Below, piece by piece: positions 1 through 64,000 of a stretch of 64,000 bases of DNA. Below the pieces are notes generated by a model, which saw nothing but the letters and a program-made list of their open reading frames with translations, did not search any database and had not been told where the DNA came from. Source of the DNA: Williamsia maris (GTDB taxonomy: Bacteria > Actinomycetota > Actinomycetes > Mycobacteriales > Mycobacteriaceae); the NCBI RefSeq assembly GCF_024171815.1, contig NZ_JAMTCJ010000004.1, positions 868,001 through 932,000 on the forward strand, in the 5' to 3' direction. How positions within the stretch are numbered: position 1 is the first letter of the stretch; each line of letters begins with the position of its first letter. Made by a program: the position numbers and the translations under genes.

Positions 1-2576
<2,576 letters not shown>

Positions 2577-2767
2577 CAGCACCCCTCGGCGCCGACCGTG
2601 GCCGTGAGGACCGCCGATCCACCACACGCAGGTCCACGCCATCGCGGCGGACGACGATCCAGCGAACTTTGCTGACGTTCAACATCATTCACCATATTAA
2701 ACCGTTGCCTGGTTCGAACACCTGTGCTGATCTGGCCTCAGTTGCCGCGCCTGGGGAGGAGTGCATA

Positions 2768-4411
2768 GTGACCGACACCATGTCTGATCTGGAGTCGGAT
2801 TACGCTGCGCTCGAACGCCTTCTGGAGAAGATTGCTGCGGCAATGTCAGACCCCTGCACTGATGCAGTGGTCGCCGATCTGGCCATCCGCCATGAACGGG
2901 CCGTCCGACGGATGGAATCGATCGGCAACCGCAGGATCCTCGATGTCTCCGACCGTGACGCCCACCGGGCCGTGGGGTGTCAGAAGCTCGGTGAGTTCCT
3001 GCGCATCGAACTGCGGATCACCAACCCCAGGAATCGTTTACGGGCAGTCGCGCAGTTGCAGTCGATGCATGCCATGACCGGTGAGAAATTGCCACCGACA
3101 TGCCCCAACACCGCCGACGAGTTGGCATCAGGTGCGATCGGTGCCGATCACGTCGACGCGATCCTCGATGTGATGCGCAAGATCCCTGCCGCCGTCGACC
3201 CCGACGACCGGGCCGCGGCAGAGGAACTGTTGGCCGAGCACGCCCGAAAGTTGAGCCCCCGCGAGATCACGAAAGCCGGTGTCCGTGTCCTGGCCCACCT
3301 TGACCCCGACGGACACCTGACCGATGACCGGGACCGGGCGAGGCAACGCCGACTGTCGTTGAGCTGCCAGGACACCCAGTTGATGTCGAAGGTCTTCGCG
3401 ACGTTGGATCCCACCACGCGCGCCCTGTTCGAGGTGATGCTCGCCGTCTGGGCGGCACCCGGGATGAACAACCCCGACGACGATCGGTCACCACGCGGTG
3501 ACACCACCGACATCGACCCGGAGCAGTTGCGGGAAGCCGCCGACCGGGACACCCGTTCGGTCGGTCAACGCAACCACGATGCATTGCGAGCCCTGCTGCA
3601 GGCTGCTGCTGATGGCGGCTTGCACGGTGCCTCGCACCGCGGACTACCGCCGCACATCATCATCTCCATCACCGAAGACAAACTTCGTGAACGCGCCGGC
3701 ATCGCCCATACCGCCACCGGCACCGACCTCCCCATCTCTGACGTCCTGCAGATGGCGGCACGTGCACAGATGCACCTCGCGGTATTCGAAGAGCACACCG
3801 GCGAACCCCTGTTCCTCGGCCGCGCGCACCGTCTCGCCTCCCAAGCACAACGGTTCATCGCGTTCTCCAAATACGGCGGCTGCAGCCGCACCGACTGCCC
3901 CACACCATTCGCGCACACCGAAATGCACCACGCCGAAACCGACTGGGCCGATGGCGGAAAGACCGACGCCAATCACATGGCACCCGCCTGCGGACCGCAC
4001 AACCGATCCGTGGGTACCAAACCCCACCATTGGGAAACGGTGAAAATCACCGAGGGACCCGATCGAGGCCGCTACGGCTGGCGCCGCAACACCGACCCAC
4101 CGGGTGAAATCCGTACCAACCACCTGCACCTCGTCGATGAACTCATCGACCGACACCGCCGCGCAGCACTGGGCCCATGGGGCGAATCCACCGCGCGGGC
4201 CGAAACGGTGACGGCCGATGACCCGTGGGGTGAGCCCGTGCCACCGGAGAAGCCTGCAGATCTCCACACCACACCCGACGACCCCTGGACCGAATCCATC
4301 GACACCACAGAACCTGTCGAGCACCCCGACCCGATCGACCCCATCGACGGCCACCGCGACCTCCGACCGTCGCGCTTCGATGTCACCTGGCCAGGTGACC
4401 GGGTCGCCTGA
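2768..4411 (+). CDS. DUF222 / 13E12-repeat protein with C-terminal HNH endonuclease domain
   Basis: 547 aa from GTG 2768, chosen because GGGGAGGA lies 7 nt upstream; the frame is open further back but without a ribosome site. The N-terminal ~300 residues form the helical DUF222 domain found in many copies in mycobacteria, Gordonia and relatives. The C-terminus has an HNH layout: GGCSRTDC, then EMHHAETDWADGGKTDANHMAPACGPHN. The last usual His pair reads HN, so the metal site may be altered. The ~130 residues after it are rich in Pro, Asp and Thr and look disordered. The family is thought to spread as repeated elements; the in vivo function is unknown. The 190-nt gap before it is somewhat AT-rich and holds no gene. 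Confidence 0.85.
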   Translation: MTDTMSDLESDYAALERLLEKIAAAMSDPCTDAVVADLAIRHERAVRRMESIGNRRILDVSDRDAHRAVGCQKLGEFLRIELRITNPRNRLRAVAQLQSMHAMTGEKLPPTCPNTADELASGAIGADHVDAILDVMRKIPAAVDPDDRAAAEELLAEHARKLSPREITKAGVRVLAHLDPDGHLTDDRDRARQRRLSLSCQDTQLMSKVFATLDPTTRALFEVMLAVWAAPGMNNPDDDRSPRGDTTDIDPEQLREAADRDTRSVGQRNHDALRALLQAAADGGLHGASHRGLPPHIIISITEDKLRERAGIAHTATGTDLPISDVLQMAARAQMHLAVFEEHTGEPLFLGRAHRLASQAQRFIAFSKYGGCSRTDCPTPFAHTEMHHAETDWADGGKTDANHMAPACGPHNRSVGTKPHHWETVKITEGPDRGRYGWRRNTDPPGEIRTNHLHLVDELIDRHRRAALGPWGESTARAETVTADDPWGEPVPPEKPADLHTTPDDPWTESIDTTEPVEHPDPIDPIDGHRDLRPSRFDVTWPGDRVA

Positions 4412-4459
4412 TGCCGATACCTGTACCAAGGGCACCGTCCACGTCCGACGTGGCACCGA

Positions 4460-4472
4460 TACGATCGCGGGC
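4460..4472 (+). promoter_or_regulatory. Leaderless promoter of SDR gene
   Basis: TACGAT (4460-4465) followed by 7 nt and ATG, which fits the TANNNT-N6/7-RTG pattern of leaderless mycobacterial genes. No Shine-Dalgarno sequence is present. Confidence 0.5.
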
Positions 4473-5276
4473 ATGGCCGTTCCCGCACCCACCGCATCTG
4501 CCCGCGCCGTCGTCACCGGCGCCTCCTCTGGCATCGGCGAGGCCCTCGCCTGGGAGCTCGCCCGGCGTGGCCATTCGTTGATCCTGGTGGCCCGCCGCGG
4601 CGAGATCCTCGAGATCACCGCCGAGAAGATGCGTGCCGACCACGGGATCTCCGTCGAGGTGCGCCCCACCGATCTGTCGGACCTGCGCTCCCTCGATGTG
4701 CTGTGCGCCGAACTCGCGGACCGCGAGATCTCGATCCTCTGCAACAACGCGGGCATCGCGACCTTCGGCGCCTTCGTCGACCTCGACCCCGAGTACGAAC
4801 GTGCCCAGCTACGACTCAACGCGACCGCGGTCCACGACCTCACGCTGGCCGTGCTGCCGCAGATGGTGCAGCGCGGTTCGGGCGGCATCCTCATGGTCGG
4901 GTCGGCCGCGGGCAACATGCCGATCCCGAACAACGCGACCTACGCGGCGTCGAAGGCCTTCGTCAACACGTTCAGTGAGTCCCTGCGCGGCGAGGTCGCC
5001 TCGAAGGGCGTGCACATCACCTTGCTGGCACCGGGACCCGTACGCACCGAGGACCCGTCCCCCGAGGACGCGAGCATCGTCGACAAGATGGTGCCCGGCT
5101 TCCTGTGGGACGACAGCGCCGGCGTTGCCCGGCTCAGTCTCGATGCGTTGGCGCGCAACAAGATGCGCGTCGTCCCCGGCATGCTGTCGAAGGCGATGTC
5201 GGTGGCCGGCGGGTACACACCGCGCAGGATCGTGGCGCCGATCGTCGGCGGCTTCTACAAGAAGCTCGGCGACTGA
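4473..5276 (+). CDS. Short-chain dehydrogenase/reductase (classical SDR)
   Basis: 267 aa. The Rossmann motif TGASSGIG lies near the N-terminus; NNAG (CNNAGIA), the catalytic Ser region (VGSAAGNMP) and YAASK follow in the classical order. A basic residue cluster (ARRG) after beta-2 suggests NADP(H). The substrate cannot be told from sequence. I chose ATG 4473 because a TACGAT -10-like box sits exactly 7 nt upstream, the layout of a leaderless actinobacterial transcript, and because the family starts a few residues before TGASSGIG. It is convergent with the HerA-like ATPase gene, with only a 9-nt gap. Confidence 0.88.
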   Translation: MAVPAPTASARAVVTGASSGIGEALAWELARRGHSLILVARRGEILEITAEKMRADHGISVEVRPTDLSDLRSLDVLCAELADREISILCNNAGIATFGAFVDLDPEYERAQLRLNATAVHDLTLAVLPQMVQRGSGGILMVGSAAGNMPIPNNATYAASKAFVNTFSESLRGEVASKGVHITLLAPGPVRTEDPSPEDASIVDKMVPGFLWDDSAGVARLSLDALARNKMRVVPGMLSKAMSVAGGYTPRRIVAPIVGGFYKKLGD

Positions 5277-5285
5277 CCCACACGG

Positions 5286-6866
5286 TCAGCGACGCCGCTT
5301 GCCCGCGCCGAACAGCGATCGGGTGATCTCCCGACCGGCCGCGGACGCCGCCGAGCGCAGGAAGCTCTTCACCGCAGCGTTCCCGAGCACCTCGGACACC
5401 ACACCGGGCTCGTCCTTCTCTTTCGACTCCGGCGGCTTCGACACCGGCGGCTTCGGCGCGGGCGCCGACTGCGGGCTCGCCTGGGTCGGCTGCGGTTCCG
5501 GTGCAACGACTTTCGCGGTCAGCATCTCGTAGGCCGATTCACGGTCGACCGACTGCCCGTACTTCTGGTGCAACGGGCTCAGCAACGCGGCCGCGGTGAT
5601 GGCCTCCTCGCCGATGGTGTCCATCAACGACCGCGGCGGACGGATGACCGTCCACGCGACCGGGGTCGGGGCGCCCCTCTCCGAGAGGACAGTGACGACG
5701 GCCTCGCCGATCCCCAACGACGTCAACGCCTTCTCGAGGTCGTATGCGGTCGAGGTCGGGTAGGTCTTCACCGTCTTCGACAACGCCTTCTGGTCGTCCG
5801 GGGTGAAGGCACGCAGCGCGTGCTGGATGCGTGCACCGAGTTGGGAGAGCACCTCGTTGGGGATGTCGGTGGGCAGTTGCGAACAGAAGAAGACGCCGAC
5901 CCCCTTCGAGCGGATCAGCTTGACCGTCTGCTCCACCTGCTCGACGAATGCCTTCGACGAGTCGCTGAACAGCAGATGCGCCTCGTCGAAGATGAACACC
6001 AGCTTGGGCTTGTCGACATCGCCGGCCTCGGGCAGGAACTCGAACAGGTCGGCCAGGATCCACATCAGGAACGTGGAGAACAGCGCGGGCCGGGCGGCCT
6101 GCTTGCCCAGTTCGAACAGCGTGATGATGCCCGCGCCGCTGGGGTCGATCCGGATGAGGTCGCCGGGCTCGATCTCCGGCTCCCCGAAGAAGGTGTCGCC
6201 ACCCTCGGCCTCGAGGTTCGACAACGCTCGCAGGATGACGCCCGCGGTCGCCGACGACACCCCGCCGATGCCCTTGAGGTCCGCCTTGCCTTCGTCGCTG
6301 GTGAGATGGACGATCACCTCACGCAGATCCTTGAGATCGAGCAGCGCGAGGCCCCTGCCGTCGGCCCAGTGGAAGATCAGGCCGAGCGTCGACTCCTGGG
6401 TTGCGTTGAGTCCCAACACCTTGCTGAGCAGGATGGGGCCGAACGAGGTGATGGTCGCGCGGATCGGGACGCCGATGCCCTCGGTACCGAGGGAGACGAA
6501 CTCACACGGGTGGGTGGCCGGCGCCCACGTGTCGCCGATCTCGGCGGCGCGCCTGGCGATCTTGTCCCCCGCCACGCCGGGCGAGCTGAGCCCGGACAGG
6601 TCGCCCTTGACGTCGGCGAGCACCACCGGCACGCCGGCCGCGGAGAGCTGTTCGGCGATCACCTGCAGCGTCTTGGTCTTGCCGGTGCCGGTCGCCCCTG
6701 CGACCAGTCCGTGGCGGTTCATCATCGCCAGCGGGATGCGGACCTGGGCGGCGGGGTCGATCACGCCGTCGACGCTGACCGCCCCGAGCTCCAACGCCGG
6801 GCCCTCGAATCGGTATCCGGCGGCGATCTGCTGCGCCGCCGTCTGGCCTTGCGTCGGTTCGGTCAC
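5286..6866 (-). CDS. HerA-like ATPase (DUF853, helicase HerA C-terminal family)
   Basis: 526 aa. Walker A GATGTGKT at residues 57-64, Walker B with FIFDEAHLLF near residue 295, and a downstream Gln/Arg-rich ATPase core; these match the DUF853 family of FtsK/HerA-type P-loop NTPases. The last ~80 residues are Pro/Lys/Glu-rich and end in basic RRR. HerA proteins form hexameric DNA pumps with NurA-type nucleases, but no nurA is nearby and the DUF853 branch has no settled function. The start is GTG 6866, with GGAGG 8 nt upstream. It is divergent from orn across 114 bp. Confidence 0.85.
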   Translation of the reverse strand: MTEPTQGQTAAQQIAAGYRFEGPALELGAVSVDGVIDPAAQVRIPLAMMNRHGLVAGATGTGKTKTLQVIAEQLSAAGVPVVLADVKGDLSGLSSPGVAGDKIARRAAEIGDTWAPATHPCEFVSLGTEGIGVPIRATITSFGPILLSKVLGLNATQESTLGLIFHWADGRGLALLDLKDLREVIVHLTSDEGKADLKGIGGVSSATAGVILRALSNLEAEGGDTFFGEPEIEPGDLIRIDPSGAGIITLFELGKQAARPALFSTFLMWILADLFEFLPEAGDVDKPKLVFIFDEAHLLFSDSSKAFVEQVEQTVKLIRSKGVGVFFCSQLPTDIPNEVLSQLGARIQHALRAFTPDDQKALSKTVKTYPTSTAYDLEKALTSLGIGEAVVTVLSERGAPTPVAWTVIRPPRSLMDTIGEEAITAAALLSPLHQKYGQSVDRESAYEMLTAKVVAPEPQPTQASPQSAPAPKPPVSKPPESKEKDEPGVVSEVLGNAAVKSFLRSAASAAGREITRSLFGAGKRRR

Positions 6867-6968
6867 GTGTGGTCCTCCCGGTCGTCGCCGACCCCCGCCG
6901 GCACATCAGTGGCGCCGGTGCTCCCCCGGCGCGTCCGGCAACACATTAGCGCCGCGCGGGGCGTTGGC

Positions 6969-6980
6969 TAAGGTTGTCGG
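6969..6980 (+). promoter_or_regulatory. Leaderless promoter of orn
   Basis: TAAGGT (6969-6974), 6 nt, then GTG 6981. This matches the TANNNT-N6-RTG leaderless layout and supports GTG 6981 as the start. Confidence 0.5.
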
Positions 6981-7580
6981 GTGCAGGACAAACTTGTGTG
7001 GATCGATTGCGAGATGACCGGTCTGCGATTGGACACCGACAAACTGATCGAGATCGCGGCGTTGGTCACCGACAGCGATCTCAACATCCTCGGCGAGGGC
7101 GTCGACGTGGTCATCCATGCCGACGACGCCGACCTCGAGGCGATGCCCGACGTGGTGAAGAAGATGCACGCCGCCTCCGGGCTCACCGACGAGGTGCGTG
7201 CGTCGACGGTCACCGTGCCCGAGGCCGAGCAGATGGTGCTGGACTACGTTCGCAAACACGTGAAGTCGGCCGGGGCGGCCCCGCTGGCCGGTAACTCCAT
7301 CGCCACCGACCGCGGCTTCATCGCCCGCGACATGACCGCGCTCGACACCTACCTGCACTACCGCATGATCGACGTCAGCTCGATCAAGGAACTGAGTCGC
7401 CGCTGGTACCCGCGGATCTACTTCGGTCAGCCGGAGAAGGGTCTCGCGCACCGTGCGCTGGCCGACATCCGTGAGTCGATCCGCGAGCTCAGGTACTACC
7501 GGCAGACGGCGTTCGTCGCCCAGCCCGGCCCGGACACCGACACCATCGCGCAGATCGTCACCGACCTCGGCGACGCCTAG
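6981..7580 (+). CDS. orn: Oligoribonuclease
   Basis: 199 aa, the normal family length. DEDDh exonuclease with D9 and E11 in WIDCEMTG, a middle Asp region ([15 protein letters not shown]), and the C-terminal [11 protein letters not shown] with His and Asp. The Tyr-rich segment [13 protein letters not shown] is typical of Orn. It degrades 2-5 nt RNA fragments and pGpG (from c-di-GMP) to mononucleotides and is normally essential. The gene stands alone between the HerA-like gene and tRNA-His. Confidence 0.95.
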
Positions 7581-7697
7581 CCACCCCGGCACGGCCTCGT
7601 CCCTGCTGTCCCACGCGTATCGAACAACCGATTGGCACTCGGCGCGGGCCACCAGATAGAGTGTGCTCTGCGGTTCTGGTTGGTTCAGAACCACATG

Positions 7698-7770
7698 GTG
7701 GGTGTAGTTCAGTTGGTAGAGCACCAGGTTGTGATCCTGGCTGTCGCGGGTTCGAGTCCCGTCATCCACC
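7698..7770 (+). tRNA. tRNA-His (GTG)
   Basis: The cloverleaf is complete. The acceptor GTGGGTG pairs with CATCCAC (7763-7769), with one G-T pair. The anticodon stem is CCAGG/CCTGG around the loop TTGTGAT, with GTG at 7731-7733, and the T loop is TTCGAGT. The extra G at 7697 is the G-1 that pairs with C73 in tRNA-His. CCA is not encoded. Its last bases form the integration site of the 14-kb element, whose attL core begins inside the T arm. Confidence 0.95.
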
Positions 7771-7771
7771 C
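7750..7771 (+). repeat. attL core (22-bp direct repeat, 3' end of tRNA-His)
   Basis: The 22 bp from 7750 to 7771 recur exactly at 21710-21731 and diverge on both sides. The copy spans the T loop to the tRNA end, the usual target of tyrosine integrases, and the integrase gene lies next to it. Confidence 0.92.
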
Positions 7772-7780
7772 GAAGAGAAA

Positions 7781-7818
7781 ATAGCGCCCCACCTGCAGAT
7801 TCGCGGGTGGGGCACTAT
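7781..7818 (+). terminator. Element-supplied hairpin downstream of tRNA-His
   Basis: The arms 7781-7793 and 7806-7818 form a 13-bp stem with a single mismatch and a 12-nt loop, 10 bp after the tRNA. A short TCGTTTC follows rather than a T run. It probably replaces the chromosomal terminator displaced to 21736 by integration. Confidence 0.55.
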
Positions 7819-7832
7819 TCGTTTCGAGCTCG

Positions 7833-7841
7833 ATGCATTGA
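7833..7841. repeat. Candidate integrase arm-type site, attL side
   Basis: ATGCATTGA occurs 62 bp inside the attL core and again at 21598-21606 on the attR side. Short repeats shared by both attachment arms are typical of tyrosine-integrase or Xis binding sites. No binding evidence exists. Confidence 0.3.
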
Positions 7842-7857
7842 GTCCTGCATTAGCCGC

Positions 7858-9096
7858 TTATGTCGCACCGCTGATAGCGGCACTGAACCGGTCGACCGCC
7901 GCCTTCTGCATGGTCGGCGTGACGTGCGAGTAGACGTCCATTGTCGTCGTGATCGTCGAGTGCCCCAGGCGCTCCTGCACCACCTTCGGGTTCTCCCCGT
8001 TCTCCAGCAGAATCGTCGCGTGAGTGTGGCGCAGTCCGTGCAAACCGATCGCGGGCAACGCGTCCGACCCGAGTTTCTGGCGAGCCTTGTCGACGCGGCG
8101 GCTGAACATCTGCGACGTCGAGATCGGATTGCGCGGCGACCCGTCGAGCGTGCCGAACACGTATGCGTCGGCGCGCGCGAACCCCAAGGACAAGGCACCG
8201 CGCTCGGCCTTCCACTGACGCAGCACGCGCACTGTCGTCGCGTCGATGTCGAGCACGCGGGCGCGGTCTGACTTGGTGCCCTTGACCTCCCCAGGGCGAG
8301 CGGTGTCGAGCGCGCGGCGTACCTGGATTCGCTGAGCGGTGAGGTCGATGTCGCCCCACCGCAGCGCCAGCACTTCCGAGCGTCGCACTCCCGTGTGCGC
8401 GACGACCCACCAGAGTGCGTGCACCTCGTCACGCATGGTGTCGCGATTCCAGCTGAGGAACGCTCCGAGCTGCGAGCCGCTCCACGTGACCATCTCGCCG
8501 CTCCGCTCACGCTGCTGGCGCTTCACCTCCTTCATCGACGGAGCCTTCACCCCCTTAGTACGCGCGGGGTTGAGAGCGATCAGGCGGTCGTCGCGCGCTG
8601 CCTCCAACATCGCCGAGACTGCGACGTGGACCTGATGTACCGACGTCTTGGACAGCCCACCCGCTGCTCGCTGACGCGACGGGTCGGGCATCTGCAGGTC
8701 GGCGTACAGCTTGCGCAACCTCGTCGTGGTGACGCCGTCGAGTCGCAGGTGGCCAATGGACGGGTTGACGTGGATAGCGAAGATACGTCGATACCCGGCG
8801 AGAGTGGCAGCCGCCAGATCAGCACGAGAGTCCAGCCAGCGGGTCGAGTAGTCGCTGAACGTAGGCACTTTCGCCGCGAGGTCTACTCCCGCACGCAGCT
8901 GCGCACGCGCCGCCTGCATTGCATCGTCGGCCTGCTCTGATGTTGCAAAACCGCCCTTGCCCGCGTATTTATGCGGGCCGTTGGGGTCCTCGGGGTCAGC
9001 GGGGACCCAGAGCTGGTACCGCCACCTTGTGCCCGCCTTGATCGAGTACTTGACCACCGTGCCTACGCGTGCCGCTCGGGACTTGCGCTGAGTCAT
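7858..9096 (-). CDS. int: Tyrosine site-specific integrase
   Basis: 412 aa. An N-terminal arm-binding region (~1-75) and core-binding SAM-like domain (~75-190) precede the catalytic domain, with R238 (TGVRRSEVLALRW), H353-x-x-R356 (GLHGLRHTH), H379 (RLGHS) and nucleophile Y389 (MDVYSH). All key catalytic residues are present. It lies 86 bp from attL and reads toward the tRNA, as in mycobacteriophage-type integration modules. The start ATG overlaps the stop of the upstream gene by 4 nt, so translation is probably coupled. It should catalyse insertion at and excision from tRNA-His. Confidence 0.95.
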   Translation of the reverse strand: MTQRKSRAARVGTVVKYSIKAGTRWRYQLWVPADPEDPNGPHKYAGKGGFATSEQADDAMQAARAQLRAGVDLAAKVPTFSDYSTRWLDSRADLAAATLAGYRRIFAIHVNPSIGHLRLDGVTTTRLRKLYADLQMPDPSRQRAAGGLSKTSVHQVHVAVSAMLEAARDDRLIALNPARTKGVKAPSMKEVKRQQRERSGEMVTWSGSQLGAFLSWNRDTMRDEVHALWWVVAHTGVRRSEVLALRWGDIDLTAQRIQVRRALDTARPGEVKGTKSDRARVLDIDATTVRVLRQWKAERGALSLGFARADAYVFGTLDGSPRNPISTSQMFSRRVDKARQKLGSDALPAIGLHGLRHTHATILLENGENPKVVQERLGHSTITTTMDVYSHVTPTMQKAAVDRFSAAISGAT

Positions 9097-9650
9097 TTTG
9101 CTGCACTCTCGTTGTCGTCCTGGTTGGCCGTTGCAGTGGCCCAGTCGCGGCGCAAGAACCCGCGTCGCTTAGCTTCTGCAATCCACTTGTCAACAGTGGG
9201 TTTCGACGCCTGCGCATGAGCAGCGACATACTCACGGGGCGACGCCCCGTTCTCGCGAGCCGTCATGAGCAGGAGAGCCACCTGTCGGTAGTGCGCGTCG
9301 TCGCGCTTGTTGCCCCGTCCACCAGGGCTGCGCTCGGGCCGCAATATCAAGGTGGGGTCGTCGATTTCAGCGATCGTCGTGAACGCGCCATCTCCGTACG
9401 CCTCAAACTTGGCGGCAGACTCAGCCAGTCGTCGGACGGGAATCTGGCGCACGGTGATCGGCCCGATGTCCGCAGAGTCGTCGGGCGAGACGATCCGCAT
9501 CTCAACGAGGCGCGGGGCAGCACCCGACCTGTCGACGCGGACCTGATAGCGGTGTTCATGGCCGACGAGCTGAATCTCGATGAGGCCGTCGGCAAGTCGG
9601 TCGATGTTCTGGACATCGCCCTTGATCGAGCTGGCGTTGTAAGTAGTCAC
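9093..9650 (-). CDS. Unknown element protein with C-terminal helix-turn-helix-like region
   Basis: The frame is open from ATG 9716 (207 aa). I favour GTG 9650 (185 aa) because a TATAGT box at 9662-9657 sits exactly 6 nt upstream, a leaderless layout, whereas ATG 9716 and ATG 9674 have poor ribosome sites. The first ~110 residues look like a beta-rich ligand or scaffold domain. The C-terminus (HYRQVALLLMTAREN, then YVAAHAQASKPTVDKWIAEAK) resembles a helix-turn-helix ending in a basic tail. It precedes int with a 4-nt overlap, which fits a regulator of integration or of the divergent promoter. No family is recognised with certainty. Confidence 0.6.
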   Translation of the reverse strand: MTTYNASSIKGDVQNIDRLADGLIEIQLVGHEHRYQVRVDRSGAAPRLVEMRIVSPDDSADIGPITVRQIPVRRLAESAAKFEAYGDGAFTTIAEIDDPTLILRPERSPGGRGNKRDDAHYRQVALLLMTARENGASPREYVAAHAQASKPTVDKWIAEAKRRGFLRRDWATATANQDDNESAAK

Positions 9651-9664
9651 AAAAAGACTATAAC
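9637..9664. promoter_or_regulatory. Overlapping divergent promoters with inverted-repeat operator
   Basis: Plus strand: TTGTAA (9637-9642), 16 bp, TATAAC (9659-9664), reading toward the xis-like and rep genes. Minus strand: TATAGT (9662-9657) followed by 6 nt and GTG 9650, reading toward int. The inverted repeat TAGTC-N7-GACTA (9644-9660) overlaps both -10 boxes. A protein bound there would block both directions, an arrangement expected of a lysogeny-type switch. Confidence 0.5.
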
Positions 9665-9756
9665 GCAATGCCATAGCAATTAGCCCTTTTTTGCGCTTGT
9701 CTTGACCCAGCGACACATAAAGCGCCCCAGGGCCACTAGAGAAGGACTACTACGAC

Positions 9757-9996
9757 ATGACTGCGCACTCTCCTACGTCAGCCCACGAAACCGGTTCTGC
9801 TCGTGTTGATCTCGACTGGCTGCGGTCGACTGGAGTTGCGGCGCTCAGCCGCCCCCAGGTCGCACAGCTCCTCGATGTGGACGAGCGCACCGTTGGTCGC
9901 GCTATCGCCGATGGGTCCCTGCCCTCGATGCGGCTCGGTCGGCGCGTGGTGGTGCCTCGGGTGCCTTTGATGCGGCTGCTCGGCATCGCCGACTGA
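9757..9996 (+). CDS. Small HTH protein, excisionase (Xis)-like
   Basis: 79 aa. The second half (LSRPQVAQLLDVDERTVGRAI, DGSLPSMRLGRRVVVPR) is the winged helix of the MerR/excisionase HTH_17 family: a helix-turn-helix then a wing with G-x-R-x-x. Such proteins bend att DNA to direct excision, or act as small repressors. AGAAGGA lies about 9-10 nt before the ATG. It is the first gene rightward of the divergent promoter and is followed by the rep gene. Confidence 0.8.
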   Translation: MTAHSPTSAHETGSARVDLDWLRSTGVAALSRPQVAQLLDVDERTVGRAIADGSLPSMRLGRRVVVPRVPLMRLLGIAD

Positions 9997-10047
9997 CCCC
10001 GCACTCCACTAGCTGAGTGCGTCTCGGACCTCAGCACCACACAGATA

Positions 10048-10079
10048 CGCCCGCTCGGCTTACGAGAGCCAGGCGGGCG
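10048..10079 (+). repeat. Hairpin in leader of rep gene
   Basis: Arms CGCCCGC (10048-10054) and GCGGGCG (10073-10079), with an inner GGCT/AGCC stem. It ends 10 nt before the ribosome site of the rep gene. With no T run, it is more likely a translational control or mRNA-stability element than a terminator. Confidence 0.4.
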
Positions 10080-10106
10080 ACGTACCCGAAAAGAAGGCCA
10101 CCACCA

Positions 10107-11564
10107 ATGACCTCCCACCACAATACCCAAATAACCGCCACTCGCGATGGCGTCACCTCGCTCGCAGCGGTGCGAAGTGACGACGTCAATCCCTACGACA
10201 ACCCCGGTGCAGCCGCTCGCGTTCGACGCGACCTCGACGAGGCTGCCGCATCCGAAGCACGGCGTAAGCGGTGGGGGCGCAACCGATACGACGTGAGCGC
10301 ACTCGTCGACAACCCAGCCCCTTGGGCACGCAAGCTCGCCGGTGCGATCGAGCGAACCGACGCAGCACGTAACCCTGTGAAGGCACCCCCGACGCTGATG
10401 TTCCTCGGGTCCAAGGCAGTCGAAGCGGGAGCAACCGACGCACAGCTCGCGCAGCTGGCGAAGCTTACGAACAACGAAATCGCCGAGGTGAAGCTGCGCG
10501 AGGCCGCGGAGCTCACCGACACGCGACGCCTGATCGACACTCTGGCGCGCAGCATGGCGACGCAGCGCGACACAGCCGTCGTTGCACCGGAACCCTTCGA
10601 CCTCACCGACCTCCTCACGCAGCCCGACGAGGATGCTGCCTATCGCATTGGCGAGCTGTGGCCGATCGGGGGCCGTGTGCTGTTGGCTGCGCCGTACAAG
10701 GCGGGCAAGTCGCACATGGTCGGAAACGTCATCCGCACCCTCGTCGACGGCGGGAAGTTTCTCGATCGTTTCGACGTAACACCCGTGCGCAAGGTGGTCC
10801 TCATCGACACCGAGCTCGACACGAGGCTGCTGCGGCGATGGTTTCGGGATCAGCGCATCGACAACACCGACGCAGTGTCGGTGGTCCCGCTGCGCGGCGC
10901 GGTGTCGACGTTCGACATCACCGACCCCGCCACGCGCTCTCAGTGGGCTCGCAAGCTCGAAGGCGCGGACGTCGTGATTCTCGACTGCCTCCGCCCCGTT
11001 CTCGACGCACTGGGGCTGTCGGAGGACAAGGACTCTGGCCGTGTGCTCGTTGCATTCGACGCGCTGCTCGCCGAGATCGGTGCCACCGAGGGCATGGTCG
11101 TCACCCACATGGGACACCAGAACGAACGCGCTCGGGGTGACTCGCGGCTACTCGACTGGAACGACGCGATGTGGAAGATCGTGCGCTCGGGCGACGACAG
11201 CGACGACGACGCCACCCGCAAGCGCTTCTTCTCGGCACTGGGTCGTGATGTGTCGCTGCCCGAGGGACAACTCACGTTCGACACAGCTACCCGACACCTC
11301 GCCTATGAGGATGGCAGCCGCAAGGACTCGACCGCCCGCGTCGCGATGCCCAAGCTGCTCGCGCTGATCAGCATGGAGCCCGGAAAGCTGTCCAAGAACG
11401 ATGCTGAGAGACGACTCAAGGACGACCACGGCATCCCGCAGCAGGCTGCTCGCGCTGCTCTGAAAAAGGCGCTCGCAGAGGGGTCGTTGGTGTTCGAGAT
11501 CGGCGACCGGGGCAAGCATCTGCTGTCTCCGGGAGGCGACCCGTTCACGGTCGCCACGGGCTAA
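10107..11564 (+). CDS. RepA-like AAA ATPase / replicative helicase-type protein
   Basis: 485 aa from ATG 10107, with AAAAGAAGG about 9 nt upstream. The N-terminal ~180 residues are helical and charged. A RecA-fold core follows: Walker A APYKAGKS at 195-202, IDTELD (~235) and Walker B VVILDCLRP (~290), as in the AAA_25/RepA family of plasmid and phage replication ATPases. The C-terminal ~90 residues resemble a winged helix for DNA binding. An array of CAGCTCGT repeats starts 8 bp after the stop, so the protein probably acts at that adjacent origin. Comparable ATPases occur in other actinobacterial prophage-like elements. Confidence 0.85.
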   Translation: MTSHHNTQITATRDGVTSLAAVRSDDVNPYDNPGAAARVRRDLDEAAASEARRKRWGRNRYDVSALVDNPAPWARKLAGAIERTDAARNPVKAPPTLMFLGSKAVEAGATDAQLAQLAKLTNNEIAEVKLREAAELTDTRRLIDTLARSMATQRDTAVVAPEPFDLTDLLTQPDEDAAYRIGELWPIGGRVLLAAPYKAGKSHMVGNVIRTLVDGGKFLDRFDVTPVRKVVLIDTELDTRLLRRWFRDQRIDNTDAVSVVPLRGAVSTFDITDPATRSQWARKLEGADVVILDCLRPVLDALGLSEDKDSGRVLVAFDALLAEIGATEGMVVTHMGHQNERARGDSRLLDWNDAMWKIVRSGDDSDDDATRKRFFSALGRDVSLPEGQLTFDTATRHLAYEDGSRKDSTARVAMPKLLALISMEPGKLSKNDAERRLKDDHGIPQQAARAALKKALAEGSLVFEIGDRGKHLLSPGGDPFTVATG

Positions 11565-11572
11565 TTCGACGG

Positions 11573-11713
11573 CAGCTCGTCAGCTCGTTACAGCTCGTTA
11601 GAACGATCTAACGAGCGCCAAATCCAGCTCGTCAGCTCGTCTATAGGGACGAGCTGAGCTGGATGGTCGAGATGGGGGCGGAGATTGAGGGTCAGCTCGT
11701 TAGCAACGAGCTG
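11573..11713. other. Putative replication origin: CAGCTCGT repeats in nested hairpins
   Basis: Six direct copies of CAGCTCGT (starting at 11573, 11581, 11591, 11625, 11633 and 11693) and two inverted copies (11649-11656 and 11706-11713). They build three perfect inverted repeats: 11593-11602/11607-11616 (10-bp arms), 11633-11641/11648-11656 (9-bp) and 11693-11701/11705-11713 (9-bp). A degenerate copy follows near 11770. The position directly after the RepA-like gene and the iteron-plus-hairpin form indicate an origin. Confidence 0.75.
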
Positions 11714-11986
11714 AACCGAAAGGGTGGTGGCACGAGCGGTGACCAGAGGCGGCGACGCCATCGCGGACACCCAGCTCGCAGGACGGGATCACCGAGCAGA
11801 ACGGAGCTGTGTTGCACCCGAGGAGCCGTGTCGGGTCCCGAGCGGTGTGCAGCGTAGGCGTTGCTCCCGGGGCTGTGTTGGGCTCTCCCCGACGAACGCC
11901 AGTGGAGTGGGAGCAGTGGGCAGATGAGTGATCGCGTCACCTCAGCGAGGCTCTCAGTGGCCGCGAGACCTCAACGGCGACAACGC

Positions 11987-12012
11987 ACAACGCCGACTTT
12001 GGCCGGCGTTGT
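11987..12012 (+). promoter_or_regulatory. Attenuator-like alternative hairpin
   Basis: ACAACGCCG (11987-11995) pairs with CGGCGTTGT (12004-12012) around an 8-nt loop. A nearby upstream CGACAACG can instead pair with CGTTGTCG in the same 3' arm, so two exclusive stems are possible. It lies 24 nt before the ribosome site of the next gene. Between the origin repeats and this site (about 11714-11970) I see no convincing gene. Confidence 0.35.
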
Positions 12013-12053
12013 CGTTCACCCTTCTGCGGTATCTGTAGGAGGTGTCCAGAACC

Positions 12054-12509
12054 ATGCCGCTCGCCGAGTCGCGCGCCCGAGCTGCGGAAGTGTTCCATCA
12101 GCGCGCCGCCGTGGGGCGTACGTGGCAGCAGATCGCGGACTCCCTCGGGTTCCGTTCGATCGGAGCTGTGCAGACCGCCTACAAGCGCTACTGCGAGTCG
12201 ATCCCGTCGCCCGCAGTCGAGGAGGTTCGTGCCGAGATTCGTGAGCGCAAGCGGATCACGAACAGCGTCGCGCTCAGCTCTCTAGTCGAGGCGAAGCGGG
12301 CGAGCGATCACCAGGCAGTGGCGCGCCTCATCGACACGATGACGCGGTCGGACGCCGAGCTTGCCAAGCTCTACGGACTCAGCAGCGAGACCGTCGACGT
12401 GAACGTCACTCAGACCTCGACGGCGATCATCGCCGACGCCCGCGAGCGGCTGCTCGCTGTGATCGACGGAGAGTTCGAGCCCACCCCCATCAAGGAGATC
12501 GACCGATGA
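12054..12509 (+). CDS. HTH protein, possible terminase small subunit-like
   Basis: 151 aa. ATG 12054 is preferred over GTG 12042, because the strong AGGAGG (12037-12042) overlaps that GTG and stands 11 nt before the ATG. An N-terminal helix-turn-helix (GRTWQQIADSLGFRSIGAVQTAYKRY) is followed by long helices and a short VNVTQTS strand, a plan seen in small terminase subunits and other phage DNA-binding proteins. The large terminase is on the other strand 3.2 kb away, which weakens that role; the small gene next to terL is an alternative. The stop overlaps the next start (ATGA). Confidence 0.55.
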   Translation: MPLAESRARAAEVFHQRAAVGRTWQQIADSLGFRSIGAVQTAYKRYCESIPSPAVEEVRAEIRERKRITNSVALSSLVEAKRASDHQAVARLIDTMTRSDAELAKLYGLSSETVDVNVTQTSTAIIADARERLLAVIDGEFEPTPIKEIDR

Positions 12510-12787
12510 CCCACCCCACCAAGCGCGACGTCGTCAACTCGGCGATGGACCTCGCGTCCGACGTGACCGAGGGACGCCTCGACCCCGACGAATTGGCGGC
12601 TGAGTTCGCTGCTGAGGCCCGAGACCTGTTCGGAGGTGTACTCGGACCCGGCGACCCGCTGTGGGAGCTGCAGCTCGACGTCACGCGCGAGGTGCTCGGT
12701 GTGGGCGGAATTGGTGCCGACGAGCTGTCCGAGTGGCTCGCGGTTGCCCGTCGTCGAGCCGAGGCTGTGGATAACCCCGCCACCTGA
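12506..12787 (+). CDS. Small acidic element protein, unknown
   Basis: 93 aa, start ATG 12506 overlapping the previous stop by 4 nt, so it belongs to the same transcript. The sequence is acidic and helical (DLASDVTEGRLDPDELAA, then ADELSEWLAVARRRAEAV) with no recognised domain. Coupling to the HTH gene suggests a partner protein, for example of a terminase or regulator. Confidence 0.6.
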   Translation: MTHPTKRDVVNSAMDLASDVTEGRLDPDELAAEFAAEARDLFGGVLGPGDPLWELQLDVTREVLGVGGIGADELSEWLAVARRRAEAVDNPAT

Positions 12788-12823
12788 GCAGTTGCAGGAG
12801 CGCCGACCTGTCAGGATCGCAGC

Positions 12824-13045
12824 ATGGACCACATTCGTCCCGACGACGCCCGCGTGATCGCTCGACAGCTGCGCGTTGCACTGCAGGCAGGCGGCAGTGG
12901 CGACGGCCCGCGCTTCTCCCCCGTTGCTCGCACTCGCATCACCGACGCGGCGATTGCAATGGAGGTCCACGGGAGCCAGTACGAACTCGGCGAGATGGGT
13001 GTACTCAAGCTTGGTCGCACGGTAAGCGATCCCGACGCGGTCTAG
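12824..13045 (+). CDS. Small unknown element protein
   Basis: 73 aa, ATG 12824 with AGGA about 8 nt upstream and 36 nt after the preceding gene. It starts MDHIRPDDARVIARQLRVAL and has no recognised domain. It has actinobacterial codon use and a ribosome site, so it is probably real, but it could be a chance frame. Confidence 0.5.
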   Translation: MDHIRPDDARVIARQLRVALQAGGSGDGPRFSPVARTRITDAAIAMEVHGSQYELGEMGVLKLGRTVSDPDAV

Positions 13046-13131
13046 CTGGGGTGTAGTCATACCAAACATCCTGTGGCGCAGTGTCCCCCGTGTATCTAGA
13101 GCCGCGTGCCCATTGTTCAACAGCCGTCTTA

Positions 13132-13159
13132 GTTTGTCCTAGAGATCAAACAGACAAAC
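13132..13159. promoter_or_regulatory. Inverted repeat before resolvase gene (possible res/operator)
   Basis: GTTTGTC (13132-13138) and GACAAAC (13153-13159) are perfect 7-bp inverted arms separated by 14 bp, ending just before the GGAGGA ribosome site. A subsite for resolvase dimers or an autoregulatory operator would look like this. Confidence 0.4.
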
Positions 13160-13171
13160 ACGGAGGACGAC

Positions 13172-13750
13172 ATGAGTGCAGGACAGACCGTTGGGTACCA
13201 GCGGGTTTCGACGATCGAGCAGAACACCGCACGCCAGCTGGACGGGCTCCAGCTCGACAAGGTGTTCACCGATCACGCCAGCGGCAAGGACACCAACCGG
13301 CCCCAGCTGCAGCTGTGCCTGGAGTATGTGCGCGATGGCGACGAGCTGATCGTGCACAGCATGGATCGGCTCGCGCGGTCGCTCGTCGACCTGCGCAGGA
13401 TCGTCGATGAGCTGACCGGGCGCGGGGTGCGTGTGCGGTTCATCAAGGAGGGCATGACGTTCGCCCGCGATTCCCAGGACCCGTGCTCGATCCTGATGCT
13501 CTCGGTGATGGGAGCAGTCGCAGAGTTCGAGCGATCGCTGACCCTGGAGCGGCAGCGGGAGGGCATCGCGATCGCCAAGCGCGAAGGCAAGTACACCGGG
13601 CGCAAGCCCTCGCTGACCGACGATCAGGTCGCGTCCGTGATGACGCGTCTCGATCAGGGCGCGTCGGCTGCAGCACTGGCGATCGAGTACGGGGTGAGCC
13701 GCGCGACCATCTACAACACCCGGGCGCGAGCAGCGGCAACGCCAGCCTGA
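13172..13750 (+). CDS. Serine recombinase, resolvase/invertase family
   Basis: 192 aa, the normal length of Tn3-type resolvases and DNA invertases. The catalytic domain has VGYQRVST with the nucleophile Ser, Ser/Lys in HASGKDTNRPQL, and the MDRLARS active-site segment. Helix E (MGAVAEFERSL, ERQREGI) follows, then a C-terminal HTH (LIEYGVSRATIYN-like, AIEYGVSRATIYN). GGAGGACGAC precedes the ATG. In a replicating element it would resolve dimers; alternatively it inverts or excises DNA. It is not the large serine integrase type, and integration is explained by the tyrosine integrase. Confidence 0.92.
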   Translation: MSAGQTVGYQRVSTIEQNTARQLDGLQLDKVFTDHASGKDTNRPQLQLCLEYVRDGDELIVHSMDRLARSLVDLRRIVDELTGRGVRVRFIKEGMTFARDSQDPCSILMLSVMGAVAEFERSLTLERQREGIAIAKREGKYTGRKPSLTDDQVASVMTRLDQGASAAALAIEYGVSRATIYNTRARAAATPA

Positions 13751-13894
13751 AGTCACGCGTCACGGGAACGTCACGCCAACCGCACGCGCGCCGCGCATTC
13801 TCCCAGCTCAGGACGAGATCAGTTCTGCAGCAACAACACCGATATTAGTAGGGATTGAGCCGGCGACCTGGCTCGACGTCGCTCCCATCGTGCG

Positions 13895-13911
13895 CAGCAG
13901 CGCCGCTGCTG
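13895..13911. repeat. Hairpin upstream of YWRC gene
   Basis: CAGCAGC (13895-13901) and GCTGCTG (13905-13911) form a perfect 7-bp inverted repeat with a GCC centre, 16 bp before a TAGTGT box. It is a possible operator or mRNA structure. The rest of the 189-nt gap holds nothing recognisable. Confidence 0.3.
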
Positions 13912-13939
13912 TGCACGGTGCCCTCCTAGTGTGAGTCTC

Positions 13940-14185
13940 GTGTCCACGATCACCGTTGCCGATCCCCTCGCCGATCCCGCGATTCTCTCGCCGATCCAGT
14001 GGGGCACCCGTCTGGCGTCCTTCAAGTCACGCATGGTCGACGAGAGTGACCCTCGCGTGGTCGAGTGCCGCGCGGCACTGGCCTACTGGCGATGCAGGCG
14101 TGCGCTCGACGCCGAGCGCGGGCACATCTCCCCCGCACACCTCGATGCCCTGATCGGACATCTGCGCGAGGCGGTGACGGCGTGA
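13940..14185 (+). CDS. YWRC-motif small protein A (paralogue of 17622-17861)
   Basis: 81 aa from GTG 13940, chosen because TAGTGT (13927-13932) lies 7 nt upstream, a leaderless layout; GTG 13931 would give 84 aa. The core reads W-x3-L-x2-FKSR-x6-PRV-x6-AL-YWRC-x2-AL. The same motif string is found in the minus-strand gene at 17622-17861 (LKSR, PRV, YWRC, AL), so the two are paralogues. No known domain is recognised. The single conserved Cys is not enough to argue for metal binding. It starts a run of four overlapping or closely spaced genes. Confidence 0.65.
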   Translation: MSTITVADPLADPAILSPIQWGTRLASFKSRMVDESDPRVVECRAALAYWRCRRALDAERGHISPAHLDALIGHLREAVTA

Positions 14186-14859
14186 GGATCACTCGTGGAC
14201 CGCGTACCCCGGCGAGCGCTGCACCCGTAGCGGTGAGTCAGGACGAGCAGCGCTTCCGCCGCCGCAAGCACCTGCTCATCACCTACGACGGCAGGTTCGA
14301 CTTGGCTGCAGAGGTCGCTGCCTTGACCGAGCCGATGGCCCGCCGCGTCGCCGGTGAGCCCCACCCTCTGAGTTACCTCCATCGCGTCGAGGACATCGTC
14401 GCTGCCGTGCATGGCGCTATCGCCACGATCTCGATGCTGCTCGTCGAGCGCGACGCCCGACGACGTACCGCCCACGTCCCGGACTCCAATCGCGCACAGG
14501 CGATGCGCGCTGTCGTTGCACTCGCCCCGCGCCCCGTCGAGCCCGAGGTCACCAACGACGACGTGCTCTCTGGTGCGTGGGCGGCGGTCCTGACCGAGTA
14601 CGCCCGCAGATACGCCCAGCCCCTCAGCGACTACCTCGCCCACGCGCGGCAGCCCGGGGACATCGACCCCGCGATCTCGGTGTCAGGCCGCGTAGAGGCG
14701 GCGTTGCGTGAGATCGACGCAGCCGCGAACGATCTTCACCGCGTCCTTAAGCGCGCCGCGTCCCTCCGCGCTGAGGCGAGCTTCACGCCGCTCAAGCAGG
14801 TGATCGCCGAGCAGCACCGCGCGACGCTCGCTGACCTCGGGGTCGAGGTCGAGCCGTGA
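14182..14859 (+). CDS. Unknown helical element protein
   Basis: 225 aa from GTG 14182, whose GTGA overlaps the previous stop. It is rich in Ala, Arg and Glu, with long predicted helices (LAAEVAALTEPMARRVAG; RVEAALREIDAAANDL; LHRVLKRAASLRAEA) and no transmembrane or catalytic signature. The layout within a tight coupled cluster suggests a structural or accessory role for the element. Function unknown. Confidence 0.65.
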   Translation: MRITRGPRTPASAAPVAVSQDEQRFRRRKHLLITYDGRFDLAAEVAALTEPMARRVAGEPHPLSYLHRVEDIVAAVHGAIATISMLLVERDARRRTAHVPDSNRAQAMRAVVALAPRPVEPEVTNDDVLSGAWAAVLTEYARRYAQPLSDYLAHARQPGDIDPAISVSGRVEAALREIDAAANDLHRVLKRAASLRAEASFTPLKQVIAEQHRATLADLGVEVEP

Positions 14860-15134
14860 CGGGCAACTACCAGTGTCCCGATTGTCGGGGACCGTCACGC
14901 AGCTGGCGCGGCTCCGTGCATGGCTGGCGGTGTGCGGCGTGCATTGAGGCGGCGATTGGACTGACCGAGGTGATCGGGCGCATGGGGCGACCCGTGCTGG
15001 GCTTCGGGCCCATCACGAGCGCTCCCCAGCGGCGTTGGGGAGGTGGGGGCCTGGTTGCGGACCGCTCCACCTCTCCGACGTCGTCAGCAAAAGCGCACCG
15101 ACCCAACAAGAACCCCACCAAGAACCGGAGATAG
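14856..15134 (+). CDS. Small zinc-ribbon-like protein
   Basis: 92 aa from GTG 14856, overlapping the previous stop by 4 nt. The N-terminus has CPDC (residues 7-10) and CAAC (26-29), a two-knuckle zinc ribbon typical of small phage proteins. The second half is Ser/Thr/Pro/Lys-rich and probably disordered. It may bind nucleic acid or act as a protein adaptor; no more can be said. Confidence 0.6.
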   Translation: MTGNYQCPDCRGPSRSWRGSVHGWRCAACIEAAIGLTEVIGRMGRPVLGFGPITSAPQRRWGGGGLVADRSTSPTSSAKAHRPNKNPTKNRR

Positions 15135-15138
15135 GTCG

Positions 15139-15711
15139 ATGACCGACATGACCCCCGAACAGCGCGTCTACATCGCCTTCCACGAGGCCGGGCACGCGGT
15201 GGCAACGGTTCTCAGTGGCGGGCGCGTGGGTATGGCGCGGATCGTCGACAACGACCCGACCACGATCGGCATGTGCGAGACCTACGACCATCACGAACGC
15301 GACGACGCCCTGATTGCGTGGGCTGGCCCCTACGCCGAGGCCCTTGCCCGATGGGGCGATAAGGGTCGCCCTGATGTGCGAACGGGGCTCCTGCAGGTAC
15401 TCGCGGCCAGCGGCAGACGCGACCAGTCCGTCATCGACCTCGCCAAGATGCGCGACGTTGGATACTCCGACGACCACCGCACCATCGAGAAACACCTCAA
15501 GACGTGCTGGCGGGCAGTGGGCGACGTCGCAACCGCGCTCATAGACGGCCCGGTCACCCACACTGATGTGACCCGGGCGCTCGGATTGTCCAGCGACCCC
15601 GAGGTGTCAGCGCACCAGCTGCACCTCATTCGGGCGGGGCGGAAGCCTGGCAGGTTCTCCGTCACCAAGGTCGGCGAGACGCTCCACGTGTCGACGCTGC
15701 TGACCGCCTGA
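15139..15711 (+). CDS. Stand-alone M41/FtsH-type zinc peptidase-like protein
   Basis: 190 aa, ATG 15139 with GGAG 8 nt upstream. The N-terminal YIAFHEAGHAVATVLSGG carries HEAGH, the zinc and catalytic motif of FtsH (M41) peptidases. A helical region with Asp/Glu candidates for the third zinc ligand follows (for example WAGPYAEALA, then RDQSVIDLAKM, which recalls the D-ligand region of FtsH). The AAA+ ATPase and membrane segments of FtsH are absent. It could cleave a helper-phage or host protein, or be a non-proteolytic relative. The motif is seen; the activity is inferred. Confidence 0.65.
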   Translation: MTDMTPEQRVYIAFHEAGHAVATVLSGGRVGMARIVDNDPTTIGMCETYDHHERDDALIAWAGPYAEALARWGDKGRPDVRTGLLQVLAASGRRDQSVIDLAKMRDVGYSDDHRTIEKHLKTCWRAVGDVATALIDGPVTHTDVTRALGLSSDPEVSAHQLHLIRAGRKPGRFSVTKVGETLHVSTLLTA

Positions 15712-15743
15712 GCGTCAAACCGAATGCACCCAACGCTCGACCA

Positions 15744-17285
15744 TCACCCGATCCGTCTGCCGTCGATCCGTCGCCGCAGAAACGCGTCCATCGACGCCAC
15801 CCGGGGAGCCCCGGCCCCGGGCACGGGCCATCCTCCTGCACCACGATCACCCAGTCGCCCCATCGGAGCGGCGAGCGTCACCCGCACTCCTGCGCTGTGG
15901 ATCAGGACGTCGTGCGCGACGACGAGCGCGGCGAGCTGATCGGGCTGGTGCTGACCCTGCTGCCACAGGACCGCCGCGTCCTCCAACGACGGGAAGCTCC
16001 CAGCCAGACGCACCGTGCCCGTCTCAAGCCCCTGCAGCAGCGCCGACGACCGCGCTACCGAGTCCCCGCGGGCTCGCCACGGGGTGATGCGCGGGCGGTG
16101 CTGGGCGTCGGGGTGCTCACGCATGTAGCGGTCGAGCGCCGTCCGCGTCACCTGGAGGTAGGTCTCGGCGGTGGTGAATCCCTCGATCGCGATCTCCGAC
16201 GCCCCCACCTCCATCGCCAACGCGACAGCAGCAGTGGCCCACTCATCGCTCGTCATCGGTCGGCTTCGATCAGCGATCAACGACGTCACACCGTCGTTGC
16301 CAAACGACGCCGCCACGAGTCCACACGAGTCCCCACGGCCTGAGTCCGAGGGGTCGACGCCCACGACCGTCATCGTGGGCGACTCCGGGGCATCAGGTAA
16401 CCGCCACTGCTCGAACCACTCTCGCTTGATCAACCCACCATCCGGGGGCGACGGGACTCCCTGGAACAGCGAGTACCAGGTTCGCTCACCAACCGAGCGC
16501 CGCATGTCGTCGAGCTGCTCAGCTGTGCGCCCGAGCGCCGAGGTCATCGCGACACCGGGAGCACGGTCGAGGTCGTCGGGGATGCCCGCCTCCGCGATCG
16601 CGGGGATGTTGATGTGGGTCCACCGCTCCCCCTCCTCGTCGAGCAGCGTTCCGATGAGATCGGCCTCGTGCCAGCGGGTGCCGATGACGACCACCGAGCC
16701 CCCGGGGTGGAGCCGCGTCATCAGAGTCGAGCGGAACTCGTGGAGGACGCGCTTGCGGTGGGCGGCGCTGTCAGCCTCCTGCGCGTTCTTGATCGGGTCG
16801 TCGATGAGCAGCAGGTCCGCGCCGAATCCGGTGATGCCCGAAAGGATGCCAGCAGCGAGCAGCCCGCCGTTGTTCCCGTCGAGCATCCACCGACCCACTG
16901 CCGTCTTATCGCCACGCAACGACAGCCCGAGCAGGTCGGAGTGCTCCGCGATGAGAGCGCGCGCCGCGTGAGAGTGCTCCTGCGCCAACGTATCGGCGTA
17001 GGACGTCAGCACCACCCGTGAGTCGGGATCGTGGCGCAGCGCCTCAATGACGCCGATCTGCGACGCCAGCACCGACTTCCCCGTGCGCGGGGGCGTGCTG
17101 ATGATGTAGCGCCCATCAGACTGCGAAATCGCCTCACGCAGCACATCCGAGATCAACGCGATGGCGGGCGTCACGACGTAACCCGGGATGATCCTCCGCG
17201 CGAGTTCTGCAGGCGTGACGGGGCTGTGTCGCCCTCTCGCCACCGAGATCGCCCGCGCCGCCGTGACTAGTGCGATGTTCGACAT
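15744..17285 (-). CDS. Phage terminase large subunit
   Basis: 513 aa. ATG 17285 is chosen because it shares a base with the upstream stop (TGATG); the longer frame to 17339 would overlap that gene. ATPase domain: Walker A STPPRTGKS (63-71), Walker B LLLIDD (158-163), coupling motif IGTRWHEADL (~201-210). The nuclease domain starts at VVGVDPSDSG with D311, and later acidic residues include IEGFTT. This is a packaging motor and head-filling nuclease. It faces the plus-strand gene run (32-nt convergent gap). No portal or capsid gene follows, unlike a complete prophage. Confidence 0.9.
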   Translation of the reverse strand: MSNIALVTAARAISVARGRHSPVTPAELARRIIPGYVVTPAIALISDVLREAISQSDGRYIISTPPRTGKSVLASQIGVIEALRHDPDSRVVLTSYADTLAQEHSHAARALIAEHSDLLGLSLRGDKTAVGRWMLDGNNGGLLAAGILSGITGFGADLLLIDDPIKNAQEADSAAHRKRVLHEFRSTLMTRLHPGGSVVVIGTRWHEADLIGTLLDEEGERWTHINIPAIAEAGIPDDLDRAPGVAMTSALGRTAEQLDDMRRSVGERTWYSLFQGVPSPPDGGLIKREWFEQWRLPDAPESPTMTVVGVDPSDSGRGDSCGLVAASFGNDGVTSLIADRSRPMTSDEWATAAVALAMEVGASEIAIEGFTTAETYLQVTRTALDRYMREHPDAQHRPRITPWRARGDSVARSSALLQGLETGTVRLAGSFPSLEDAAVLWQQGQHQPDQLAALVVAHDVLIHSAGVRVTLAAPMGRLGDRGAGGWPVPGAGAPRVASMDAFLRRRIDGRRIG

Positions 17286-17533
17286 CACGCGGCAACGCTG
17301 CCCGTGAGCGGCTCGCAGAGGTAGGTGCGCCCGTGCCACTTGGACGCGTAGATGCGTCCACTCAGGTGCAGCGCTACCGCCAGCTCACCAGCACGCCAAT
17401 TGGTGCGGGGCAGCTGCGAGCGAATGTCCGCCCACGCAACGCTATCCGGTGCGTTCTCGACGAGGGAGACGATCAGCTCGCTCACCTCGCCATCGGTCAT
17501 CGTGGTCGGGGTGCTCTCGGTGGTGCTGTGCAT
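17285..17533 (-). CDS. Small winged-helix-like protein upstream of terL (possible small terminase)
   Basis: 82 aa from ATG 17533, with AGGA about 7 nt upstream. The core (DGEVSELIVSLVENAPDSVAWADI, then LPRTNWRAGELAVALHLSGRIYASKWHGRTYLCEP) has the helix-helix-helix-wing pattern of a winged helix. It is translationally linked to terL (TGATG). Small terminase subunits usually bind packaging DNA and lie just before terL, so this is a candidate; the HTH protein at 12054 is the other. It could also be a regulator. Confidence 0.55.
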   Translation of the reverse strand: MHSTTESTPTTMTDGEVSELIVSLVENAPDSVAWADIRSQLPRTNWRAGELAVALHLSGRIYASKWHGRTYLCEPLTGSVAA

Positions 17534-17621
17534 AACGGTCCTGTTCTGGGATACGAGGCCGAATGGGGTGAGCGGAGTGACAGCTGGTCCCGCCGAGTCG
17601 GGCACAGCTGCGCGAGAAAGG

Positions 17622-17861
17622 TCAGCGACGAGGGCGGGTAGTGAGGATGTCGAGCGCCTTGTTAGCGAGCGCCTCGTCGACCGTGCCGCGCTCGACCTCG
17701 CGGAACAGAGCCGTGTGGCATCGCCAATAGGACAGCCCACTCTCGGCGGCGTCGACCCGGGGACCATCGGTCTCGCCGCGTGACTTGAGCGCCGAAAGCG
17801 TTGCCCGCCAGGATTCCATCGTGCGCGAGCTGGGATGAGTGAGTTCGAGTTGGTTGGTCAC
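17622..17861 (-). CDS. YWRC-motif small protein B (paralogue of 13940-14185)
   Basis: 79 aa from GTG 17861, with GGGG directly before it; ATG 17819 is an alternative. The core W-x3-L-x2-LKSR...PRV...GL-SYWRC-x2-AL...E-x-G matches the plus-strand protein at 13940-14185 at the same relative spacing, with a one-residue gap. The protein lies 88 nt before the winged-helix/terL pair. Two diverged copies on opposite strands flank the terminase and small-gene block. Function unknown. Confidence 0.6.
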   Translation of the reverse strand: MTNQLELTHPSSRTMESWRATLSALKSRGETDGPRVDAAESGLSYWRCHTALFREVERGTVDEALANKALDILTTRPRR

Positions 17862-17962
17862 CCCACAACTAGATCAGCTATGGGTGCACAGCAGCGTGAC
17901 ACTGCTAGCAGCTAGACCGAAACACCAGTTGCATCGAAGCCATAGCAGGAGCAGGCGATTGC

Positions 17963-18682
17963 CTACTCCCCCTCTATGAGCCCTTGGATGTACGCGACCC
18001 GGCCGGCAATATTCGCTGTGAGGTTGGTAGTTGAAACCGCAAGGTGCGGCTCGTCGTGAATGCCTTCGCCCTTCTCAGTACTGAGCAGACACGCCGCGTC
18101 GTAAAGACGCTCTCGCACCAGACGCTCGAACAATAGTTCGTAGCGTCGCGTGTACGAGGAGTTGTCGAAAACGGGATCCGTTCGATACAGAGCGGTTCCG
18201 TGATCCCGGACCACTTTCGTCGAGCCGGGCCCGCGCTCCAAGACGTAGACGAACCCTAGCCACGGCTTGATATCGCCCAGCAGACCAGCTTCGTAGGCGC
18301 GCCAGATGTCGATGGCGTTCCCGATGGCCTCTTCGGTTCGATTGTTGAAGTTGTTTCCAAACGAGCCAACCTGCGATTTGCACTCGATCGCGGCGACAAG
18401 CGTCTTTTTGTAAGTCACGACGATGTCCCAGTTTTTCGCTCTGCGGTAGAAGCCTGGGAGAGGGATGATGCCCGACTGTCGTATCTCCACGCCGTACTTC
18501 TCCAGAGGCGCGAACTCCGCCGCCACTAAGTCCTGTAACGCCGTCAGGTGTAGACCTCCGGTCACGCTGCCGCGAGTTCCTGCGTCGATCCTTCCGGACT
18601 CAACCTGCCTCTGCGTCTGCAGATCTCGTCCAGCCCAGAACGCTCGCACTGCCTCGTCAAACTCGTCCCGTGTTGCGGTCAC
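17963..18682 (-). CDS. Type II restriction endonuclease, XhoI/PaeR7I family (predicted CTCGAG)
   Basis: 239 aa, similar in length to PaeR7I. The core NWDIVV-x7-VAAIECKSQVGSFGNN then NNRTEEAIGNAIDIWRAY matches the XhoI/PaeR7I family signature, with the PD-(D/E)XK residues D86, E100 and K102. DPVF...SYTRRYELLFERLVRE later in the protein also matches the family. XhoI and PaeR7I cut C^TCGAG, so this site is inferred here. The absence of CTCGAG from the surrounding element agrees. The ATG overlaps the stop of the methylase gene by 4 nt, so methylase is made first. Confidence 0.9.
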   Translation of the reverse strand: MTATRDEFDEAVRAFWAGRDLQTQRQVESGRIDAGTRGSVTGGLHLTALQDLVAAEFAPLEKYGVEIRQSGIIPLPGFYRRAKNWDIVVTYKKTLVAAIECKSQVGSFGNNFNNRTEEAIGNAIDIWRAYEAGLLGDIKPWLGFVYVLERGPGSTKVVRDHGTALYRTDPVFDNSSYTRRYELLFERLVRERLYDAACLLSTEKGEGIHDEPHLAVSTTNLTANIAGRVAYIQGLIEGE

Positions 18683-20388
18683 GTCGCAGGTACCTCTTCC
18701 GTTAGTTCGTAATCGTGCATGTCAATTCCGTACGCCTCGCAGGCGGCCGTTGTTGCTGCCGCGACGTTGCGAGATCTGAAGGCGGCGCGGAGGGCGGCCT
18801 GCGTCGTCTCGTCGACTTCATCGAGTCGCGGCACCCTAATTCGCTTGAGGTATTGCGCTTGGAACCGCAGCGTCCCACCACGCATCCGCACGCAGTACGC
18901 CTCGATGAACGCTTGCGCCACGCGTGAGAGCAGCAGTCCACCAAGCACTTCGATATCCCACCCGTCCGAGGTGACGAAGTACAGGTTGTGGTGCGGGTAG
19001 TGGCCCCCAGGGTCGAGGACGGGGTGGATCGTGGTCTTCATGTCCTGGATCAGAAGCTTCGGCCGGTCTGTGACCCCGGGCTGCACCTTGTCGATCGTTC
19101 GGTACCACGACGACGGGTCCTTCTTCGCGACGAACCGCGCGCGCAAGGCCGGGTCGTGGCTAAGGTACGCCGCCATTTGCGGATAGTCCTCCAGAGCGAC
19201 GAGTTTGCCATCATCGCCCCACGGGTTCACGAGGTAGTTGCCCTGCCAGTCGAAGGACCCTGACATCAGGTCTCGCCGCATCGCTAGCGGAAGCATCCTG
19301 TCGGCCTCAGCAGCCGATGGATTCTTCGTCACGTAGACCTTGTCCGCACCGCTCGCGATTCCGATCGAGACTCGCGTTCCGGTTGCTTCGTCATGTAGCG
19401 GGGGGAAGGACTCATTGAGGTGCTTGATCAACGCGAGGCGCGCGGGCGAACCCGTCGGCCAGAGCTCGCCGCCCTCAAACCACGACGGCAGGCGGTGAGC
19501 CTGCACACCAACCTCGCTGAACTCGACCCACTCTGGGTCGGTCGCGGCTTTCGCTAGCGCCCGGGCGGTGGCTTCAGTGAACTCTTCTGTCGTGTCTGCG
19601 ACGAGCACCGTTCCCTGCGGGGAATTGCTCAGCACGGTGATCGCAGGGTAGGCCGACACCTTTGTTTCGAAGGCGTCGACATCGTGCATGGTCCAGACGT
19701 GGTCCATCGCGTATCTCCCGGACACGAGGGCTCGGAGCTGTGCCCCATAGCTGTTCCGCATCCATCTGTCGGCGCAGATAAAGCCGACCTTTCCCCCGGG
19801 AACCAGCATGCCCAGGGAGCGTTCGTAGAAGCCAACGTAAATGTCACCTCGACCGGTCATGGTCAGCCACGTCCGCCGGTACAGCGACGCAACGGCGTCG
19901 GGTAGATCGTCGTAACGGATGTAAGGCGGGTTGCCGACCACGATGTCGGCGGCTTGGTCGTCGGGTCCACCAACCTCATCTGTATCGAGGTCAAGCACCG
20001 TTCCAGCCGCGGGCCGAAGGAAATCGGCCTGACGAACCCACGAACACGCCATCTCAAGCGCTGCGTCGCGTGGCATACCCGCCTCCACCAGCAGCGCGCA
20101 CGAAAGCGCTCGGCAGGTTTCAACGTGCTCTGGAAGCAGGTCGTAAGCCCGAATAGCGTCATGTAGCTCCGACAACGCGGTCCCCCGGTGCCGAGCGCTG
20201 TTGATCAGCCGCTCGACGATTACCGCCAAGAACGCTCCCGATCCGCATGACGGCTCGACGAGTCGCACGGCTCCAAGATCGCGGTCAGCGGTGTAGCCCG
20301 TCAGGTCTAGGATCACCTCCACGACCCAGCGCCTAGTGAAAACCTCGCCGGTTGCGCGAGCGACCTGAACGGTCTCCGCGACTGTCAT
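18679..20388 (-). CDS. N6-adenine DNA methyltransferase of the XhoI/PaeR7I-type RM system
   Basis: 569 aa. SAM motif I EPSCGSGAFL (45-54) and catalytic motif IV NPPY (153-156) in the gamma-class order. The C-terminal half (WDIEVLGGLLLSRVAQAFIEAYCVRMRGGTLRFQAQYLKRIRVP) is the target-recognition region typical of stand-alone N6-A methylases such as M.PaeR7I. It protects the cognate site, predicted CTCGAG, and is coupled to the endonuclease downstream. The 188-nt gap upstream probably holds its promoter, but I see no clear boxes and no controller (C protein) gene. Confidence 0.9.
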   Translation of the reverse strand: MTVAETVQVARATGEVFTRRWVVEVILDLTGYTADRDLGAVRLVEPSCGSGAFLAVIVERLINSARHRGTALSELHDAIRAYDLLPEHVETCRALSCALLVEAGMPRDAALEMACSWVRQADFLRPAAGTVLDLDTDEVGGPDDQAADIVVGNPPYIRYDDLPDAVASLYRRTWLTMTGRGDIYVGFYERSLGMLVPGGKVGFICADRWMRNSYGAQLRALVSGRYAMDHVWTMHDVDAFETKVSAYPAITVLSNSPQGTVLVADTTEEFTEATARALAKAATDPEWVEFSEVGVQAHRLPSWFEGGELWPTGSPARLALIKHLNESFPPLHDEATGTRVSIGIASGADKVYVTKNPSAAEADRMLPLAMRRDLMSGSFDWQGNYLVNPWGDDGKLVALEDYPQMAAYLSHDPALRARFVAKKDPSSWYRTIDKVQPGVTDRPKLLIQDMKTTIHPVLDPGGHYPHHNLYFVTSDGWDIEVLGGLLLSRVAQAFIEAYCVRMRGGTLRFQAQYLKRIRVPRLDEVDETTQAALRAAFRSRNVAAATTAACEAYGIDMHDYELTEEVPAT

Positions 20389-20576
20389 CGAACTATCCAG
20401 ACCACTTCGAAATCAGACACGTGACGATGATGCACTACGCAACGGACATCCCGGGGGCCGCCGCTCCGTCGCCAAGACTCGGTGCAACGGAACCCACGTC
20501 AGGCAGGGCATCGTCAGAATTGGGCGCACGGCCCTCCGCTTGCAGGTCTGAACTGCGGCCGCCGATCAAGGTGCAC

Positions 20577-21536
20577 CTACTCGTCGCCGTAGCCGTTTGC
20601 GTAGGTCGCCTCCGGTAGCGGTTCAGGTACATACTTCTTGTCGTCCGGGTGGTGGTAGATGCACTCACTAGCCATGTCGACCGTGGTCTCGTTGATGAGC
20701 TTCTCGTACGCGGTGGAGCCCTCCTGAGCGACGTCGAACGCACCCGACCAGACTCGCTCGACGGGCACTCCCGCTTCTACAAGCGGAGCAATATCGCTCA
20801 TGACCAGACCCAGCTTCCTTGTCACCGGAAACGTAATGCCCCACGCAGTCATAAAGCCCACACCCATTTCCGTCGCGCCGTCCTCTGGCTGACGCACAAG
20901 TCCTACTGGCGCGTCGTTGGTGATAAGCGATCGCTTGTCGAAGCGAACCAGCGTCCAGGGCCTGCCAACGAGGTACTTCACCAGCTTCTCGGGTAGTTCG
21001 GCCATCTGTTTGATGTGGACGGGTGCGGGGACCCTGTACGGCCCCTGGGGGTTTGCCGCTTGTTCTCGATACCTTGCGGCCTGCTCGTCATTTAGGTCGA
21101 GGCCGAGTCGGCGTTTCGCCCACGGCCGCGCACGGTCGCCGCTTGCTGCCATTGCCTCTAGCCGCGCCATCTGAGCAAGCATGTGTCCGAGCATTTTGCG
21201 TTGGTCTGGCCCCCGCACCGCTTGCATTGCCAAGAAGTACCCAAGTTCTAGCCGCTGCTCCTCGGGAAGAGGCCAGACTCCGTCGACGATCGACCGGAAG
21301 ATCGATGCTGCACTTGACTCGACCGCGGCCAGCGCCTTTTCGATGACGTCCGGCCCTTCGGGGTGGTCCTGAACTGTGTAGAAGTGGTTCGTCGCGGCAG
21401 TCTTACCAATTACCTGGGTGAATCGCTTGTCGCCCGGTAGACGGACCGTCGTGATTCGCTCGTCCATATCGGCGAAACCACGGAGGTAGAACTTGGGCAC
21501 TGTGTGGTGCAGCTTCGCGATGTTTGGCACTGCCAA
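20577..21536 (-). CDS. DUF4238 family protein
   Basis: 319 aa. The N-terminal HHTVPKFYLRGFAD, then TNHFYTV, and the internal ITNDAPV...TFPVTRKLGLVM are the signature blocks of DUF4238. That family of unknown function is common in accessory regions of bacterial genomes and often sits near restriction systems or mobile genes. No signal peptide or transmembrane segment is seen. Codon use and base composition look somewhat less GC-rich than the host genes, as for the neighbouring RM genes. It lies between the methylase and attR, the usual cargo position. A defence or toxin role is only a guess. Confidence 0.8.
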   Translation of the reverse strand: MAVPNIAKLHHTVPKFYLRGFADMDERITTVRLPGDKRFTQVIGKTAATNHFYTVQDHPEGPDVIEKALAAVESSAASIFRSIVDGVWPLPEEQRLELGYFLAMQAVRGPDQRKMLGHMLAQMARLEAMAASGDRARPWAKRRLGLDLNDEQAARYREQAANPQGPYRVPAPVHIKQMAELPEKLVKYLVGRPWTLVRFDKRSLITNDAPVGLVRQPEDGATEMGVGFMTAWGITFPVTRKLGLVMSDIAPLVEAGVPVERVWSGAFDVAQEGSTAYEKLINETTVDMASECIYHHPDDKKYVPEPLPEATYANGYGDE

Positions 21537-21584
21537 CCTCGTGGTCGTCTACAGGTTCGTTCAGCTTGCCGATGCATGGAGCTG

Positions 21585-21606
21585 TGCATTGCGGGCAATG
21601 CATTGA
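21585..21606. repeat. Palindrome and candidate arm-type site, attR side
   Basis: TGCATTGC-GG-GCAATGCA (21585-21602) is a perfect inverted repeat that runs into ATGCATTGA (21598-21606), the 9-mer also found at 7833-7841. Further GATGCA copies occur at 21571, 21617 and 21690. These are candidate Int/Xis binding sites. The 173-nt stretch 21537-21709 contains no gene. Confidence 0.35.
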
Positions 21607-21709
21607 TTGGTTCCACGATGCATCAGGATGTCGGAGTAGGCGAGCTGCCACGCTGGTCAACGAGAGTATTTGGCATCTCTAGGTGGGCCGATGCAGGCCC
21701 GTGACACAA

Positions 21710-21731
21710 GTTCGAGTCCCGTCATCCACCC
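21710..21731 (+). repeat. attR core (22-bp direct repeat)
   Basis: Exact copy of the tRNA-His 3' end at 7750-7771. The sequence before it is unrelated to a tRNA, so this is an attachment-site remnant and not a second tRNA gene. It marks the right end of the element. Confidence 0.92.
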
Positions 21732-21735
21732 CAGT

Positions 21736-21769
21736 AGGTGGGAGGGCAATTGTGCCCTCCCACCTTTTT
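21736..21769 (+). terminator. Original tRNA-His terminator, displaced by the element
   Basis: A perfect stem with arms 21737-21748 and 21753-21764, a 4-nt ATTG loop and TTTTT (21765-21769): a classic intrinsic terminator. It begins 5 bp after the attR core, so before integration it ended the tRNA-His transcript. Confidence 0.85.
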
Positions 21770-21923
21770 GTTCTCCCCATCCTGCACGTCCCCGCAGTTC
21801 ACGTGCGTTGCGCTTCCGACTGTCCGCTGCCGCGACACCTGCCCGACGCGATCGTGAGCGGCAGTCGTTTGCCGCACTAATCTGATTGCATGGCTGCCCA
21901 CAGCACTCCTGCACGGTCAGCTG

Positions 21924-23186
21924 ATGAACGCCGGACGCCACTCTCTCGAGATGGGTGACCGGCGGCATCACGACCCTGCGACTCCCACCCCGCGTTCGTC
22001 ATTTCCGCGGTTCTGGGCGGCAGCGGCGATCAGTTCGATCGGCTCGGCCGTGACGGCCGTCGCGATGCCCGTGTTGGTGGTCCACCAACTGGACGCGTCG
22101 CCGTTCGAGGTCGGCGTCGTGAATGCCGCTCAGTTCGTTCCGTACGCGCTACTCGGTCTCATCGCGGGCGCCTACGTGGACCGGTGGCGGCGCAAGCCGA
22201 TCCTCGTGTGGGCGAGCGTCGGGCGCGCCTTGTCCCTGGGTGCCGTGCCGGCACTCTGGCTTGCGGGGTCATTGCAAATCTGGATGTTGGTCATCGCGCT
22301 GGTGTTGTTCGGCGCGTTCTCGGTCTTCGGGTTCGCTGCGACCCAGTCGCTACTTCCCGCTCTTGTTCCCCGAACAGGTCTCATCGCAGCCAATGCGCGC
22401 CTCGATCAGGCGGACGCCGCCGCGACAACCCTCGGGCCGGCCCTCGGCGGCGGGCTCGTCGGACTGCTCGGAGCCCCCGTGGCGATTGCGGTCGACGCGA
22501 TCAGCTACCTCGTGGACGCGGCCCTCTCCGCAGGGATCCGAGTTGACGAGTCTCGCGACAGATCCGGCCCACGTCGTCTTCGCGCGGAGATCCGCGACGG
22601 CGTGCGGTGGACGTACCACCACCCCACGCTGGGGCCACTCGCCGTATCGACACACATCTGGTTCCTCGCCAATGGCGCTGCGATGACCACTCTTTCGATC
22701 TTCGTCTTACGGTCACTCGACTTCACAGCTCTGGCATTCGGGCTGCTGTTGGCGGTCGTCGGGTTCGCCGGTCTGGTGGGGGCATCCATCGCGCCGAGGT
22801 GTGGTGAGCGGATCGGTTCGGGGCCGGTGATCATCCTCGCCCGTGCGATCTATCCGATCGCGTGGCTGTTGGTGGCCATCACCCCCGCGACAGGCGGTGG
22901 CCTCACACTCCTGTTCGGCGCTCTGGGGCTCCTGGGTATCGCCGCCGGGATCGAGAACTCGAACGAGATGAACGTCTGGCAGACGCTCACGCCGGATGAG
23001 CTTCTCGGCAGGGTGAACGGCACAAGACGCTCGATCAATCGAACGTCGGCAGCCGTCGGGGCGATCGGCGCAGGCTTCCTCGTCGGCGTGATCGGAGATC
23101 GCCTCACGCTCCTCGGCGTGATCGCTGCCTTCGCAGCTGCCGCCCTCGTCTGCGCGCGATCTCCACTGCGCGTCGACCGAGCGTGA
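21924..23186 (+). CDS. MFS transporter (EntS/MFS_3-type exporter)
   Basis: 420 aa with about 12 hydrophobic segments. The first helix starts at FWAAAAISSIGSAVTAVAMPVLV, and the loop 2-3 motif AGAYVDRWRRKPIL is the MFS motif A (G-x-x-x-D-R-x-x-R/K-x). The sequence resembles the MFS_3/enterobactin-exporter-like group, whose members export small molecules; the substrate is unknown. ATG 21924 or ATG 21951 could be the start, and neither has a strong ribosome site. The gene lies just outside attR and contains a CTCGAG site (21945). Confidence 0.85.
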   Translation: MNAGRHSLEMGDRRHHDPATPTPRSSFPRFWAAAAISSIGSAVTAVAMPVLVVHQLDASPFEVGVVNAAQFVPYALLGLIAGAYVDRWRRKPILVWASVGRALSLGAVPALWLAGSLQIWMLVIALVLFGAFSVFGFAATQSLLPALVPRTGLIAANARLDQADAAATTLGPALGGGLVGLLGAPVAIAVDAISYLVDAALSAGIRVDESRDRSGPRRLRAEIRDGVRWTYHHPTLGPLAVSTHIWFLANGAAMTTLSIFVLRSLDFTALAFGLLLAVVGFAGLVGASIAPRCGERIGSGPVIILARAIYPIAWLLVAITPATGGGLTLLFGALGLLGIAAGIENSNEMNVWQTLTPDELLGRVNGTRRSINRTSAAVGAIGAGFLVGVIGDRLTLLGVIAAFAAAALVCARSPLRVDRA

Positions 23187-23250
23187 ACGGTGCGGATACT
23201 CCAGCGCAGGTGACGCCGCAGGTCGGATCCGGTCCTCCACCCCAGCAACG

Positions 23251-23287
23251 CCGAAGGCCCACCCGATTCGTTCGAGTGGGCCTTCGG
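23251..23287. terminator. Bidirectional terminator between MFS and acyl-CoA dehydrogenase genes
   Basis: A perfect 12-bp stem with arms 23251-23262 and 23276-23287 and a 13-nt loop, between two convergent genes. There is no long T run on either side, which is common in high-GC actinobacteria. Confidence 0.7.
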
Positions 23288-23320
23288 TCGTCGTGGGGTC
23301 GGAGGCAGCGCCTCGGCGGT

Positions 23321-24463
23321 CTACAGCGACCGGGCGATGATCTCCTTCATGATCTCGTTGGTGCCCGCGTAGATCTTCTGCACGCGGCCGTCGGCCCACA
23401 TGCGGCCGATCGGGTATTCGCTCATGTAGCCGTAGCCGCCGAAGAGCTGGACGCACTCGTCGAGGACCGCCATCGCGCGGTCGGTGGTCCACCACTTGGC
23501 CATGGCGACGGTCGGGATGTCGAGGTCACCGGTGAGGTGCTTGACGATGCAGTCGTCGACGAACACCCGCGCGATACGGGTCTCGGTGGCCGCCTCGGCG
23601 AGCTTGAACTTGGTGTTCTGGAAGCCGAAGACCGGACGACCGAACGCCTGACGGTCCTTGGTGTAGGCGATGGTCTGCGCCACAGCCGATTCCATACCGG
23701 CCACCGAGGCGACGGCGATGATGAGTCGCTCCTGCGGGAGCTGCTGCATCAGCTGGATGAAGCCCTGCCCCTCCTCGCTGCCGAGGAGGTTGGCGACCGG
23801 GACGCGGACGCTGTCGAAGAACAGTTCCGAGGTGTCCTGACCGCGCTGACCGATCTTGTCGAGCACCCGACCGCGGCGGAAACCCTCCCGATCCCCCTCG
23901 ACGAGCACCAGCGAGATGCCCTTGGCGCCCTCTTTGGTGTCGGTCTTGACCACGACGACGATGAGGTCGGCCTGGGAACCGTTGGTGATGAACGTCTTCG
24001 AACCGTCGATGACGTAGTCGTCACCGTCGCGGATCGCCTTGGTCTTGATGCTCTGCAGGTCCGATCCGGTGCCCGGCTCGGTCATCGCGATGGCGCCGAC
24101 GACCTCACCGGAGGCCATCTTGGGCAGCCACTGCTTCTTCTGCTCCTCGGTGCCGTAGGCGAGCAGGTAGTGCGCGATGATGCCGTTGTGCAGGCTGACG
24201 CCCCACGACGAGTCACCGATGCGGGCCTGCTCCTCGATCAGCACCGACTCGTGGGCGAAGGTGCCGCCACCGCCGCCGTACTCCTCGGGGATCGACATGC
24301 ACAGCAGCCCGAGCTCGCCGGCCTGATTCCACAGGTCCCGGTCGACGTGGTGCTGGTCGATGTACTTGTCGACGTTGGGGGCGACGGTCTTCTCGAAGAA
24401 CGACCGGACCAGACCGCGCAGGTCGTCCAGGTCGTCGGTCGCCCAGGGGGAAGCGTTGGTCAT
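23321..24463 (-). CDS. Acyl-CoA dehydrogenase
   Basis: 380 aa, normal length. Motifs: MTEPGTGSDLQ (flavin and substrate contact), DGSKTFITNG, the QAFGRPVFGFQNTKFKLAE helix, and C-terminal QLFGGYGYMSEYPIGRMWADGRVQKIYAGTNEIMKEII, including the usual IYxGTxEI FAD contact. It oxidises an acyl-CoA to the enoyl-CoA in fatty-acid or branched-chain catabolism, passing electrons to ETF. The candidate catalytic base position near the C-terminus cannot be assigned by eye, so chain length is not predicted. It is downstream of the L,D-transpeptidase with a 139-nt gap. Confidence 0.9.
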   Translation of the reverse strand: MTNASPWATDDLDDLRGLVRSFFEKTVAPNVDKYIDQHHVDRDLWNQAGELGLLCMSIPEEYGGGGGTFAHESVLIEEQARIGDSSWGVSLHNGIIAHYLLAYGTEEQKKQWLPKMASGEVVGAIAMTEPGTGSDLQSIKTKAIRDGDDYVIDGSKTFITNGSQADLIVVVVKTDTKEGAKGISLVLVEGDREGFRRGRVLDKIGQRGQDTSELFFDSVRVPVANLLGSEEGQGFIQLMQQLPQERLIIAVASVAGMESAVAQTIAYTKDRQAFGRPVFGFQNTKFKLAEAATETRIARVFVDDCIVKHLTGDLDIPTVAMAKWWTTDRAMAVLDECVQLFGGYGYMSEYPIGRMWADGRVQKIYAGTNEIMKEIIARSL

Positions 24464-24602
24464 GGTGAGTAGAGCCTTCCTCGACAGATGAGGTCTGCGA
24501 ACATTGTCAACGCCGAGCGTAACACTTGACGATGGCAGTATCGGTTTCCCTCAGCCGCGAGGCCGGCTCACCCGCACCCTCGACGGGCCGATCGAGACCG
24601 GG

Positions 24603-25832
24603 TCAGGCGTTGCCTGCGTTGCCGCGCTTCCACACGTCCCACGGGATGTTCCAGTCGCCGAGGCCGTCGGTACCCGGCAGGACGTCGCCGACGGTGTTCT
24701 TGACCTGGACGATGTCACCGCGCAGCGAGGTGCTCATGACCCACTCGGCGTTCTCCGGGCTGAGATTGAGGCATCCGTTGCTGACGTTCGAGTTGCCCTG
24801 CGCGTAGATCGACCACGGCGCCGCATGCATGTAGATGCCGCTGTAGGACATCTGGGTGTCGGAGTACACCGTCTCCTTGTAGCCCTCCGGCGAGTTCACC
24901 GGAACGCCGTAGGTGGACGAATCCATGATGATGCTCGGGACGCGATCACCGATGATGTAGGTCCCGCGGTTGGTCGGCGTGGAGTCCTTGCCCATCGACG
25001 TGGGCATGGTGCGCACGACCTTGCCGTTGAGTACCGCCGTCACCTGCTTGGTGTTGTCGTCGGCGGTGTAGACGAGCGACCGCCCGATGGTGAAGTTCAG
25101 GGTCTTGTTCTGCTGTCCGAAGACGCCGCCGCCGAGATCGATGCCGTAGGTGTTGATCTTGACGTTGACCTTCGTGCCCGGCTTCCAATAATTCTGCGGA
25201 CGCCACCGCAGTTCGGAGTCGCTGAGCCAGTAGAAGGCGCCGGCGACCGGCGGATCGGTGGTGACGGTGATCGCGTTCTGCGCGGTGCGCTTGTCGGTGA
25301 TCGGCTCGTCGAACCGGATGGCGACGGGCTGTCCGACGCCGACGGTCGAGTTGTTCTCCGGAAGCAGGTACGTGTCGGTCAGGTTGTTCGGCGCGCGCGT
25401 CGTGAACGACATCTTGCTCGAGTTGGTGCCCGAGATGCCCTGGACGTCGGCGGCCACGGTGTAGGTCTTGTCGAAGCCGAACGGCTCGGTGCTCGTCCAC
25501 TCGGTGCGGTCGGAGTTGTAGGCGCCCGCGATGGTGCCGCCGGTCTGCTTCGGGATCCGGACGTCGGTCAGCTCGCCGGACTTGGCGACGACCTTCAGGG
25601 GTGCGCCCGGCTGGATGCCCGCCGCGCGGTCACGCAGCGGCTGACCGTTGAACGTGGTGATCGACACCGACGGACGCATCAGATCGTCGAACCCGGTGTT
25701 GGTGTTGACCTGATCGCTGTACGTCGGCGCCGCCGTGCCCGCCGAGCACGCCGCGAGTGTTCCCACCGCGCAGATCGTCACCGCCAGCGACGCCCAACCG
25801 CGTGTACGACGACCGAAAGGACCGAACCCCAT
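24603..25832 (-). CDS. Lipoprotein L,D-transpeptidase (LdtB/LppS-like)
   Basis: 409 aa from ATG 25832, with GGGAG 5 nt upstream; the longer frame is non-coding leader. A signal peptide after FGRRTRGW ends in the lipobox LAAC. Two Ig-like domains (about 50-260) precede the YkuD catalytic domain, with YMHAAPWSIY (His) and VSNGCLNLS (catalytic Cys). It makes 3->3 cross-links in peptidoglycan outside the membrane, as in LdtMt enzymes; the pattern fits mycobacterial LppS/LdtE-type lipoproteins. A perfect inverted repeat lies upstream. Confidence 0.9.
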   Translation of the reverse strand: MGFGPFGRRTRGWASLAVTICAVGTLAACSAGTAAPTYSDQVNTNTGFDDLMRPSVSITTFNGQPLRDRAAGIQPGAPLKVVAKSGELTDVRIPKQTGGTIAGAYNSDRTEWTSTEPFGFDKTYTVAADVQGISGTNSSKMSFTTRAPNNLTDTYLLPENNSTVGVGQPVAIRFDEPITDKRTAQNAITVTTDPPVAGAFYWLSDSELRWRPQNYWKPGTKVNVKINTYGIDLGGGVFGQQNKTLNFTIGRSLVYTADDNTKQVTAVLNGKVVRTMPTSMGKDSTPTNRGTYIIGDRVPSIIMDSSTYGVPVNSPEGYKETVYSDTQMSYSGIYMHAAPWSIYAQGNSNVSNGCLNLSPENAEWVMSTSLRGDIVQVKNTVGDVLPGTDGLGDWNIPWDVWKRGNAGNA

Positions 25833-25947
25833 GTTGCTCCCAGAAAAAACATCAGCGCGCGTCGCGCGGTTGATCGGACTGCATGTGCACTCACCTCGGG
25901 CTGTATCGGTATGCCGCTCTGCACGTCGAGCCCCCAGGGTGACATCA

Positions 25948-25964
25948 GTGTACGAGACGTACAC
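25948..25964. promoter_or_regulatory. Inverted repeat upstream of L,D-transpeptidase
   Basis: GTGTACG-AGA-CGTACAC, perfect 7-bp arms, about 116 bp before the ATG. The size and symmetry fit a TetR/GntR-type operator. The remainder of the 249-nt gap to tRNA-Lys has no gene. Confidence 0.4.
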
Positions 25965-26081
25965 CACTTGTCACCGAATGCCGCGCGAGCCCTGCGGCAT
26001 GTCGCGCCCACCGACCCCTCGGGGTGGACGATTTTTACCCAGGGGCGGGGACCTGTTAATGTTCCATCTCGCACGATCCAA

Positions 26082-26157
<76 letters not shown>

Positions 26158-26203
26158 CACGCTTGGACCTTCCGCCTCATCGAGGCACACCGCATATGCA
26201 AAA

Positions 26204-26229
26204 CGCCCGGATTCTGTCGAATCCGGGCG
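26204..26229. terminator. Terminator between tRNA-Lys and DUF3618 gene
   Basis: A perfect 11-bp stem, 26204-26214 with 26219-26229, and a TGTC loop, followed by CTTCGCTT. It can serve tRNA-Lys and the convergent small gene. Confidence 0.75.
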
Positions 26230-26243
26230 CTTCGCTTGGTGTT

Positions 26244-26465
26244 TCAGCTGACGAGCTTCTTCACCGTCAATGCCAGTGCCAACACCCCGACACCGATCAG
26301 CGGAAACTTCACCGCCGGTGAGTTCAGGGTCGCGAGGAGGCCGTTCTTCGCGTCATCGGCCAGCCGTTGAGGGTTCGCACGAACCGCCAGGTTGTCCAGC
26401 GTCGCGGCGAGTTCCTCGCGAGCACGGGCGATGTCACGTTCGATGCTGTCGGTGTCCCGTGCCAC
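26244..26465 (-). CDS. DUF3618 small membrane protein
   Basis: 73 aa. It starts MARDTDSIERDIARAREELAATLD, the DUF3618 signature, then a linker and one transmembrane helix (FPLIGVGVLALALTVKKLV) with a basic end. Such proteins are frequent in actinobacteria; an envelope-associated role is assumed, the function is unknown. It is divergent from bcp. Confidence 0.85.
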   Translation of the reverse strand: MARDTDSIERDIARAREELAATLDNLAVRANPQRLADDAKNGLLATLNSPAVKFPLIGVGVLALALTVKKLVS

Positions 26466-26574
26466 GTGTCCTCCATCTGGGTCGAATCGAAAGAATGATC
26501 TTTCGGCGGGTTGTGACCCCCACGGTAGTTCAGAACGGTCGTGACACCTGCCGTCGCACCCCGATCGCCTCGAC

Positions 26575-26587
26575 TACCGTGACTCCG
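26575..26587 (+). promoter_or_regulatory. Leaderless promoter of bcp
   Basis: TACCGT (26575-26580), 7 nt, GTG 26588. It follows the TANNNT-N6/7-RTG pattern and decides the start against the in-frame GTG 26579. Confidence 0.45.
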
Positions 26588-27061
26588 GTGACCACCACCA
26601 AGCGACTCGAGCCCGGCGACCGGGCACCTGCGTTCACCCTCCCCGACGCCGACGGCAACCCCGTGTCGCTGAGCGACTACGCCGGCAAGCAGGTCATCGT
26701 GTACTTCTACCCGGCCGCGTCGACACCGGGCTGTACCAAGCAGGCCTGCGACTTCCGCGACAACCTGGCCGAGCTCGACGGAGCGGGCATCGCGGTTCTC
26801 GGGGTGTCGCCCGACAAGCCCGCGAAGCTGGCGAAGTTCCGCGACGCCGAGGGCCTCACCTTCCCGCTGCTCTCGGACCCGGAGAAGACCGTGCTCACCG
26901 AGTGGGCCGCGTTCGGCGAGAAGACGATGTACGGCAAGACGGTCACCGGTGTCATCCGATCGACCTTCCTCGTCGACACCGACGGCACCATCGCCGTCGC
27001 GCAGTACAACGTGCGGGCGACCGGCCACGTCGCGAAGCTCCGTCGCGACCTCTCGGTCTGA
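26588..27061 (+). CDS. bcp: Thioredoxin-dependent peroxiredoxin, Bcp/PrxQ type
   Basis: 157 aa, the usual length. Thioredoxin fold with peroxidatic Cys and a second Cys five residues on in TPGCTKQACDFRD, the alpha-2 pattern of atypical 2-Cys PrxQ. APAFTLPDADG and ISTFLVD-type segments (VIRSTFLVDTDG) flank it. It reduces hydroperoxides in the cytoplasm using thioredoxin. It is followed 19 nt later by a TetR gene in the same direction. Confidence 0.93.
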   Translation: MTTTKRLEPGDRAPAFTLPDADGNPVSLSDYAGKQVIVYFYPAASTPGCTKQACDFRDNLAELDGAGIAVLGVSPDKPAKLAKFRDAEGLTFPLLSDPEKTVLTEWAAFGEKTMYGKTVTGVIRSTFLVDTDGTIAVAQYNVRATGHVAKLRRDLSV

Positions 27062-27080
27062 TCCGACGTCGTCGAAGTCG

Positions 27081-27758
27081 ATGGCAGCCACGAGCGACAC
27101 CCAGCGCGGCGCGCACGCACGTCGCCTGTCGTCGCCCGAACCGCTGGTACCGCGCAAACGGCCCACGCAGGAACGCAGCCGACGCAAGTTCGACGCGATG
27201 CTCACCGAGGCCAGGGAGCTGCTCATCGAGGTCGGGTTCGAGTCGCTGACGTGTGAGGAGATCGCCGCCCGCGCCGATGTCCCCATCGGCACGCTCTATC
27301 AGTACTTCGCGAACAAATACGTCATCGTCTGCGAACTCGATCGGCAGGACGCGGCGGGCGTGCAGAACGCCGTCGCCGCGTTCGGGGCCGAGATCCCGTC
27401 GCTGGACTGGCCGCGACTGCTGGAGAAGTTCATCGACCACCTCGCGCGCCTGTGGCAGGACGACACGTCGCGTCGGGCGGTGTGGCTCGCCGTCCAGTCG
27501 ACGCCGGCCACCCGTGCCACCGCCACGGTGCACGAGCGCGCCCTGGCCGAGCAGGTCGCACGGATCATCGCACCGCTCACCCCGAGTCAGCGCCCGCGCC
27601 GGGCGATGATGTCGGAGGTGTTGGTGCACACCGTCTATTCGCTGCTCAGCTTCTCGGTCCAGGAGGGGCAGAACCACCCCGAGACCGTCGCCGAACTCAA
27701 GCGGATGATGGGCGGCTACCTCATGCTCGAGGACACCGACCACCTCGGCTCACACTGA
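27081..27758 (+). CDS. TetR family transcriptional regulator
   Basis: 225 aa from ATG 27081. A 25-residue basic leader precedes the HTH (FDAMLTEARELLIEVGFESLTCEEIAARADVPIGTLYQYFANKYVIV), a standard TetR DNA-binding domain with the YQYF recognition helix. The ligand domain is helical and not assignable. It is close behind bcp and convergent with acpS (1-nt gap), so its targets are unclear; fatty-acid genes are possible but unsupported. Confidence 0.9.
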   Translation: MAATSDTQRGAHARRLSSPEPLVPRKRPTQERSRRKFDAMLTEARELLIEVGFESLTCEEIAARADVPIGTLYQYFANKYVIVCELDRQDAAGVQNAVAAFGAEIPSLDWPRLLEKFIDHLARLWQDDTSRRAVWLAVQSTPATRATATVHERALAEQVARIIAPLTPSQRPRRAMMSEVLVHTVYSLLSFSVQEGQNHPETVAELKRMMGGYLMLEDTDHLGSH

Positions 27759-27759
27759 C

Positions 27760-28164
27760 TCAGCCGGCCGCGGGTGCGTCCTCGAGGATCGCGACCGCGG
27801 CGGCGATCGCCCCGTCATGCGTCAACGAGATGTGCACGGTGGCGTCGCGCAGGTGCTCACCGATCTCACCGGCCAACCGGATCGCCGGCCGACCCCAGGT
27901 GTCGGTGACGACCTCGATGTCGCTGTGGCGGATCAGGGGCAGGGCGGGTGAGCGGGCGAACCGGCTGACCGACCACGCCTTGATGACCGCCTCCTTCGCC
28001 GCCCAGCGGCCCGCGAGATGTCGTGCGTCCTCGGCCGTCCCCGATGCCGCGTCCCGCCGCTCGCCCACGGTGAACCGTTGCGCGAACGACGTTCCCGGCA
28101 CCTTGAGCTGATCGGCGAACTCGGGGATCGACACGACGTCGATGCCCACACCGATCACGCTCAC
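27760..28164 (-). CDS. acpS: Holo-[acyl-carrier-protein] synthase
   Basis: 134 aa. The N-terminal IGVGIDVVSIPEF has the Asp that binds Mg/CoA, and FTVGERRD and RWAAKEAVIKAW supply the conserved Glu-x-x-x-Lys. It transfers phosphopantetheine to the ACP domain of the adjacent FAS. The GTG start overlaps the fas stop by 4 nt (GTGA), so the two are co-translated, as in mycobacteria and corynebacteria. Confidence 0.95.
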   Translation of the reverse strand: MSVIGVGIDVVSIPEFADQLKVPGTSFAQRFTVGERRDAASGTAEDARHLAGRWAAKEAVIKAWSVSRFARSPALPLIRHSDIEVVTDTWGRPAIRLAGEIGEHLRDATVHISLTHDGAIAAAVAILEDAPAAG

Positions 28165-31100
28165 GTGGAGGGCACCGAGGCGTCGGCGGACACGGCGGGG
28201 TAGCTGCCCGCGTCGTCGAGTCGTGCGGCGGGATCGAGCAGCAGTGCGGCCTCACGCTCGGTGTCGGTGTTGCTCTCCCCGAGACGGCGGTTCGGCGGGC
28301 GCTGGTAGAGCGGCGCTCCCCCGCACATCGCCTCGAGCATCCGCTGGTTGCCCAGACGTGCACGGTCGGCGGCAGCCTTCCGGTAGGTCTCGCGCGCCGC
28401 CGGATCGAGTGCCTGCACAAAGGCTTCCGGGTGTACGACCGCGATGAGACCCGACACGTGGCCGAACCCGAGGCTGGTCAGCAGTCCCGCCTTGAGCGGG
28501 AATCGCGAACCCAGTCGCAGCGGCTCGGTGACCCACACCAGGTGCTCGTGGGAGGCCATCACCTCGTCGACGCAGTCCAGACTGCGGTTGGGCGGGATGA
28601 CCCCGTCGCGCAGCATCTGGCACAGCCCGATGAGCTGGAACGCGGCCGCGCCACCCTTGGAGTGTCCGGTCAGCGACTTCTGCGAGACGACGAACAGCGG
28701 TGCCCCGTCGTTGCGACCCAGCGCGCCGGCGAGACGCTCGTGCAGATCGGCCTCGTTGGGGTCGTTGGCCTTGGTCGAGGTGTCGTGCTTGGAGACCAGC
28801 GCGACGTCGTCGGCGCTGACTCCCAGGGCGGACAGCGACCGGGCGAGACCCGAATCCTGCTTGCCACGTGCCGCACCCAACGCACCGATACCCGGCGCGG
28901 GGATCGACGTGTGCACGCCGTCGCCGAAGCTCTGCGCCCAGGCGACCACTCCGAGGACCGGCAACCCCATCTCGGCGGCCACGTCACCACGGGCCAGCAG
29001 CACGGTGCCACCGCCCTGGGACTCGACGAAACCACCGCGGCGACGGTCGTTGGCACGGGAGAACCGGCGCGGATCGATCCCGCGCGCAGCCATCTTCGCC
29101 GAGTCGGCCGTGGCAGACATGTCGCCGAAGCCCACGATCCCCTCGATGCCGAGGTCGTCGAAACCACCGGCCACGGCGAACAGCGCCTTGCCGAGCTTGA
29201 TCTTGTCGACGCCCTCCTCCACCGAGACCGCGGCGGTCGCACAGGCCGCGACCGGATGGATCATCGCGCCGTAGCTGCCGATGTAGGACTGCACGACGTG
29301 CGCGGCGATCACGTTCGGGAGCGCTTCCTGCAGGATGTCGTTCGCCTTGGACTCGCCGAGGAGCGTGTCGATGTACAGCGAGCGCATCGACTCCATGCCG
29401 CCCATGCCGGTGCCCTGGGTGTTGGCCACCAGACCGGGGTGCACCCAGCGCATCAGTTCCGACGGCTCGAAGCCCGAGGACAGGAACGCGTCCACCGTGG
29501 CGACGAGGTTCCACAGCCCGACCCGGTCGACGGACTCGGCCATGTCGGCCGAGATCCCCCAGCGGGTGGGGTCGAATCCGGTCGGGATCTGCCCACCGAC
29601 GGTGCGGGTGAGTTCGAAACGACGCGGCACCCGGATCTCGGTGCCTGCACGACGGGTCACCTGCCAGTCACCGGTCTCGGCGTTGGCGACGATGCGCGTC
29701 TTCTCCGGATCGGCGGCGGCGAAGGCACGGGCCTCGTCCTCCGAGGTCACCGAGAACGACAGGTCCTCGTCGAGGAAGACCGACTGCAGCAGCGGGGCCG
29801 AGTTGTCGACCATGGCGCCGGCGTCGTCGTAGCGACGGATGCCGCAGCGTTCGACGACCGCGTCGTGGTACCGATCGGCGATCTCGCTCTCGGCCACCGG
29901 GTCACCGGACTCGGAGTCGTACCACCCCGGCTTCGGGGTCTCCTCCCAGAGAATCAGACCGGTGTTCCAGGCCAGCTCGAGAACGCCTGCCGCCGAGAGC
30001 TTCTCGTCGACCTCCATCTCGAAACGGGTGCGTGCGCTGCCGTACGGCCCCAGCTCGCCGGTGCCGACGATGACCACGAGGTCCTCGGGCGCGACGTCGA
30101 GCGCGGGCCAGGACGGCACCGTGGCGGCGGACGGTCGTGCCGGGAACGGCAGTGCCGCGACGGTGGCCTGAGCGGCCGGCTCGTCGAGGTCGGACGTCGC
30201 GGTCTCGGATGCGACCGCGGCGAGCGCCTTGAGATCCAGCGTCGCCGGATCGAGGCCCGTCGTGAAGTCGGCGTCGACCGGCCGGACACGGGCATCCGCC
30301 CGCATCTGTGCCGAGCACAGACCCAGCAGTTCGTCGGCCATCTCCTCGGTGGTCCAGGTCCGGACACCGGCGGCCTCCACGGCGGCGACCATGCCGTCGT
30401 TGTGGCCCATGAGACCGGTTCCGCGAACCCACCCGATCAGGGCGTGCGCCAGGGTGACCGTGCTGTTCCACGAGTCCTCGGCACCCCATCGGGTCACGAG
30501 GGCGTCGAGGGCGGCCTTGCTCTCGCCGTAGGCGCCGTCGCCGCCGAACATCCCGCGGTTGGGCGATCCGGGCAGGACCACGTGCAGTCGTGCCTCGAGA
30601 TCGTGGTCGGCCGCGATGGATCCGAGGCCCGCGATCAGCCGTTCGACCGACCACAGCAGGACCTTCATCTCCAGCTCGGCGCGACCGCCCGCGTCGGTGA
30701 GGTCGCCGGCGACCCGCGGAGCGGCGAACGGGAACAGCAGGGTGGGCTTGAGGGCCGGCTTCACGACACCGGTGGTGCCGCCGAGGTTCTCGGTCTGTTC
30801 GCCGCCGATCCACTCGACGAGGTCGTCGACGTCGGTGTACGAGCTCATGTTCGCCGAGGCGAGCCAGAGCGACGCACCGGCACGGGCGTTCTCGCGGTAC
30901 AGCTTCTTGAAGAACGCGATACGGGTGTCGTCGAGCCGCGAGCTGGTCGCGATGACCGTGGCCCCGCCGGCGAGCAGACGTCCGGCGACCGCGGCCGCGA
31001 TGGACCCGGCGCTCGCACCGGTGACCACGGCGATCTCGGACTCCCAGATCCCGCGGGCGGGATCCTGCGCCGCGTGGGCGATGGCCTCGTAGGTTCGGGC

Positions 31101-34100
31101 GTGCACCGGGTGGCCGGCGGCCAATGCCTTGCCCTGCCACCAGGTCGCGTGATGGGCGACGGTGTCGCCCGCACCGGCGAAGCGCGGGGCGACATGGTCG
31201 AAACGATCGTGCAGATCGTGCTCGTCCTCCACCCAGATCCGGGCGAGATCCTCACGGGCGGTGGCCCATCGGTCGTCGACCAGGACCGTACGACGCTCGT
31301 CGAACGCCGGGGCCACGGTGCGGAACCAGTCGGCGCCGAGTTCGGCGCTGACACGGTCCACCACGGCCTGGGTGTCGTCGGACTCCTCGGTCGCGATGCC
31401 CGCGACCTCGTCGTCGAGACCCAGCTTGGTCAGGATCACGCGGGCGGCGCTGGCGAGTGCACCGGTGCGGCCGGTGAACTGCTCGGTCAGCTCGCCGAGT
31501 GCGGCCACGTCGACCGTTCCACCGGAGGCACCCTCGGCCGCCGGCTTCGACACCGGCACACCGCGTTCGGCGCCCACCGCGGAGACCGCGGCGTCGATGA
31601 GTGCGTCGAGTCCGTCGGCGTTGCTCACCGGGGCACTCAACAGACCACCGAGGTCTCCCCCGCGGACGCTGACCCCCTCGCGGCTTCCGAGTGCGACGGC
31701 AACGGTGGTGTGCAGGACCCACCCGGAGTCGAGCTGCCACACCGACGACAGCCGGTCACCGATGTAGGACGGGCGCTTGTTGACCGGACCGAACACCTTG
31801 CGGATCTGGTCGTTGATCGCGTCGGTCAGCACCGCACCGAACGGCTTGTAGCCGCGGGCGAGGCTGTTGACCGTGGACGCCAGCGCCGCCATGTCGGCCT
31901 CGGCGGCGCCGTCGATCGCACCGAGTCCGAGCTCACCGCCGATGTCGAGCAGCAACTGGTTGCGTCGTGAGGAGACCCCGTCGCACAGCGCCTCGATGGT
32001 GTCGGCGGCACCGATCTGATCGGTACGCATCTTGGTCCACAGCGCGATCACCGATCGCACGGCGTCGGCGGGCGCGAACGCGAGGTCGTCGGGTCGCGGA
32101 CCACCCGCGGGTGCGGCGGCGACGGCCGGAGTCGGTGTCGCGGCAACGGGCTCGGCGGCCGGCGTCTCGGTCGCGGTGGCGGTGTCCTCGGGCTCGTCGA
32201 TCTCGACGTCGGCATCCTGCGCGAGGACGACCAGGCTGTCGCGTTCGAGGTTGAGCACCTGCACCGCCGAGCGGGCGTAACCGTCCAGCTTCAGCGTGTT
32301 GGCCGCGAGACCGGACAGCGTGGGTGCCGATTTCACACCGATCTCGACGAACCGCTCGATGCCGATGCCCCCGAGATCCGGGGTGGCGAAGAGCAGCTCC
32401 TGGGTCTCGATCCAGCGGACCGGGCTGGCGAACTGCCATGCGAGGAGCTCGATCAGGACGATGCGCGCCAGGCGACCGGGGTCGGCGGCGACGGTGTCCC
32501 AGTCGGCGAGCACGGCGTCGAGCGGATCCGACGGGACGAGCTCGGCGATCTCGGCGACGAACTCGCGCTCGAGGCTGAACATGCGCGGGACAAGGTTGGG
32601 GATGTAGTGGCCGATGAGGATGGCCGGGTCGAACGACTCGGGCAGCAGCTCCTCGAGACGGTGACGGAACTCCGGGACGCCGTCGCGCAGGACGGTCGAG
32701 TGGAACGGGACGTCGATGCCGGGGATCAGGATGAACGCACGCTTGCCGCCGACGAGCGCACGGCGCCGGTCGATCTCGGCCTCGAGGTGTTCGAGTCCGC
32801 GGACGGTGCCCGCGATGGCGTACTGCGAACCCAACAGGTTGAGGTTGACGACCTCGAGGAACTCCCCCGACGCCGTGCCGACGAAGGTGACGAAGTCGGC
32901 GACCTCGGCGTCGGCCAGCTCGAACTGGCTGGGCCGGATGGCCGCGAGCCGATAGTTGCTGCGGCCCAGCTCGTCACGCGGGACGAGATGATGCATGGCC
33001 TCGCCGCGCTGGAACACGACCTCGAGGACGGCCTCGAGCGGGAGCACGCCGGCACACGCGGCGAGCGCGTTGTACTCGCCGACGGAGTGCCCGCAGGTGA
33101 TGGCGTTCTCGACGAAGCCGCCGGACTCCTTGAGCTCGGCGATCTGCGCGACACCGAGGACGGCCATGGCGACCTGGGTGAACTGGGTGAGGAACAGGAC
33201 GCCGTCGGGATGCTGGTAAGTGGTGCCCCGTGCGACCAGGGTCGTCGGGTTGTCCCGGACCACGGCGAGGATCGAGAAGCCCAGCGCCGAGCGGGTGTGC
33301 TTGTCGGCGCGGTCCCAGATCTCCCGGGCGGCCTTGGAGCGCGAGCGGGCGTCGAGACCCATGCCCTTGCTCTGGATGCCCTGGCCCGGGAAGGCGTAGA
33401 CGGTGCGCGGTGCGGCCAGTCGGCCCGTCGCGGTCATGACCAGGCGATCACCGACCTTGCAGGTCACCTCCACGACCTCACAGCCGTGGTCGAGTCCCAC
33501 ACGATCGGCGCGCACGGTGATCTCGTCGCCGGTGCGGACCATGCCCATGAAGCGGGTGGTCCAGCCCAGGATCGGGCGCGGAGCCGGGATCGGGTTCTTC
33601 GCGTCGGTCGCGGTGACCACGTGCTGCGCGGCCGCCGAGAGCCACATGCCGTGCACGATCGGCTCGCCGAGACCCGCGAGGCGGGCGGCGCGGGAGTCGG
33701 TGTGGATCGGGTTGCGGTCACCGGAGACCAGCGCGAACCCGTGCATCCGGGTCGGGGCGGTGATGGTCGTCTGGCGGATGAGCTTGCGGGTGGCGTCGGT
33801 CTCGTCGGCGATGGCTCCACCGGCACGCACGGGGTCGGCCAGCGCTCCGTCTCCGAGTCGCCCGCGGATCGCGAAACGCTCGGCCAGGGTGGCGATGTGG
33901 GTGCCGTCGACGTCGGTGATCGTGACGTCGACCTCCACGACGCGTCCGAGATCGGTGTCGTGGACGGCGCCGAGGGTCGCGGTGATGGACAGTTCGGTGT
34001 CGGTCCGCGGGAGCAGGCCGTCCACCGCGATGGCGTGGTCGAGGTGGACCAGGTCGAGCAACCCCTCGACCGCCGGGGTGCCGTCCGCGGTCTGCGCGGC

Positions 34101-37100
34101 ACCGATGACGCTGAACACGCTGGGCCAGCACAGCCCGACGAGGGTGTCCGGGATGGCGAAGCCGGTCGTGCCGGCCGGGATGGTGGCGCTCAGACGCTCC
34201 GGCAGCGTGTAGGCGGTGACCGCGGAGTGATCGGCGGCGAGGTCCGCGGTCCAGGTCGCGGAGCTGGTGGCGACACCGTCGACGACCTGCGCCAGCGATC
34301 CGCCTGCGGCGACGGCCAGGATCGACCGCATCGCGTCGGACGCGGCGTCGAGGGTGACCCTCGGCGATCCGCCGTCGACGATGCTCGCGTCGATCGTCAT
34401 GGCGATGGACACCGAGGAGGCCGCGATGGGGATGGTCGCGACGACGGTGTCGCCGTCGCGTTCGAGGACCGATCCGGTCGGCTCGTGCTCGGCACGGTCG
34501 GCGTGCGGCAGGGTCCAGGCGTCCCGGTCGCCGAGGAGCGCGATCGGGTTGGGCACGATGCGATCGGCCCACAGGACCGAGTCGGATTCGATGACGTCGA
34601 CGAGGACGCCGGAGCCGGCGACGAGTCCGGCGCGTCGGCGGCCGGTGACCTCGACGGGCTCGACACCACGGGCGGTCAGGTCGGTGACGACCTGCGCCTC
34701 GAAGCGGTCCAGGAGATCGCCGACCGGCTCGTCGACGCGCGTGATGCCTGCGACGGCGACGGGTCCGGGGATGATGCAGACCTCGTCGGCGCTGTACCGC
34801 GCGTCATGTGCCTGCCACAGCGAATCGCTGCGCCACCACCGGCGGACGTCCTTGTCGACGACGGGCACGAAGTTGACCGGCTTGCCGGGGGTCTTGCAGA
34901 GGCCGAGGAAGAAGGCGACGTCGGCGGGATGCAGGGTGTCGGAGTCGATCTCGGGGTAGACGCCACCCAGTGCGTCGATGGCGGCGTGCGCGTTGTCGGT
35001 GGACGACGTCGCACCGAACAGGGTGACGATCTCGCCACGGTCGGCGGGGTTCATCCGGGCCTCGGTGCGCTGCAACATCTCGGCGAAACGCTCGCGCCAG
35101 GTGATGTCGGCCCACTGTGCCTCGACACCGGCGTCGGCGCCCACGGCGAGATCGGCGTAGCGGGTGAGCCACCGGCGGTAGGTCATGGTGGTGACGTCGC
35201 CGAAGTACGGCTTGGCGGTGACATCGAGTGCGGCGATGATCTCGTCGCGGCGGTCGGCCACGGCGTCACCGTCGCCGGCGACCTCGTCGAGCAGACGGCC
35301 ACACCGCGAGGCGGCGTTGTCGATCTCGTGGATGTCGGCGCCCAGTTGGCTACGGCCCGAGGCCATTCCGTCGCTGGAGTACCCCGCACCGATCCAGGCG
35401 TCGCATCCGGGGGTGTCGACGAGCAGCTGCTTGACGTCGGGCGACGTGGTCGCCTCGAGGACCGCCATGGTGACGGTTCCCAGCAGGATCCCGTCGACCG
35501 GCATCGTCGGGTAGCCGTGCGCATGCGCCCAGGTCCCGGTCAGGTACTCGCTGGCCCGCTCGGGGGTGCCGATGCCGCCACCGACACAGATGACCGCGTT
35601 GGGCCGTGCGCGCAGCTCGGCGTACGTCGCGAGGAGCAGATCGTCGAGGTCCTCCCACGAGTGGTGCCCACCCGCGCGACCGCCCTCGATGTGAACGATG
35701 ATCGCGTGCCCGGGGACCTCGGCGGCGATGCGGACGACGGAGCGGATCTGCTCGACGGTGCCCGGCTTGAACGCGACGTGGGAGATCCCGGCCTCGGCCA
35801 GTTCCTCGACCAGCGCGACCGCGTCCTCGAGTTCGGGCAGGCCTGCGGAGACGACGACACCGTCGATGGGGGCGCCTGCGGCGCGGGCCTTCTGCACGAG
35901 GCGCTTTCCGCCCAGCTGCAGCTTCCACAGGTAGGGGTCGAGGAACAGCGCGTTGAACTGCGCCTGACGACCGGGCTCGAGCAGCTCGGTCAGTCGCGCG
36001 ACGTTGTCGGCGAAGATCGCCTCGGTGACCTGTCCGCCGCCGGCGAGCTCGGCCCAGTGTCCGGCGTTGGCGGCTGCGGCGACGATGGCCGGGTCGACGG
36101 TGGTCGGCGTCATGCCTGCCAGCAACATCGGTGAACGACCGGTCAACCGGGTGAAGGAGGTCTCCACGACCTGACGGCCGGTGGGCAGCGTGGCCAGGGT
36201 CGGGGCGTACTGGGTCCAGGGACGCTGGACCTCGGGGATGCCGCCGGGGGCGAACAGGTTCCGCTGGCCCCCGCGCAGGCTGGCGGAGATGCAGCCGACG
36301 CCGCGACCGCGCAGCACCGGCACCGACAGCCGCGTCGCGACGTCACCGGGACCGAGGTCGAGCAACCACGCGGCGCCCTTCTCGGCGACACCGTCGAGCG
36401 CTGCCACCCAGTCGACCGGGGCGACGAGGACGGCGTCGGCCCGCGCGATCGCCCAGGAGACGTCGAGGCCACAGCGACCGGCCCACTCGCCCACCAGGTC
36501 GCGGGCCTTGCTCAGACCCTCGTGGTGGAAGGCGATGCCGACGGCCAGCGGATCGAAGACCGGCGCGAACGGGGCGCCGCCCATGACCTTGTCCTTGCGG
36601 GCGGCGGTCTCCGTCGCGGCGACGGTGTCACAGAACTGCTCGAACGCGCGCAGGTGACGCGGCGATCCGGACAGGACGACCGACCGGCGGCCGTTGCGGA
36701 TGCCGACGACCGGCGCGTTGTCCAGGTCGGGTCCGCGCAGCGAGGAGCGGAACTCGGCGACGAGGTCGTCGATCCGTGCGGGGTCGACGTTGGTGATCGA
36801 GAGCATCGGGGTGCCGTCGGCGGTCGGGACCAGCCCGGCGCGACGTCCCACGACGGCACCGGCTGCGCCGATGAGGTGCGCGAGCGCGAGGAGCGCACCG
36901 TCGCCACCGGTGGAGTTCTCCGCATCGTCGGTGACCGCGTCGATGGCGAGGACGCCCTGGGAGTGTCCGACGATGGCGGTCGGCGCGAGCTCGGACGTGT
37001 CGAGGCCCTGCTTGCGCAGTGCTGCGATCGCGGCGAGCTGGGTCAGCAGGATGCCGGGTACCGACTGGGCGGCGCTCTGCAGGGTCAGCGCGGTGGGCAC

Positions 37101-37403
37101 CGGCTCGTCGGCGCCCAGGGCGTGCACCCAGGTGAGCGGATGGAAACCGTCGGGCCGACCGGCGACCAGGTCGTCGGCCACCGGTGCGAGCAGACGCTCG
37201 GCGGCGTCCACGATCTGCGCGATGCTCCGGTCGAGTTCGGCGTCGACCACCAGTTCGGCCAGCGCCGGCAACCACGGGACACCCTGTCCGCCGAAGCTGA
37301 TCGCGTACGGGTCACCGTCGCGGAGACGCTGGATCAGGGTGTCGTCGGGACGGCGTGCCGCCGCGGAATCGCCGGGGCCACTGCGGAACTGATGGACGGT
37401 CAC
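28161..37403 (-). CDS. fas: Type I fatty acid synthase (multifunctional)
   Basis: 3080 aa, the typical size of mycobacterial FAS-I. Domain order: acyltransferase with GHSQG (Ser ~148); FMN enoyl reductase (from ~425, LAGMTPTTVDP); MaoC-type dehydratase (~1230, GDRNPIHTDS); malonyl/palmitoyl transferase (PGQG ~1338, GHSVGEY ~1441); ACP (~1770-1850, Ser in GVSSRRNQ); ketoreductase (~2128, VTGASAGS); ketosynthase (Cys in VAACATAAV, ~2720). It makes C16-C26 acyl-CoA for membrane lipids and mycolic acid precursors. It starts at GTG 37403 with GAGGAGA upstream and is coupled to acpS. Confidence 0.97.
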   Translation of the reverse strand: MTVHQFRSGPGDSAAARRPDDTLIQRLRDGDPYAISFGGQGVPWLPALAELVVDAELDRSIAQIVDAAERLLAPVADDLVAGRPDGFHPLTWVHALGADEPVPTALTLQSAAQSVPGILLTQLAAIAALRKQGLDTSELAPTAIVGHSQGVLAIDAVTDDAENSTGGDGALLALAHLIGAAGAVVGRRAGLVPTADGTPMLSITNVDPARIDDLVAEFRSSLRGPDLDNAPVVGIRNGRRSVVLSGSPRHLRAFEQFCDTVAATETAARKDKVMGGAPFAPVFDPLAVGIAFHHEGLSKARDLVGEWAGRCGLDVSWAIARADAVLVAPVDWVAALDGVAEKGAAWLLDLGPGDVATRLSVPVLRGRGVGCISASLRGGQRNLFAPGGIPEVQRPWTQYAPTLATLPTGRQVVETSFTRLTGRSPMLLAGMTPTTVDPAIVAAAANAGHWAELAGGGQVTEAIFADNVARLTELLEPGRQAQFNALFLDPYLWKLQLGGKRLVQKARAAGAPIDGVVVSAGLPELEDAVALVEELAEAGISHVAFKPGTVEQIRSVVRIAAEVPGHAIIVHIEGGRAGGHHSWEDLDDLLLATYAELRARPNAVICVGGGIGTPERASEYLTGTWAHAHGYPTMPVDGILLGTVTMAVLEATTSPDVKQLLVDTPGCDAWIGAGYSSDGMASGRSQLGADIHEIDNAASRCGRLLDEVAGDGDAVADRRDEIIAALDVTAKPYFGDVTTMTYRRWLTRYADLAVGADAGVEAQWADITWRERFAEMLQRTEARMNPADRGEIVTLFGATSSTDNAHAAIDALGGVYPEIDSDTLHPADVAFFLGLCKTPGKPVNFVPVVDKDVRRWWRSDSLWQAHDARYSADEVCIIPGPVAVAGITRVDEPVGDLLDRFEAQVVTDLTARGVEPVEVTGRRRAGLVAGSGVLVDVIESDSVLWADRIVPNPIALLGDRDAWTLPHADRAEHEPTGSVLERDGDTVVATIPIAASSVSIAMTIDASIVDGGSPRVTLDAASDAMRSILAVAAGGSLAQVVDGVATSSATWTADLAADHSAVTAYTLPERLSATIPAGTTGFAIPDTLVGLCWPSVFSVIGAAQTADGTPAVEGLLDLVHLDHAIAVDGLLPRTDTELSITATLGAVHDTDLGRVVEVDVTITDVDGTHIATLAERFAIRGRLGDGALADPVRAGGAIADETDATRKLIRQTTITAPTRMHGFALVSGDRNPIHTDSRAARLAGLGEPIVHGMWLSAAAQHVVTATDAKNPIPAPRPILGWTTRFMGMVRTGDEITVRADRVGLDHGCEVVEVTCKVGDRLVMTATGRLAAPRTVYAFPGQGIQSKGMGLDARSRSKAAREIWDRADKHTRSALGFSILAVVRDNPTTLVARGTTYQHPDGVLFLTQFTQVAMAVLGVAQIAELKESGGFVENAITCGHSVGEYNALAACAGVLPLEAVLEVVFQRGEAMHHLVPRDELGRSNYRLAAIRPSQFELADAEVADFVTFVGTASGEFLEVVNLNLLGSQYAIAGTVRGLEHLEAEIDRRRALVGGKRAFILIPGIDVPFHSTVLRDGVPEFRHRLEELLPESFDPAILIGHYIPNLVPRMFSLEREFVAEIAELVPSDPLDAVLADWDTVAADPGRLARIVLIELLAWQFASPVRWIETQELLFATPDLGGIGIERFVEIGVKSAPTLSGLAANTLKLDGYARSAVQVLNLERDSLVVLAQDADVEIDEPEDTATATETPAAEPVAATPTPAVAAAPAGGPRPDDLAFAPADAVRSVIALWTKMRTDQIGAADTIEALCDGVSSRRNQLLLDIGGELGLGAIDGAAEADMAALASTVNSLARGYKPFGAVLTDAINDQIRKVFGPVNKRPSYIGDRLSSVWQLDSGWVLHTTVAVALGSREGVSVRGGDLGGLLSAPVSNADGLDALIDAAVSAVGAERGVPVSKPAAEGASGGTVDVAALGELTEQFTGRTGALASAARVILTKLGLDDEVAGIATEESDDTQAVVDRVSAELGADWFRTVAPAFDERRTVLVDDRWATAREDLARIWVEDEHDLHDRFDHVAPRFAGAGDTVAHHATWWQGKALAAGHPVHARTYEAIAHAAQDPARGIWESEIAVVTGASAGSIAAAVAGRLLAGGATVIATSSRLDDTRIAFFKKLYRENARAGASLWLASANMSSYTDVDDLVEWIGGEQTENLGGTTGVVKPALKPTLLFPFAAPRVAGDLTDAGGRAELEMKVLLWSVERLIAGLGSIAADHDLEARLHVVLPGSPNRGMFGGDGAYGESKAALDALVTRWGAEDSWNSTVTLAHALIGWVRGTGLMGHNDGMVAAVEAAGVRTWTTEEMADELLGLCSAQMRADARVRPVDADFTTGLDPATLDLKALAAVASETATSDLDEPAAQATVAALPFPARPSAATVPSWPALDVAPEDLVVIVGTGELGPYGSARTRFEMEVDEKLSAAGVLELAWNTGLILWEETPKPGWYDSESGDPVAESEIADRYHDAVVERCGIRRYDDAGAMVDNSAPLLQSVFLDEDLSFSVTSEDEARAFAAADPEKTRIVANAETGDWQVTRRAGTEIRVPRRFELTRTVGGQIPTGFDPTRWGISADMAESVDRVGLWNLVATVDAFLSSGFEPSELMRWVHPGLVANTQGTGMGGMESMRSLYIDTLLGESKANDILQEALPNVIAAHVVQSYIGSYGAMIHPVAACATAAVSVEEGVDKIKLGKALFAVAGGFDDLGIEGIVGFGDMSATADSAKMAARGIDPRRFSRANDRRRGGFVESQGGGTVLLARGDVAAEMGLPVLGVVAWAQSFGDGVHTSIPAPGIGALGAARGKQDSGLARSLSALGVSADDVALVSKHDTSTKANDPNEADLHERLAGALGRNDGAPLFVVSQKSLTGHSKGGAAAFQLIGLCQMLRDGVIPPNRSLDCVDEVMASHEHLVWVTEPLRLGSRFPLKAGLLTSLGFGHVSGLIAVVHPEAFVQALDPAARETYRKAAADRARLGNQRMLEAMCGGAPLYQRPPNRRLGESNTDTEREAALLLDPAARLDDAGSYPAVSADASVPST

Positions 37404-37919
37404 TGAATGGGTCTCCTCGTGGTGGCAGCCGAACTGGCTGGGTGCACTGGTGTGGTCGTGATGTGAACATCGGTGGCGTCATCGCCATCGGAGGTGGTGG
37501 GGGTCGCCGGGAAGCACGACCCGGCGTCGGGGCGGTCACGGCGTCATCGACGACGCTCGTCCACTCCCGGCGGCCGCAGCTCATCGGTGAGCGGGTCGAG
37601 TTCGGTTGTCGCGCAATGATCGTCCGGGTCGAGTCGGGGGTACTCGCCTGACGCCTCATCTCTTGGCAACTCACACATGTTCGCACACGAAAATGAGGGA
37701 TCCCTCATGTTCTGTGGTGACCCGTGGGTATACCCGCCAGTAACCCCGCGGGTAACAAGTGGGCCGCTCCGGCGGGTCATCCGTTCGAGGGAACGAACCG
37801 CACGTCAGGGTCGGTTTTCCGCTCGCCATCGAGCGATGGGACAACGTCCACGGTTCGTTATCGAATCGTTACAACGGTTCGTGGCGCCGTGCCGCGCGTC
37901 GCGAGGGGTGAACGCTTCG
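37404..37919. promoter_or_regulatory. fas upstream control region
   Basis: About 520 bp without a gene, shared by fas (left) and the HIT gene (right). It contains a perfect 16-bp palindrome ATGAGGGA/TCCCTCAT (37693-37708), a perfect GGGTATACCC (37726-37735) followed by GGGTAAC-type repeats, and two ATGTTC direct repeats flanking the first palindrome. Mycobacterial fas is controlled by the TetR-type activator FasR through inverted repeats; which of these sites would serve is unknown. Confidence 0.45.
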
Positions 37920-37932
37920 TAGGGTGTCGGAC

Positions 37933-38355
37933 ATGAGCGACTGTGTGTTCTGCGCCATCGTCACCGGTTCCGCACCGGCCCGGATCGTCTACTCAGACGA
38001 GCACGTCGTCGCGTTCCTCGACATCCGGCCGGTGCGTCCGGGGCACACCCTGGTGATCCCGCGAGACCACATTCCGGATCTGGCCGGGGTCAGCAGCGAT
38101 GTGGGCGCTCGACTGTTCGACGGCGCCCGCACGGTGGGGGCGGCGTTGCGGGCGTCGAGCATCGCCGCCGACGGCGTGAACGTGATGATCAACGACGGCC
38201 GCGCGGCGTTCCAGACCGTGTTCCACACCCACGTCCACGTGGTCCCCCGGCACACCGGTGACCGCATCACCCTCGCGAAGGGATTGGTCGTCCGCCGGGA
38301 TCCCGATGCCGACGCGACCGCGGACGCGATCCGGGACGTCATCGCACCGACCTGA
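37933..38355 (+). CDS. HIT family hydrolase
   Basis: 140 aa from ATG 37933, preferred over GTG 37924 because TAGGGT (37920-37925) lies 7 nt before it (leaderless layout). An N-terminal CVFCAIV zinc pair and the histidine triad HTHVHVVPRH near residue 100 identify a HIT nucleotide hydrolase (Hint-like). It hydrolyses AMP-amide or dinucleotide bonds; the substrate is not predictable. It is convergent with the large helicase gene. Confidence 0.92.
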   Translation: MSDCVFCAIVTGSAPARIVYSDEHVVAFLDIRPVRPGHTLVIPRDHIPDLAGVSSDVGARLFDGARTVGAALRASSIAADGVNVMINDGRAAFQTVFHTHVHVVPRHTGDRITLAKGLVVRRDPDADATADAIRDVIAPT

Positions 38356-38469
38356 TCCGCCGACCGTGCCGAAACGACGTGCCCACCGTGCCGTCACCGC
38401 ACACGCGGCACGATCGACGGGCGGTTTCGGCCCGCTCGGAGGGTCGTTTCGGCCCGCTCGGCGGCGGGG

Positions 38470-41400
38470 TCAGTCGTTGCCGGAGAGATCGATCGGCGCC
38501 CATTCGGCGACCGGGGCCGCCACCAGATCGGCGTCCACCGACTCCGGGCTCACGCCGCGTACGGCGAGTTCACGCCACAGTCCGTCGAGCGCGCGGTCGG
38601 CGTCGAGGAGGTACTCCGACTCCCGCACCCGCCAGAACCGCCATCCGCATCGACGCAGTTCGCGCTCACGCTCCATGTCGGCGCGGGCCTGCTCGGGCGT
38701 GGAGGTGAACTCGTCGCCGTCGCACTCGACGGCCAACCGCGCATCGGATCCGGTGACCACGAGGTCGATGACCCGGTTGTTCACCGACACCTTGGGGTTG
38801 ACGTGGAAGCCGCGGGCGGCGACGTCGAGGAAGATCTGCTGTTCGAAGATGCTCTCGAACGGCTCGCACCGTTCGGCGACACCGACGTCGGTCGGCATCG
38901 GCGCCACCAGCGCACCCTGCGTGCGCTCCATGTACGACAGCAGTGAGAACCGCAGGTCGTTGGCCTTGAGGTCGTCCGAGGACACCGAGTGGAACAGCCA
39001 CAGCTGCTCCATCGCGCGCGACGCGGCGACGTTGAACCGACGCTGCGACTCACTTCGGGTGAGCGACACCGGGTTACGGTCCCGTGAGACGACCATCGAC
39101 AGGAACACCACGTGGCGTTCGTCGCCCTGGAAGTCCGGCGGGGTGCCGATGCGCAGTGCGCGATCGTGCCACTCCTCGTCGTCGAGGGCGGAGCGGAGCA
39201 ACTGGTTGATCAGGTCGACCTGCCGCTGCCCCTGCAGGACCACGACACCGAACGTCATCCCCGCGTAGGCGGGGTCGGCCGCACAGCGCACCACCTCGTC
39301 GACGAGGGCCTGCGCCTCGACGCCGTTGGTGAGTGCGGAACTGTCACCCGAGGCCACGGCATCGGGAACGAAGACCGTGCGCAGGGGCGGCAGTCGGTCG
39401 GCGCCGAACTGACGCACGGGCACCAGCGGCGAATCGGGATAGAACTGCCGCGACGAGTACTCGATGATCTCGGGCATCGACCGGAAGTGCTCACGCAGCC
39501 GGACCACGTGACCGAACCGGGTGCGCAGCATCGAGAACAGGCTCGACCGCGGAGTGAGGCTGTCGCGCATGTACTGCGGGATGTCGGGGAGGTAGGTGTC
39601 GAGTTTGGCGAAGACGTCGTCGAGGCCTGCACCGGCGAAACCACCTGGCGCACACTGACGGTCGTCACCCACCACGATCACGCGGGGTGCCAGCCACAGC
39701 AGGAACAGGCTGGTGATGTCGGCCTGGGACGCCTCGTCGACGATCACCACGTCGAAGGAGTTCTGCTCCGGCGCGATCGACGAGAGCACCTGCGAGATCG
39801 GCATGATCCACGCCGGCACCGCGCCCTGCGCCTGATCCATCGCCGAGCGGGCGGCGCGCCGGAAACGTTCGGCGTGCTTGCCCGAGCCCTTGCCGAGGTT
39901 GGTGATGTGGTCGCGGTAGGACTGCAGTGCCTGCACCTGCGACACCGTCATGTGCTCCAGGCACTCCCGCCACGCGCAGGCCGCGGCCAGTCCGGCGGTG
40001 AAGTGCGCGATGTCGGCCTCGACAGCGTCGAGGTCGGACTCCAGGCGCGACTCCCGGCCCGGGTCGCTACGGTTCTCGGCCCACGCGTAGGCGCGCCGCC
40101 ACGACCAGGCCTCGGTCAGCTCCCGCAGGCGGGCATCCCAGACCTGTTCGGCGGCGGTGTCACGGAGGACCCGGTGCAGTTCGGGGGCCTTCTGCTTCAG
40201 GCGCAGTTCGAGCAGGTCCAACGAGCCCTGCTGATCACGTTGTGCGCGAGCCTTGTTCCACTCACGACGCGCCTCCTTGACCGCGACCGCGTCCGCGGCG
40301 ACGAGGCCGGCCAACAGCGCCTCGCCCTCGGCCGAGGGGCCGGCGTCGACCTCGGCGGCCAACGTCCGCGCGCACTCGTCGAGCTCGCGGCGGGCCAGGA
40401 CACCGTCATTCGTCGCGGCGATGGCCCCGGTCTGTTCGGCGACGTCGGCGACCTCGTCGACGCTCTTCGGGCGCGGTCCGCCGGGGCTGATCGACTCGAG
40501 TTGCCGCACGAGCGCGTCACGGCCGGTGAGCAGTTCCGAGATCCACCCGAGCTGGTCGTCGAGACGCACCAACTGGTTGAGCTGCGAGGATCGCGAACCG
40601 GTGGTGTCGACCGGGACGTCGACGTCGGCCAAGATGGTCTGTACCCGGGCCACGGCCTCGAGAACGGCGAGGTGATCGGCCACGAGCTGCAACGATTCCG
40701 CGTCTCGGGGTTCGCGACCGTCGACGGTCGCGGTCGCACCCGAGGTCTCGACGGCGCGCTGCTGCGGGGACTTGCGGAACCGTCCGCGCCACACTCCGTC
40801 AGACCGGAGGTACTGCGCTGCTTCGGAATACACCGACGCCGTGCCCTGGCCGGCTCCGTCGACGACCACGTCGCGGGTACCGATACCGGCGTCGTGGCGG
40901 GTGGCCTCGTCGATGATCGCCGAGATCTGGGTGATCCGGTTCCACAGGTACGCCGCCTCGCCGGACAGGAGGCGCTGCGCCATCTGCTGCATGTGCGGCT
41001 CGAACGTCCGCACCTCGCGGACGGCGCCGCCGAGGTGGTCACACTGGTTCTTGATCGAGAGCAGCCGCGCGCTGTCGACGTCGGCGAGGATCGCGAGCAG
41101 TGATCCGTTGCCGGTCATCTTCTCGGTGGGCTGTTCGGAGATACGCGCACAGATGCGGTCGATCTCCACCGAGTCGGGGAGAAAGTTGTCGAGGTCGGGC
41201 AGACGCTGACCGAGCCGGCTGGCCCACGTGTCGTCGCGCTCGCGCAACAGGGTCAGCAGACGTTCCATCTCGTCACCGTCGAGCGGGGGCAGCGCCGACT
41301 CCAGGGGGCCGGGCAGCCAGTCGTATCGCGACTCCACCTCACGGCAGGCACGCACGATCTGGGCGGCGGTCCCGCTGTAACCGGCGGCGACCCACTCGTG

Positions 41401-42636
41401 CTTCTCGGTCTCCGACTCGCGCAGTTGCCAGATCTCGCGCAGCGTCTGCTCCCGCTTGGCCCGCGCCTGGTCCCGCTTGGACCGGAGGTTCTTGATCTCC
41501 GAGGTCACCACGCGCGACTGGAAGGTCCCCTTGCGGGCGGCGATCGACCCGACGCTCTCCACCAACGAGGTCGAGCCGTCCTTGGTGACGTCGGTGATCG
41601 CGACTGCGAGTTCGCGCAACTCCGGCGGCAGCTTGTCGCGAAGAACCTGCAACGCCTGGGCCTTCTCACTGACCACGAGGACGCGTTGTCCCTTGGCCAG
41701 CAGGGCCGACATCAGGTTGGCGATGGTGTGGGTCTTGCCGGTACCCGGCGGACCCTCGACGACGACACCGCTGTCGAGTCCGAGCTGGGCCAGGATGTCG
41801 CGCTGTTCGACGTTGGACGGCAGCGGGTAGAGCGCATCCTCGACGAGTTCACCCGCCGACATCGCCCCGGCCGACGCCAACCGCTCCACGCGCTCGGCGG
41901 ATTCGATCGGCTCGACGAGCTGGGCCAGACCGATCGGGATGTCGACCGTCTCGTCGCGCAGCGCCGTGATCATCGCCTCGTAGTAGCTGAGGACGGCACC
42001 CGAACCGCGGTTGCGCAGGATCAGCGCGGGACGTGGTTCCACCGACACCGACGACGGGTCGGACGGGACCTCCGACGTCCACCGCGTGAGGATGTCGGCC
42101 ACCGGTGCGGCGAGCGCCGACGGCTGGCTGCCCAGCGCCTCGGCGATCGCCGACGACCGACCGAGGTCGAAACCGCCCATGCCGGTGAGGAGATGACTGT
42201 CCTGCAGTTCGGGGACCGAGTCGCCCGCGAGACCGATGGTGATGACGCCGGTCGAGTGATCGTGTTCGGCGACGACGGCCTGGGTGACGAGATGCTCGTT
42301 GACCGAGGTGGCACCGTCGGCCGACGTCACGGTCAGCAATCCGGTCCCGATGACCAGCTCGAGTGACTCGGGCCGCTCGGCGAGGTCGTCGAGCATGCGC
42401 GCGACCTGCGCGAACGCCGTCGCGGCAGTACCCGTGGCGGTGAGCTCGACACATCGCTCCCCCGGTGTCGCCTTGGTCCGTACCGGGGCGCCGAGATCGT
42501 CGCCCAACCAGACGATCGCCTCGTGGTCGTCGACGTGTCGGACCACCGTGGATCGCGCCCGGATCAGCTCGTGCAGGAACTGCAGGAGTCGTAACACCCG
42601 GGCGCGACGGTCGTCGCCGGACATCGGTTCGGTCAT
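38470..42636 (-). CDS. SF1 helicase fused to Vsr/DUF559-like nuclease
   Basis: 1388 aa from ATG 42636, with AAAAGGA upstream. An N-terminal ~290-residue domain of unknown fold is followed by a split SF1 (AAA_11/AAA_12) helicase: Walker A GPPGTGKT (~300) and Walker B VVIVDEASQ (~960), with ~600 residues of coiled-coil-like insertion between. The C-terminal helicase motifs include LREHFRSMPEII and NVAASRA. The last ~100 residues (NRVIDLVVTG...LAVECDGDEF, ERERELRRCGWRFWRVRESE) form a Vsr/DUF559 PD-(D/E)XK fold. Helicase-Vsr fusions such as Hhe are known anti-phage systems; here that role is inferred. It is a single-gene locus. Confidence 0.8.
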   Translation of the reverse strand: MTEPMSGDDRRARVLRLLQFLHELIRARSTVVRHVDDHEAIVWLGDDLGAPVRTKATPGERCVELTATGTAATAFAQVARMLDDLAERPESLELVIGTGLLTVTSADGATSVNEHLVTQAVVAEHDHSTGVITIGLAGDSVPELQDSHLLTGMGGFDLGRSSAIAEALGSQPSALAAPVADILTRWTSEVPSDPSSVSVEPRPALILRNRGSGAVLSYYEAMITALRDETVDIPIGLAQLVEPIESAERVERLASAGAMSAGELVEDALYPLPSNVEQRDILAQLGLDSGVVVEGPPGTGKTHTIANLMSALLAKGQRVLVVSEKAQALQVLRDKLPPELRELAVAITDVTKDGSTSLVESVGSIAARKGTFQSRVVTSEIKNLRSKRDQARAKREQTLREIWQLRESETEKHEWVAAGYSGTAAQIVRACREVESRYDWLPGPLESALPPLDGDEMERLLTLLRERDDTWASRLGQRLPDLDNFLPDSVEIDRICARISEQPTEKMTGNGSLLAILADVDSARLLSIKNQCDHLGGAVREVRTFEPHMQQMAQRLLSGEAAYLWNRITQISAIIDEATRHDAGIGTRDVVVDGAGQGTASVYSEAAQYLRSDGVWRGRFRKSPQQRAVETSGATATVDGREPRDAESLQLVADHLAVLEAVARVQTILADVDVPVDTTGSRSSQLNQLVRLDDQLGWISELLTGRDALVRQLESISPGGPRPKSVDEVADVAEQTGAIAATNDGVLARRELDECARTLAAEVDAGPSAEGEALLAGLVAADAVAVKEARREWNKARAQRDQQGSLDLLELRLKQKAPELHRVLRDTAAEQVWDARLRELTEAWSWRRAYAWAENRSDPGRESRLESDLDAVEADIAHFTAGLAAACAWRECLEHMTVSQVQALQSYRDHITNLGKGSGKHAERFRRAARSAMDQAQGAVPAWIMPISQVLSSIAPEQNSFDVVIVDEASQADITSLFLLWLAPRVIVVGDDRQCAPGGFAGAGLDDVFAKLDTYLPDIPQYMRDSLTPRSSLFSMLRTRFGHVVRLREHFRSMPEIIEYSSRQFYPDSPLVPVRQFGADRLPPLRTVFVPDAVASGDSSALTNGVEAQALVDEVVRCAADPAYAGMTFGVVVLQGQRQVDLINQLLRSALDDEEWHDRALRIGTPPDFQGDERHVVFLSMVVSRDRNPVSLTRSESQRRFNVAASRAMEQLWLFHSVSSDDLKANDLRFSLLSYMERTQGALVAPMPTDVGVAERCEPFESIFEQQIFLDVAARGFHVNPKVSVNNRVIDLVVTGSDARLAVECDGDEFTSTPEQARADMERERELRRCGWRFWRVRESEYLLDADRALDGLWRELAVRGVSPESVDADLVAAPVAEWAPIDLSGND

Positions 42637-42841
42637 CAGGTCCTTTTCACCCACACGATCGCCGGTCGAGGGTTCGGCGTGCTCTGCACGTATACCTCAG
42701 GTCGACACGCGACCTGTGTGAGAAGAACGCTACCCGGTCGGGCGGTGACCATCACATTCATGGGTGATCACACTATTGGACAACCCGGCCGGGGTGTGGG
42801 CGACCGCGGATCGCGGTGACGCCGGATGAGATGCGGGCGGT

Positions 42842-43189
42842 TCAGCCGGCCAGCAGGGCCGAGCGGAACGCGGGGAAGCCGCCGTCGACGTAACGGACGT
42901 TGGTGTAACCGAGGGCGGCGATCTGCTCGGCGATCCTGCGTGCCTGCGCCTGCACGGAGACGATCGCGATCTCGATGTTCAGGTCGTGGATGCACGCGAC
43001 GCGCCGCGGCGAGGTCGGTGTGAAGGCGGCGGTGAGATCAGCGGGTTCGACGACCACCGCCCCGGGCAGACTCCCCTGGTGGCGAACCACCTGGGGACGC
43101 ATGTCCACCACCACTGCACTGCCCTGCTGCGTATGCTCGGCCGCTTCTGTCGCCGAGATCCGATCCACCAATGACACCGGGGATTCCAC
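42842..43189 (-). CDS. Rhodanese-like domain protein, catalytic Cys apparently absent
   Basis: 115 aa from GTG 43189, with AGAGGA upstream. It has the single-domain rhodanese pattern: VVVDMRP (CH2A), HQGSLPGAVVV and the final YVDGGFPAFRSA. The active-site loop normally reads C-x-x-G-x-R after a beta strand; here the same position reads IVSVQAQARR, with Ser or Val where Cys should be. The only Cys (VACIHD) lies earlier. It is therefore probably not a sulfurtransferase and may bind or sense instead. The 187-nt gap to the helicase gene is empty apart from an ATCAC-N8-GTGAT repeat. Confidence 0.75.
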   Translation of the reverse strand: MESPVSLVDRISATEAAEHTQQGSAVVVDMRPQVVRHQGSLPGAVVVEPADLTAAFTPTSPRRVACIHDLNIEIAIVSVQAQARRIAEQIAALGYTNVRYVDGGFPAFRSALLAG

Positions 43190-43345
43190 CGATCCTCTTA
43201 CCGAATTGTTCTCACCTTGCCGCGGAAGCCGATTCGAGCAACCGCGATGTTGCGCGGACTCCCGTGACGGGTGTGTCGTCGGGCAACGCCAAGATGTTAC
43301 GGGAAAGTTTCGTCGGTGGCCGGGAACAGAAGTCTCGGTCGGGTC

Positions 43346-45091
43346 TCAGCTCCGGCCGCGACCGGCGACGCGGGGCTGGGCACCGCGACGACCGCCGAAG
43401 TCGCGCGGTCCGCCGCGTCCACCACCGTTGCGTGCGGCCGACCGCCCCCGCGGTCCGCCCTCGTCCCTGGTGATGTTGATCGGGACGTTGGATATCTTCG
43501 TCCCGCGCAGCAGCGTCAGCGTCTCGCGACCGAGGTCGTCGGGCAACTCGACGAGGCTGTAGTCGTTGCGGATGCTGATGTGGCCGAAGTCCCCGCGCGT
43601 CAGGCCGCCCTCGTTGGCGATCGCGCCCACGATGGCACCGGGGGTGACGCGGTCCTTCTTGCCGACCGCGATGCGGTACGTCGCGAAGTTGGTGCCGCCG
43701 TCGCGCTGCTTGCGCTCGGGACGGTCCGGCCCCTTCGACCGCTCACTCGCCGGCGGATCGGGGCTCAGCAGGAAGCCACCGTCGCGCGTCTCGAGTGCGA
43801 GCGCCGCGGCGATGTCGGCCATCGCGACGTCGTTCTCCTGCGCATAGTTCTCGATGAGGCGACGGAACATCGCGATGTTGTCCGAGCCGAGGTTCTCGGT
43901 GATCGACTCGCCGAACTTGGCCACGCGCTGGGCGTTGACGTCGTCGACGCTGGGCAGACCGATCTCGGTGATCGGCTGACGGGTCGCCTTCTCGATCGAC
44001 CTCAGCAGGTGGCGCTCGCGCGGGGTGATGAACAGCAGTGCGTTGCCCGACCGGCCGGCGCGACCGGTACGGCCGATGCGGTGGACGTAGGACTCCGTGT
44101 CGTGCGGGATGTCGTAGTTCACGACATGCGAGATGCGTTCGACGTCGAGGCCACGGGCGGCGACGTCGGTCGCGACGAGGATGTCGAGGCTGCCGCTGCG
44201 CAGCGACGCGATGGTCCGTTCACGCTGCGCCTGCACGATGTCGCCGTTGATGGCGACCGCGGAGAACCCGCGCGAACGCAGTTTCTCGGCGAGCTCCTCG
44301 GTGGCCGACTTCGTGCGGACGAAGATGATCATCGCGTCGAACGACTCGACCTCGAGCACGCGGGTCAACGCGTCGAGCTTGCGCTGGTGCGAGACCTGCA
44401 GATAGCGCTGCGTCGTGTTCTGTGCGGTCTGTGTCTTCGCCTTGACGGTGATCTCGACCGGGCTCTTCAGATACTTCTGCGCCAGCCGGCCGATCGCCTT
44501 GGGCATCGTCGCCGAGAAGAGCGCGACCTGCTTGCTGTCCGGGGTGTCACGCAGGATGCGCTCGACATCCTCGGCGAAGCCCATGGTCAGCATCTCGTCG
44601 GCCTCGTCGAGGACGAGGAAGTCGAGCTCGGAGATGTCGAGTGTGCCCTTGTCCAGATGATCGATGACGCGGCCCGGCGTACCGACCACGATCTGCGCAC
44701 CGCGGCGCAGACCGGAGAGCTGGACGCCGTAGCTCTGGCCGCCGTAGATGGGCAGGACGCGGATGTCGGGCAGATGTGCCGCGTATTTGCCGAACGCCTC
44801 GGCGACCTGGAGTGCGAGCTCACGGGTCGGTGCGAGGACGAGCGCGCGGGGCTTCTTGCCGCCGCCCGCGATCTTCGAGAGCACGGGGATCGCGAAGGCC
44901 GCGGTCTTGCCGGTTCCGGTCTGGGCCAGACCGACGACGTCCCGGCCGGCCATCAGCGGCGGGATGGTCTCCGCCTGGATCGGCGACGGGGTCTCGTATC
45001 CGACATCGTTGAGCGCCTGCATCACGCGGGGTTCGATGTCGAGGTCTGCGAACGAGACCGATGTGGTGGTCTCCATCCCGCTGTCGCTCAC
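43346..45091 (-). CDS. deaD: DEAD-box RNA helicase (CsdA/DeaD type)
   Basis: 581 aa from GTG 45091, chosen for GGAGA 5 nt upstream; ATG 45169 in frame would add 26 residues. Motifs: Q motif (SPIQAETIPPL), Walker A AQTGTGKT, PTRELA, LDEADEM (DEAD), SATMP and HRIGRTGRAG. A C-terminal DbpA-type RNA-binding domain (KKDRVTPGAIVGAIANEGG...NVPINITRDEGG) ends in an Arg/Gly-rich tail. It unwinds structured RNA in ribosome assembly and mRNA decay, often in the cold. It is divergent from the acyl-CoA ligase gene. Confidence 0.93.
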   Translation of the reverse strand: MSDSGMETTTSVSFADLDIEPRVMQALNDVGYETPSPIQAETIPPLMAGRDVVGLAQTGTGKTAAFAIPVLSKIAGGGKKPRALVLAPTRELALQVAEAFGKYAAHLPDIRVLPIYGGQSYGVQLSGLRRGAQIVVGTPGRVIDHLDKGTLDISELDFLVLDEADEMLTMGFAEDVERILRDTPDSKQVALFSATMPKAIGRLAQKYLKSPVEITVKAKTQTAQNTTQRYLQVSHQRKLDALTRVLEVESFDAMIIFVRTKSATEELAEKLRSRGFSAVAINGDIVQAQRERTIASLRSGSLDILVATDVAARGLDVERISHVVNYDIPHDTESYVHRIGRTGRAGRSGNALLFITPRERHLLRSIEKATRQPITEIGLPSVDDVNAQRVAKFGESITENLGSDNIAMFRRLIENYAQENDVAMADIAAALALETRDGGFLLSPDPPASERSKGPDRPERKQRDGGTNFATYRIAVGKKDRVTPGAIVGAIANEGGLTRGDFGHISIRNDYSLVELPDDLGRETLTLLRGTKISNVPINITRDEGGPRGRSAARNGGGRGGPRDFGGRRGAQPRVAGRGRS

Positions 45092-45370
45092 TGCTTCTCC
45101 GGCTCTTCCCGGCACCTGGCCGTGGGTTGTACCCCGGTCCTCGTCGTGCTGCGGGGATTGATCTGTCATTGCACAGCACTCTAGCCGCCGGAGGAGGCAG
45201 ATCGTTATTCGAGAAACTCGCCTGCTCGGCGTGTGCGCCGACCACCGTCTCAATGCTCGTTGCTACGGTTTCCCTCACCGGTGGCCCAGGTAATCTGAGT
45301 CACAGTCGTCCCGTCAGTCGGAATTGTCGATTCCCGACACAGGGACACGATTGGAAAAATGGAGGCCCCC

Positions 45371-47164
45371 GTGCTGGAAGCGACCACTCCCGCGAAGTTC
45401 GTCGTCGCCGACGATGCATCGATCATCGACGCACCGCTGCGGTACCGGAGCGAGCGTCCCGACCTGGAGTTGTTCCGTCGTCGTTCCGGCGACACCTGGA
45501 CGACGGTCAAGGCTCGTGAGTTCGCCGACCAGATCGATTCCGCGGCCAAGGGCCTCATCGGCGCCGGGGTCGCAGCGGGTGACCGCGTGGCCATCCTGTC
45601 GTCGACCCGGTACGAGTGGACGGTGCTCGACTACGCCATCTGGCGTGCCGGCGCATCCACGGTCGCGATCTACGAGACCTCGGCGTCCGACCAGGTCAAG
45701 TACATCCTCTCCGACTCGGGAACCTCGCTGCTGATCGTGGAGAACCAGGCGCAGCGCACCGCCCACGCCGACGTCATCGACGCCGCGTCGGGGTCGCTGC
45801 GCGACACCCTCGTCATCGAGGACGGCATCCTCGACGCGCTGGCTGCTCGCGGTGCCGACGTCGCCGACGACGAACTCGACTCGCGCCGCAGCGGCATCAA
45901 GTCATCGGACATGGCGACGCTGGTCTACACCTCCGGCACCACCGGCAACCCCAAGGGTGTCGCGCTGACCCACGCCAACTTCCTGGCCGAGTGCAAGAGC
46001 GTCCGGGAGGTCATGGGCGACATGATGTCCGAGGGCCGGTCCACCCTGCTGTTCCTGCCGTTGGCCCACATCTTCGCGCGCGTCGTCGCGGTCGCGTCGG
46101 TGGAGAACGGCGTCGTGCTCGGACACACCAACGACATAGCGAACCTGCTGAGCGACTTCGAGAAGTTCCAGCCGAGCTACATCCTCTCGGTGCCCCGCGT
46201 GTTCGAGAAGGTCTACAACAGCGCCAAGCAGAAGGCGTACGACGGTGGCAAGGGCAAGATCTTCGATCGCGCCGCCGACACCGCCATCGAGTACAGCCGC
46301 AGCCAGGAGACCGGATCCGCGGGCATCGCCCTCAAGGCCAAGCACAAGCTGTTCGACGTACTGGTCTACTCGAAGCTCCGCGCCGCGCTCGGCGGCAAGT
46401 GCACTGACGCGATCTCCGGCGGCGCACCGCTCGGCGACCGCCTCGGCCACTTCTTCCGTGGCGTCGGCATCCCGGTCTACGAGGGCTACGGCCTGTCCGA
46501 GACGGCCGCCGCGGTCACCGTGAACACCCCGGAGAACCAGCGGGTCGGCACGGTCGGTCGGCCGGTCGCCGGCGCATCGGTCAAGATCGCCGAGGACGGC
46601 GAGGTGTTGCTCAAGGGCCCCATGGTGTTCGAGGGCTACTGGCACAACCCCGAGGCCACTGCCGACGCGATCGTCGACGGATGGTTCCGCACCGGTGACA
46701 TCGGAGCGCTCGACGACGGATACCTCTCGATCACCGGTCGCAAGAAAGAACTCATCGTCACCGCAGGCGGCAAGAACGTCTCCCCCGCACCGCTCGAGGA
46801 CTCGATCCGCGCGCATCCGATGGTGAGCCAGTGCCTCGTGGTGGGCGACAACAAGCCGTTCATCGCGGCCCTGGTCACCCTCGACCCCGAGGCCGTGCCC
46901 GGTTGGCTCGAGCGCAACAGCCTGCCCGCCGACACCCCGATCGCCGACCTGACGCACAACGAGACGCTGCTGGCCGAGATCGACGGTGCGGTGAAGACGG
47001 CGAACAACAAGGTGTCCAAGGCCGAGGCGATCAAGAAGTTCACCATCCTCGACACCGACTTCACGATCGAGTCGGGCGAGATCACCCCGACCATGAAGCT
47101 CAAGCGCAACGTCATCCACCAGGCGCACGGGGACGAGATCGAGGAGCTGTACACCAAGCGGTAA
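45371..47164 (+). CDS. Long-chain fatty acid-CoA ligase (FadD15-like)
   Basis: 597 aa from GTG 45371, which has GGAGG 5 nt upstream; ATG 45359 is a weaker in-frame option. AMP-binding P-loop YTSGTTGNPKG, GYGLSET, GWFRTGDIG, and the hinge and Lys region GRKKELIVTAGGKNVSP define an acyl-adenylating enzyme. The whole sequence matches FadD15/AMP-dependent long-chain ligases. It makes fatty acyl-CoA from ATP, CoA and fatty acid for lipid synthesis or beta-oxidation. An OpgC-like gene follows after 13 nt. Confidence 0.93.
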   Translation: MLEATTPAKFVVADDASIIDAPLRYRSERPDLELFRRRSGDTWTTVKAREFADQIDSAAKGLIGAGVAAGDRVAILSSTRYEWTVLDYAIWRAGASTVAIYETSASDQVKYILSDSGTSLLIVENQAQRTAHADVIDAASGSLRDTLVIEDGILDALAARGADVADDELDSRRSGIKSSDMATLVYTSGTTGNPKGVALTHANFLAECKSVREVMGDMMSEGRSTLLFLPLAHIFARVVAVASVENGVVLGHTNDIANLLSDFEKFQPSYILSVPRVFEKVYNSAKQKAYDGGKGKIFDRAADTAIEYSRSQETGSAGIALKAKHKLFDVLVYSKLRAALGGKCTDAISGGAPLGDRLGHFFRGVGIPVYEGYGLSETAAAVTVNTPENQRVGTVGRPVAGASVKIAEDGEVLLKGPMVFEGYWHNPEATADAIVDGWFRTGDIGALDDGYLSITGRKKELIVTAGGKNVSPAPLEDSIRAHPMVSQCLVVGDNKPFIAALVTLDPEAVPGWLERNSLPADTPIADLTHNETLLAEIDGAVKTANNKVSKAEAIKKFTILDTDFTIESGEITPTMKLKRNVIHQAHGDEIEELYTKR

Positions 47165-47177
47165 CGTTCCCCCCGAG

Positions 47178-48287
47178 ATGACCCGGGACCGTGCGATCGA
47201 TGCGACGCGCGGTGTGGCCATCTTCAGCATGGTCAGCGGTCATTTCGCGCTCGGTACCGATCTCGCGAAGCCGACGCACGTGTTCCCGTATGCGGACGGT
47301 GCGTCGGCTTTCGTGCTCCTGTCGGGTCTGTTGCTGGGGATCGTGCACCGCGGCTGGTCGGACCGGACCGGGTCGCTGCAGGAGTCGTGGCGACGGATCA
47401 TCCGGCGCGCCGCGGTCATCTACCTGTGTCAGGTGTTGCTCGCCCTGACGGCGGTCGCGGTGTCGCTGGGTGGCCACACCGAGCTGACCTTCCTTCTGCC
47501 CGTGCGGGATTGGTCGCAGGGGATCTGGTGGGCGCTGACGCTGCGATACCTGCCCGGCGGCGGCAACATCCTCGTGCTCTACCTGGTGCTCATCGCAGTC
47601 ACCGCCCTGGCTCTCCCGCTGCTGCGACGGGGCGCATGGCCGGTGGTCATCGCCGCGTCGGTCGCGCTCTACACGGTCGCCCTACTCGATTCGCCGCCGT
47701 GGTTCTACATCTCGAGCACCGCCGAGCAGCCCGAGATCCAGAACTGGGCGATGTGGCAGATCATCTTCGTCCCCGCCCTGGTGATCGGATGGCTGTGGCA
47801 CGAACGACGACTGGGTCCACTGCTCGTCCGCCGCGTCGTCCCGGTGATCCTCGTCGCCGCAGCGGGCGCCGCGGTGTCGATGGCTCTGCACTCCTCCGAC
47901 GCCGCGGCCACCGCCGACGCGCTGCTGGTGGACAAACTCGACTTCGGCCCCGGTCGCGCGCTCGCGGCGTGGACCATGGTTCCCGCGGTCTACGTGGTGC
48001 TGCGGATCGTGATCGCTCGCCTGCGTCGCGACTGGCTGCGCCCGCTGTGTCAGGTGGGCTCGCGCAGCCTCGATTCCTATGTGCTCCAGTCGGTTCTGTT
48101 GATGGTGCTGCCGATCGTCGTCATGGCCCCGTGGTCCGACGGTGTCGCCACCGGCATCGCGCTGGCGGTGTTCGGTCTCTGTTGGGCGTGGGCGGAGTTC
48201 CGGCGTCACATCGGGTTGGACAAGCTGCATCGCGCACCCGTTCTCGCGGTGAGGATGGCCGGGCGCAGGTCGGTTCTCCCCCGGTGA
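47178..48287 (+). CDS. OpgC-like polytopic membrane protein
   Basis: 369 aa with about 10 hydrophobic helices. The start RAIDATRGVAIFSMVSGHFA and the segment ADGASAFVLLSGLLLGIV match the OpgC/acyltransferase-3-related family (OpgC_C), in which a D-x-x-RG motif lies in the first helix. OpgC succinylates osmoregulated glucans in Gram-negative bacteria; in actinobacteria a role in envelope sugar modification is only inferred. It is probably in one operon with the acyl-CoA ligase gene. Confidence 0.8.
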   Translation: MTRDRAIDATRGVAIFSMVSGHFALGTDLAKPTHVFPYADGASAFVLLSGLLLGIVHRGWSDRTGSLQESWRRIIRRAAVIYLCQVLLALTAVAVSLGGHTELTFLLPVRDWSQGIWWALTLRYLPGGGNILVLYLVLIAVTALALPLLRRGAWPVVIAASVALYTVALLDSPPWFYISSTAEQPEIQNWAMWQIIFVPALVIGWLWHERRLGPLLVRRVVPVILVAAAGAAVSMALHSSDAAATADALLVDKLDFGPGRALAAWTMVPAVYVVLRIVIARLRRDWLRPLCQVGSRSLDSYVLQSVLLMVLPIVVMAPWSDGVATGIALAVFGLCWAWAEFRRHIGLDKLHRAPVLAVRMAGRRSVLPR

Positions 48288-48295
48288 CGGGCGGG

Positions 48296-49198
48296 TCAGT
48301 GCCCCAGGAAGTCGAGGATCTCGGCGTTCACGGCCTCCGGCTGCTCCACCTGCAGGAAGTGGCCCGCGCCGTCGATGACGGCCACCCGACTGCCCTCGGG
48401 GAGGACCTCGTGCACCGACGAGACGAACTCGACCCGCATGCAGCCGTCGTCCGCACCGTGCAGGTACAGCGTCGGGACCTTCGGTGCCCGTCGCCACGAG
48501 TCGTGCAGTTCGCGATACCGGGCCGACGGACGGCCGGGGGCGGCCACGGACCGGTAGTACCGCAGTGCGGCTCTTCGGTTCTCGAGCGTGGGCAGGGCGT
48601 CGAAGACGTGGACGAGATCATCGGTGGCGTCGTACCCGGGCGACCAGTCGCGCCACAGTTTCGGGATCAGGCGGTCCAGGGAGCGCTCGGACACGACCGG
48701 GATCTGGTTGAAGAACATGTACCAACTCATGCGCGCCTGCCGACGCAGGAGACCGAATCGGGTGCGCGGCTCGAGGTCCGACCTCGTCATCGCCGGCACC
48801 GGGGGCACCGACATCGACACCACCGCCCGGAACGGTGATCTGTGGTGGGCGCCGATCGCATTGGCCGTGATCGCACCCCAGTCGTGTCCGATCAGCACGG
48901 CATCCCTGCCCCCGCCCAGCGCCCGGTGCACGCCGATGGCGTCGTGCATGAGCGCCCCGATGTGGAAGTCGCCGTCGGCCGGGATGTCGGTGGGCGCGTA
49001 CCCGCGGGTGAACGGGGCGACGACACGGTAGCCGCGCTCGGCCAGTGCCGGTCCGAGATGTCGCCACGACCAGGCCGAATCGGGATAGCCGTGCAGCGCG
49101 ACGGCCAACGGTCCGTCGTCGGGGCCCCAGGCCAACGCGCTGACCGTCAGTTCGGGCAGTTCGATGCGCAGCGTCGTCGGTGGCGATGTGTCGGTCAC
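48296..49198 (-). CDS. Alpha/beta hydrolase, epoxide hydrolase-like
   Basis: 300 aa from GTG 49198; a TAGAAT box lies 8 nt upstream, and the frame beyond it is non-coding. HGYPDSAWSWRH is the oxyanion HG-x-P motif. The nucleophile elbow GHDWG carries Asp instead of Ser, as in epoxide hydrolases and haloalkane dehalogenases. The catalytic His is in DGAGHFLQVEQPE. Lid Tyr candidates are in SWYMFFNQ and YYRS. It lies 12 nt downstream of the Baeyer-Villiger gene on the same strand, suggesting joint action, but an Asp nucleophile argues against a simple esterase. Confidence 0.85.
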   Translation of the reverse strand: MTDTSPPTTLRIELPELTVSALAWGPDDGPLAVALHGYPDSAWSWRHLGPALAERGYRVVAPFTRGYAPTDIPADGDFHIGALMHDAIGVHRALGGGRDAVLIGHDWGAITANAIGAHHRSPFRAVVSMSVPPVPAMTRSDLEPRTRFGLLRRQARMSWYMFFNQIPVVSERSLDRLIPKLWRDWSPGYDATDDLVHVFDALPTLENRRAALRYYRSVAAPGRPSARYRELHDSWRRAPKVPTLYLHGADDGCMRVEFVSSVHEVLPEGSRVAVIDGAGHFLQVEQPEAVNAEILDFLGH

Positions 49199-49209
49199 GA
49201 GAACCGATT

Positions 49210-50703
49210 CTACGAAGGAACGCTCCCGGTGCGTCCGCTTGCACGCGCACTGCGCGCGAATCGCATCGCCGGATCCCCGAGACGGGCGTATCGAAGTGCG
49301 ACGATGTCGTGGAAATAGCTCATCCCGAGCTGCCACGGTGACTTCGTACCGGCGCGGGGAAAGGTGTCGATGGACCGCAGGATGTAGTTGGCCTCGCAGT
49401 CGAGCAGCGGCTCCTCGGCCATACCCTCCGGTCGGACCGGGACGAACTGATCGAACCCACGCGCGTCCATGTGGGCGACCATCCTCCGGAAGTGTTCCCC
49501 CACGAGGTCGGCCTTCAGCGTCCAGGACGCGTTCGTGTACCCGATGGTGAACAGGAGATTCGGTACGCCGCTGAGCATCATCCCCTTGTAGGTCAGGGTT
49601 TCCGACGGTGAGACCGCCGCCCCGTCGACGGCGATGTCGATGGCGCCGAACGCCAGCATCTGCAACCCGGTCGCGGTGACGATGATGTCGGCGTCGAGGT
49701 GTTCACCCGAGGCCAGAGCGACTCCCTCGGAGGTGATCTGGTCGATCTTGTCGGTGACGATCGAGGCACGTCCGTCCGACAACGCCGCGAAGATGTCGCC
49801 GTCGGGGGCCAGGCACATCCGCTGATCCCACGGGTCGTACCGCGGCGTGAAGTGCCGATCGATGTCGAAGTCGTCGGGCAGCTGCGACGCGTTCTCCTTG
49901 CGAATGACCGAACGCATGTAGGTCGGCCAGCGCCGGCACGAGTGGTAGAGCGCGGTGTCGATGGCGATGTTCTTCCACCGGGTCAGTCCCGCGGCGCGGC
50001 GCGGCCCGATGACACGACCGAGCTTCTCGTCGAGGGTGTCCCGGCGCGGGAACGCCATCACGTAGGTCGGCGACCGCTGCAGCATGACCACGTGTGCCGC
50101 GGTCTCGGCGAGTGCGGGCACGAGTGTGATCGCCGTTGCCCCGCTGCCGATCACCACGACCCGCTTACCCGTGTGGTCGAGGTCGTCGGGCCACTGTTGT
50201 GGATGGACCACCGGACCGGTGAACTCGGCACTGCCGGGCAGGTCAGGGGTGTGGCCGCGGTCGTAGTCGTAGTAGCCGGTGCACAGGTAGAGGAACCGGC
50301 AGGTGAACTCGACGGCGGTGTGGCCGCGCAGCGCCACGACCGTCCACGTGGCGGTCTCGGTCGCGTAGTCCGCGCGGATCACCTTGTGTCCGAACCGGAT
50401 TCGCGCGTCGGTGCCGTCCTCGACGGCGGTCTGCTCGATGTACTCGCGGATGTCGGCACCGGAGACGATCGAGTCAGACGAGGACCAGGGGCGGAATCGA
50501 TAGCTCAGGCTCTGCATGTCCGAGTCGCACCGGACCCCGGGGTAGCGGAACAGATCCCACGTCCCCCCGATGCGTTCCCTCGACTCGAGGACGACGTGAG
50601 ACCCGTCGGGAAACGCCTCACGGACGTGGTGCGCGGCCCCGACACCGGACAAACCCGCGCCGACGATGACCACGTCCACACACTCCGCCTGCGTTGATGT
50701 CAC
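49210..50703 (-). CDS. Baeyer-Villiger monooxygenase (EthA/MoxY-like flavoprotein)
   Basis: 497 aa from GTG 50703, close to EthA (489 aa). FAD-binding GAGLSGVGAA (~15) and NADPH-binding GSGATA (~195) flank the BVMO fingerprint F-x-G-x3-H-x3-W-P (FTGPVVHPQQWP). GTWDLFRYPGVRCDSD is the classic FAD/NADP region. Such enzymes insert oxygen next to a ketone to give esters; EthA also activates thioamide drugs. Located between a P450 and an Asp-type hydrolase, it fits ketone degradation. Confidence 0.92.
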   Translation of the reverse strand: MTSTQAECVDVVIVGAGLSGVGAAHHVREAFPDGSHVVLESRERIGGTWDLFRYPGVRCDSDMQSLSYRFRPWSSSDSIVSGADIREYIEQTAVEDGTDARIRFGHKVIRADYATETATWTVVALRGHTAVEFTCRFLYLCTGYYDYDRGHTPDLPGSAEFTGPVVHPQQWPDDLDHTGKRVVVIGSGATAITLVPALAETAAHVVMLQRSPTYVMAFPRRDTLDEKLGRVIGPRRAAGLTRWKNIAIDTALYHSCRRWPTYMRSVIRKENASQLPDDFDIDRHFTPRYDPWDQRMCLAPDGDIFAALSDGRASIVTDKIDQITSEGVALASGEHLDADIIVTATGLQMLAFGAIDIAVDGAAVSPSETLTYKGMMLSGVPNLLFTIGYTNASWTLKADLVGEHFRRMVAHMDARGFDQFVPVRPEGMAEEPLLDCEANYILRSIDTFPRAGTKSPWQLGMSYFHDIVALRYARLGDPAMRFARSARASGRTGSVPS

Positions 50704-50746
50704 CTGATCAAGTCTCACCAACGTAGTGTGATCCACGCAATAGTGA

Positions 50747-50759
50747 GTGTTAACAACAC
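50747..50759. promoter_or_regulatory. Inverted repeat between P450 and BVMO genes
   Basis: GTGTT-AAC-AACAC (50747-50759), perfect 5-bp arms, 44 bp before the BVMO start in a 94-nt gap that is AT-richer than its surroundings. A candidate operator for a separate BVMO promoter. Confidence 0.35.
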
Positions 50760-50797
50760 CTGTTGAGCAGGGTTGGCAACGGCGGACCCCGGATCGA

Positions 50798-52123
50798 TCA
50801 GGACCGCCTGCGCGCCACGACCCGCCCACCCGATCCGGGCGCGAACGCGACGCCTCGGGAGTACCAGCTCTCGTCCGGCGCCAGGGTGGGCTCGATGACG
50901 TGACCCCTCAGGAGCGTACGAAGCACGGTGTGCAGCTCCATCGTCGCGAACGCCGCGCCGATGCAGCGCCGGACGCCACCACCGAAGGGGATCCACTCGT
51001 GCGGATCGGGGCGCGAGCCCAGGAACCGGTCGGGGTCGAAGCGCGCGGCGTGCGGGAACACGGTGTCGTCGGTGTGGACCAGGTCGATCCCGACCATGAT
51101 GTTCTGGCCCCGCGGCAGCACCCACGGCCCCACGGAATAGCTTGCCGCCTTGACCTGGCGGAACGTCGAGTCGATCACCGGACGTGTGCGTTGCACCTCG
51201 AGGATCACCGCGGTGAGCAGGTCGTCGACACCGGCATCGACCTCGGCGACGAGGCGATCGAGGATCGCCGGATGGCGTCGGAGCCGCTCGACCGCCCACG
51301 CCAGGGTCGTCGCGGTGGTCTCGTGACCGGCGGTCAACAGGGTGAGCAGCTGGTCGGAGATCTCGGCGTTGCTCATCGCCGATCCGTCGTCGTACCGGCT
51401 CTGGACCATCATCGCGAGCACGTCGTTGCGATCGGCGAGGTGCGGGTCGGAGGTGGCCGTGGCGATCAGTCCGTCGACGATGGCGTCGTATTCGCGGCGG
51501 TATCGGTGGAGTCGGCCCCAGGGACTGAAGCGGCCGAGATCCCATGTGGGCACCGGCACCACGATCAGTTTCGAGCCCAGTTCGACCATCGGTGGGATCA
51601 CGTCGCGCAACCGCGCGAACTCGCTTCCTTCGGCGCCGAACACGGCGCGCAGGATGATGTTCAGCGTGATCGACATCATCGGGTCGAGAACGCTCAGTTC
51701 CCGACCCTGGGGCCAGGAGGCGAACTCTCGCGAGGCCTCGTCGACCATCACCGATTCGTAGCCGGCCAGCCGGCGGCCGTGGAACGGCGGGACCAGCAGC
51801 TTGCGCTGGTTTTTGTGCCGCCGGCCCTCGAGCGCGAACAGTGAGTTCGGGCCGAGGACGCGGCCGAGATTGGCCTCGATCTGATCGAGGTCCTCGGGCG
51901 GTGTCTTGAAGATCTGTCGGACCTCGTCCGGATCACTGATGACCACGACGGTCCCGAACGTCGGCAGCTTGATCGTGAAGTCGGGCCCGAAACGATCCCG
52001 CAGTCGCATCAGGGCCGCGCGACGGTCGCGCAACGCCGCGACCCCCTGCAGGAATCCGGGCATTGCCGTGCCCGGGGGCAACACGACGGTCTCGCCGGTG
52101 TCATGGATCGTTCGCGTGCTCAT
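50798..52123 (-). CDS. Cytochrome P450
   Basis: 441 aa from ATG 52123, with AAGGAGG 5-6 nt upstream. I-helix AGHETTATT, K-helix E-x-x-R in EVQRTRP, and heme loop FGGGVRRCIGAA with the axial Cys. The N-terminus (VVLPPGTAMPGFLQG, soluble) resembles the mycobacterial CYP135/CYP138 group, though no family number can be given. It probably hydroxylates a hydrophobic substrate with a separate ferredoxin and reductase, neither of which is nearby. Two tandem operators lie just upstream. Confidence 0.93.
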   Translation of the reverse strand: MSTRTIHDTGETVVLPPGTAMPGFLQGVAALRDRRAALMRLRDRFGPDFTIKLPTFGTVVVISDPDEVRQIFKTPPEDLDQIEANLGRVLGPNSLFALEGRRHKNQRKLLVPPFHGRRLAGYESVMVDEASREFASWPQGRELSVLDPMMSITLNIILRAVFGAEGSEFARLRDVIPPMVELGSKLIVVPVPTWDLGRFSPWGRLHRYRREYDAIVDGLIATATSDPHLADRNDVLAMMVQSRYDDGSAMSNAEISDQLLTLLTAGHETTATTLAWAVERLRRHPAILDRLVAEVDAGVDDLLTAVILEVQRTRPVIDSTFRQVKAASYSVGPWVLPRGQNIMVGIDLVHTDDTVFPHAARFDPDRFLGSRPDPHEWIPFGGGVRRCIGAAFATMELHTVLRTLLRGHVIEPTLAPDESWYSRGVAFAPGSGGRVVARRRS

Positions 52124-52134
52124 CGCGCCTCCTT

Positions 52135-52174
52135 GGTACACGGTTGTACCGTGGCCAAGGTACGCACATGTACC
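52135..52174. promoter_or_regulatory. Two tandem GGTAC-N6-GTACC operators before P450 gene
   Basis: GGTAC-ACGGTT-GTACC (52135-52150) and GGTAC-GCACAT-GTACC (52159-52174): two 16-bp palindromes with centres 24 bp apart, directly upstream of the ribosome site. The layout is typical of TetR-type repressors binding as two dimers on nearby faces of DNA. No TetR gene lies beside it. Confidence 0.6.
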
Positions 52175-52228
52175 GAAGCGGGCAAGAGCAGATCCCGAAT
52201 GCCGGACGAGGGTCGGCGAAACGCGGTT

Positions 52229-53704
52229 CTAGTCCCGCACGACGCGGATGTTGTACTGACCGACCTTGCGGTAGAGGGTCGCCCGGCTCATCCCGAGTTC
52301 GTGGGCCGCATCGGCCATGGTCGGGTTGCCGGTGGCGAGGACGCGCACGATCTCGCCCCGCTCGAACGCCTCGATGCGCGACAGGTGACGCGCCGATCCG
52401 GCGAGGACCTCGTGCGGGAGGCTCGACACGTCGACGACGTCGCCACGACTCGTCGCGTGCGAGATCACCCGGGTGAGCTGCGCGACGTTGCCGGGCCAGT
52501 CGAAACCGGCCAGTGCGCGACCCGCCGCCGGCGCGATGACGACGTCGCGGCCGCGCGCCCTGGTGGCGATGTGATGGGCCAACGGCAGCACGTCGGAGCT
52601 GCGTTCACGCAGCGGCGGAATCGCGACCACCGTGTCGACCAGCGCGGCCAACGGTGCCGGGATGTCCTCGAACCGCTCGGCACTCATCGCGAACGGCAGT
52701 GCTGACTGCGCACGCGATCGCACGACGAGCTCGGCCAGCTGATCGGCGACCCAGATCGGTAGCGAATCCACGTCGCGCACGATCACCGCGGTGTGCGACT
52801 TGCCCAGCTCCGGGGTCCACAACCCGAGCCAGGTCTGCAGGTCCGACGGCGCCGGGGCCTCGGCGGAGAGGATCCGGTCCCGCGGACACACATGACGAGC
52901 GGCCTGCGCGAGCGCGGTCGATCGGCCGGAGCCGGGTTCGCCGATGGCCGCGACGATCGTGCCCGTCGACATGGCCCCCTCGGCCGCGGCGACCGCCGAG
53001 TTCCACCCGTCGGAGAGCGAATGCACTGTGCCCGAACCGGGTTCGAGGCGCGGAACCTCGACCCGGAACACGCGGCCCCGGGGCGTGGGACGCGAGGTGC
53101 GGCCTGAGGTCCGCGCGAGCATCAGCGCCGCGGTCGTGCTCGCCGCCGACCGGGCCAACGCCAACAGCAACTCGCTCGACGACTGCGACCACGTCGTCAG
53201 GTTGACGCTGCCCTCGAGACGTCCGGATGCGGGTTCGATGACCGGCACCGCCGCGCACGTGAACGAACACAGGTTCTGCGCGTAATGCTGATCGGCCCGG
53301 ACGAGGGTCGGGACGCGGTCGGCCAGGGCCAGACCGAGACCGTTCGTACCCACCTCCCGCTCGGAATAGGCGAAACCCGGCGCGAGATGGACGTCGTCGA
53401 GGGCACGCAGCAACGAGTGGTCACCGCTCATCCGGCTCAGCACGACACCGTCGGCGTCGGTGAGCATCATGCTGACCGGCTCGGTGGCGAGGGTCCGGTG
53501 CAGGTCGACGAGTACCTCGTTGCCGCATTCGAAGAACAGCGATCCGAGATCGTCGGTACCGGTGAACACCGGTTCGACCGAGTCGAGGGAGACCCCGTAC
53601 TCCTCGCTGCGCTGCCACGACGCGAGCAGCCGGCGGGGGACGTCGGCCGCGGAGCCGAACACGACATCGCCCTGCTTCGCCCGCTCCGGCAACCTGTCGG
53701 ACAC
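52229..53704 (-). CDS. GAF/Fis-family transcriptional activator (MimR/AcoR-like)
   Basis: 491 aa from GTG 53704, with GGAGG 7 nt upstream. The N-terminal sensor resembles GAF (VSMMLTDADGVVLSR, EREVGTNGLGLALA). The central AAA+ is reduced: GEPGSGRSTAL replaces a normal Walker A and the sigma-54 contact motif GAFTGA is absent. The C-terminal Fis-type HTH is TMADAAHELGMSRATLYRKV. This actinobacterial class, including MimR, activates mono-oxygenase and alcohol dehydrogenase operons. It is divergent from the amidohydrolase operon, which carries a matching inverted repeat, so it is probably its activator. Confidence 0.85.
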   Translation of the reverse strand: MSDRLPERAKQGDVVFGSAADVPRRLLASWQRSEEYGVSLDSVEPVFTGTDDLGSLFFECGNEVLVDLHRTLATEPVSMMLTDADGVVLSRMSGDHSLLRALDDVHLAPGFAYSEREVGTNGLGLALADRVPTLVRADQHYAQNLCSFTCAAVPVIEPASGRLEGSVNLTTWSQSSSELLLALARSAASTTAALMLARTSGRTSRPTPRGRVFRVEVPRLEPGSGTVHSLSDGWNSAVAAAEGAMSTGTIVAAIGEPGSGRSTALAQAARHVCPRDRILSAEAPAPSDLQTWLGLWTPELGKSHTAVIVRDVDSLPIWVADQLAELVVRSRAQSALPFAMSAERFEDIPAPLAALVDTVVAIPPLRERSSDVLPLAHHIATRARGRDVVIAPAAGRALAGFDWPGNVAQLTRVISHATSRGDVVDVSSLPHEVLAGSARHLSRIEAFERGEIVRVLATGNPTMADAAHELGMSRATLYRKVGQYNIRVVRD

Positions 53705-53793
53705 CGCCACACCTCCACGCCACGGGCGCATCACCCGCTGTGATCCACGTTACAAGAGGGGACCACGGCAACACCGGGTCCCACGGCGGGCGT

Positions 53794-53812
53794 GCGTCTC
53801 AGATTGAGACGC
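53794..53812. promoter_or_regulatory. Putative activator site (UAS) of amidohydrolase operon
   Basis: GCGTCTCA-GAT-TGAGACGC, perfect 8-bp arms, 84 bp before the first gene. Fis-family activators of the AcoR/MimR type commonly use inverted TGAGAC-like half-sites, so it is a candidate binding site for the divergently encoded regulator. Confidence 0.55.
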
Positions 53813-53863
53813 CGAGCGCACCGCTCCCCCGTGTCGGCCTCCCTACTGTCGTGTCGAACAGCC

Positions 53864-53879
53864 TGTGACAGCAGTCACA
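53864..53879. promoter_or_regulatory. CRP/GlxR-type site TGTGA-N6-TCACA
   Basis: A perfect 16-bp match (TGTGA, CAGCAG, TCACA) lying 7 bp before the GGGAGG ribosome site. A TACTGT box at 53844-53849 would place the transcription start near 53856, so the site would lie just downstream of it, a repressing position. Confidence 0.6.
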
Positions 53880-53896
53880 CAATTTGGGAGGACCTG

Positions 53897-54934
53897 ATGT
53901 ACCGCAAAGGTGACACCAGCTATTTCATCGTCGATGCACACGTGGCCCTGTGGGACGCGCGTCCGGAGAACCAGCGCAACATCCACGGCAAGCAGTTCAT
54001 CGACTGCTTCTACGACTACCACCGCAACCTGTCGCCGGAGAGCGAGGTCTGGGACTACGACGACTACCTCTACCAGGGCGGCGAGCGCCTGATGAAGGAC
54101 CTGTTCACCGACGGGTACGTCGACCACGCCATCTTCCAGCCGGCCCACCTCGGGGAGTTCTATTACAAGGGGTTCGGGCAGACCGACGAGGCGTCCGAGC
54201 TCGCCGCCGAGCACCCGGACAAGCTCACCTACAACCACCACTTCGATCCCCGCAACGGCGAGCAGGGGCTCGACCAGCTGCGTCTCGACGCCGAGAAGTA
54301 CCACCTCAAGGGCGTGAAGCTGTACACCGCCGAATGGCACGGCGACTCCCGTGGCTACAAGCTCGACGACCCGTGGGCCTACCGCTATTTCGAGGCCTGC
54401 CGCGAGCTCGGCATCCGCAACATCCACGTACACAAGGGCCCCACCATCCGACCGCTCGACCGCGATGCCTTCGACGTCGCCGATGTCGACCATGTGGCGT
54501 CGGACTTCACCGACCTGAACTTCGTGGTCGAACACTGTGGCCTGCCGCGTCTCGAGGACTTCTGCTGGATCGCCACCCAGGAGCCGAACGTGCACGCGGG
54601 GTTGGCCGTCGCCATGCCGTTCATCCACTCCCGCCCGAAGTACTTCGCGCAGATCCTCGGCGAGCTCCTCTACTGGATCGGCGAGGATCGCATCCAGTTC
54701 TCGTCCGACTACGCGATCTGGACGCCGCGGTGGCTGATCGAGTCGTTCGTCGATTTCCAGATCCCCGACGAGTTGGGTGAGTACCCGCAGCTGACCACCG
54801 ACCAGAAGAAGAAGATCCTCGGGCTCAACGCCGCTGCGATGTACGACATCCCGGTGCCCGCAGAGCTGCAGGTCGCCTCGGCCGAGGAGACCCCGGTCGG
54901 GCCGCGGGGCGCCGACGAGATGGTCGGTGCGTGA
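53897..54934 (+). CDS. Amidohydrolase-family protein of the mim/prm accessory set
   Basis: 345 aa, ATG 53897 with GGGAGGA 4 nt before it. The N-terminal YFIVDAHVALWD is the first metal/beta-barrel segment of the amidohydrolase-2 (COG2159) family, though HVALWD replaces the usual HxH. HVHKGPTIRPLD, VEHCGLPRL and FSSDYAIW are later barrel motifs. Its relatives lie directly downstream of the propane/MimABCD di-iron monooxygenase genes in mycobacteria and Gordonia, where they are thought to help assemble or support the hydroxylase. No hydroxylase genes are present in this window. Confidence 0.8.
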   Translation: MYRKGDTSYFIVDAHVALWDARPENQRNIHGKQFIDCFYDYHRNLSPESEVWDYDDYLYQGGERLMKDLFTDGYVDHAIFQPAHLGEFYYKGFGQTDEASELAAEHPDKLTYNHHFDPRNGEQGLDQLRLDAEKYHLKGVKLYTAEWHGDSRGYKLDDPWAYRYFEACRELGIRNIHVHKGPTIRPLDRDAFDVADVDHVASDFTDLNFVVEHCGLPRLEDFCWIATQEPNVHAGLAVAMPFIHSRPKYFAQILGELLYWIGEDRIQFSSDYAIWTPRWLIESFVDFQIPDELGEYPQLTTDQKKKILGLNAAAMYDIPVPAELQVASAEETPVGPRGADEMVGA

Positions 54935-55697
54935 CGTGGACGACCAGCAACGGCGCGACGCCGCGTGGCATGCACTCGACGTGGTGATCGACCCCGAACT
55001 CGACGAGCCCATCACCGACCTCGGGTTCGTCCGCTCGCTGGACATCGCCTCGGACGGGGACGTCTCGGTCCATCTGCGACTGCCGACGTCGTTCTGCGCA
55101 CCGAACTTCGCCTACCTGATGGCGTCGGACGCGAAGGACGTCCTGACCGCTCTGGACTGGACGGCCGTGGTGACGGTCGAGCTCGACGACCATCACGACT
55201 CCGAGATCATCAACACCGGACTGGCCGCCGACGCCGGCTACCGCGGGACGTTCGGCCACGAGGCGCTCGACGATCTCACCGAACTCCGGGAGACGTTCCT
55301 GCGCAAGGCGCACACCGCGGCGATGGAGCGATGCCTGACCGGGGTCCTGCGCCGCGACACGGGCATCGAGATCGCCGATCTCGGCACCCTCACGCTGGGC
55401 GACCTCCCCGCCGACGAGATGACCGAATCGCTGCTGCGGCGACGCCGGAGCATCGGATTGCCCACCGGCGCCACGGAACCGGTGATAGTCGACCACCGAG
55501 GAATCGGTCCCGAACCCGATGCCGTGCCGCTCGCCCTGCGTCGGGCGCGCTCGACCCGCATCTCCATCGACGGGAACGCGCACTTCTGTCGCGGCCTGCT
55601 CCGGACCCGATACGGACCGGACACCACATCGACCGATGCGCCCGAGACCGACACCGGGGCTTTCGTCCCGCTCGCGGCGCTCACCATGCCCGCGTGA
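54927..55697 (+). CDS. DUF59 (MIP18/SufT-type) metal-sulfur assembly protein
   Basis: 256 aa from GTG 54927, overlapping the amidohydrolase end by 8 nt; GTG 54936 is an alternative. The N-terminal ~95 residues (ALDVVIDPELDEPITDLGFV, then LPTSFCAPNFAYLMA) form the DUF59 fold with its conserved Cys. The remaining ~160 residues are specific to the mim/prm-associated group, ending in a region with a further Cys (HFCRGLL). It probably helps metallocentre or monooxygenase maturation. It is translationally coupled within the operon. Confidence 0.82.
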   Translation: MRDVDDQQRRDAAWHALDVVIDPELDEPITDLGFVRSLDIASDGDVSVHLRLPTSFCAPNFAYLMASDAKDVLTALDWTAVVTVELDDHHDSEIINTGLAADAGYRGTFGHEALDDLTELRETFLRKAHTAAMERCLTGVLRRDTGIEIADLGTLTLGDLPADEMTESLLRRRRSIGLPTGATEPVIVDHRGIGPEPDAVPLALRRARSTRISIDGNAHFCRGLLRTRYGPDTTSTDAPETDTGAFVPLAALTMPA

Positions 55698-55728
55698 CTC
55701 CCCCATCCTTCACAACGGAAAGAACCCC

Positions 55729-56763
55729 ATGAGCACCATGCGCGCCGTCCAGGTGGTCGGCTACCACCAGAAACTCGAGATGACCGAGCTCCCGATCCCC
55801 AGCCCGACCGGACCGTTCGACGTGGTCGTCAAGATCGGCGGCGCCGGCGTCTGCCGTACCGATCTGCACATCCTCGAAGGCCAGTGGGCCGAGAAATCCC
55901 AAGTGACGCTTCCCTACACGATCGGACACGAGAACGCCGGCTGGGTCGCGGCGGTCGGCTCTGCGGTCACCAACGTCGCCGAGGGCGACAAGGTGATCCT
56001 GCACCCGCTCATCACGTGCGGTCTGTGCCGGGCCTGCCGGTCGGGCGACGACGTGCACTGCGAGGTCAACCAGTTCCCCGGGATCGACACCAACGGTGGA
56101 TACGCGGAGTACATCAAGACCTCGGCACGCAGTGTCGTCAAAATCGACGACGCACTCGAGCCCGCCGACGTGGCGGCGCTCGCCGACGCGGGCCTCACCG
56201 CCTATCACGCGGCGGCCAAGGCGGCGAAGCGGCTCACCCCGCGCGACAGATGCGTGGTCATCGGCGCAGGTGGACTGGGGCACATCGGCATCCAGGTCCT
56301 CAAGGCGCTGACCCCCGCCGAACTGATCGTCATCGACCGCAACGAGCAGGCGCTGAAATTGGCGGAATCCATCGGTGCCGACCGGGGGATCGTCGCCGAC
56401 GGCACCCACGTGGAGCAGCTCCTGGACTTGACGGGCGGGAACGGTGCCGAGGTCGTCATCGACTTCGTCGGCGAGAACGGCACGACGGCAGAGGGTCTCG
56501 CGATGACACGTCCTGCCGGCGACTACCACATCGTCGGGTACGGCGAGAACATCGATGTCCCGTCCATCGATCTGATCTCGGCCGAAAAGAACATCGTGGG
56601 CAACCTGGTCGGCTCGTACAACGACCTGTGCGATCTGATGCAGCTGGCCGCACGCGGCGCGGTGAACCTGCACACCGCGAAGTATTCGCTCGACGACTTC
56701 CAGAGTGCCATCGACGATCTCGACGCCGGCAATGTTCGTGGTCGCGCCATCCTCACGCCGTGA
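55729..56763 (+). CDS. Zinc-dependent alcohol dehydrogenase (NAD-dependent)
   Basis: 344 aa from ATG 55729, with GGAAAG 7 nt upstream. Catalytic zinc ligands in GVCRTDLH (Cys), GHENAG (His-Glu) and TCGLC; structural zinc CGLCRACRSGDDVHC (C-x2-C-x2-C-x7-C). The Rossmann motif GAGGLGHIG is followed by VIDRNE, an acidic end that favours NAD. Close relatives oxidise 1- or 2-alkanols made by the short-chain monooxygenase. It is 31 nt after the DUF59 gene, in the same operon. Confidence 0.92.
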   Translation: MSTMRAVQVVGYHQKLEMTELPIPSPTGPFDVVVKIGGAGVCRTDLHILEGQWAEKSQVTLPYTIGHENAGWVAAVGSAVTNVAEGDKVILHPLITCGLCRACRSGDDVHCEVNQFPGIDTNGGYAEYIKTSARSVVKIDDALEPADVAALADAGLTAYHAAAKAAKRLTPRDRCVVIGAGGLGHIGIQVLKALTPAELIVIDRNEQALKLAESIGADRGIVADGTHVEQLLDLTGGNGAEVVIDFVGENGTTAEGLAMTRPAGDYHIVGYGENIDVPSIDLISAEKNIVGNLVGSYNDLCDLMQLAARGAVNLHTAKYSLDDFQSAIDDLDAGNVRGRAILTP

Positions 56764-56836
56764 CGATCGTGCCGCCCGATCGAACCCGCCACGTACCGTG
56801 GGGACGAACTGTTCACCACACCCCAGGAGCGCGTAC

Positions 56837-57157
56837 ATGATCTTCATCGTCGTGAAATTCGAGACGAAACCCGAATTCACCGAGCAGTGGCCCGAATTGG
56901 TCGCCGAGTTCACCACGAACACCCGCGGCGAGGAGGGCAATCTTTTCTTCGACTGGGCGCGCAGCCTCGACAACCCGAACGAGTACGTCCTGACCGAGGG
57001 CTTCGCCGACGACGCCGCCGAGGCCCACGTCGGTAGCGACCATTTCGCGAAGGCCGTCTCCGAACTGCCTCAGTACCTGGCGCACACACCGAAGATCATC
57101 AGCGAGAAGGTCGGTGCCGACAGCTGGGGTCCCATGGGCGAGATGCAGGTCGACTGA
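56837..57157 (+). CDS. ABM-domain protein (antibiotic biosynthesis monooxygenase, YgiN-like)
   Basis: 106 aa, ATG 56837 with AGGAG 7 nt upstream. A ferredoxin-like dimeric ABM fold is indicated by MIFIVVKFETKPEF, EEGNLFFDWARSLDNPNEYVLTEGFAD and SDHFAKAVSELPQYL. YgiN-type proteins act as quinol monooxygenases or bind heme; the function here is unknown. It is 73 nt after the ADH gene and may belong to the operon. Confidence 0.85.
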   Translation: MIFIVVKFETKPEFTEQWPELVAEFTTNTRGEEGNLFFDWARSLDNPNEYVLTEGFADDAAEAHVGSDHFAKAVSELPQYLAHTPKIISEKVGADSWGPMGEMQVD

Positions 57158-57167
57158 CCCGAGACCG

Positions 57168-58145
57168 TCAGCGCGCGGGCGTGATCCCGTGATGTCGCAG
57201 CGCGACATCCGGGTGCGCCCGCGTGCGGGATTTCCAGGCGTTCTCACCGTACGTGGAGAAGATCGGGTTGTCCGGATCCGAGTCGACGCCGCGGGCCAGT
57301 TCGGCGAGTCCGGCGGGCAGATCGATGATGTCGATGACGGCGTCGAGGGCCGGGTTGAAAAAGTACGGGATCGAGATCCGGTCGGTCCCGGGCTCGGGCG
57401 CGGTGACCCGGTGCCGGGTGGCCCGCAGATAACCGCCGGACGCCACCTCGAGCAGCTCACCGGTGTTGACGATGAACGCACCGTCGAGCGGCGGTGCGTC
57501 GATCCAGGTGTCGTCACCGGTCTGCACCTGCAGGCCCTGCGAACCGGGTTCGACCAGCAGCAGGGTCAGCACCCCGGAGTCCTTGTGGGCACCCACCCCC
57601 TGCGGGTTGTCGGCGCTGCCCGGGTAGCGCACGACCTTCATCAGGGTCGCGGGCGCGTCGGCGAAGGCCGCGTCGAAGTGATCCGCGGGTGCCCCGAGGG
57701 ACACGGCCCAGTGCCGCAGCAGTCGCAGGCCCACCTCGGCCAGGTCGTCGGACCACCGCTCGAACGCGCGGCGGAACCCGGGCGGGTCCGCCGGCCACAG
57801 GTTGGGGCCCTGCAGGTTCCAGTAGCCCTCGGCATCGACGACGGCCGGACGCTGCGGACCGATGTCGATCTGTTCGCGCCAGTCGACGGCGCCGTTGGTC
57901 AGTTCGCCGCCGAGTCGCGCCCAACCGCGGAAGTGCGGGCTGTCGAGCTGACTGATCTCGCTCTTGTCCTCGACGGGCAGCGCGAAGAACTGCCGGGCCA
58001 GTGCGAGCACCTCGTCGAAACGGTCGGGACCGATGCCGTGGCCGACCAGATAGAAGAACCCGTGGGTGTGCGCGGCCTCGCGGAGCGCGGATCGGAACGA
58101 ATCCGGGTCGGCGTCGGCGGTCGACAGATCCAGGACGGGAAGCAT
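57168..58145 (-). CDS. 2-oxoglutarate/Fe(II) oxygenase, isopenicillin N synthase family
   Basis: 325 aa from ATG 58145. The N-terminal LPVLDLSTADADP and GFFYLVGHGI are the DIOX_N motif. The Fe(II) ligands are His and Asp in GAHKDSG and His in RATRHRV; the Arg-x-Ser for 2-oxoglutarate is in RISIPYF. Relatives oxidise or desaturate diverse small molecules (ethylene-forming and flavonol enzymes among them); the substrate is unknown. It is convergent with the ABM gene (10-nt gap). Confidence 0.9.
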   Translation of the reverse strand: MLPVLDLSTADADPDSFRSALREAAHTHGFFYLVGHGIGPDRFDEVLALARQFFALPVEDKSEISQLDSPHFRGWARLGGELTNGAVDWREQIDIGPQRPAVVDAEGYWNLQGPNLWPADPPGFRRAFERWSDDLAEVGLRLLRHWAVSLGAPADHFDAAFADAPATLMKVVRYPGSADNPQGVGAHKDSGVLTLLLVEPGSQGLQVQTGDDTWIDAPPLDGAFIVNTGELLEVASGGYLRATRHRVTAPEPGTDRISIPYFFNPALDAVIDIIDLPAGLAELARGVDSDPDNPIFSTYGENAWKSRTRAHPDVALRHHGITPAR

Positions 58146-58219
58146 GTCTCCATGCTGGCCGCGACTCGCCGCGGCGTCCACTCTCCTGCTCAGCCGGAGG
58201 CGAATTGCCGGTCGCGGGT

Positions 58220-59605
58220 CTACGTCGACGGTTCGGCGAGCAGTCGATCGAGATTGCGGACCGCCCGGCTGAGGTTGCGCAGCACCCGCATCGACACCGC
58301 CACCTGGTCCGGGGTCAGTGCGCTCGCGTCGCCGATGCGCATGCTGTTGAGTCGCGACCCCTCCAGCCACTCGCCCAGTCCGGGTTCGCGGGCCCAGCGC
58401 GACACGGTCCTGGTGTTGGCGGCGGTCGTGCGCAGCCAGTCGATGTCGGAGTCCGGATGCGCGATGACCTCGCACAGCTCGTTCTTCTTCTCGGGGTCGG
58501 ACACGGTCGCCTCGACGTGGGCGATCAGCGCAGCACTGAAGACCTGCTGACACGTCCGGATGCTCTGCAGGGTGATGCGGCCCTCGGTGAACACCGGTAC
58601 CTCGGGACGTCGTTGCAGTCCGTCCGCGGTGCAGTCGACGTGCACCGTGTTGGGCGAGGTGGGGATCGTCCCCGACTCGAGGGTGATGGTGTCGGCCTCC
58701 ACCGACACCACGCGCCCCAGCCGGGTCACGTTCGTGATCTGCCGCAGGGTGTCGAGTTCGGCTCGCGACACCGTCGCGCAGCGGTACATCGACGGCCGGA
58801 CCGCGGGATCGATCCGCAGGAGCTGACCGGCGCGTTCGAGCCGATCGAAGAGGTCGTCGACGGTCTCGGCCTCGGCGGACGCCTCGAGTTGCAGCGCGTA
58901 CCCGCCGACGGTGCTGTCGTAGAACCCCTCGACCGGCTGGATGTTCATCCGGTCGAGCAGCCACGAATCCCGCGGCATGATCCATCGGATGTCACCGGGG
59001 TCGACGCCCCTGCCCAGCAGCCACAGGCAGGCGTCGATACCGGTCTTGCCCGCTCCGACGACCACGTATCCATCGGCGGGACGGGTGATCTCGGGCAGTT
59101 CGTTCGGCGCCATCCACCGCACGTCGGGGCTGACGGGGAAGGCGGGTGCTCGCATGGCCGGGACGCTGACGCGGCTGTAGGTGGCGTCGACGATCGTCGT
59201 GCCCCGGACGTCGTGCCGGGCGCCGGTCAGCACCGACGTCACGATGCCGTCGTCGGTGGCCTCGCTCTTCGGGAAGTGGTGGAACCGACCGGTGGGCAGG
59301 AACTGCTGGGTGATGATCTGGTCGAAGTAGGCGACCACCTCGGCGGAGGAGGCCAGTTCGTAGTGGCCGGTGTTGGAGCCCGCGGTGTCCACCCGGTCGA
59401 CGCCGAGGCCGCGGGAGTTGACGCCGTAGAACGCCGACGGCTGGTGCAGGCGGACGAACGGATACGCCAACGTCCAGTGCCCGCCCGGGCGGTCGTACCG
59501 GTCGACGAGGGCGACGGTGGCGTCGGTCTCGGTCAGGATCACGTCGACGAAGGCCATACCCATCGCGCCGGCACCGATCACGAGATAGTCGACATCGATG
59601 CTCAC
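58220..59605 (-). CDS. FAD/NAD(P)-binding oxidoreductase, unknown substrate
   Basis: 461 aa from GTG 59605, with GGAGA 5 nt upstream; a longer frame would run into the tRNA-Leu gene and is rejected. FAD motif GAGAMGMAFV near the start with RYDRPGGHWTLAYPFVRLHQP, similar to flavin monooxygenase N-termini, and a second GAGKTGIDA (~185). It lacks the BVMO fingerprint and the full FMO set, so it is annotated only as a flavin oxidoreductase. It lies upstream of the 2OG oxygenase gene on the same strand with a 74-nt gap. Confidence 0.8.
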   Translation of the reverse strand: MSIDVDYLVIGAGAMGMAFVDVILTETDATVALVDRYDRPGGHWTLAYPFVRLHQPSAFYGVNSRGLGVDRVDTAGSNTGHYELASSAEVVAYFDQIITQQFLPTGRFHHFPKSEATDDGIVTSVLTGARHDVRGTTIVDATYSRVSVPAMRAPAFPVSPDVRWMAPNELPEITRPADGYVVVGAGKTGIDACLWLLGRGVDPGDIRWIMPRDSWLLDRMNIQPVEGFYDSTVGGYALQLEASAEAETVDDLFDRLERAGQLLRIDPAVRPSMYRCATVSRAELDTLRQITNVTRLGRVVSVEADTITLESGTIPTSPNTVHVDCTADGLQRRPEVPVFTEGRITLQSIRTCQQVFSAALIAHVEATVSDPEKKNELCEVIAHPDSDIDWLRTTAANTRTVSRWAREPGLGEWLEGSRLNSMRIGDASALTPDQVAVSMRVLRNLSRAVRNLDRLLAEPST

Positions 59606-59639
59606 GGGGTCTCCGAACGTCGCGGTTCTGGGTTGTCCG

Positions 59640-59722
59640 TGCGCGAGAGGGGACTTGAACCCCCACGTCCTGTCGGACACTGGAACCTAAATCCAGCGCG
59701 TCTGCCATTCCGCCACTCGCGC
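59640..59722 (-). tRNA. tRNA-Leu (TAG)
   Basis: On the minus strand the acceptor GCGCGAG pairs with CTCGCGC. The anticodon stem CTGGA/TCCAG encloses TTTAGGT, giving anticodon TAG. There is a long variable arm, as in class II tRNAs, and a T loop TTCAAGT. A73 is present; CCA is not encoded. Confidence 0.95.
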
Positions 59723-59770
59723 GTGTGCACCGTCACGATACCGGTTGACCTGCCGGATTCGGTCTGCAGG

Positions 59771-59783
59771 TACCGTCGATCTC
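59771..59783 (+). promoter_or_regulatory. Leaderless promoter
   Basis: TACCGT (59771-59776), 7 nt, ATG 59784. It follows the leaderless TANNNT layout. Confidence 0.45.
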
Positions 59784-60200
59784 ATGCCAGAAGGGAAACG
59801 TCGACACCGTCCTGCGCTGATCGTGCTGGTCGTCGTCGCGGCCATCGCCTGCCTCGGGCTCGCCTGGTGGCAGTGGAGCCGGTTCGAGTCGTCGTCGGGC
59901 AGCGGCCAGAACCTCGGGTACGCGCTGCAGTGGCCGGCGTTCGGGGTCATGTTCGTCTACGCCTACCGACGTTTCGTGGTCCTCGAGAGCGACCCCGACG
60001 AGGTCGCGAAGCTCTCGCCCCGGGCACACGGTGCGACCGAGGTCCCCGCCGATCTGCTCCCCCCTCGCCCTGCGACCGCGGCCCGCGTCACCGCCGACGA
60101 CGACTCCCCGCCCGAGATCCGCGACCTGGCCGAGTACAACCGTTATCTGTCCGAACTCGCGAGCAGCGAGTCCGGACCCGCACAGCAGGAGAACCCGTGA
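59784..60200 (+). CDS. Small membrane or lipoprotein, LprD-position homologue
   Basis: 138 aa. After a basic start (PEGKRRHRP) come hydrophobic residues ALIVLVVVAAIACLGLAWW; AIAC could be a lipobox, or the segment is a simple membrane anchor. A second hydrophobic stretch (LQWPAFGVMFVYAYRRFVVL) follows, then an acidic, Pro-rich cytoplasmic-looking tail. By position next to the DUF3817 and rdgB-rph-murI genes it matches Rv1343c (LprD), but the match is contextual. The stop overlaps the next start by 4 nt (GTGA). Confidence 0.7.
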   Translation: MPEGKRRHRPALIVLVVVAAIACLGLAWWQWSRFESSSGSGQNLGYALQWPAFGVMFVYAYRRFVVLESDPDEVAKLSPRAHGATEVPADLLPPRPATAARVTADDDSPPEIRDLAEYNRYLSELASSESGPAQQENP

Positions 60201-60601
60201 CCTCAACACCCGAGCCGTCGCTGGCGTCGAAGGCGACCGCCACCCCGGACAAGATCCGCAGCGCACTGCTGCGCTACCGGGTGATGGCATGGATCACCGG
60301 CCTGTGGTTGCTGTTGTTGGTAACCGAGGTCGTCTTGAAGGTGATCAGCGGCGGCTGGAACGCCTGGGACACCGGGATTCACGTGGTGGGTCGGGGACCC
60401 GCAGATGCATTGTCCTTCGTGCCGGTTGTGCACGGATGGGTTTACGTGGTCTATCTGCTCATGGCTGTCGACCTGGCCATCAAGGTCCGGTGGCCTGCCA
60501 AGAAAACGATCTTCACACTCCTGGCCGGCACGATCCCGTTCCTGTCGTTCTACGTCGAACACATCCGGACCCGCGAGATCAAGTCCGAGTTCGCGGTCTG
60601 A
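60197..60601 (+). CDS. DUF3817 membrane protein (Rv1342c-like)
   Basis: 134 aa from GTG 60197, with AGGAG 5-6 nt upstream. Three hydrophobic helices (YRVMAWITGLWLLLLVTEVVLKVI; FVPVVHGWVYVVYLLMAVDLAI; TIFTLLAGTIPFLSFYVEH) match the DUF3817 pattern, including the histidine in the second and the ending FYVEHIRTRE. The function is unknown. It is coupled to the upstream gene and convergent with rdgB. Confidence 0.88.
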   Translation: MTSTPEPSLASKATATPDKIRSALLRYRVMAWITGLWLLLLVTEVVLKVISGGWNAWDTGIHVVGRGPADALSFVPVVHGWVYVVYLLMAVDLAIKVRWPAKKTIFTLLAGTIPFLSFYVEHIRTREIKSEFAV

Positions 60602-60611
60602 GCAGCGCGGC

Positions 60612-61256
60612 TCAGCCGCCGAGCGACCCGAGTTCGCGCAGCAGCGGGATGAGCTGTTCGAGCGCCCTGGAGCGGTGACTGAGAGCGTCCTTCTCGGCCG
60701 CGGAGAGCTGTGCGGCCGTCCGACCGGCGACGGTCCCCGCACCTCGATCGGCGTCCTCGTCGGGAACGAAGATCGGGTCGTAGCCGAATCCGTTGTCGCC
60801 CAGCGGCGCACGGGCCACGCGGCCGCGCCATTCACCACGGACGACGGTCTGTGCACCGTCGGGCGTGACCACTGCGCACGCGGAGACGAAGGCTCCTCCC
60901 CGACGCTCGTCGGGCACGTCCGTCAGTTGTCCGAGGAGTAGATCGACGTTCGCCTGGTCGTCGCCGTGCCGGCCCGACCAGCGCGCCGAGAGCACCCCGG
61001 GCATCCCGCGCAGAGCGTCGACCTCGAGCCCGGAATCGTCGGCCAGACAGGCCAACCCGGTCGCGGCGCAGCCGTCGACGGCCTTCGCCAGCGCGTTGGC
61101 CTCGAACGTCTCCCCGGTCTCGGGGGCCTCGTCGAACGGCGGCACCTCGTCGAGTCCGACCACGTCGATGCCCTCGATGGCCTCGGTCACCATCAACCGT
61201 CGCAGCTCGGCGAGCTTCTTCGCGTTGCGGCTGGCCAGCAGCAGGGTCGTCGGCAT
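60612..61256 (-). CDS. rdgB: RdgB/HAM1 non-canonical purine NTP pyrophosphatase
   Basis: 214 aa from ATG 61256 (a TTG directly before it is less likely), with its first base shared with the rph stop. Motifs: LLLASRNAKKLAEL, ETGETFEANALAKA, LADDSGLEVDAL, GFGYDPIFVP and SHRSRAL. It removes ITP, dITP and XTP from the nucleotide pool. It is in one operon with rph and upstream genes. Confidence 0.95.
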   Translation of the reverse strand: MPTTLLLASRNAKKLAELRRLMVTEAIEGIDVVGLDEVPPFDEAPETGETFEANALAKAVDGCAATGLACLADDSGLEVDALRGMPGVLSARWSGRHGDDQANVDLLLGQLTDVPDERRGGAFVSACAVVTPDGAQTVVRGEWRGRVARAPLGDNGFGYDPIFVPDEDADRGAGTVAGRTAAQLSAAEKDALSHRSRALEQLIPLLRELGSLGG

Positions 61257-62017
61257 CAATCCGCGGTGTGCTCGGCGGTGCTCGCGGGGCGCGGGGCGTC
61301 GAGAGCCGCGCGCTGCGCCTCGAACAGGCGCTCGGTGCCGACCGCGGCGAGGTCGAGCATCTTGTCGAGGGTCGCGCGGGAGAACGTCGCGCCCTCGCCG
61401 GTGCCCTGGATCTCCACGAGGGTCCCCGCGTCGGTGGTGACGACGTTCATGTCCACCTCGGCGCGCGAATCCTCCTCGTACGGTAGGTCGAGTCGGACGC
61501 GGCCGTCCACCACACCGACGCTGACCGCCGCGATGGCGCAGGAGATCGGCTGGGGGTCGGCCAGTTTGCCGCGGGCGTTGAGGAACGCCACCGCGTCGAC
61601 GAGGGCCACGTAAGCGCCGGTGATGGCCGCGGTCCGGGTCCCGCCGTCGGCCTGCAGCACGTCACAGTCGAGGGCGATGGTGTTCTCCCCCAGCGCCGCG
61701 AGGTCGATGCAGGCGCGCAGGGACCGGCCGATGAGTCGGCTGATCTCGTGTGTGCGGCCGCCTATCTTGCCCTTGACCGATTCGCGCTGGGACCGACTGT
61801 GCGTGGCGGCGGGCAGCATCGAGTACTCGGCGGTCAGCCACCCGAGTCCGGACCCACGCCGCCACCGCGGAACGCCTTCTTCGACGCTCGCCGTGCACAT
61901 CACCCGCGTCTGCCCGAACTCCACGAGCACCGAGCCCGCCGGGTGATCGGTGAAACCTCGGGTGATGCGGACCGCCCGCATCTCGTCGTCTGCTCTGCCG
62001 TCTGCGCGTCTGCTCAC
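61256..62017 (-). CDS. rph: Ribonuclease PH
   Basis: 253 aa from GTG 62017; GTG or ATG codons up to residue 13 could be used. PH-fold signatures: [73 protein letters not shown] and the phosphate-site residues. It trims tRNA 3' ends using phosphate. The rdgB-rph pairing is conserved in actinobacteria. Confidence 0.95.
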
Positions 62018-62060
62018 GAGACCAACTCTAACGACACCCCGGTGTGGCCGGACGGCTCGG

Positions 62061-62825
62061 TCATGCGACGTCGACGACCAGCCCCGGCCGCGCGACGCTG
62101 ACCGGACCGGAGTAGGCGGCGCGGGCCTCGGCCAGCACGTCCTCGGTGCTCGTCCACGGCGGGATGTGGGTCAGCAGCAGCGATTTGACTCCCGCGCGCC
62201 GAGCGATGTCGCCGGCCTCGGTGCCCGACAGATGGAGCTCCGGCGGCCGCTCGGACGGTGCGTGGGTCCACGACGCCTCACAGAGGAAGACGTCGGCGTC
62301 GGCGGCCAGCGTCACGAGGGTGTCGCACACGGCGCTGTCGCCGCTGAAGGCGAGCACCTCCCCCGCCGGCCCGGTGATCCGCAGCCCGTAGGTCTCCGGC
62401 GGGTGCAGGACCCGGCGCGGGAGGACCGTCATGCCACCGATCTCGACGGCCTCGCCGTCGACCCAGGTGCGCACGTCGAAGGTGTCGGTGATGTCGTCGA
62501 CCGCGCCTGCGAACTCCGAGGACGCCGCGCCGATCCGGATCGCCGTGCCGCCGGGCCCGAACATCGGCGCACGGGCGATGGCCGGCGTCGGGTGGTAGCG
62601 GCGCCACACCAGCATGCCGGGCAGATCCAGGCAGTGATCGGCGTGCAGATGACTGAGCATCACCGCCACAGAGTTGGGATCGGTGTGCTGTTGGAGTGCC
62701 CCGAGCACACCGGGCCCGAAATCGAGCACGACGGGCTGCTCGCCGGGCACGGTGAAGAGATACCCCGAGGCCGGTGAATCCGGCCCGGCAACACTGCCGG
62801 AGCTCCCCAGGACGGTCAGTCGCAT
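62061..62825 (-). CDS. Metallo-beta-lactamase-fold phosphodiesterase (Rv1339-like)
   Basis: 254 aa from ATG 62825. Zinc motif [12 protein letters not shown] (HxHxDH), later metal ligands in FSGDSAVC (Asp) and LLLTHIPPW (His). The N-terminal [23 protein letters not shown] matches Rv1339, reported as an atypical class II cyclic-AMP phosphodiesterase in mycobacteria; related proteins are ribonuclease Z-like. The gene order murI-Rv1339-rph-rdgB is the same as in M. tuberculosis. Confidence 0.9.
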
Positions 62826-62873
62826 GTCGTTCACTGTGCCACGTGACGCGCCACACAGCACCGACGATGGCGC

Positions 62874-63677
62874 TTATGCGTGTTGGATCTGCCCGACGGA
62901 CGGTCCGAGGAATCGGGTGGACAGACGTGCGAACGACACCGGGTCGCCCGTCGCGGTGAACACGCGTTGCGCCTGACGGTCGGTGTGCGAGTGCAGCAGG
63001 TCGTTGCGGGTCAGCACACGCACCACGTCCTTGGCGGTCTCCTCGGCACTGGACACCAGCGTCACCTCGTCGCCCATGGCCAACTGGATGACCCCCGACA
63101 GGAGCGGATAGTGGGTGCAGCCCAACACGACGGTGTCGACACGCGCCTGCTGCAGCGGTTCGAGGTACCCCTCGGCGAGACCGAGGATCTGCCGCCCGGA
63201 CGTGATGCCCCGTTCGACGAAGTCGACGAAACGTGGGCACGCCACCGAGGTGATCTCCGCGTGCGGGGCGGCGGCGAAGGCGTCGTCGTAGGCGCGTGAC
63301 GCCACGGTGGCGGAGGTGCCGATGACCCCGATCCGACCCGATCTCGTGGTGGCGACGGCCCGGCGCACCGCGGGCAGGATGACCTCGATCACCGGGACCG
63401 GATAGCGTTCGCGGGCGTCGCGCAGGCAGGCCGATGAGGCTGTGTTGCAGGCGATCACCAACGCCTTGACCCCGCGCTCGACGAGGTCGTCGCCGATCGC
63501 GAGCGCATGTGCGCGGATGTCGGGGATCTTGAGCGGTCCGTAGGGACCGTTGCCGGTGTCGCCGACGTAGAGGATGTCCTCGTCGGGGAGCTGGTCGACG
63601 ATGGCCCGGGCCACGGTGAGCCCGCCGACGCCGGAATCGAAGATGCCGATCGGCGCGTCGATGTTTGCCTCGGTCAC
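62874..63677 (-). CDS. murI: Glutamate racemase
   Basis: 267 aa from GTG 63677, which overlaps the rhomboid stop by [30 protein letters not shown] and the two catalytic Cys in [10 protein letters not shown] and LGCTHYPLL identify MurI. It makes D-glutamate for peptidoglycan. Confidence 0.96.
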
Positions 63678-64000
63678 CGAGGCAGTGTCCCACGGGTCGG
63701 GGTCGTCGGGCTCGCGCCGAACAGCTGCGCGGACGACGCCGCGGGATCCTTCTGGCGCCGACGACGGTCGCGGCCGGCGAGCAGCGATGCCGCGAGGACC
63801 CCGCCGATCGCGCCGAAGAGATGCGCCTGCCAGGACACCCCGTTCTGTCCGGGGAGGACACCCAGGAGAACCGATCCGTAGACGAGGAACAGCAGGACGC
63901 CGAGGAGGATCTGCAGCGGCGAGCGGTTGAACAGGCCGCGGACCAGCAGGAAGGCCAGCCACCCGAAGATGATCCCGGAGGCGCCGATGGTGATGGCGCC
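63674..64000 (-). CDS. Rhomboid family intramembrane serine protease (5' part outside window)
   Basis: The minus-strand frame enters from the right edge. It contains GASGIIFGW, with the catalytic Ser of the G-x-S-G motif, then two more hydrophobic helices and [10 protein letters not shown] with the catalytic His, so the C-terminal half of a rhomboid is present. The tail is basic (GRDRRRRQK) and ends 108 residues after the window edge. It matches the Rv1337 position before murI and is coupled to murI by a GTGA overlap. Confidence 0.92.

Follow-up and report, generated by a model that had tools for sequence, protein, structure and literature searches.

An integrated element in the genome of Williamsia maris encodes a restriction endonuclease of the XhoI/PaeR7I family and is itself devoid of CTCGAG, the predicted site of that enzyme. 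The locus raises the question of which enzymes removed the site, and it requires two ideas to be kept apart, namely an element without its enzyme's site and a site lost through that enzyme. Analysis of the window (the whole stretch of 64,000 nucleotides containing the element), of related elements and of XhoI-type loci elsewhere leads us to assign a probability of roughly three in four to the reading that a capsid-less satellite was purged by the Type II restriction of its recipients over many transfers, without any need for its own operon.

A satellite-like element and its restriction-modification operon

The features of the element are collected in Table 1. The combination of a tyrosine integrase with 22-bp att repeats at tRNA-His is a satellite hallmark. 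Among the 17 window ORFs scanned against PHROGs, the large terminase subunit is the sole head or tail match and no major capsid protein was recognised, a scan that divergent virion genes and ORFs shorter than 70 aa may escape. The small protein adjoining the integrase gave no family match in the family searches. Judged from its sequence, the element looks like a phage satellite that lacks a capsid gene, has inserted at tRNA-His and carries a PaeR7I/XhoI-type restriction-modification (R-M) operon. As far as the excerpts of the two reports describe them, candidate mycobacterial PICIs (PMC10654092) and Streptomyces MiniFlayer and MulchRoom (PMC10690885) share with it a size of 10–20 kb, a tRNA-associated integrase, a replication gene, a terminase gene and exchangeable cargo, but a major capsid protein either served to define them or is encoded by them.

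Table 1. Features of the integrated element and its target in window coordinates.
Feature	Position	Strand	Basis or remark
tRNA-His(gtg), target of integration	7698..7771	+	ARAGORN
attL, 3' end of tRNA-His	7750..7771	+	exact 22-bp direct repeat, spacing 13,960
Satellite-like integrated element	7772..21731	.	13,960 bp including right att copy; CTCGAG = 0; 22-bp repeat at borders
Tyrosine integrase	7858..9096	-	PF00589 1.5e-24; phrog_1 4.6e-69
Small protein adjoining integrase	9093..9716	-	common to siblings G147, G177, G494b, G388 (tblastn)
AAA_25 ATPase, primase/helicase-like replication protein	10017..11564	+	PF13481 2.7e-17; phrog_2597 DNA primase 1.3e-06
HTH protein, satellite backbone	12042..12509	+	phrog_645 (labelled RNase E); conserved in siblings
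phrog_27872-type small protein, satellite backbone	12506..12787	+	4e-31; conserved in siblings
Serine resolvase/invertase	13172..13750	+	PF00239 1.7e-35
Backbone protein, no assigned function	14065..14859	+	tblastn matches in siblings; no PHROG
Peptidase M50B-like backbone protein	15043..15711	+	PF13398 2.7e-07
Terminase large subunit (TerL)	15744..17339	-	phrog_38 1.4e-83; 55% identity to mycobacteriophage Dori TerL
XhoI/PaeR7I-family Type II restriction endonuclease	17963..18682	-	PF04555 3.4e-48
Cognate N6-adenine methyltransferase, Eco57I/TaqI type	18679..20388	-	PF07669 5.2e-17; PADLOC MTase_II 6.2e-192; NPPY motif visible
DUF4238 protein, cargo adjoining R-M operon	20577..21536	-	PF14022 8.9e-38
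attR	21710..21731	+	exact 22-bp direct repeat

The endonuclease scores 164.5 bits against PF04555 (cut-off 25 bits), and its residues D86, E100 and K102 fall in alignment columns (30 in total) that are conserved in 25 or all of the 26 sequences compared; these near-invariant positions make up an intact D...ExK catalytic motif. The protein shares about 40% identity with plasmid-borne PaeR7I-type enzymes and 68–76% with enzymes of Streptomyces, Catenuloplanes, Mycobacterium innocens, Amycolatopsis and Luteimicrobium. As in XhoI/PaeR7I systems, a PF04555 endonuclease is accompanied by an adjoining adenine methyltransferase whose gene comes first in the operon, here with a 4-bp overlap; unlike in these systems, the operon is carried by a phage satellite, as is that of the M. 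innocens element L018, and its specificity is a predicted one. Within the order, 16 of 397 genomes have genes of the XhoI family, the only family searched; within the class, 8 of 394 do. The endonuclease was not found in 50,697 phage records, and pattern-based scans of viral_contigs, which reach close relatives only, revealed neither endonuclease nor methyltransferase.

Missing palindromes in the element

The original prediction that CTCGAG is absent between 7772 and 21731 is borne out by a count of 0, and the nine flanking occurrences that it gave are exact, the eight on the left (639, 1137, 1263, 1857, 4608, 5733, 6210 and 7134) forming the complete list for that side. The sites bounding the element (7134 and 21945) lie 14,811 bp apart; in 326,040 bp sampled from its own host, gaps reach 7,141 bp at most. 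From this sample (264 sites) 11.3 occurrences are expected in the element (Poisson P = 1.2e-5), and the genome-wide count (3,709 sites in 4,931,535 bp) gives 10.5 (P = 2.8e-5). Markov models of the element itself expect 12.8 (order-2) or 10.8 (maximal-order). When 11,991 bp of its coding sequence are shuffled among synonymous codons, 5.9 sites are expected (sd 2.1), and none of 2,000 replicates reached zero. That the absence arose by chance, as a reader scans many motifs, can practically be dismissed: some correction is due for one motif reported out of 64 palindromes, but the above P values concern a single motif fixed beforehand by the encoded enzyme, and the replication in relatives described below already refutes this explanation. 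The host is not depleted, the 264 sites in the sampled DNA comparing with 213.7 (order-2) and 309.5 (order-4 model). Following the argument in the consulted part of Rusinov 2015 (PMC4687349), by which an undepleted genome indicates recent arrival of an R-M system, the present system would have arrived recently, since its own genome is undepleted in CTCGAG.

The loss had further been described as specific, with the similar palindrome GTCGAC retained. Retention holds, as the element contains 19 copies of GTCGAC, situated 0–2 bp from the quoted coordinates, but exclusiveness does not: GGCGCC is also absent (codon null 7.3, reached in 0 of 2,000 shuffles; host expectation 14.5), and CCATGG, GCCGGC, CGGCCG and CCGCGG are low (P 0.006–0.014 by the codon null, among 64 palindromic hexamers). 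Taking an observed/expected ratio (O/E) below 0.1 as near-elimination and an expectation of at least 5 as testable, CTCGAG and GGCGCC are the only near-eliminated palindromes out of 20 testable ones. Wider recognition sequences containing CTCGAG were also considered. AvaI recognises CYCGRG and SmlI CTYRAG; both were rejected as the avoided superset, CCCGGG not being low in the element (11 vs. 7.7), nor CTCAAG (8 vs. 4.5 from the host).

Relatives with and without the enzyme

The absence of the site had been read as evidence for the specificity of the element's own enzyme, and it might also be the product of that enzyme. According to the latter explanation, which we regard as improbable, the XhoI-type enzyme purged the element because unmethylated copies were cut at fast replication or entry, before methylation was completed. 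In its favor, both R-M-bearing satellites (n = 2, the window element and L018) are without CTCGAG (0 vs. 14.2 by Markov model). Against it stand the equal loss of GGCGCC, a palindrome with no recognised enzyme among the element's genes, and the state of relatives that lack the operon.

Sibling satellites were defined by TerL and at least three further backbone genes, and nine of 29 fetched TerL regions were kept, four of them counted as core only since no att repeat was found; weaker TerL matches stayed outside the set of 29. The remaining 20 regions, with none or one other backbone gene, were left out as prophages or unclear; they include G166 (3 CTCGAG in 20 kb) and L067, G421 and G397 (few or no CTCGAG). 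The PHROGs scan of the siblings covered 13 of 70 predicted ORFs. No relative of the endonuclease or methyltransferase was found in the fetched regions of the nine siblings, which are nevertheless depleted as a group, with 14 CTCGAG vs. 70.5 at host density (P = 2.6e-16) or 58.8 by Markov model. The count is 0 in G147 and G494b and in the cores of G119, G494a and G388. Depletion is not seen in G094, from the same genus as the host (8 vs. 10.8), where none of 20 testable palindromes is near-eliminated, and G029 (1 vs. 2.4) is too short to judge. The contrast between R-M-bearing (0 of 14.2) and R-M-less satellites (14 of 58.8) is weak (P = 0.048), and a small additional effect of the own enzyme is possible.

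XhoI-type genes can also be followed outside the satellite family. At 24 such loci without the satellite backbone, CTCGAG occurs 65 times vs. 74.4 at host density, so that no local deficit attributable to a drive by the own enzyme is seen; over 26 loci, one record being counted twice and satellite L018 included, the figures are 73 vs. 78.9. Against a Markov model the 24 loci are depleted (65 vs. 136.6). The R-M genes themselves do avoid the site, which speaks for the own-enzyme explanation: 22 off-satellite gene pairs (L213, L020 and L018 left out, L216 not included) contain 8 CTCGAG vs. 24.0, a 3-fold avoidance and the lowest z of the testable palindromes, their neighbours containing 59 vs. 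89.0 (genes vs. neighbours, P = 0.037). An apparent depletion around the XhoI-type relatives L016, L018, L019 and L020 fell once their own hosts were counted (S. tricolor, 390 sites in 8.8 Mb).

Because siblings without R-M genes are depleted and XhoI-type loci elsewhere stay at host density, CTCGAG loss tracks the satellite family more than the R-M cargo, and a missing site does not imply a cause in the own enzyme. The XhoI-type operon is exchangeable defence cargo that is not required to account for the loss. Nor is the absence a test of whether the element's enzyme cleaves or methylates CTCGAG; the predicted specificity is better based on membership of PF04555, identity to PaeR7I-type enzymes and avoidance within the R-M pairs.

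Palindrome loss as a probable trace of transfer

In a set of 11 satellites, near-elimination affects 40 of 196 testable palindromic hexamers, as opposed to 6 of the 7,719 non-palindromes of that DNA (Fisher P = 7e-60); among palindromes it affects 0 of 391 in 17 host windows and 0 of 87 in five stretches that flank siblings. The eliminated set differs from element to element. GGCGCC is kept in G177 (17 vs. 15.7) and CCGCGG is not (3 vs. 22.8), G147 has lost GGCGCC (0 vs. 10.9) and kept CCGCGG (22 vs. 25.5), and the core of G494a keeps GCCGGC (42 vs. 38.6) without GGCGCC (0 vs. 6.7). Leu-Glu pairs in ten satellites are retained, their CTC-GAG spelling being used in 3 of 105 vs. 25.6 expected. 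For phage and prophage contigs with a related terminase (19 viral_contigs loci within L093–L129 only, after removal of overlaps, short contigs and low G+C), 15 of the 19 give 2 of 295 palindromes near-eliminated and the other four 27 of 68. The isolated satellites P4, MiniFlayer and MulchRoom, in which few sites are testable, display weaker elimination (1 of 11, 1 of 12 and 1 of 8, respectively), and each is without CTCGAG.

These data also bear on inherited composition, that is, a donor lineage poor in CTCGAG for reasons other than restriction and an element that has not yet ameliorated. CTCGAG-poor actinobacterial genomes do exist, such as that of S. tricolor mentioned above and G433 (163 sites in 7.0 Mb), but the Markov and codon-shuffle models already include the element's own composition, the deficit is confined to palindromes, and depletion is also seen in siblings whose hosts have no shortage of CTCGAG; we consider this explanation very unlikely. 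The original suggestion that the element was long exposed to XhoI-type restriction, as though it had needed to survive unmethylated entry, agrees with the palindrome-only elimination, the synonymous replacement within Leu-Glu pairs and the undepleted host.

Restriction by recipients over many transfers would operate as follows. Integrating in tRNA-His with its own integrase, and equipped with a replication ATPase and a large terminase subunit, the element would borrow the particle of a helper phage, on which its transfer presumably depends; with a borrowed particle it would arrive in each recipient as naked double-stranded DNA bearing foreign modification, and thus be exposed to the Type II restriction present there. 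Many transfers through actinobacterial hosts would then remove the sites of the most frequently met enzymes, mostly by synonymous change, with the loss of CTCGAG and GGCGCC as the outcome in the window element. The selecting force is probably the Type II restriction exerted at entry by many hosts, XhoI-type hosts included, and we infer that XhoI-type enzymes of past hosts caused the loss of CTCGAG.

Site avoidance is already known in phages and plasmids, and our literature search for restriction-site avoidance in satellites found no report. In the portion of Rusinov et al. 2018 (PMC6286503) consulted, double-stranded DNA viruses nearly eliminate Type II sites (compositional bias < 0.1) through selection at entry, and eliminated sites are notably less numerous in temperate than in non-temperate phages, a difference ascribed to the prophage period. 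The satellites resemble the phages of that excerpt in near-elimination and, unlike its temperate phages, combine integration with elimination of the non-temperate kind (40 of 196). Shaw et al. 2023 (PMC10359461), likewise in excerpt, describe small, broad-host-range plasmids as tuning their sequence rather than carrying protection, with avoided 6-bp targets following the taxonomic distribution of the enzymes. Unlike those plasmids, the satellites are chromosomally integrated and probably particle-borne, and the window element does both, lacking the site and carrying a methyltransferase predicted to be specific for it.

With odds a little short of even, we tentatively propose that integrated satellites can be purged of sites as deeply as lytic phages, and that the palindromes missing from each element document legibly, in an almost all-or-none manner, which enzymes its lineage has crossed. 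Such deep purging would come from small size, transfer between species as unmodified DNA and fast replication before packaging. If this is true, the host range and transfer history of satellites would be legible from their sequence; if the pattern is widespread, missing palindromes would offer a cheap test of the restriction systems met by an integrated element, and the view that long chromosomal residence relaxes site selection would be open to doubt. The missing site also suggests that a satellite may carry an R-M operon safely, since without CTCGAG its own endonuclease could not cut it at any methylation state, and other unmodified DNA, including that of a helper or rival phage, could be cut. 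As most siblings without the enzyme are also short of CTCGAG and of several other cutting sites, the loss in this element reads more like a trace of bacterial defences encountered during transfer than like the mark of its own enzyme.

CTCGAG and gene content of the window element

Within a genome of 4.93 Mb (5 contigs), the element is delimited by a direct repeat of the tRNA-His 3' end (see table) and encodes a tyrosine integrase, an AAA_25 replication-type ATPase, a serine resolvase, the large terminase subunit and several small backbone proteins, with an XhoI-family endonuclease, an Eco57I/TaqI-type methyltransferase and a DUF4238 protein at its right end. The terminase is the sole head/tail gene recognised in a PHROGs scan of 17 ORFs; judged from these predicted genes, the element resembles a phage satellite in outline. 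PMC10654092 describes mycobacterial satellites by an integrase and a capsid gene, a definition which the window element would escape since it has no recognised capsid gene. A close relative is found in Mycobacterium innocens. The DUF4238 gene, which adjoins the restriction-modification (R-M) operon and weakly matches the PADLOC DUF4238-Pers model (1e-08), is possibly further defence cargo.

The original prediction that the element lacks CTCGAG is borne out, and the nine site positions that accompanied it are all exact. Against zero sites seen, 10.5 to 11.3 are expected at host density and 10.8 to 12.8 from Markov models of the element itself, while synonymous-codon shuffling predicts 5.9 and gave a site-free sequence in 0 of 2,000 shuffles. 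The loss had also been described as specific. This holds in so far as GTCGAC is kept (19 copies), but GGCGCC is equally absent and CCATGG, GCCGGC, CGGCCG and CCGCGG are low; the loss is therefore not unique to the predicted site of the encoded enzyme. Within the coding sequences of the element, GTCGAC is over-represented, with 18 copies vs. 8.9 under codon shuffling.

CTCGAG depletion recurs without the operon

The terminase search gave matches in 23 of 201 genomes of the family and 24 of 397 of the order. Nine of the 29 terminase regions fetched, each with three or more additional backbone genes of the window element, are referred to as siblings. Neither the endonuclease nor the methyltransferase has a tblastn match in any of these nine regions; a genome-wide search for the endonuclease protein in the 201 genomes of the family gave matches in the own genome and G020 only, and a PF04555 search across the order (397 genomes, apparently the set used for the terminase) gave none in G494 or G388. 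Five siblings are bounded by repeats of 24–45 bp and measure 13.2–15.0 kb; "core" denotes the part counted in the others. Summed over the nine, 14 CTCGAG sites are found vs. 70.5 at host expectation. The second R-M-bearing satellite, that of M. innocens (L018; 8.5 kb, truncated at contig ends), has 0 vs. 2.7. The closest pair of satellites shares 77% nucleotide identity over 3.9 kb and other pairs share less, so that most have separate histories.

Coordinates of features and CTCGAG counts in the sibling satellites
Feature	Coordinates	CTCGAG observed	Host expectation
Window element	window 7772–21731		
22-bp direct repeat of tRNA-His 3' end, flanking 13,960 bp	window 7750–7771 and 21710–21731		
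DUF4238 gene	window 20577–21536		
G147		0	11.4
G147, genes at end away from integrase	L055 4317–6007		
G177		3	10.8
G157		2	11.9
G494b		0	6.5
G094	L054 6969–20181 (with L187)	8	10.8
G119 core		0	5.1
G494a core		0	4.2
G388 core		0	7.3
G029 core		1	2.4

The clear exception is G094, from the host's own genus. None of its 20 testable palindromes is eliminated; it carries an ApeA-like gene as cargo, and its primase differs. G147 encodes an HTH/M78-peptidase protein (RmrA-like in PADLOC) and a DUF4411 protein at the end distal to the integrase, which suggests a cargo slot there.

In the order, 16 of 397 genomes carry XhoI-family genes; in the class, 8 of 394 do. Within 5 kb on either side of 26 such loci there are 73 CTCGAG sites vs. 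78.9 at the density of the respective genomes, or 65 vs. 74.4 after removal of one duplicate record and L018, single loci scattering above and below host density. The original prediction had tied the loss to the on-board enzyme; given this count and that of the siblings, the link is not supported. Against a Markov model the same loci are lower (65 vs. 136.6), and several carrier genomes are themselves poor in CTCGAG. Genome-wide, the carriers G433 (locus L217) and G779 (L226) have 163 and 348 CTCGAG vs. 1,608 and 2,057 of the reversed control GAGCTC, as if the XhoI-type system were old in both. An integrase relative lies close to two loci (L221 and L223), so some of the loci may belong to other mobile elements. 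The XhoI-type R-M genes of 22 loci contain 8 CTCGAG vs. 24.0 expected, the lowest z among testable palindromes; neighbouring genes have 59 vs. 89.0, and the two groups differ at P 0.037. This avoidance lends modest independent support to CTCGAG as the family's target.

The deficit is confined to palindromes

Near-elimination was defined as an observed/expected ratio below 0.1 with at least five sites expected. It affects 40 of 196 palindromic hexamers in 11 satellites, and 35 of 164 when only the nine lacking R-M are counted. Of the 7,719 non-palindromes in these satellite sequences just 6 are affected, and no palindrome is affected among 391 tested in 17 own-host windows or among 87 tested in five stretches flanking siblings. 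CTCGAG itself reaches this threshold in three satellites (the window element, G147 and the core of G388), most others expecting fewer than five. Among Leu-Glu pairs of the ten satellites excluding G094, 3 of 105 are written CTC-GAG, 25.6 being expected from their own codon usage, and CTG-GAG, CTC-GAA, TTG-GAG or CTT-GAG is used instead. Such a palindrome-only deficit, reached by synonymous change, is the expected product of restriction selection. In 19 contigs from phages or prophages whose terminase is related, 29 of 363 palindromes are nearly eliminated; four contigs (L111, L118, L121 and L122) account for 27 of them, and the other 15 show 2 of 295. Taken whole, L118 (IMGVR_UViG_3300042345_000385) has nearly eliminated 13 of 22 testable palindromes and L122 (IMGVR_UViG_3300032246_000595) 7 of 8.

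The sets eliminated are near all-or-none and vary between satellites, and the codon-shuffle model yields the same mosaic. The window element keeps GTCGAC and has lost CTCGAG and GGCGCC; the coding sequences of G494b lack CCGCGG, GCCGGC, GGCGCC, GTCGAC, CCCGGG and GGGCCC save for one GGCGCC; G177 keeps GGCGCC and has 3 CCGCGG of 22.8 expected, and G147 shows the reverse. Several missing palindromes are recognised by enzymes originally discovered in actinobacteria (SacI, SacII, SalI, NaeI, NarI).

Proposed exposure of the satellites to restriction

Helper particles would carry the element between cells; it would enter unmodified, a matching enzyme in the recipient would cut its DNA, and small size may let it shed every site of one enzyme. 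The R-M operon would then be cargo, harmless to the element carrying it. The proposed long exposure to the XhoI enzyme class survives in this form. The host is not depleted: it keeps normal CTCGAG numbers, and the loss therefore predates residence in it. This agrees with Rusinov 2015 (PMC4687349), which takes an R-M system whose site is not under-represented to be a recent acquisition. Seven other genomes sampled from the host's genus gave no endonuclease relative; one of them, G094, contains a member of the satellite family.

Site elimination is described for non-temperate phages and far less for temperate ones (Rusinov 2018, PMC6286503), and for small broad-host-range plasmids (Shaw 2023, PMC10359461); a word search of the two texts finds no mention of satellites, and searches of open-licence PMC papers brought up no report that satellites or phage-inducible islands avoid restriction sites. 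A 2022 study by Rousset reportedly described antiviral hotspots in satellites. The isolated satellites P4, MiniFlayer and MulchRoom each lack CTCGAG; of their testable palindromes P4 has eliminated 1 of 11, MiniFlayer 1 of 12 and MulchRoom 1 of 8, an effect of like sign but weaker than in the window's satellite family, whose integrated members are mostly swept of restriction palindromes.
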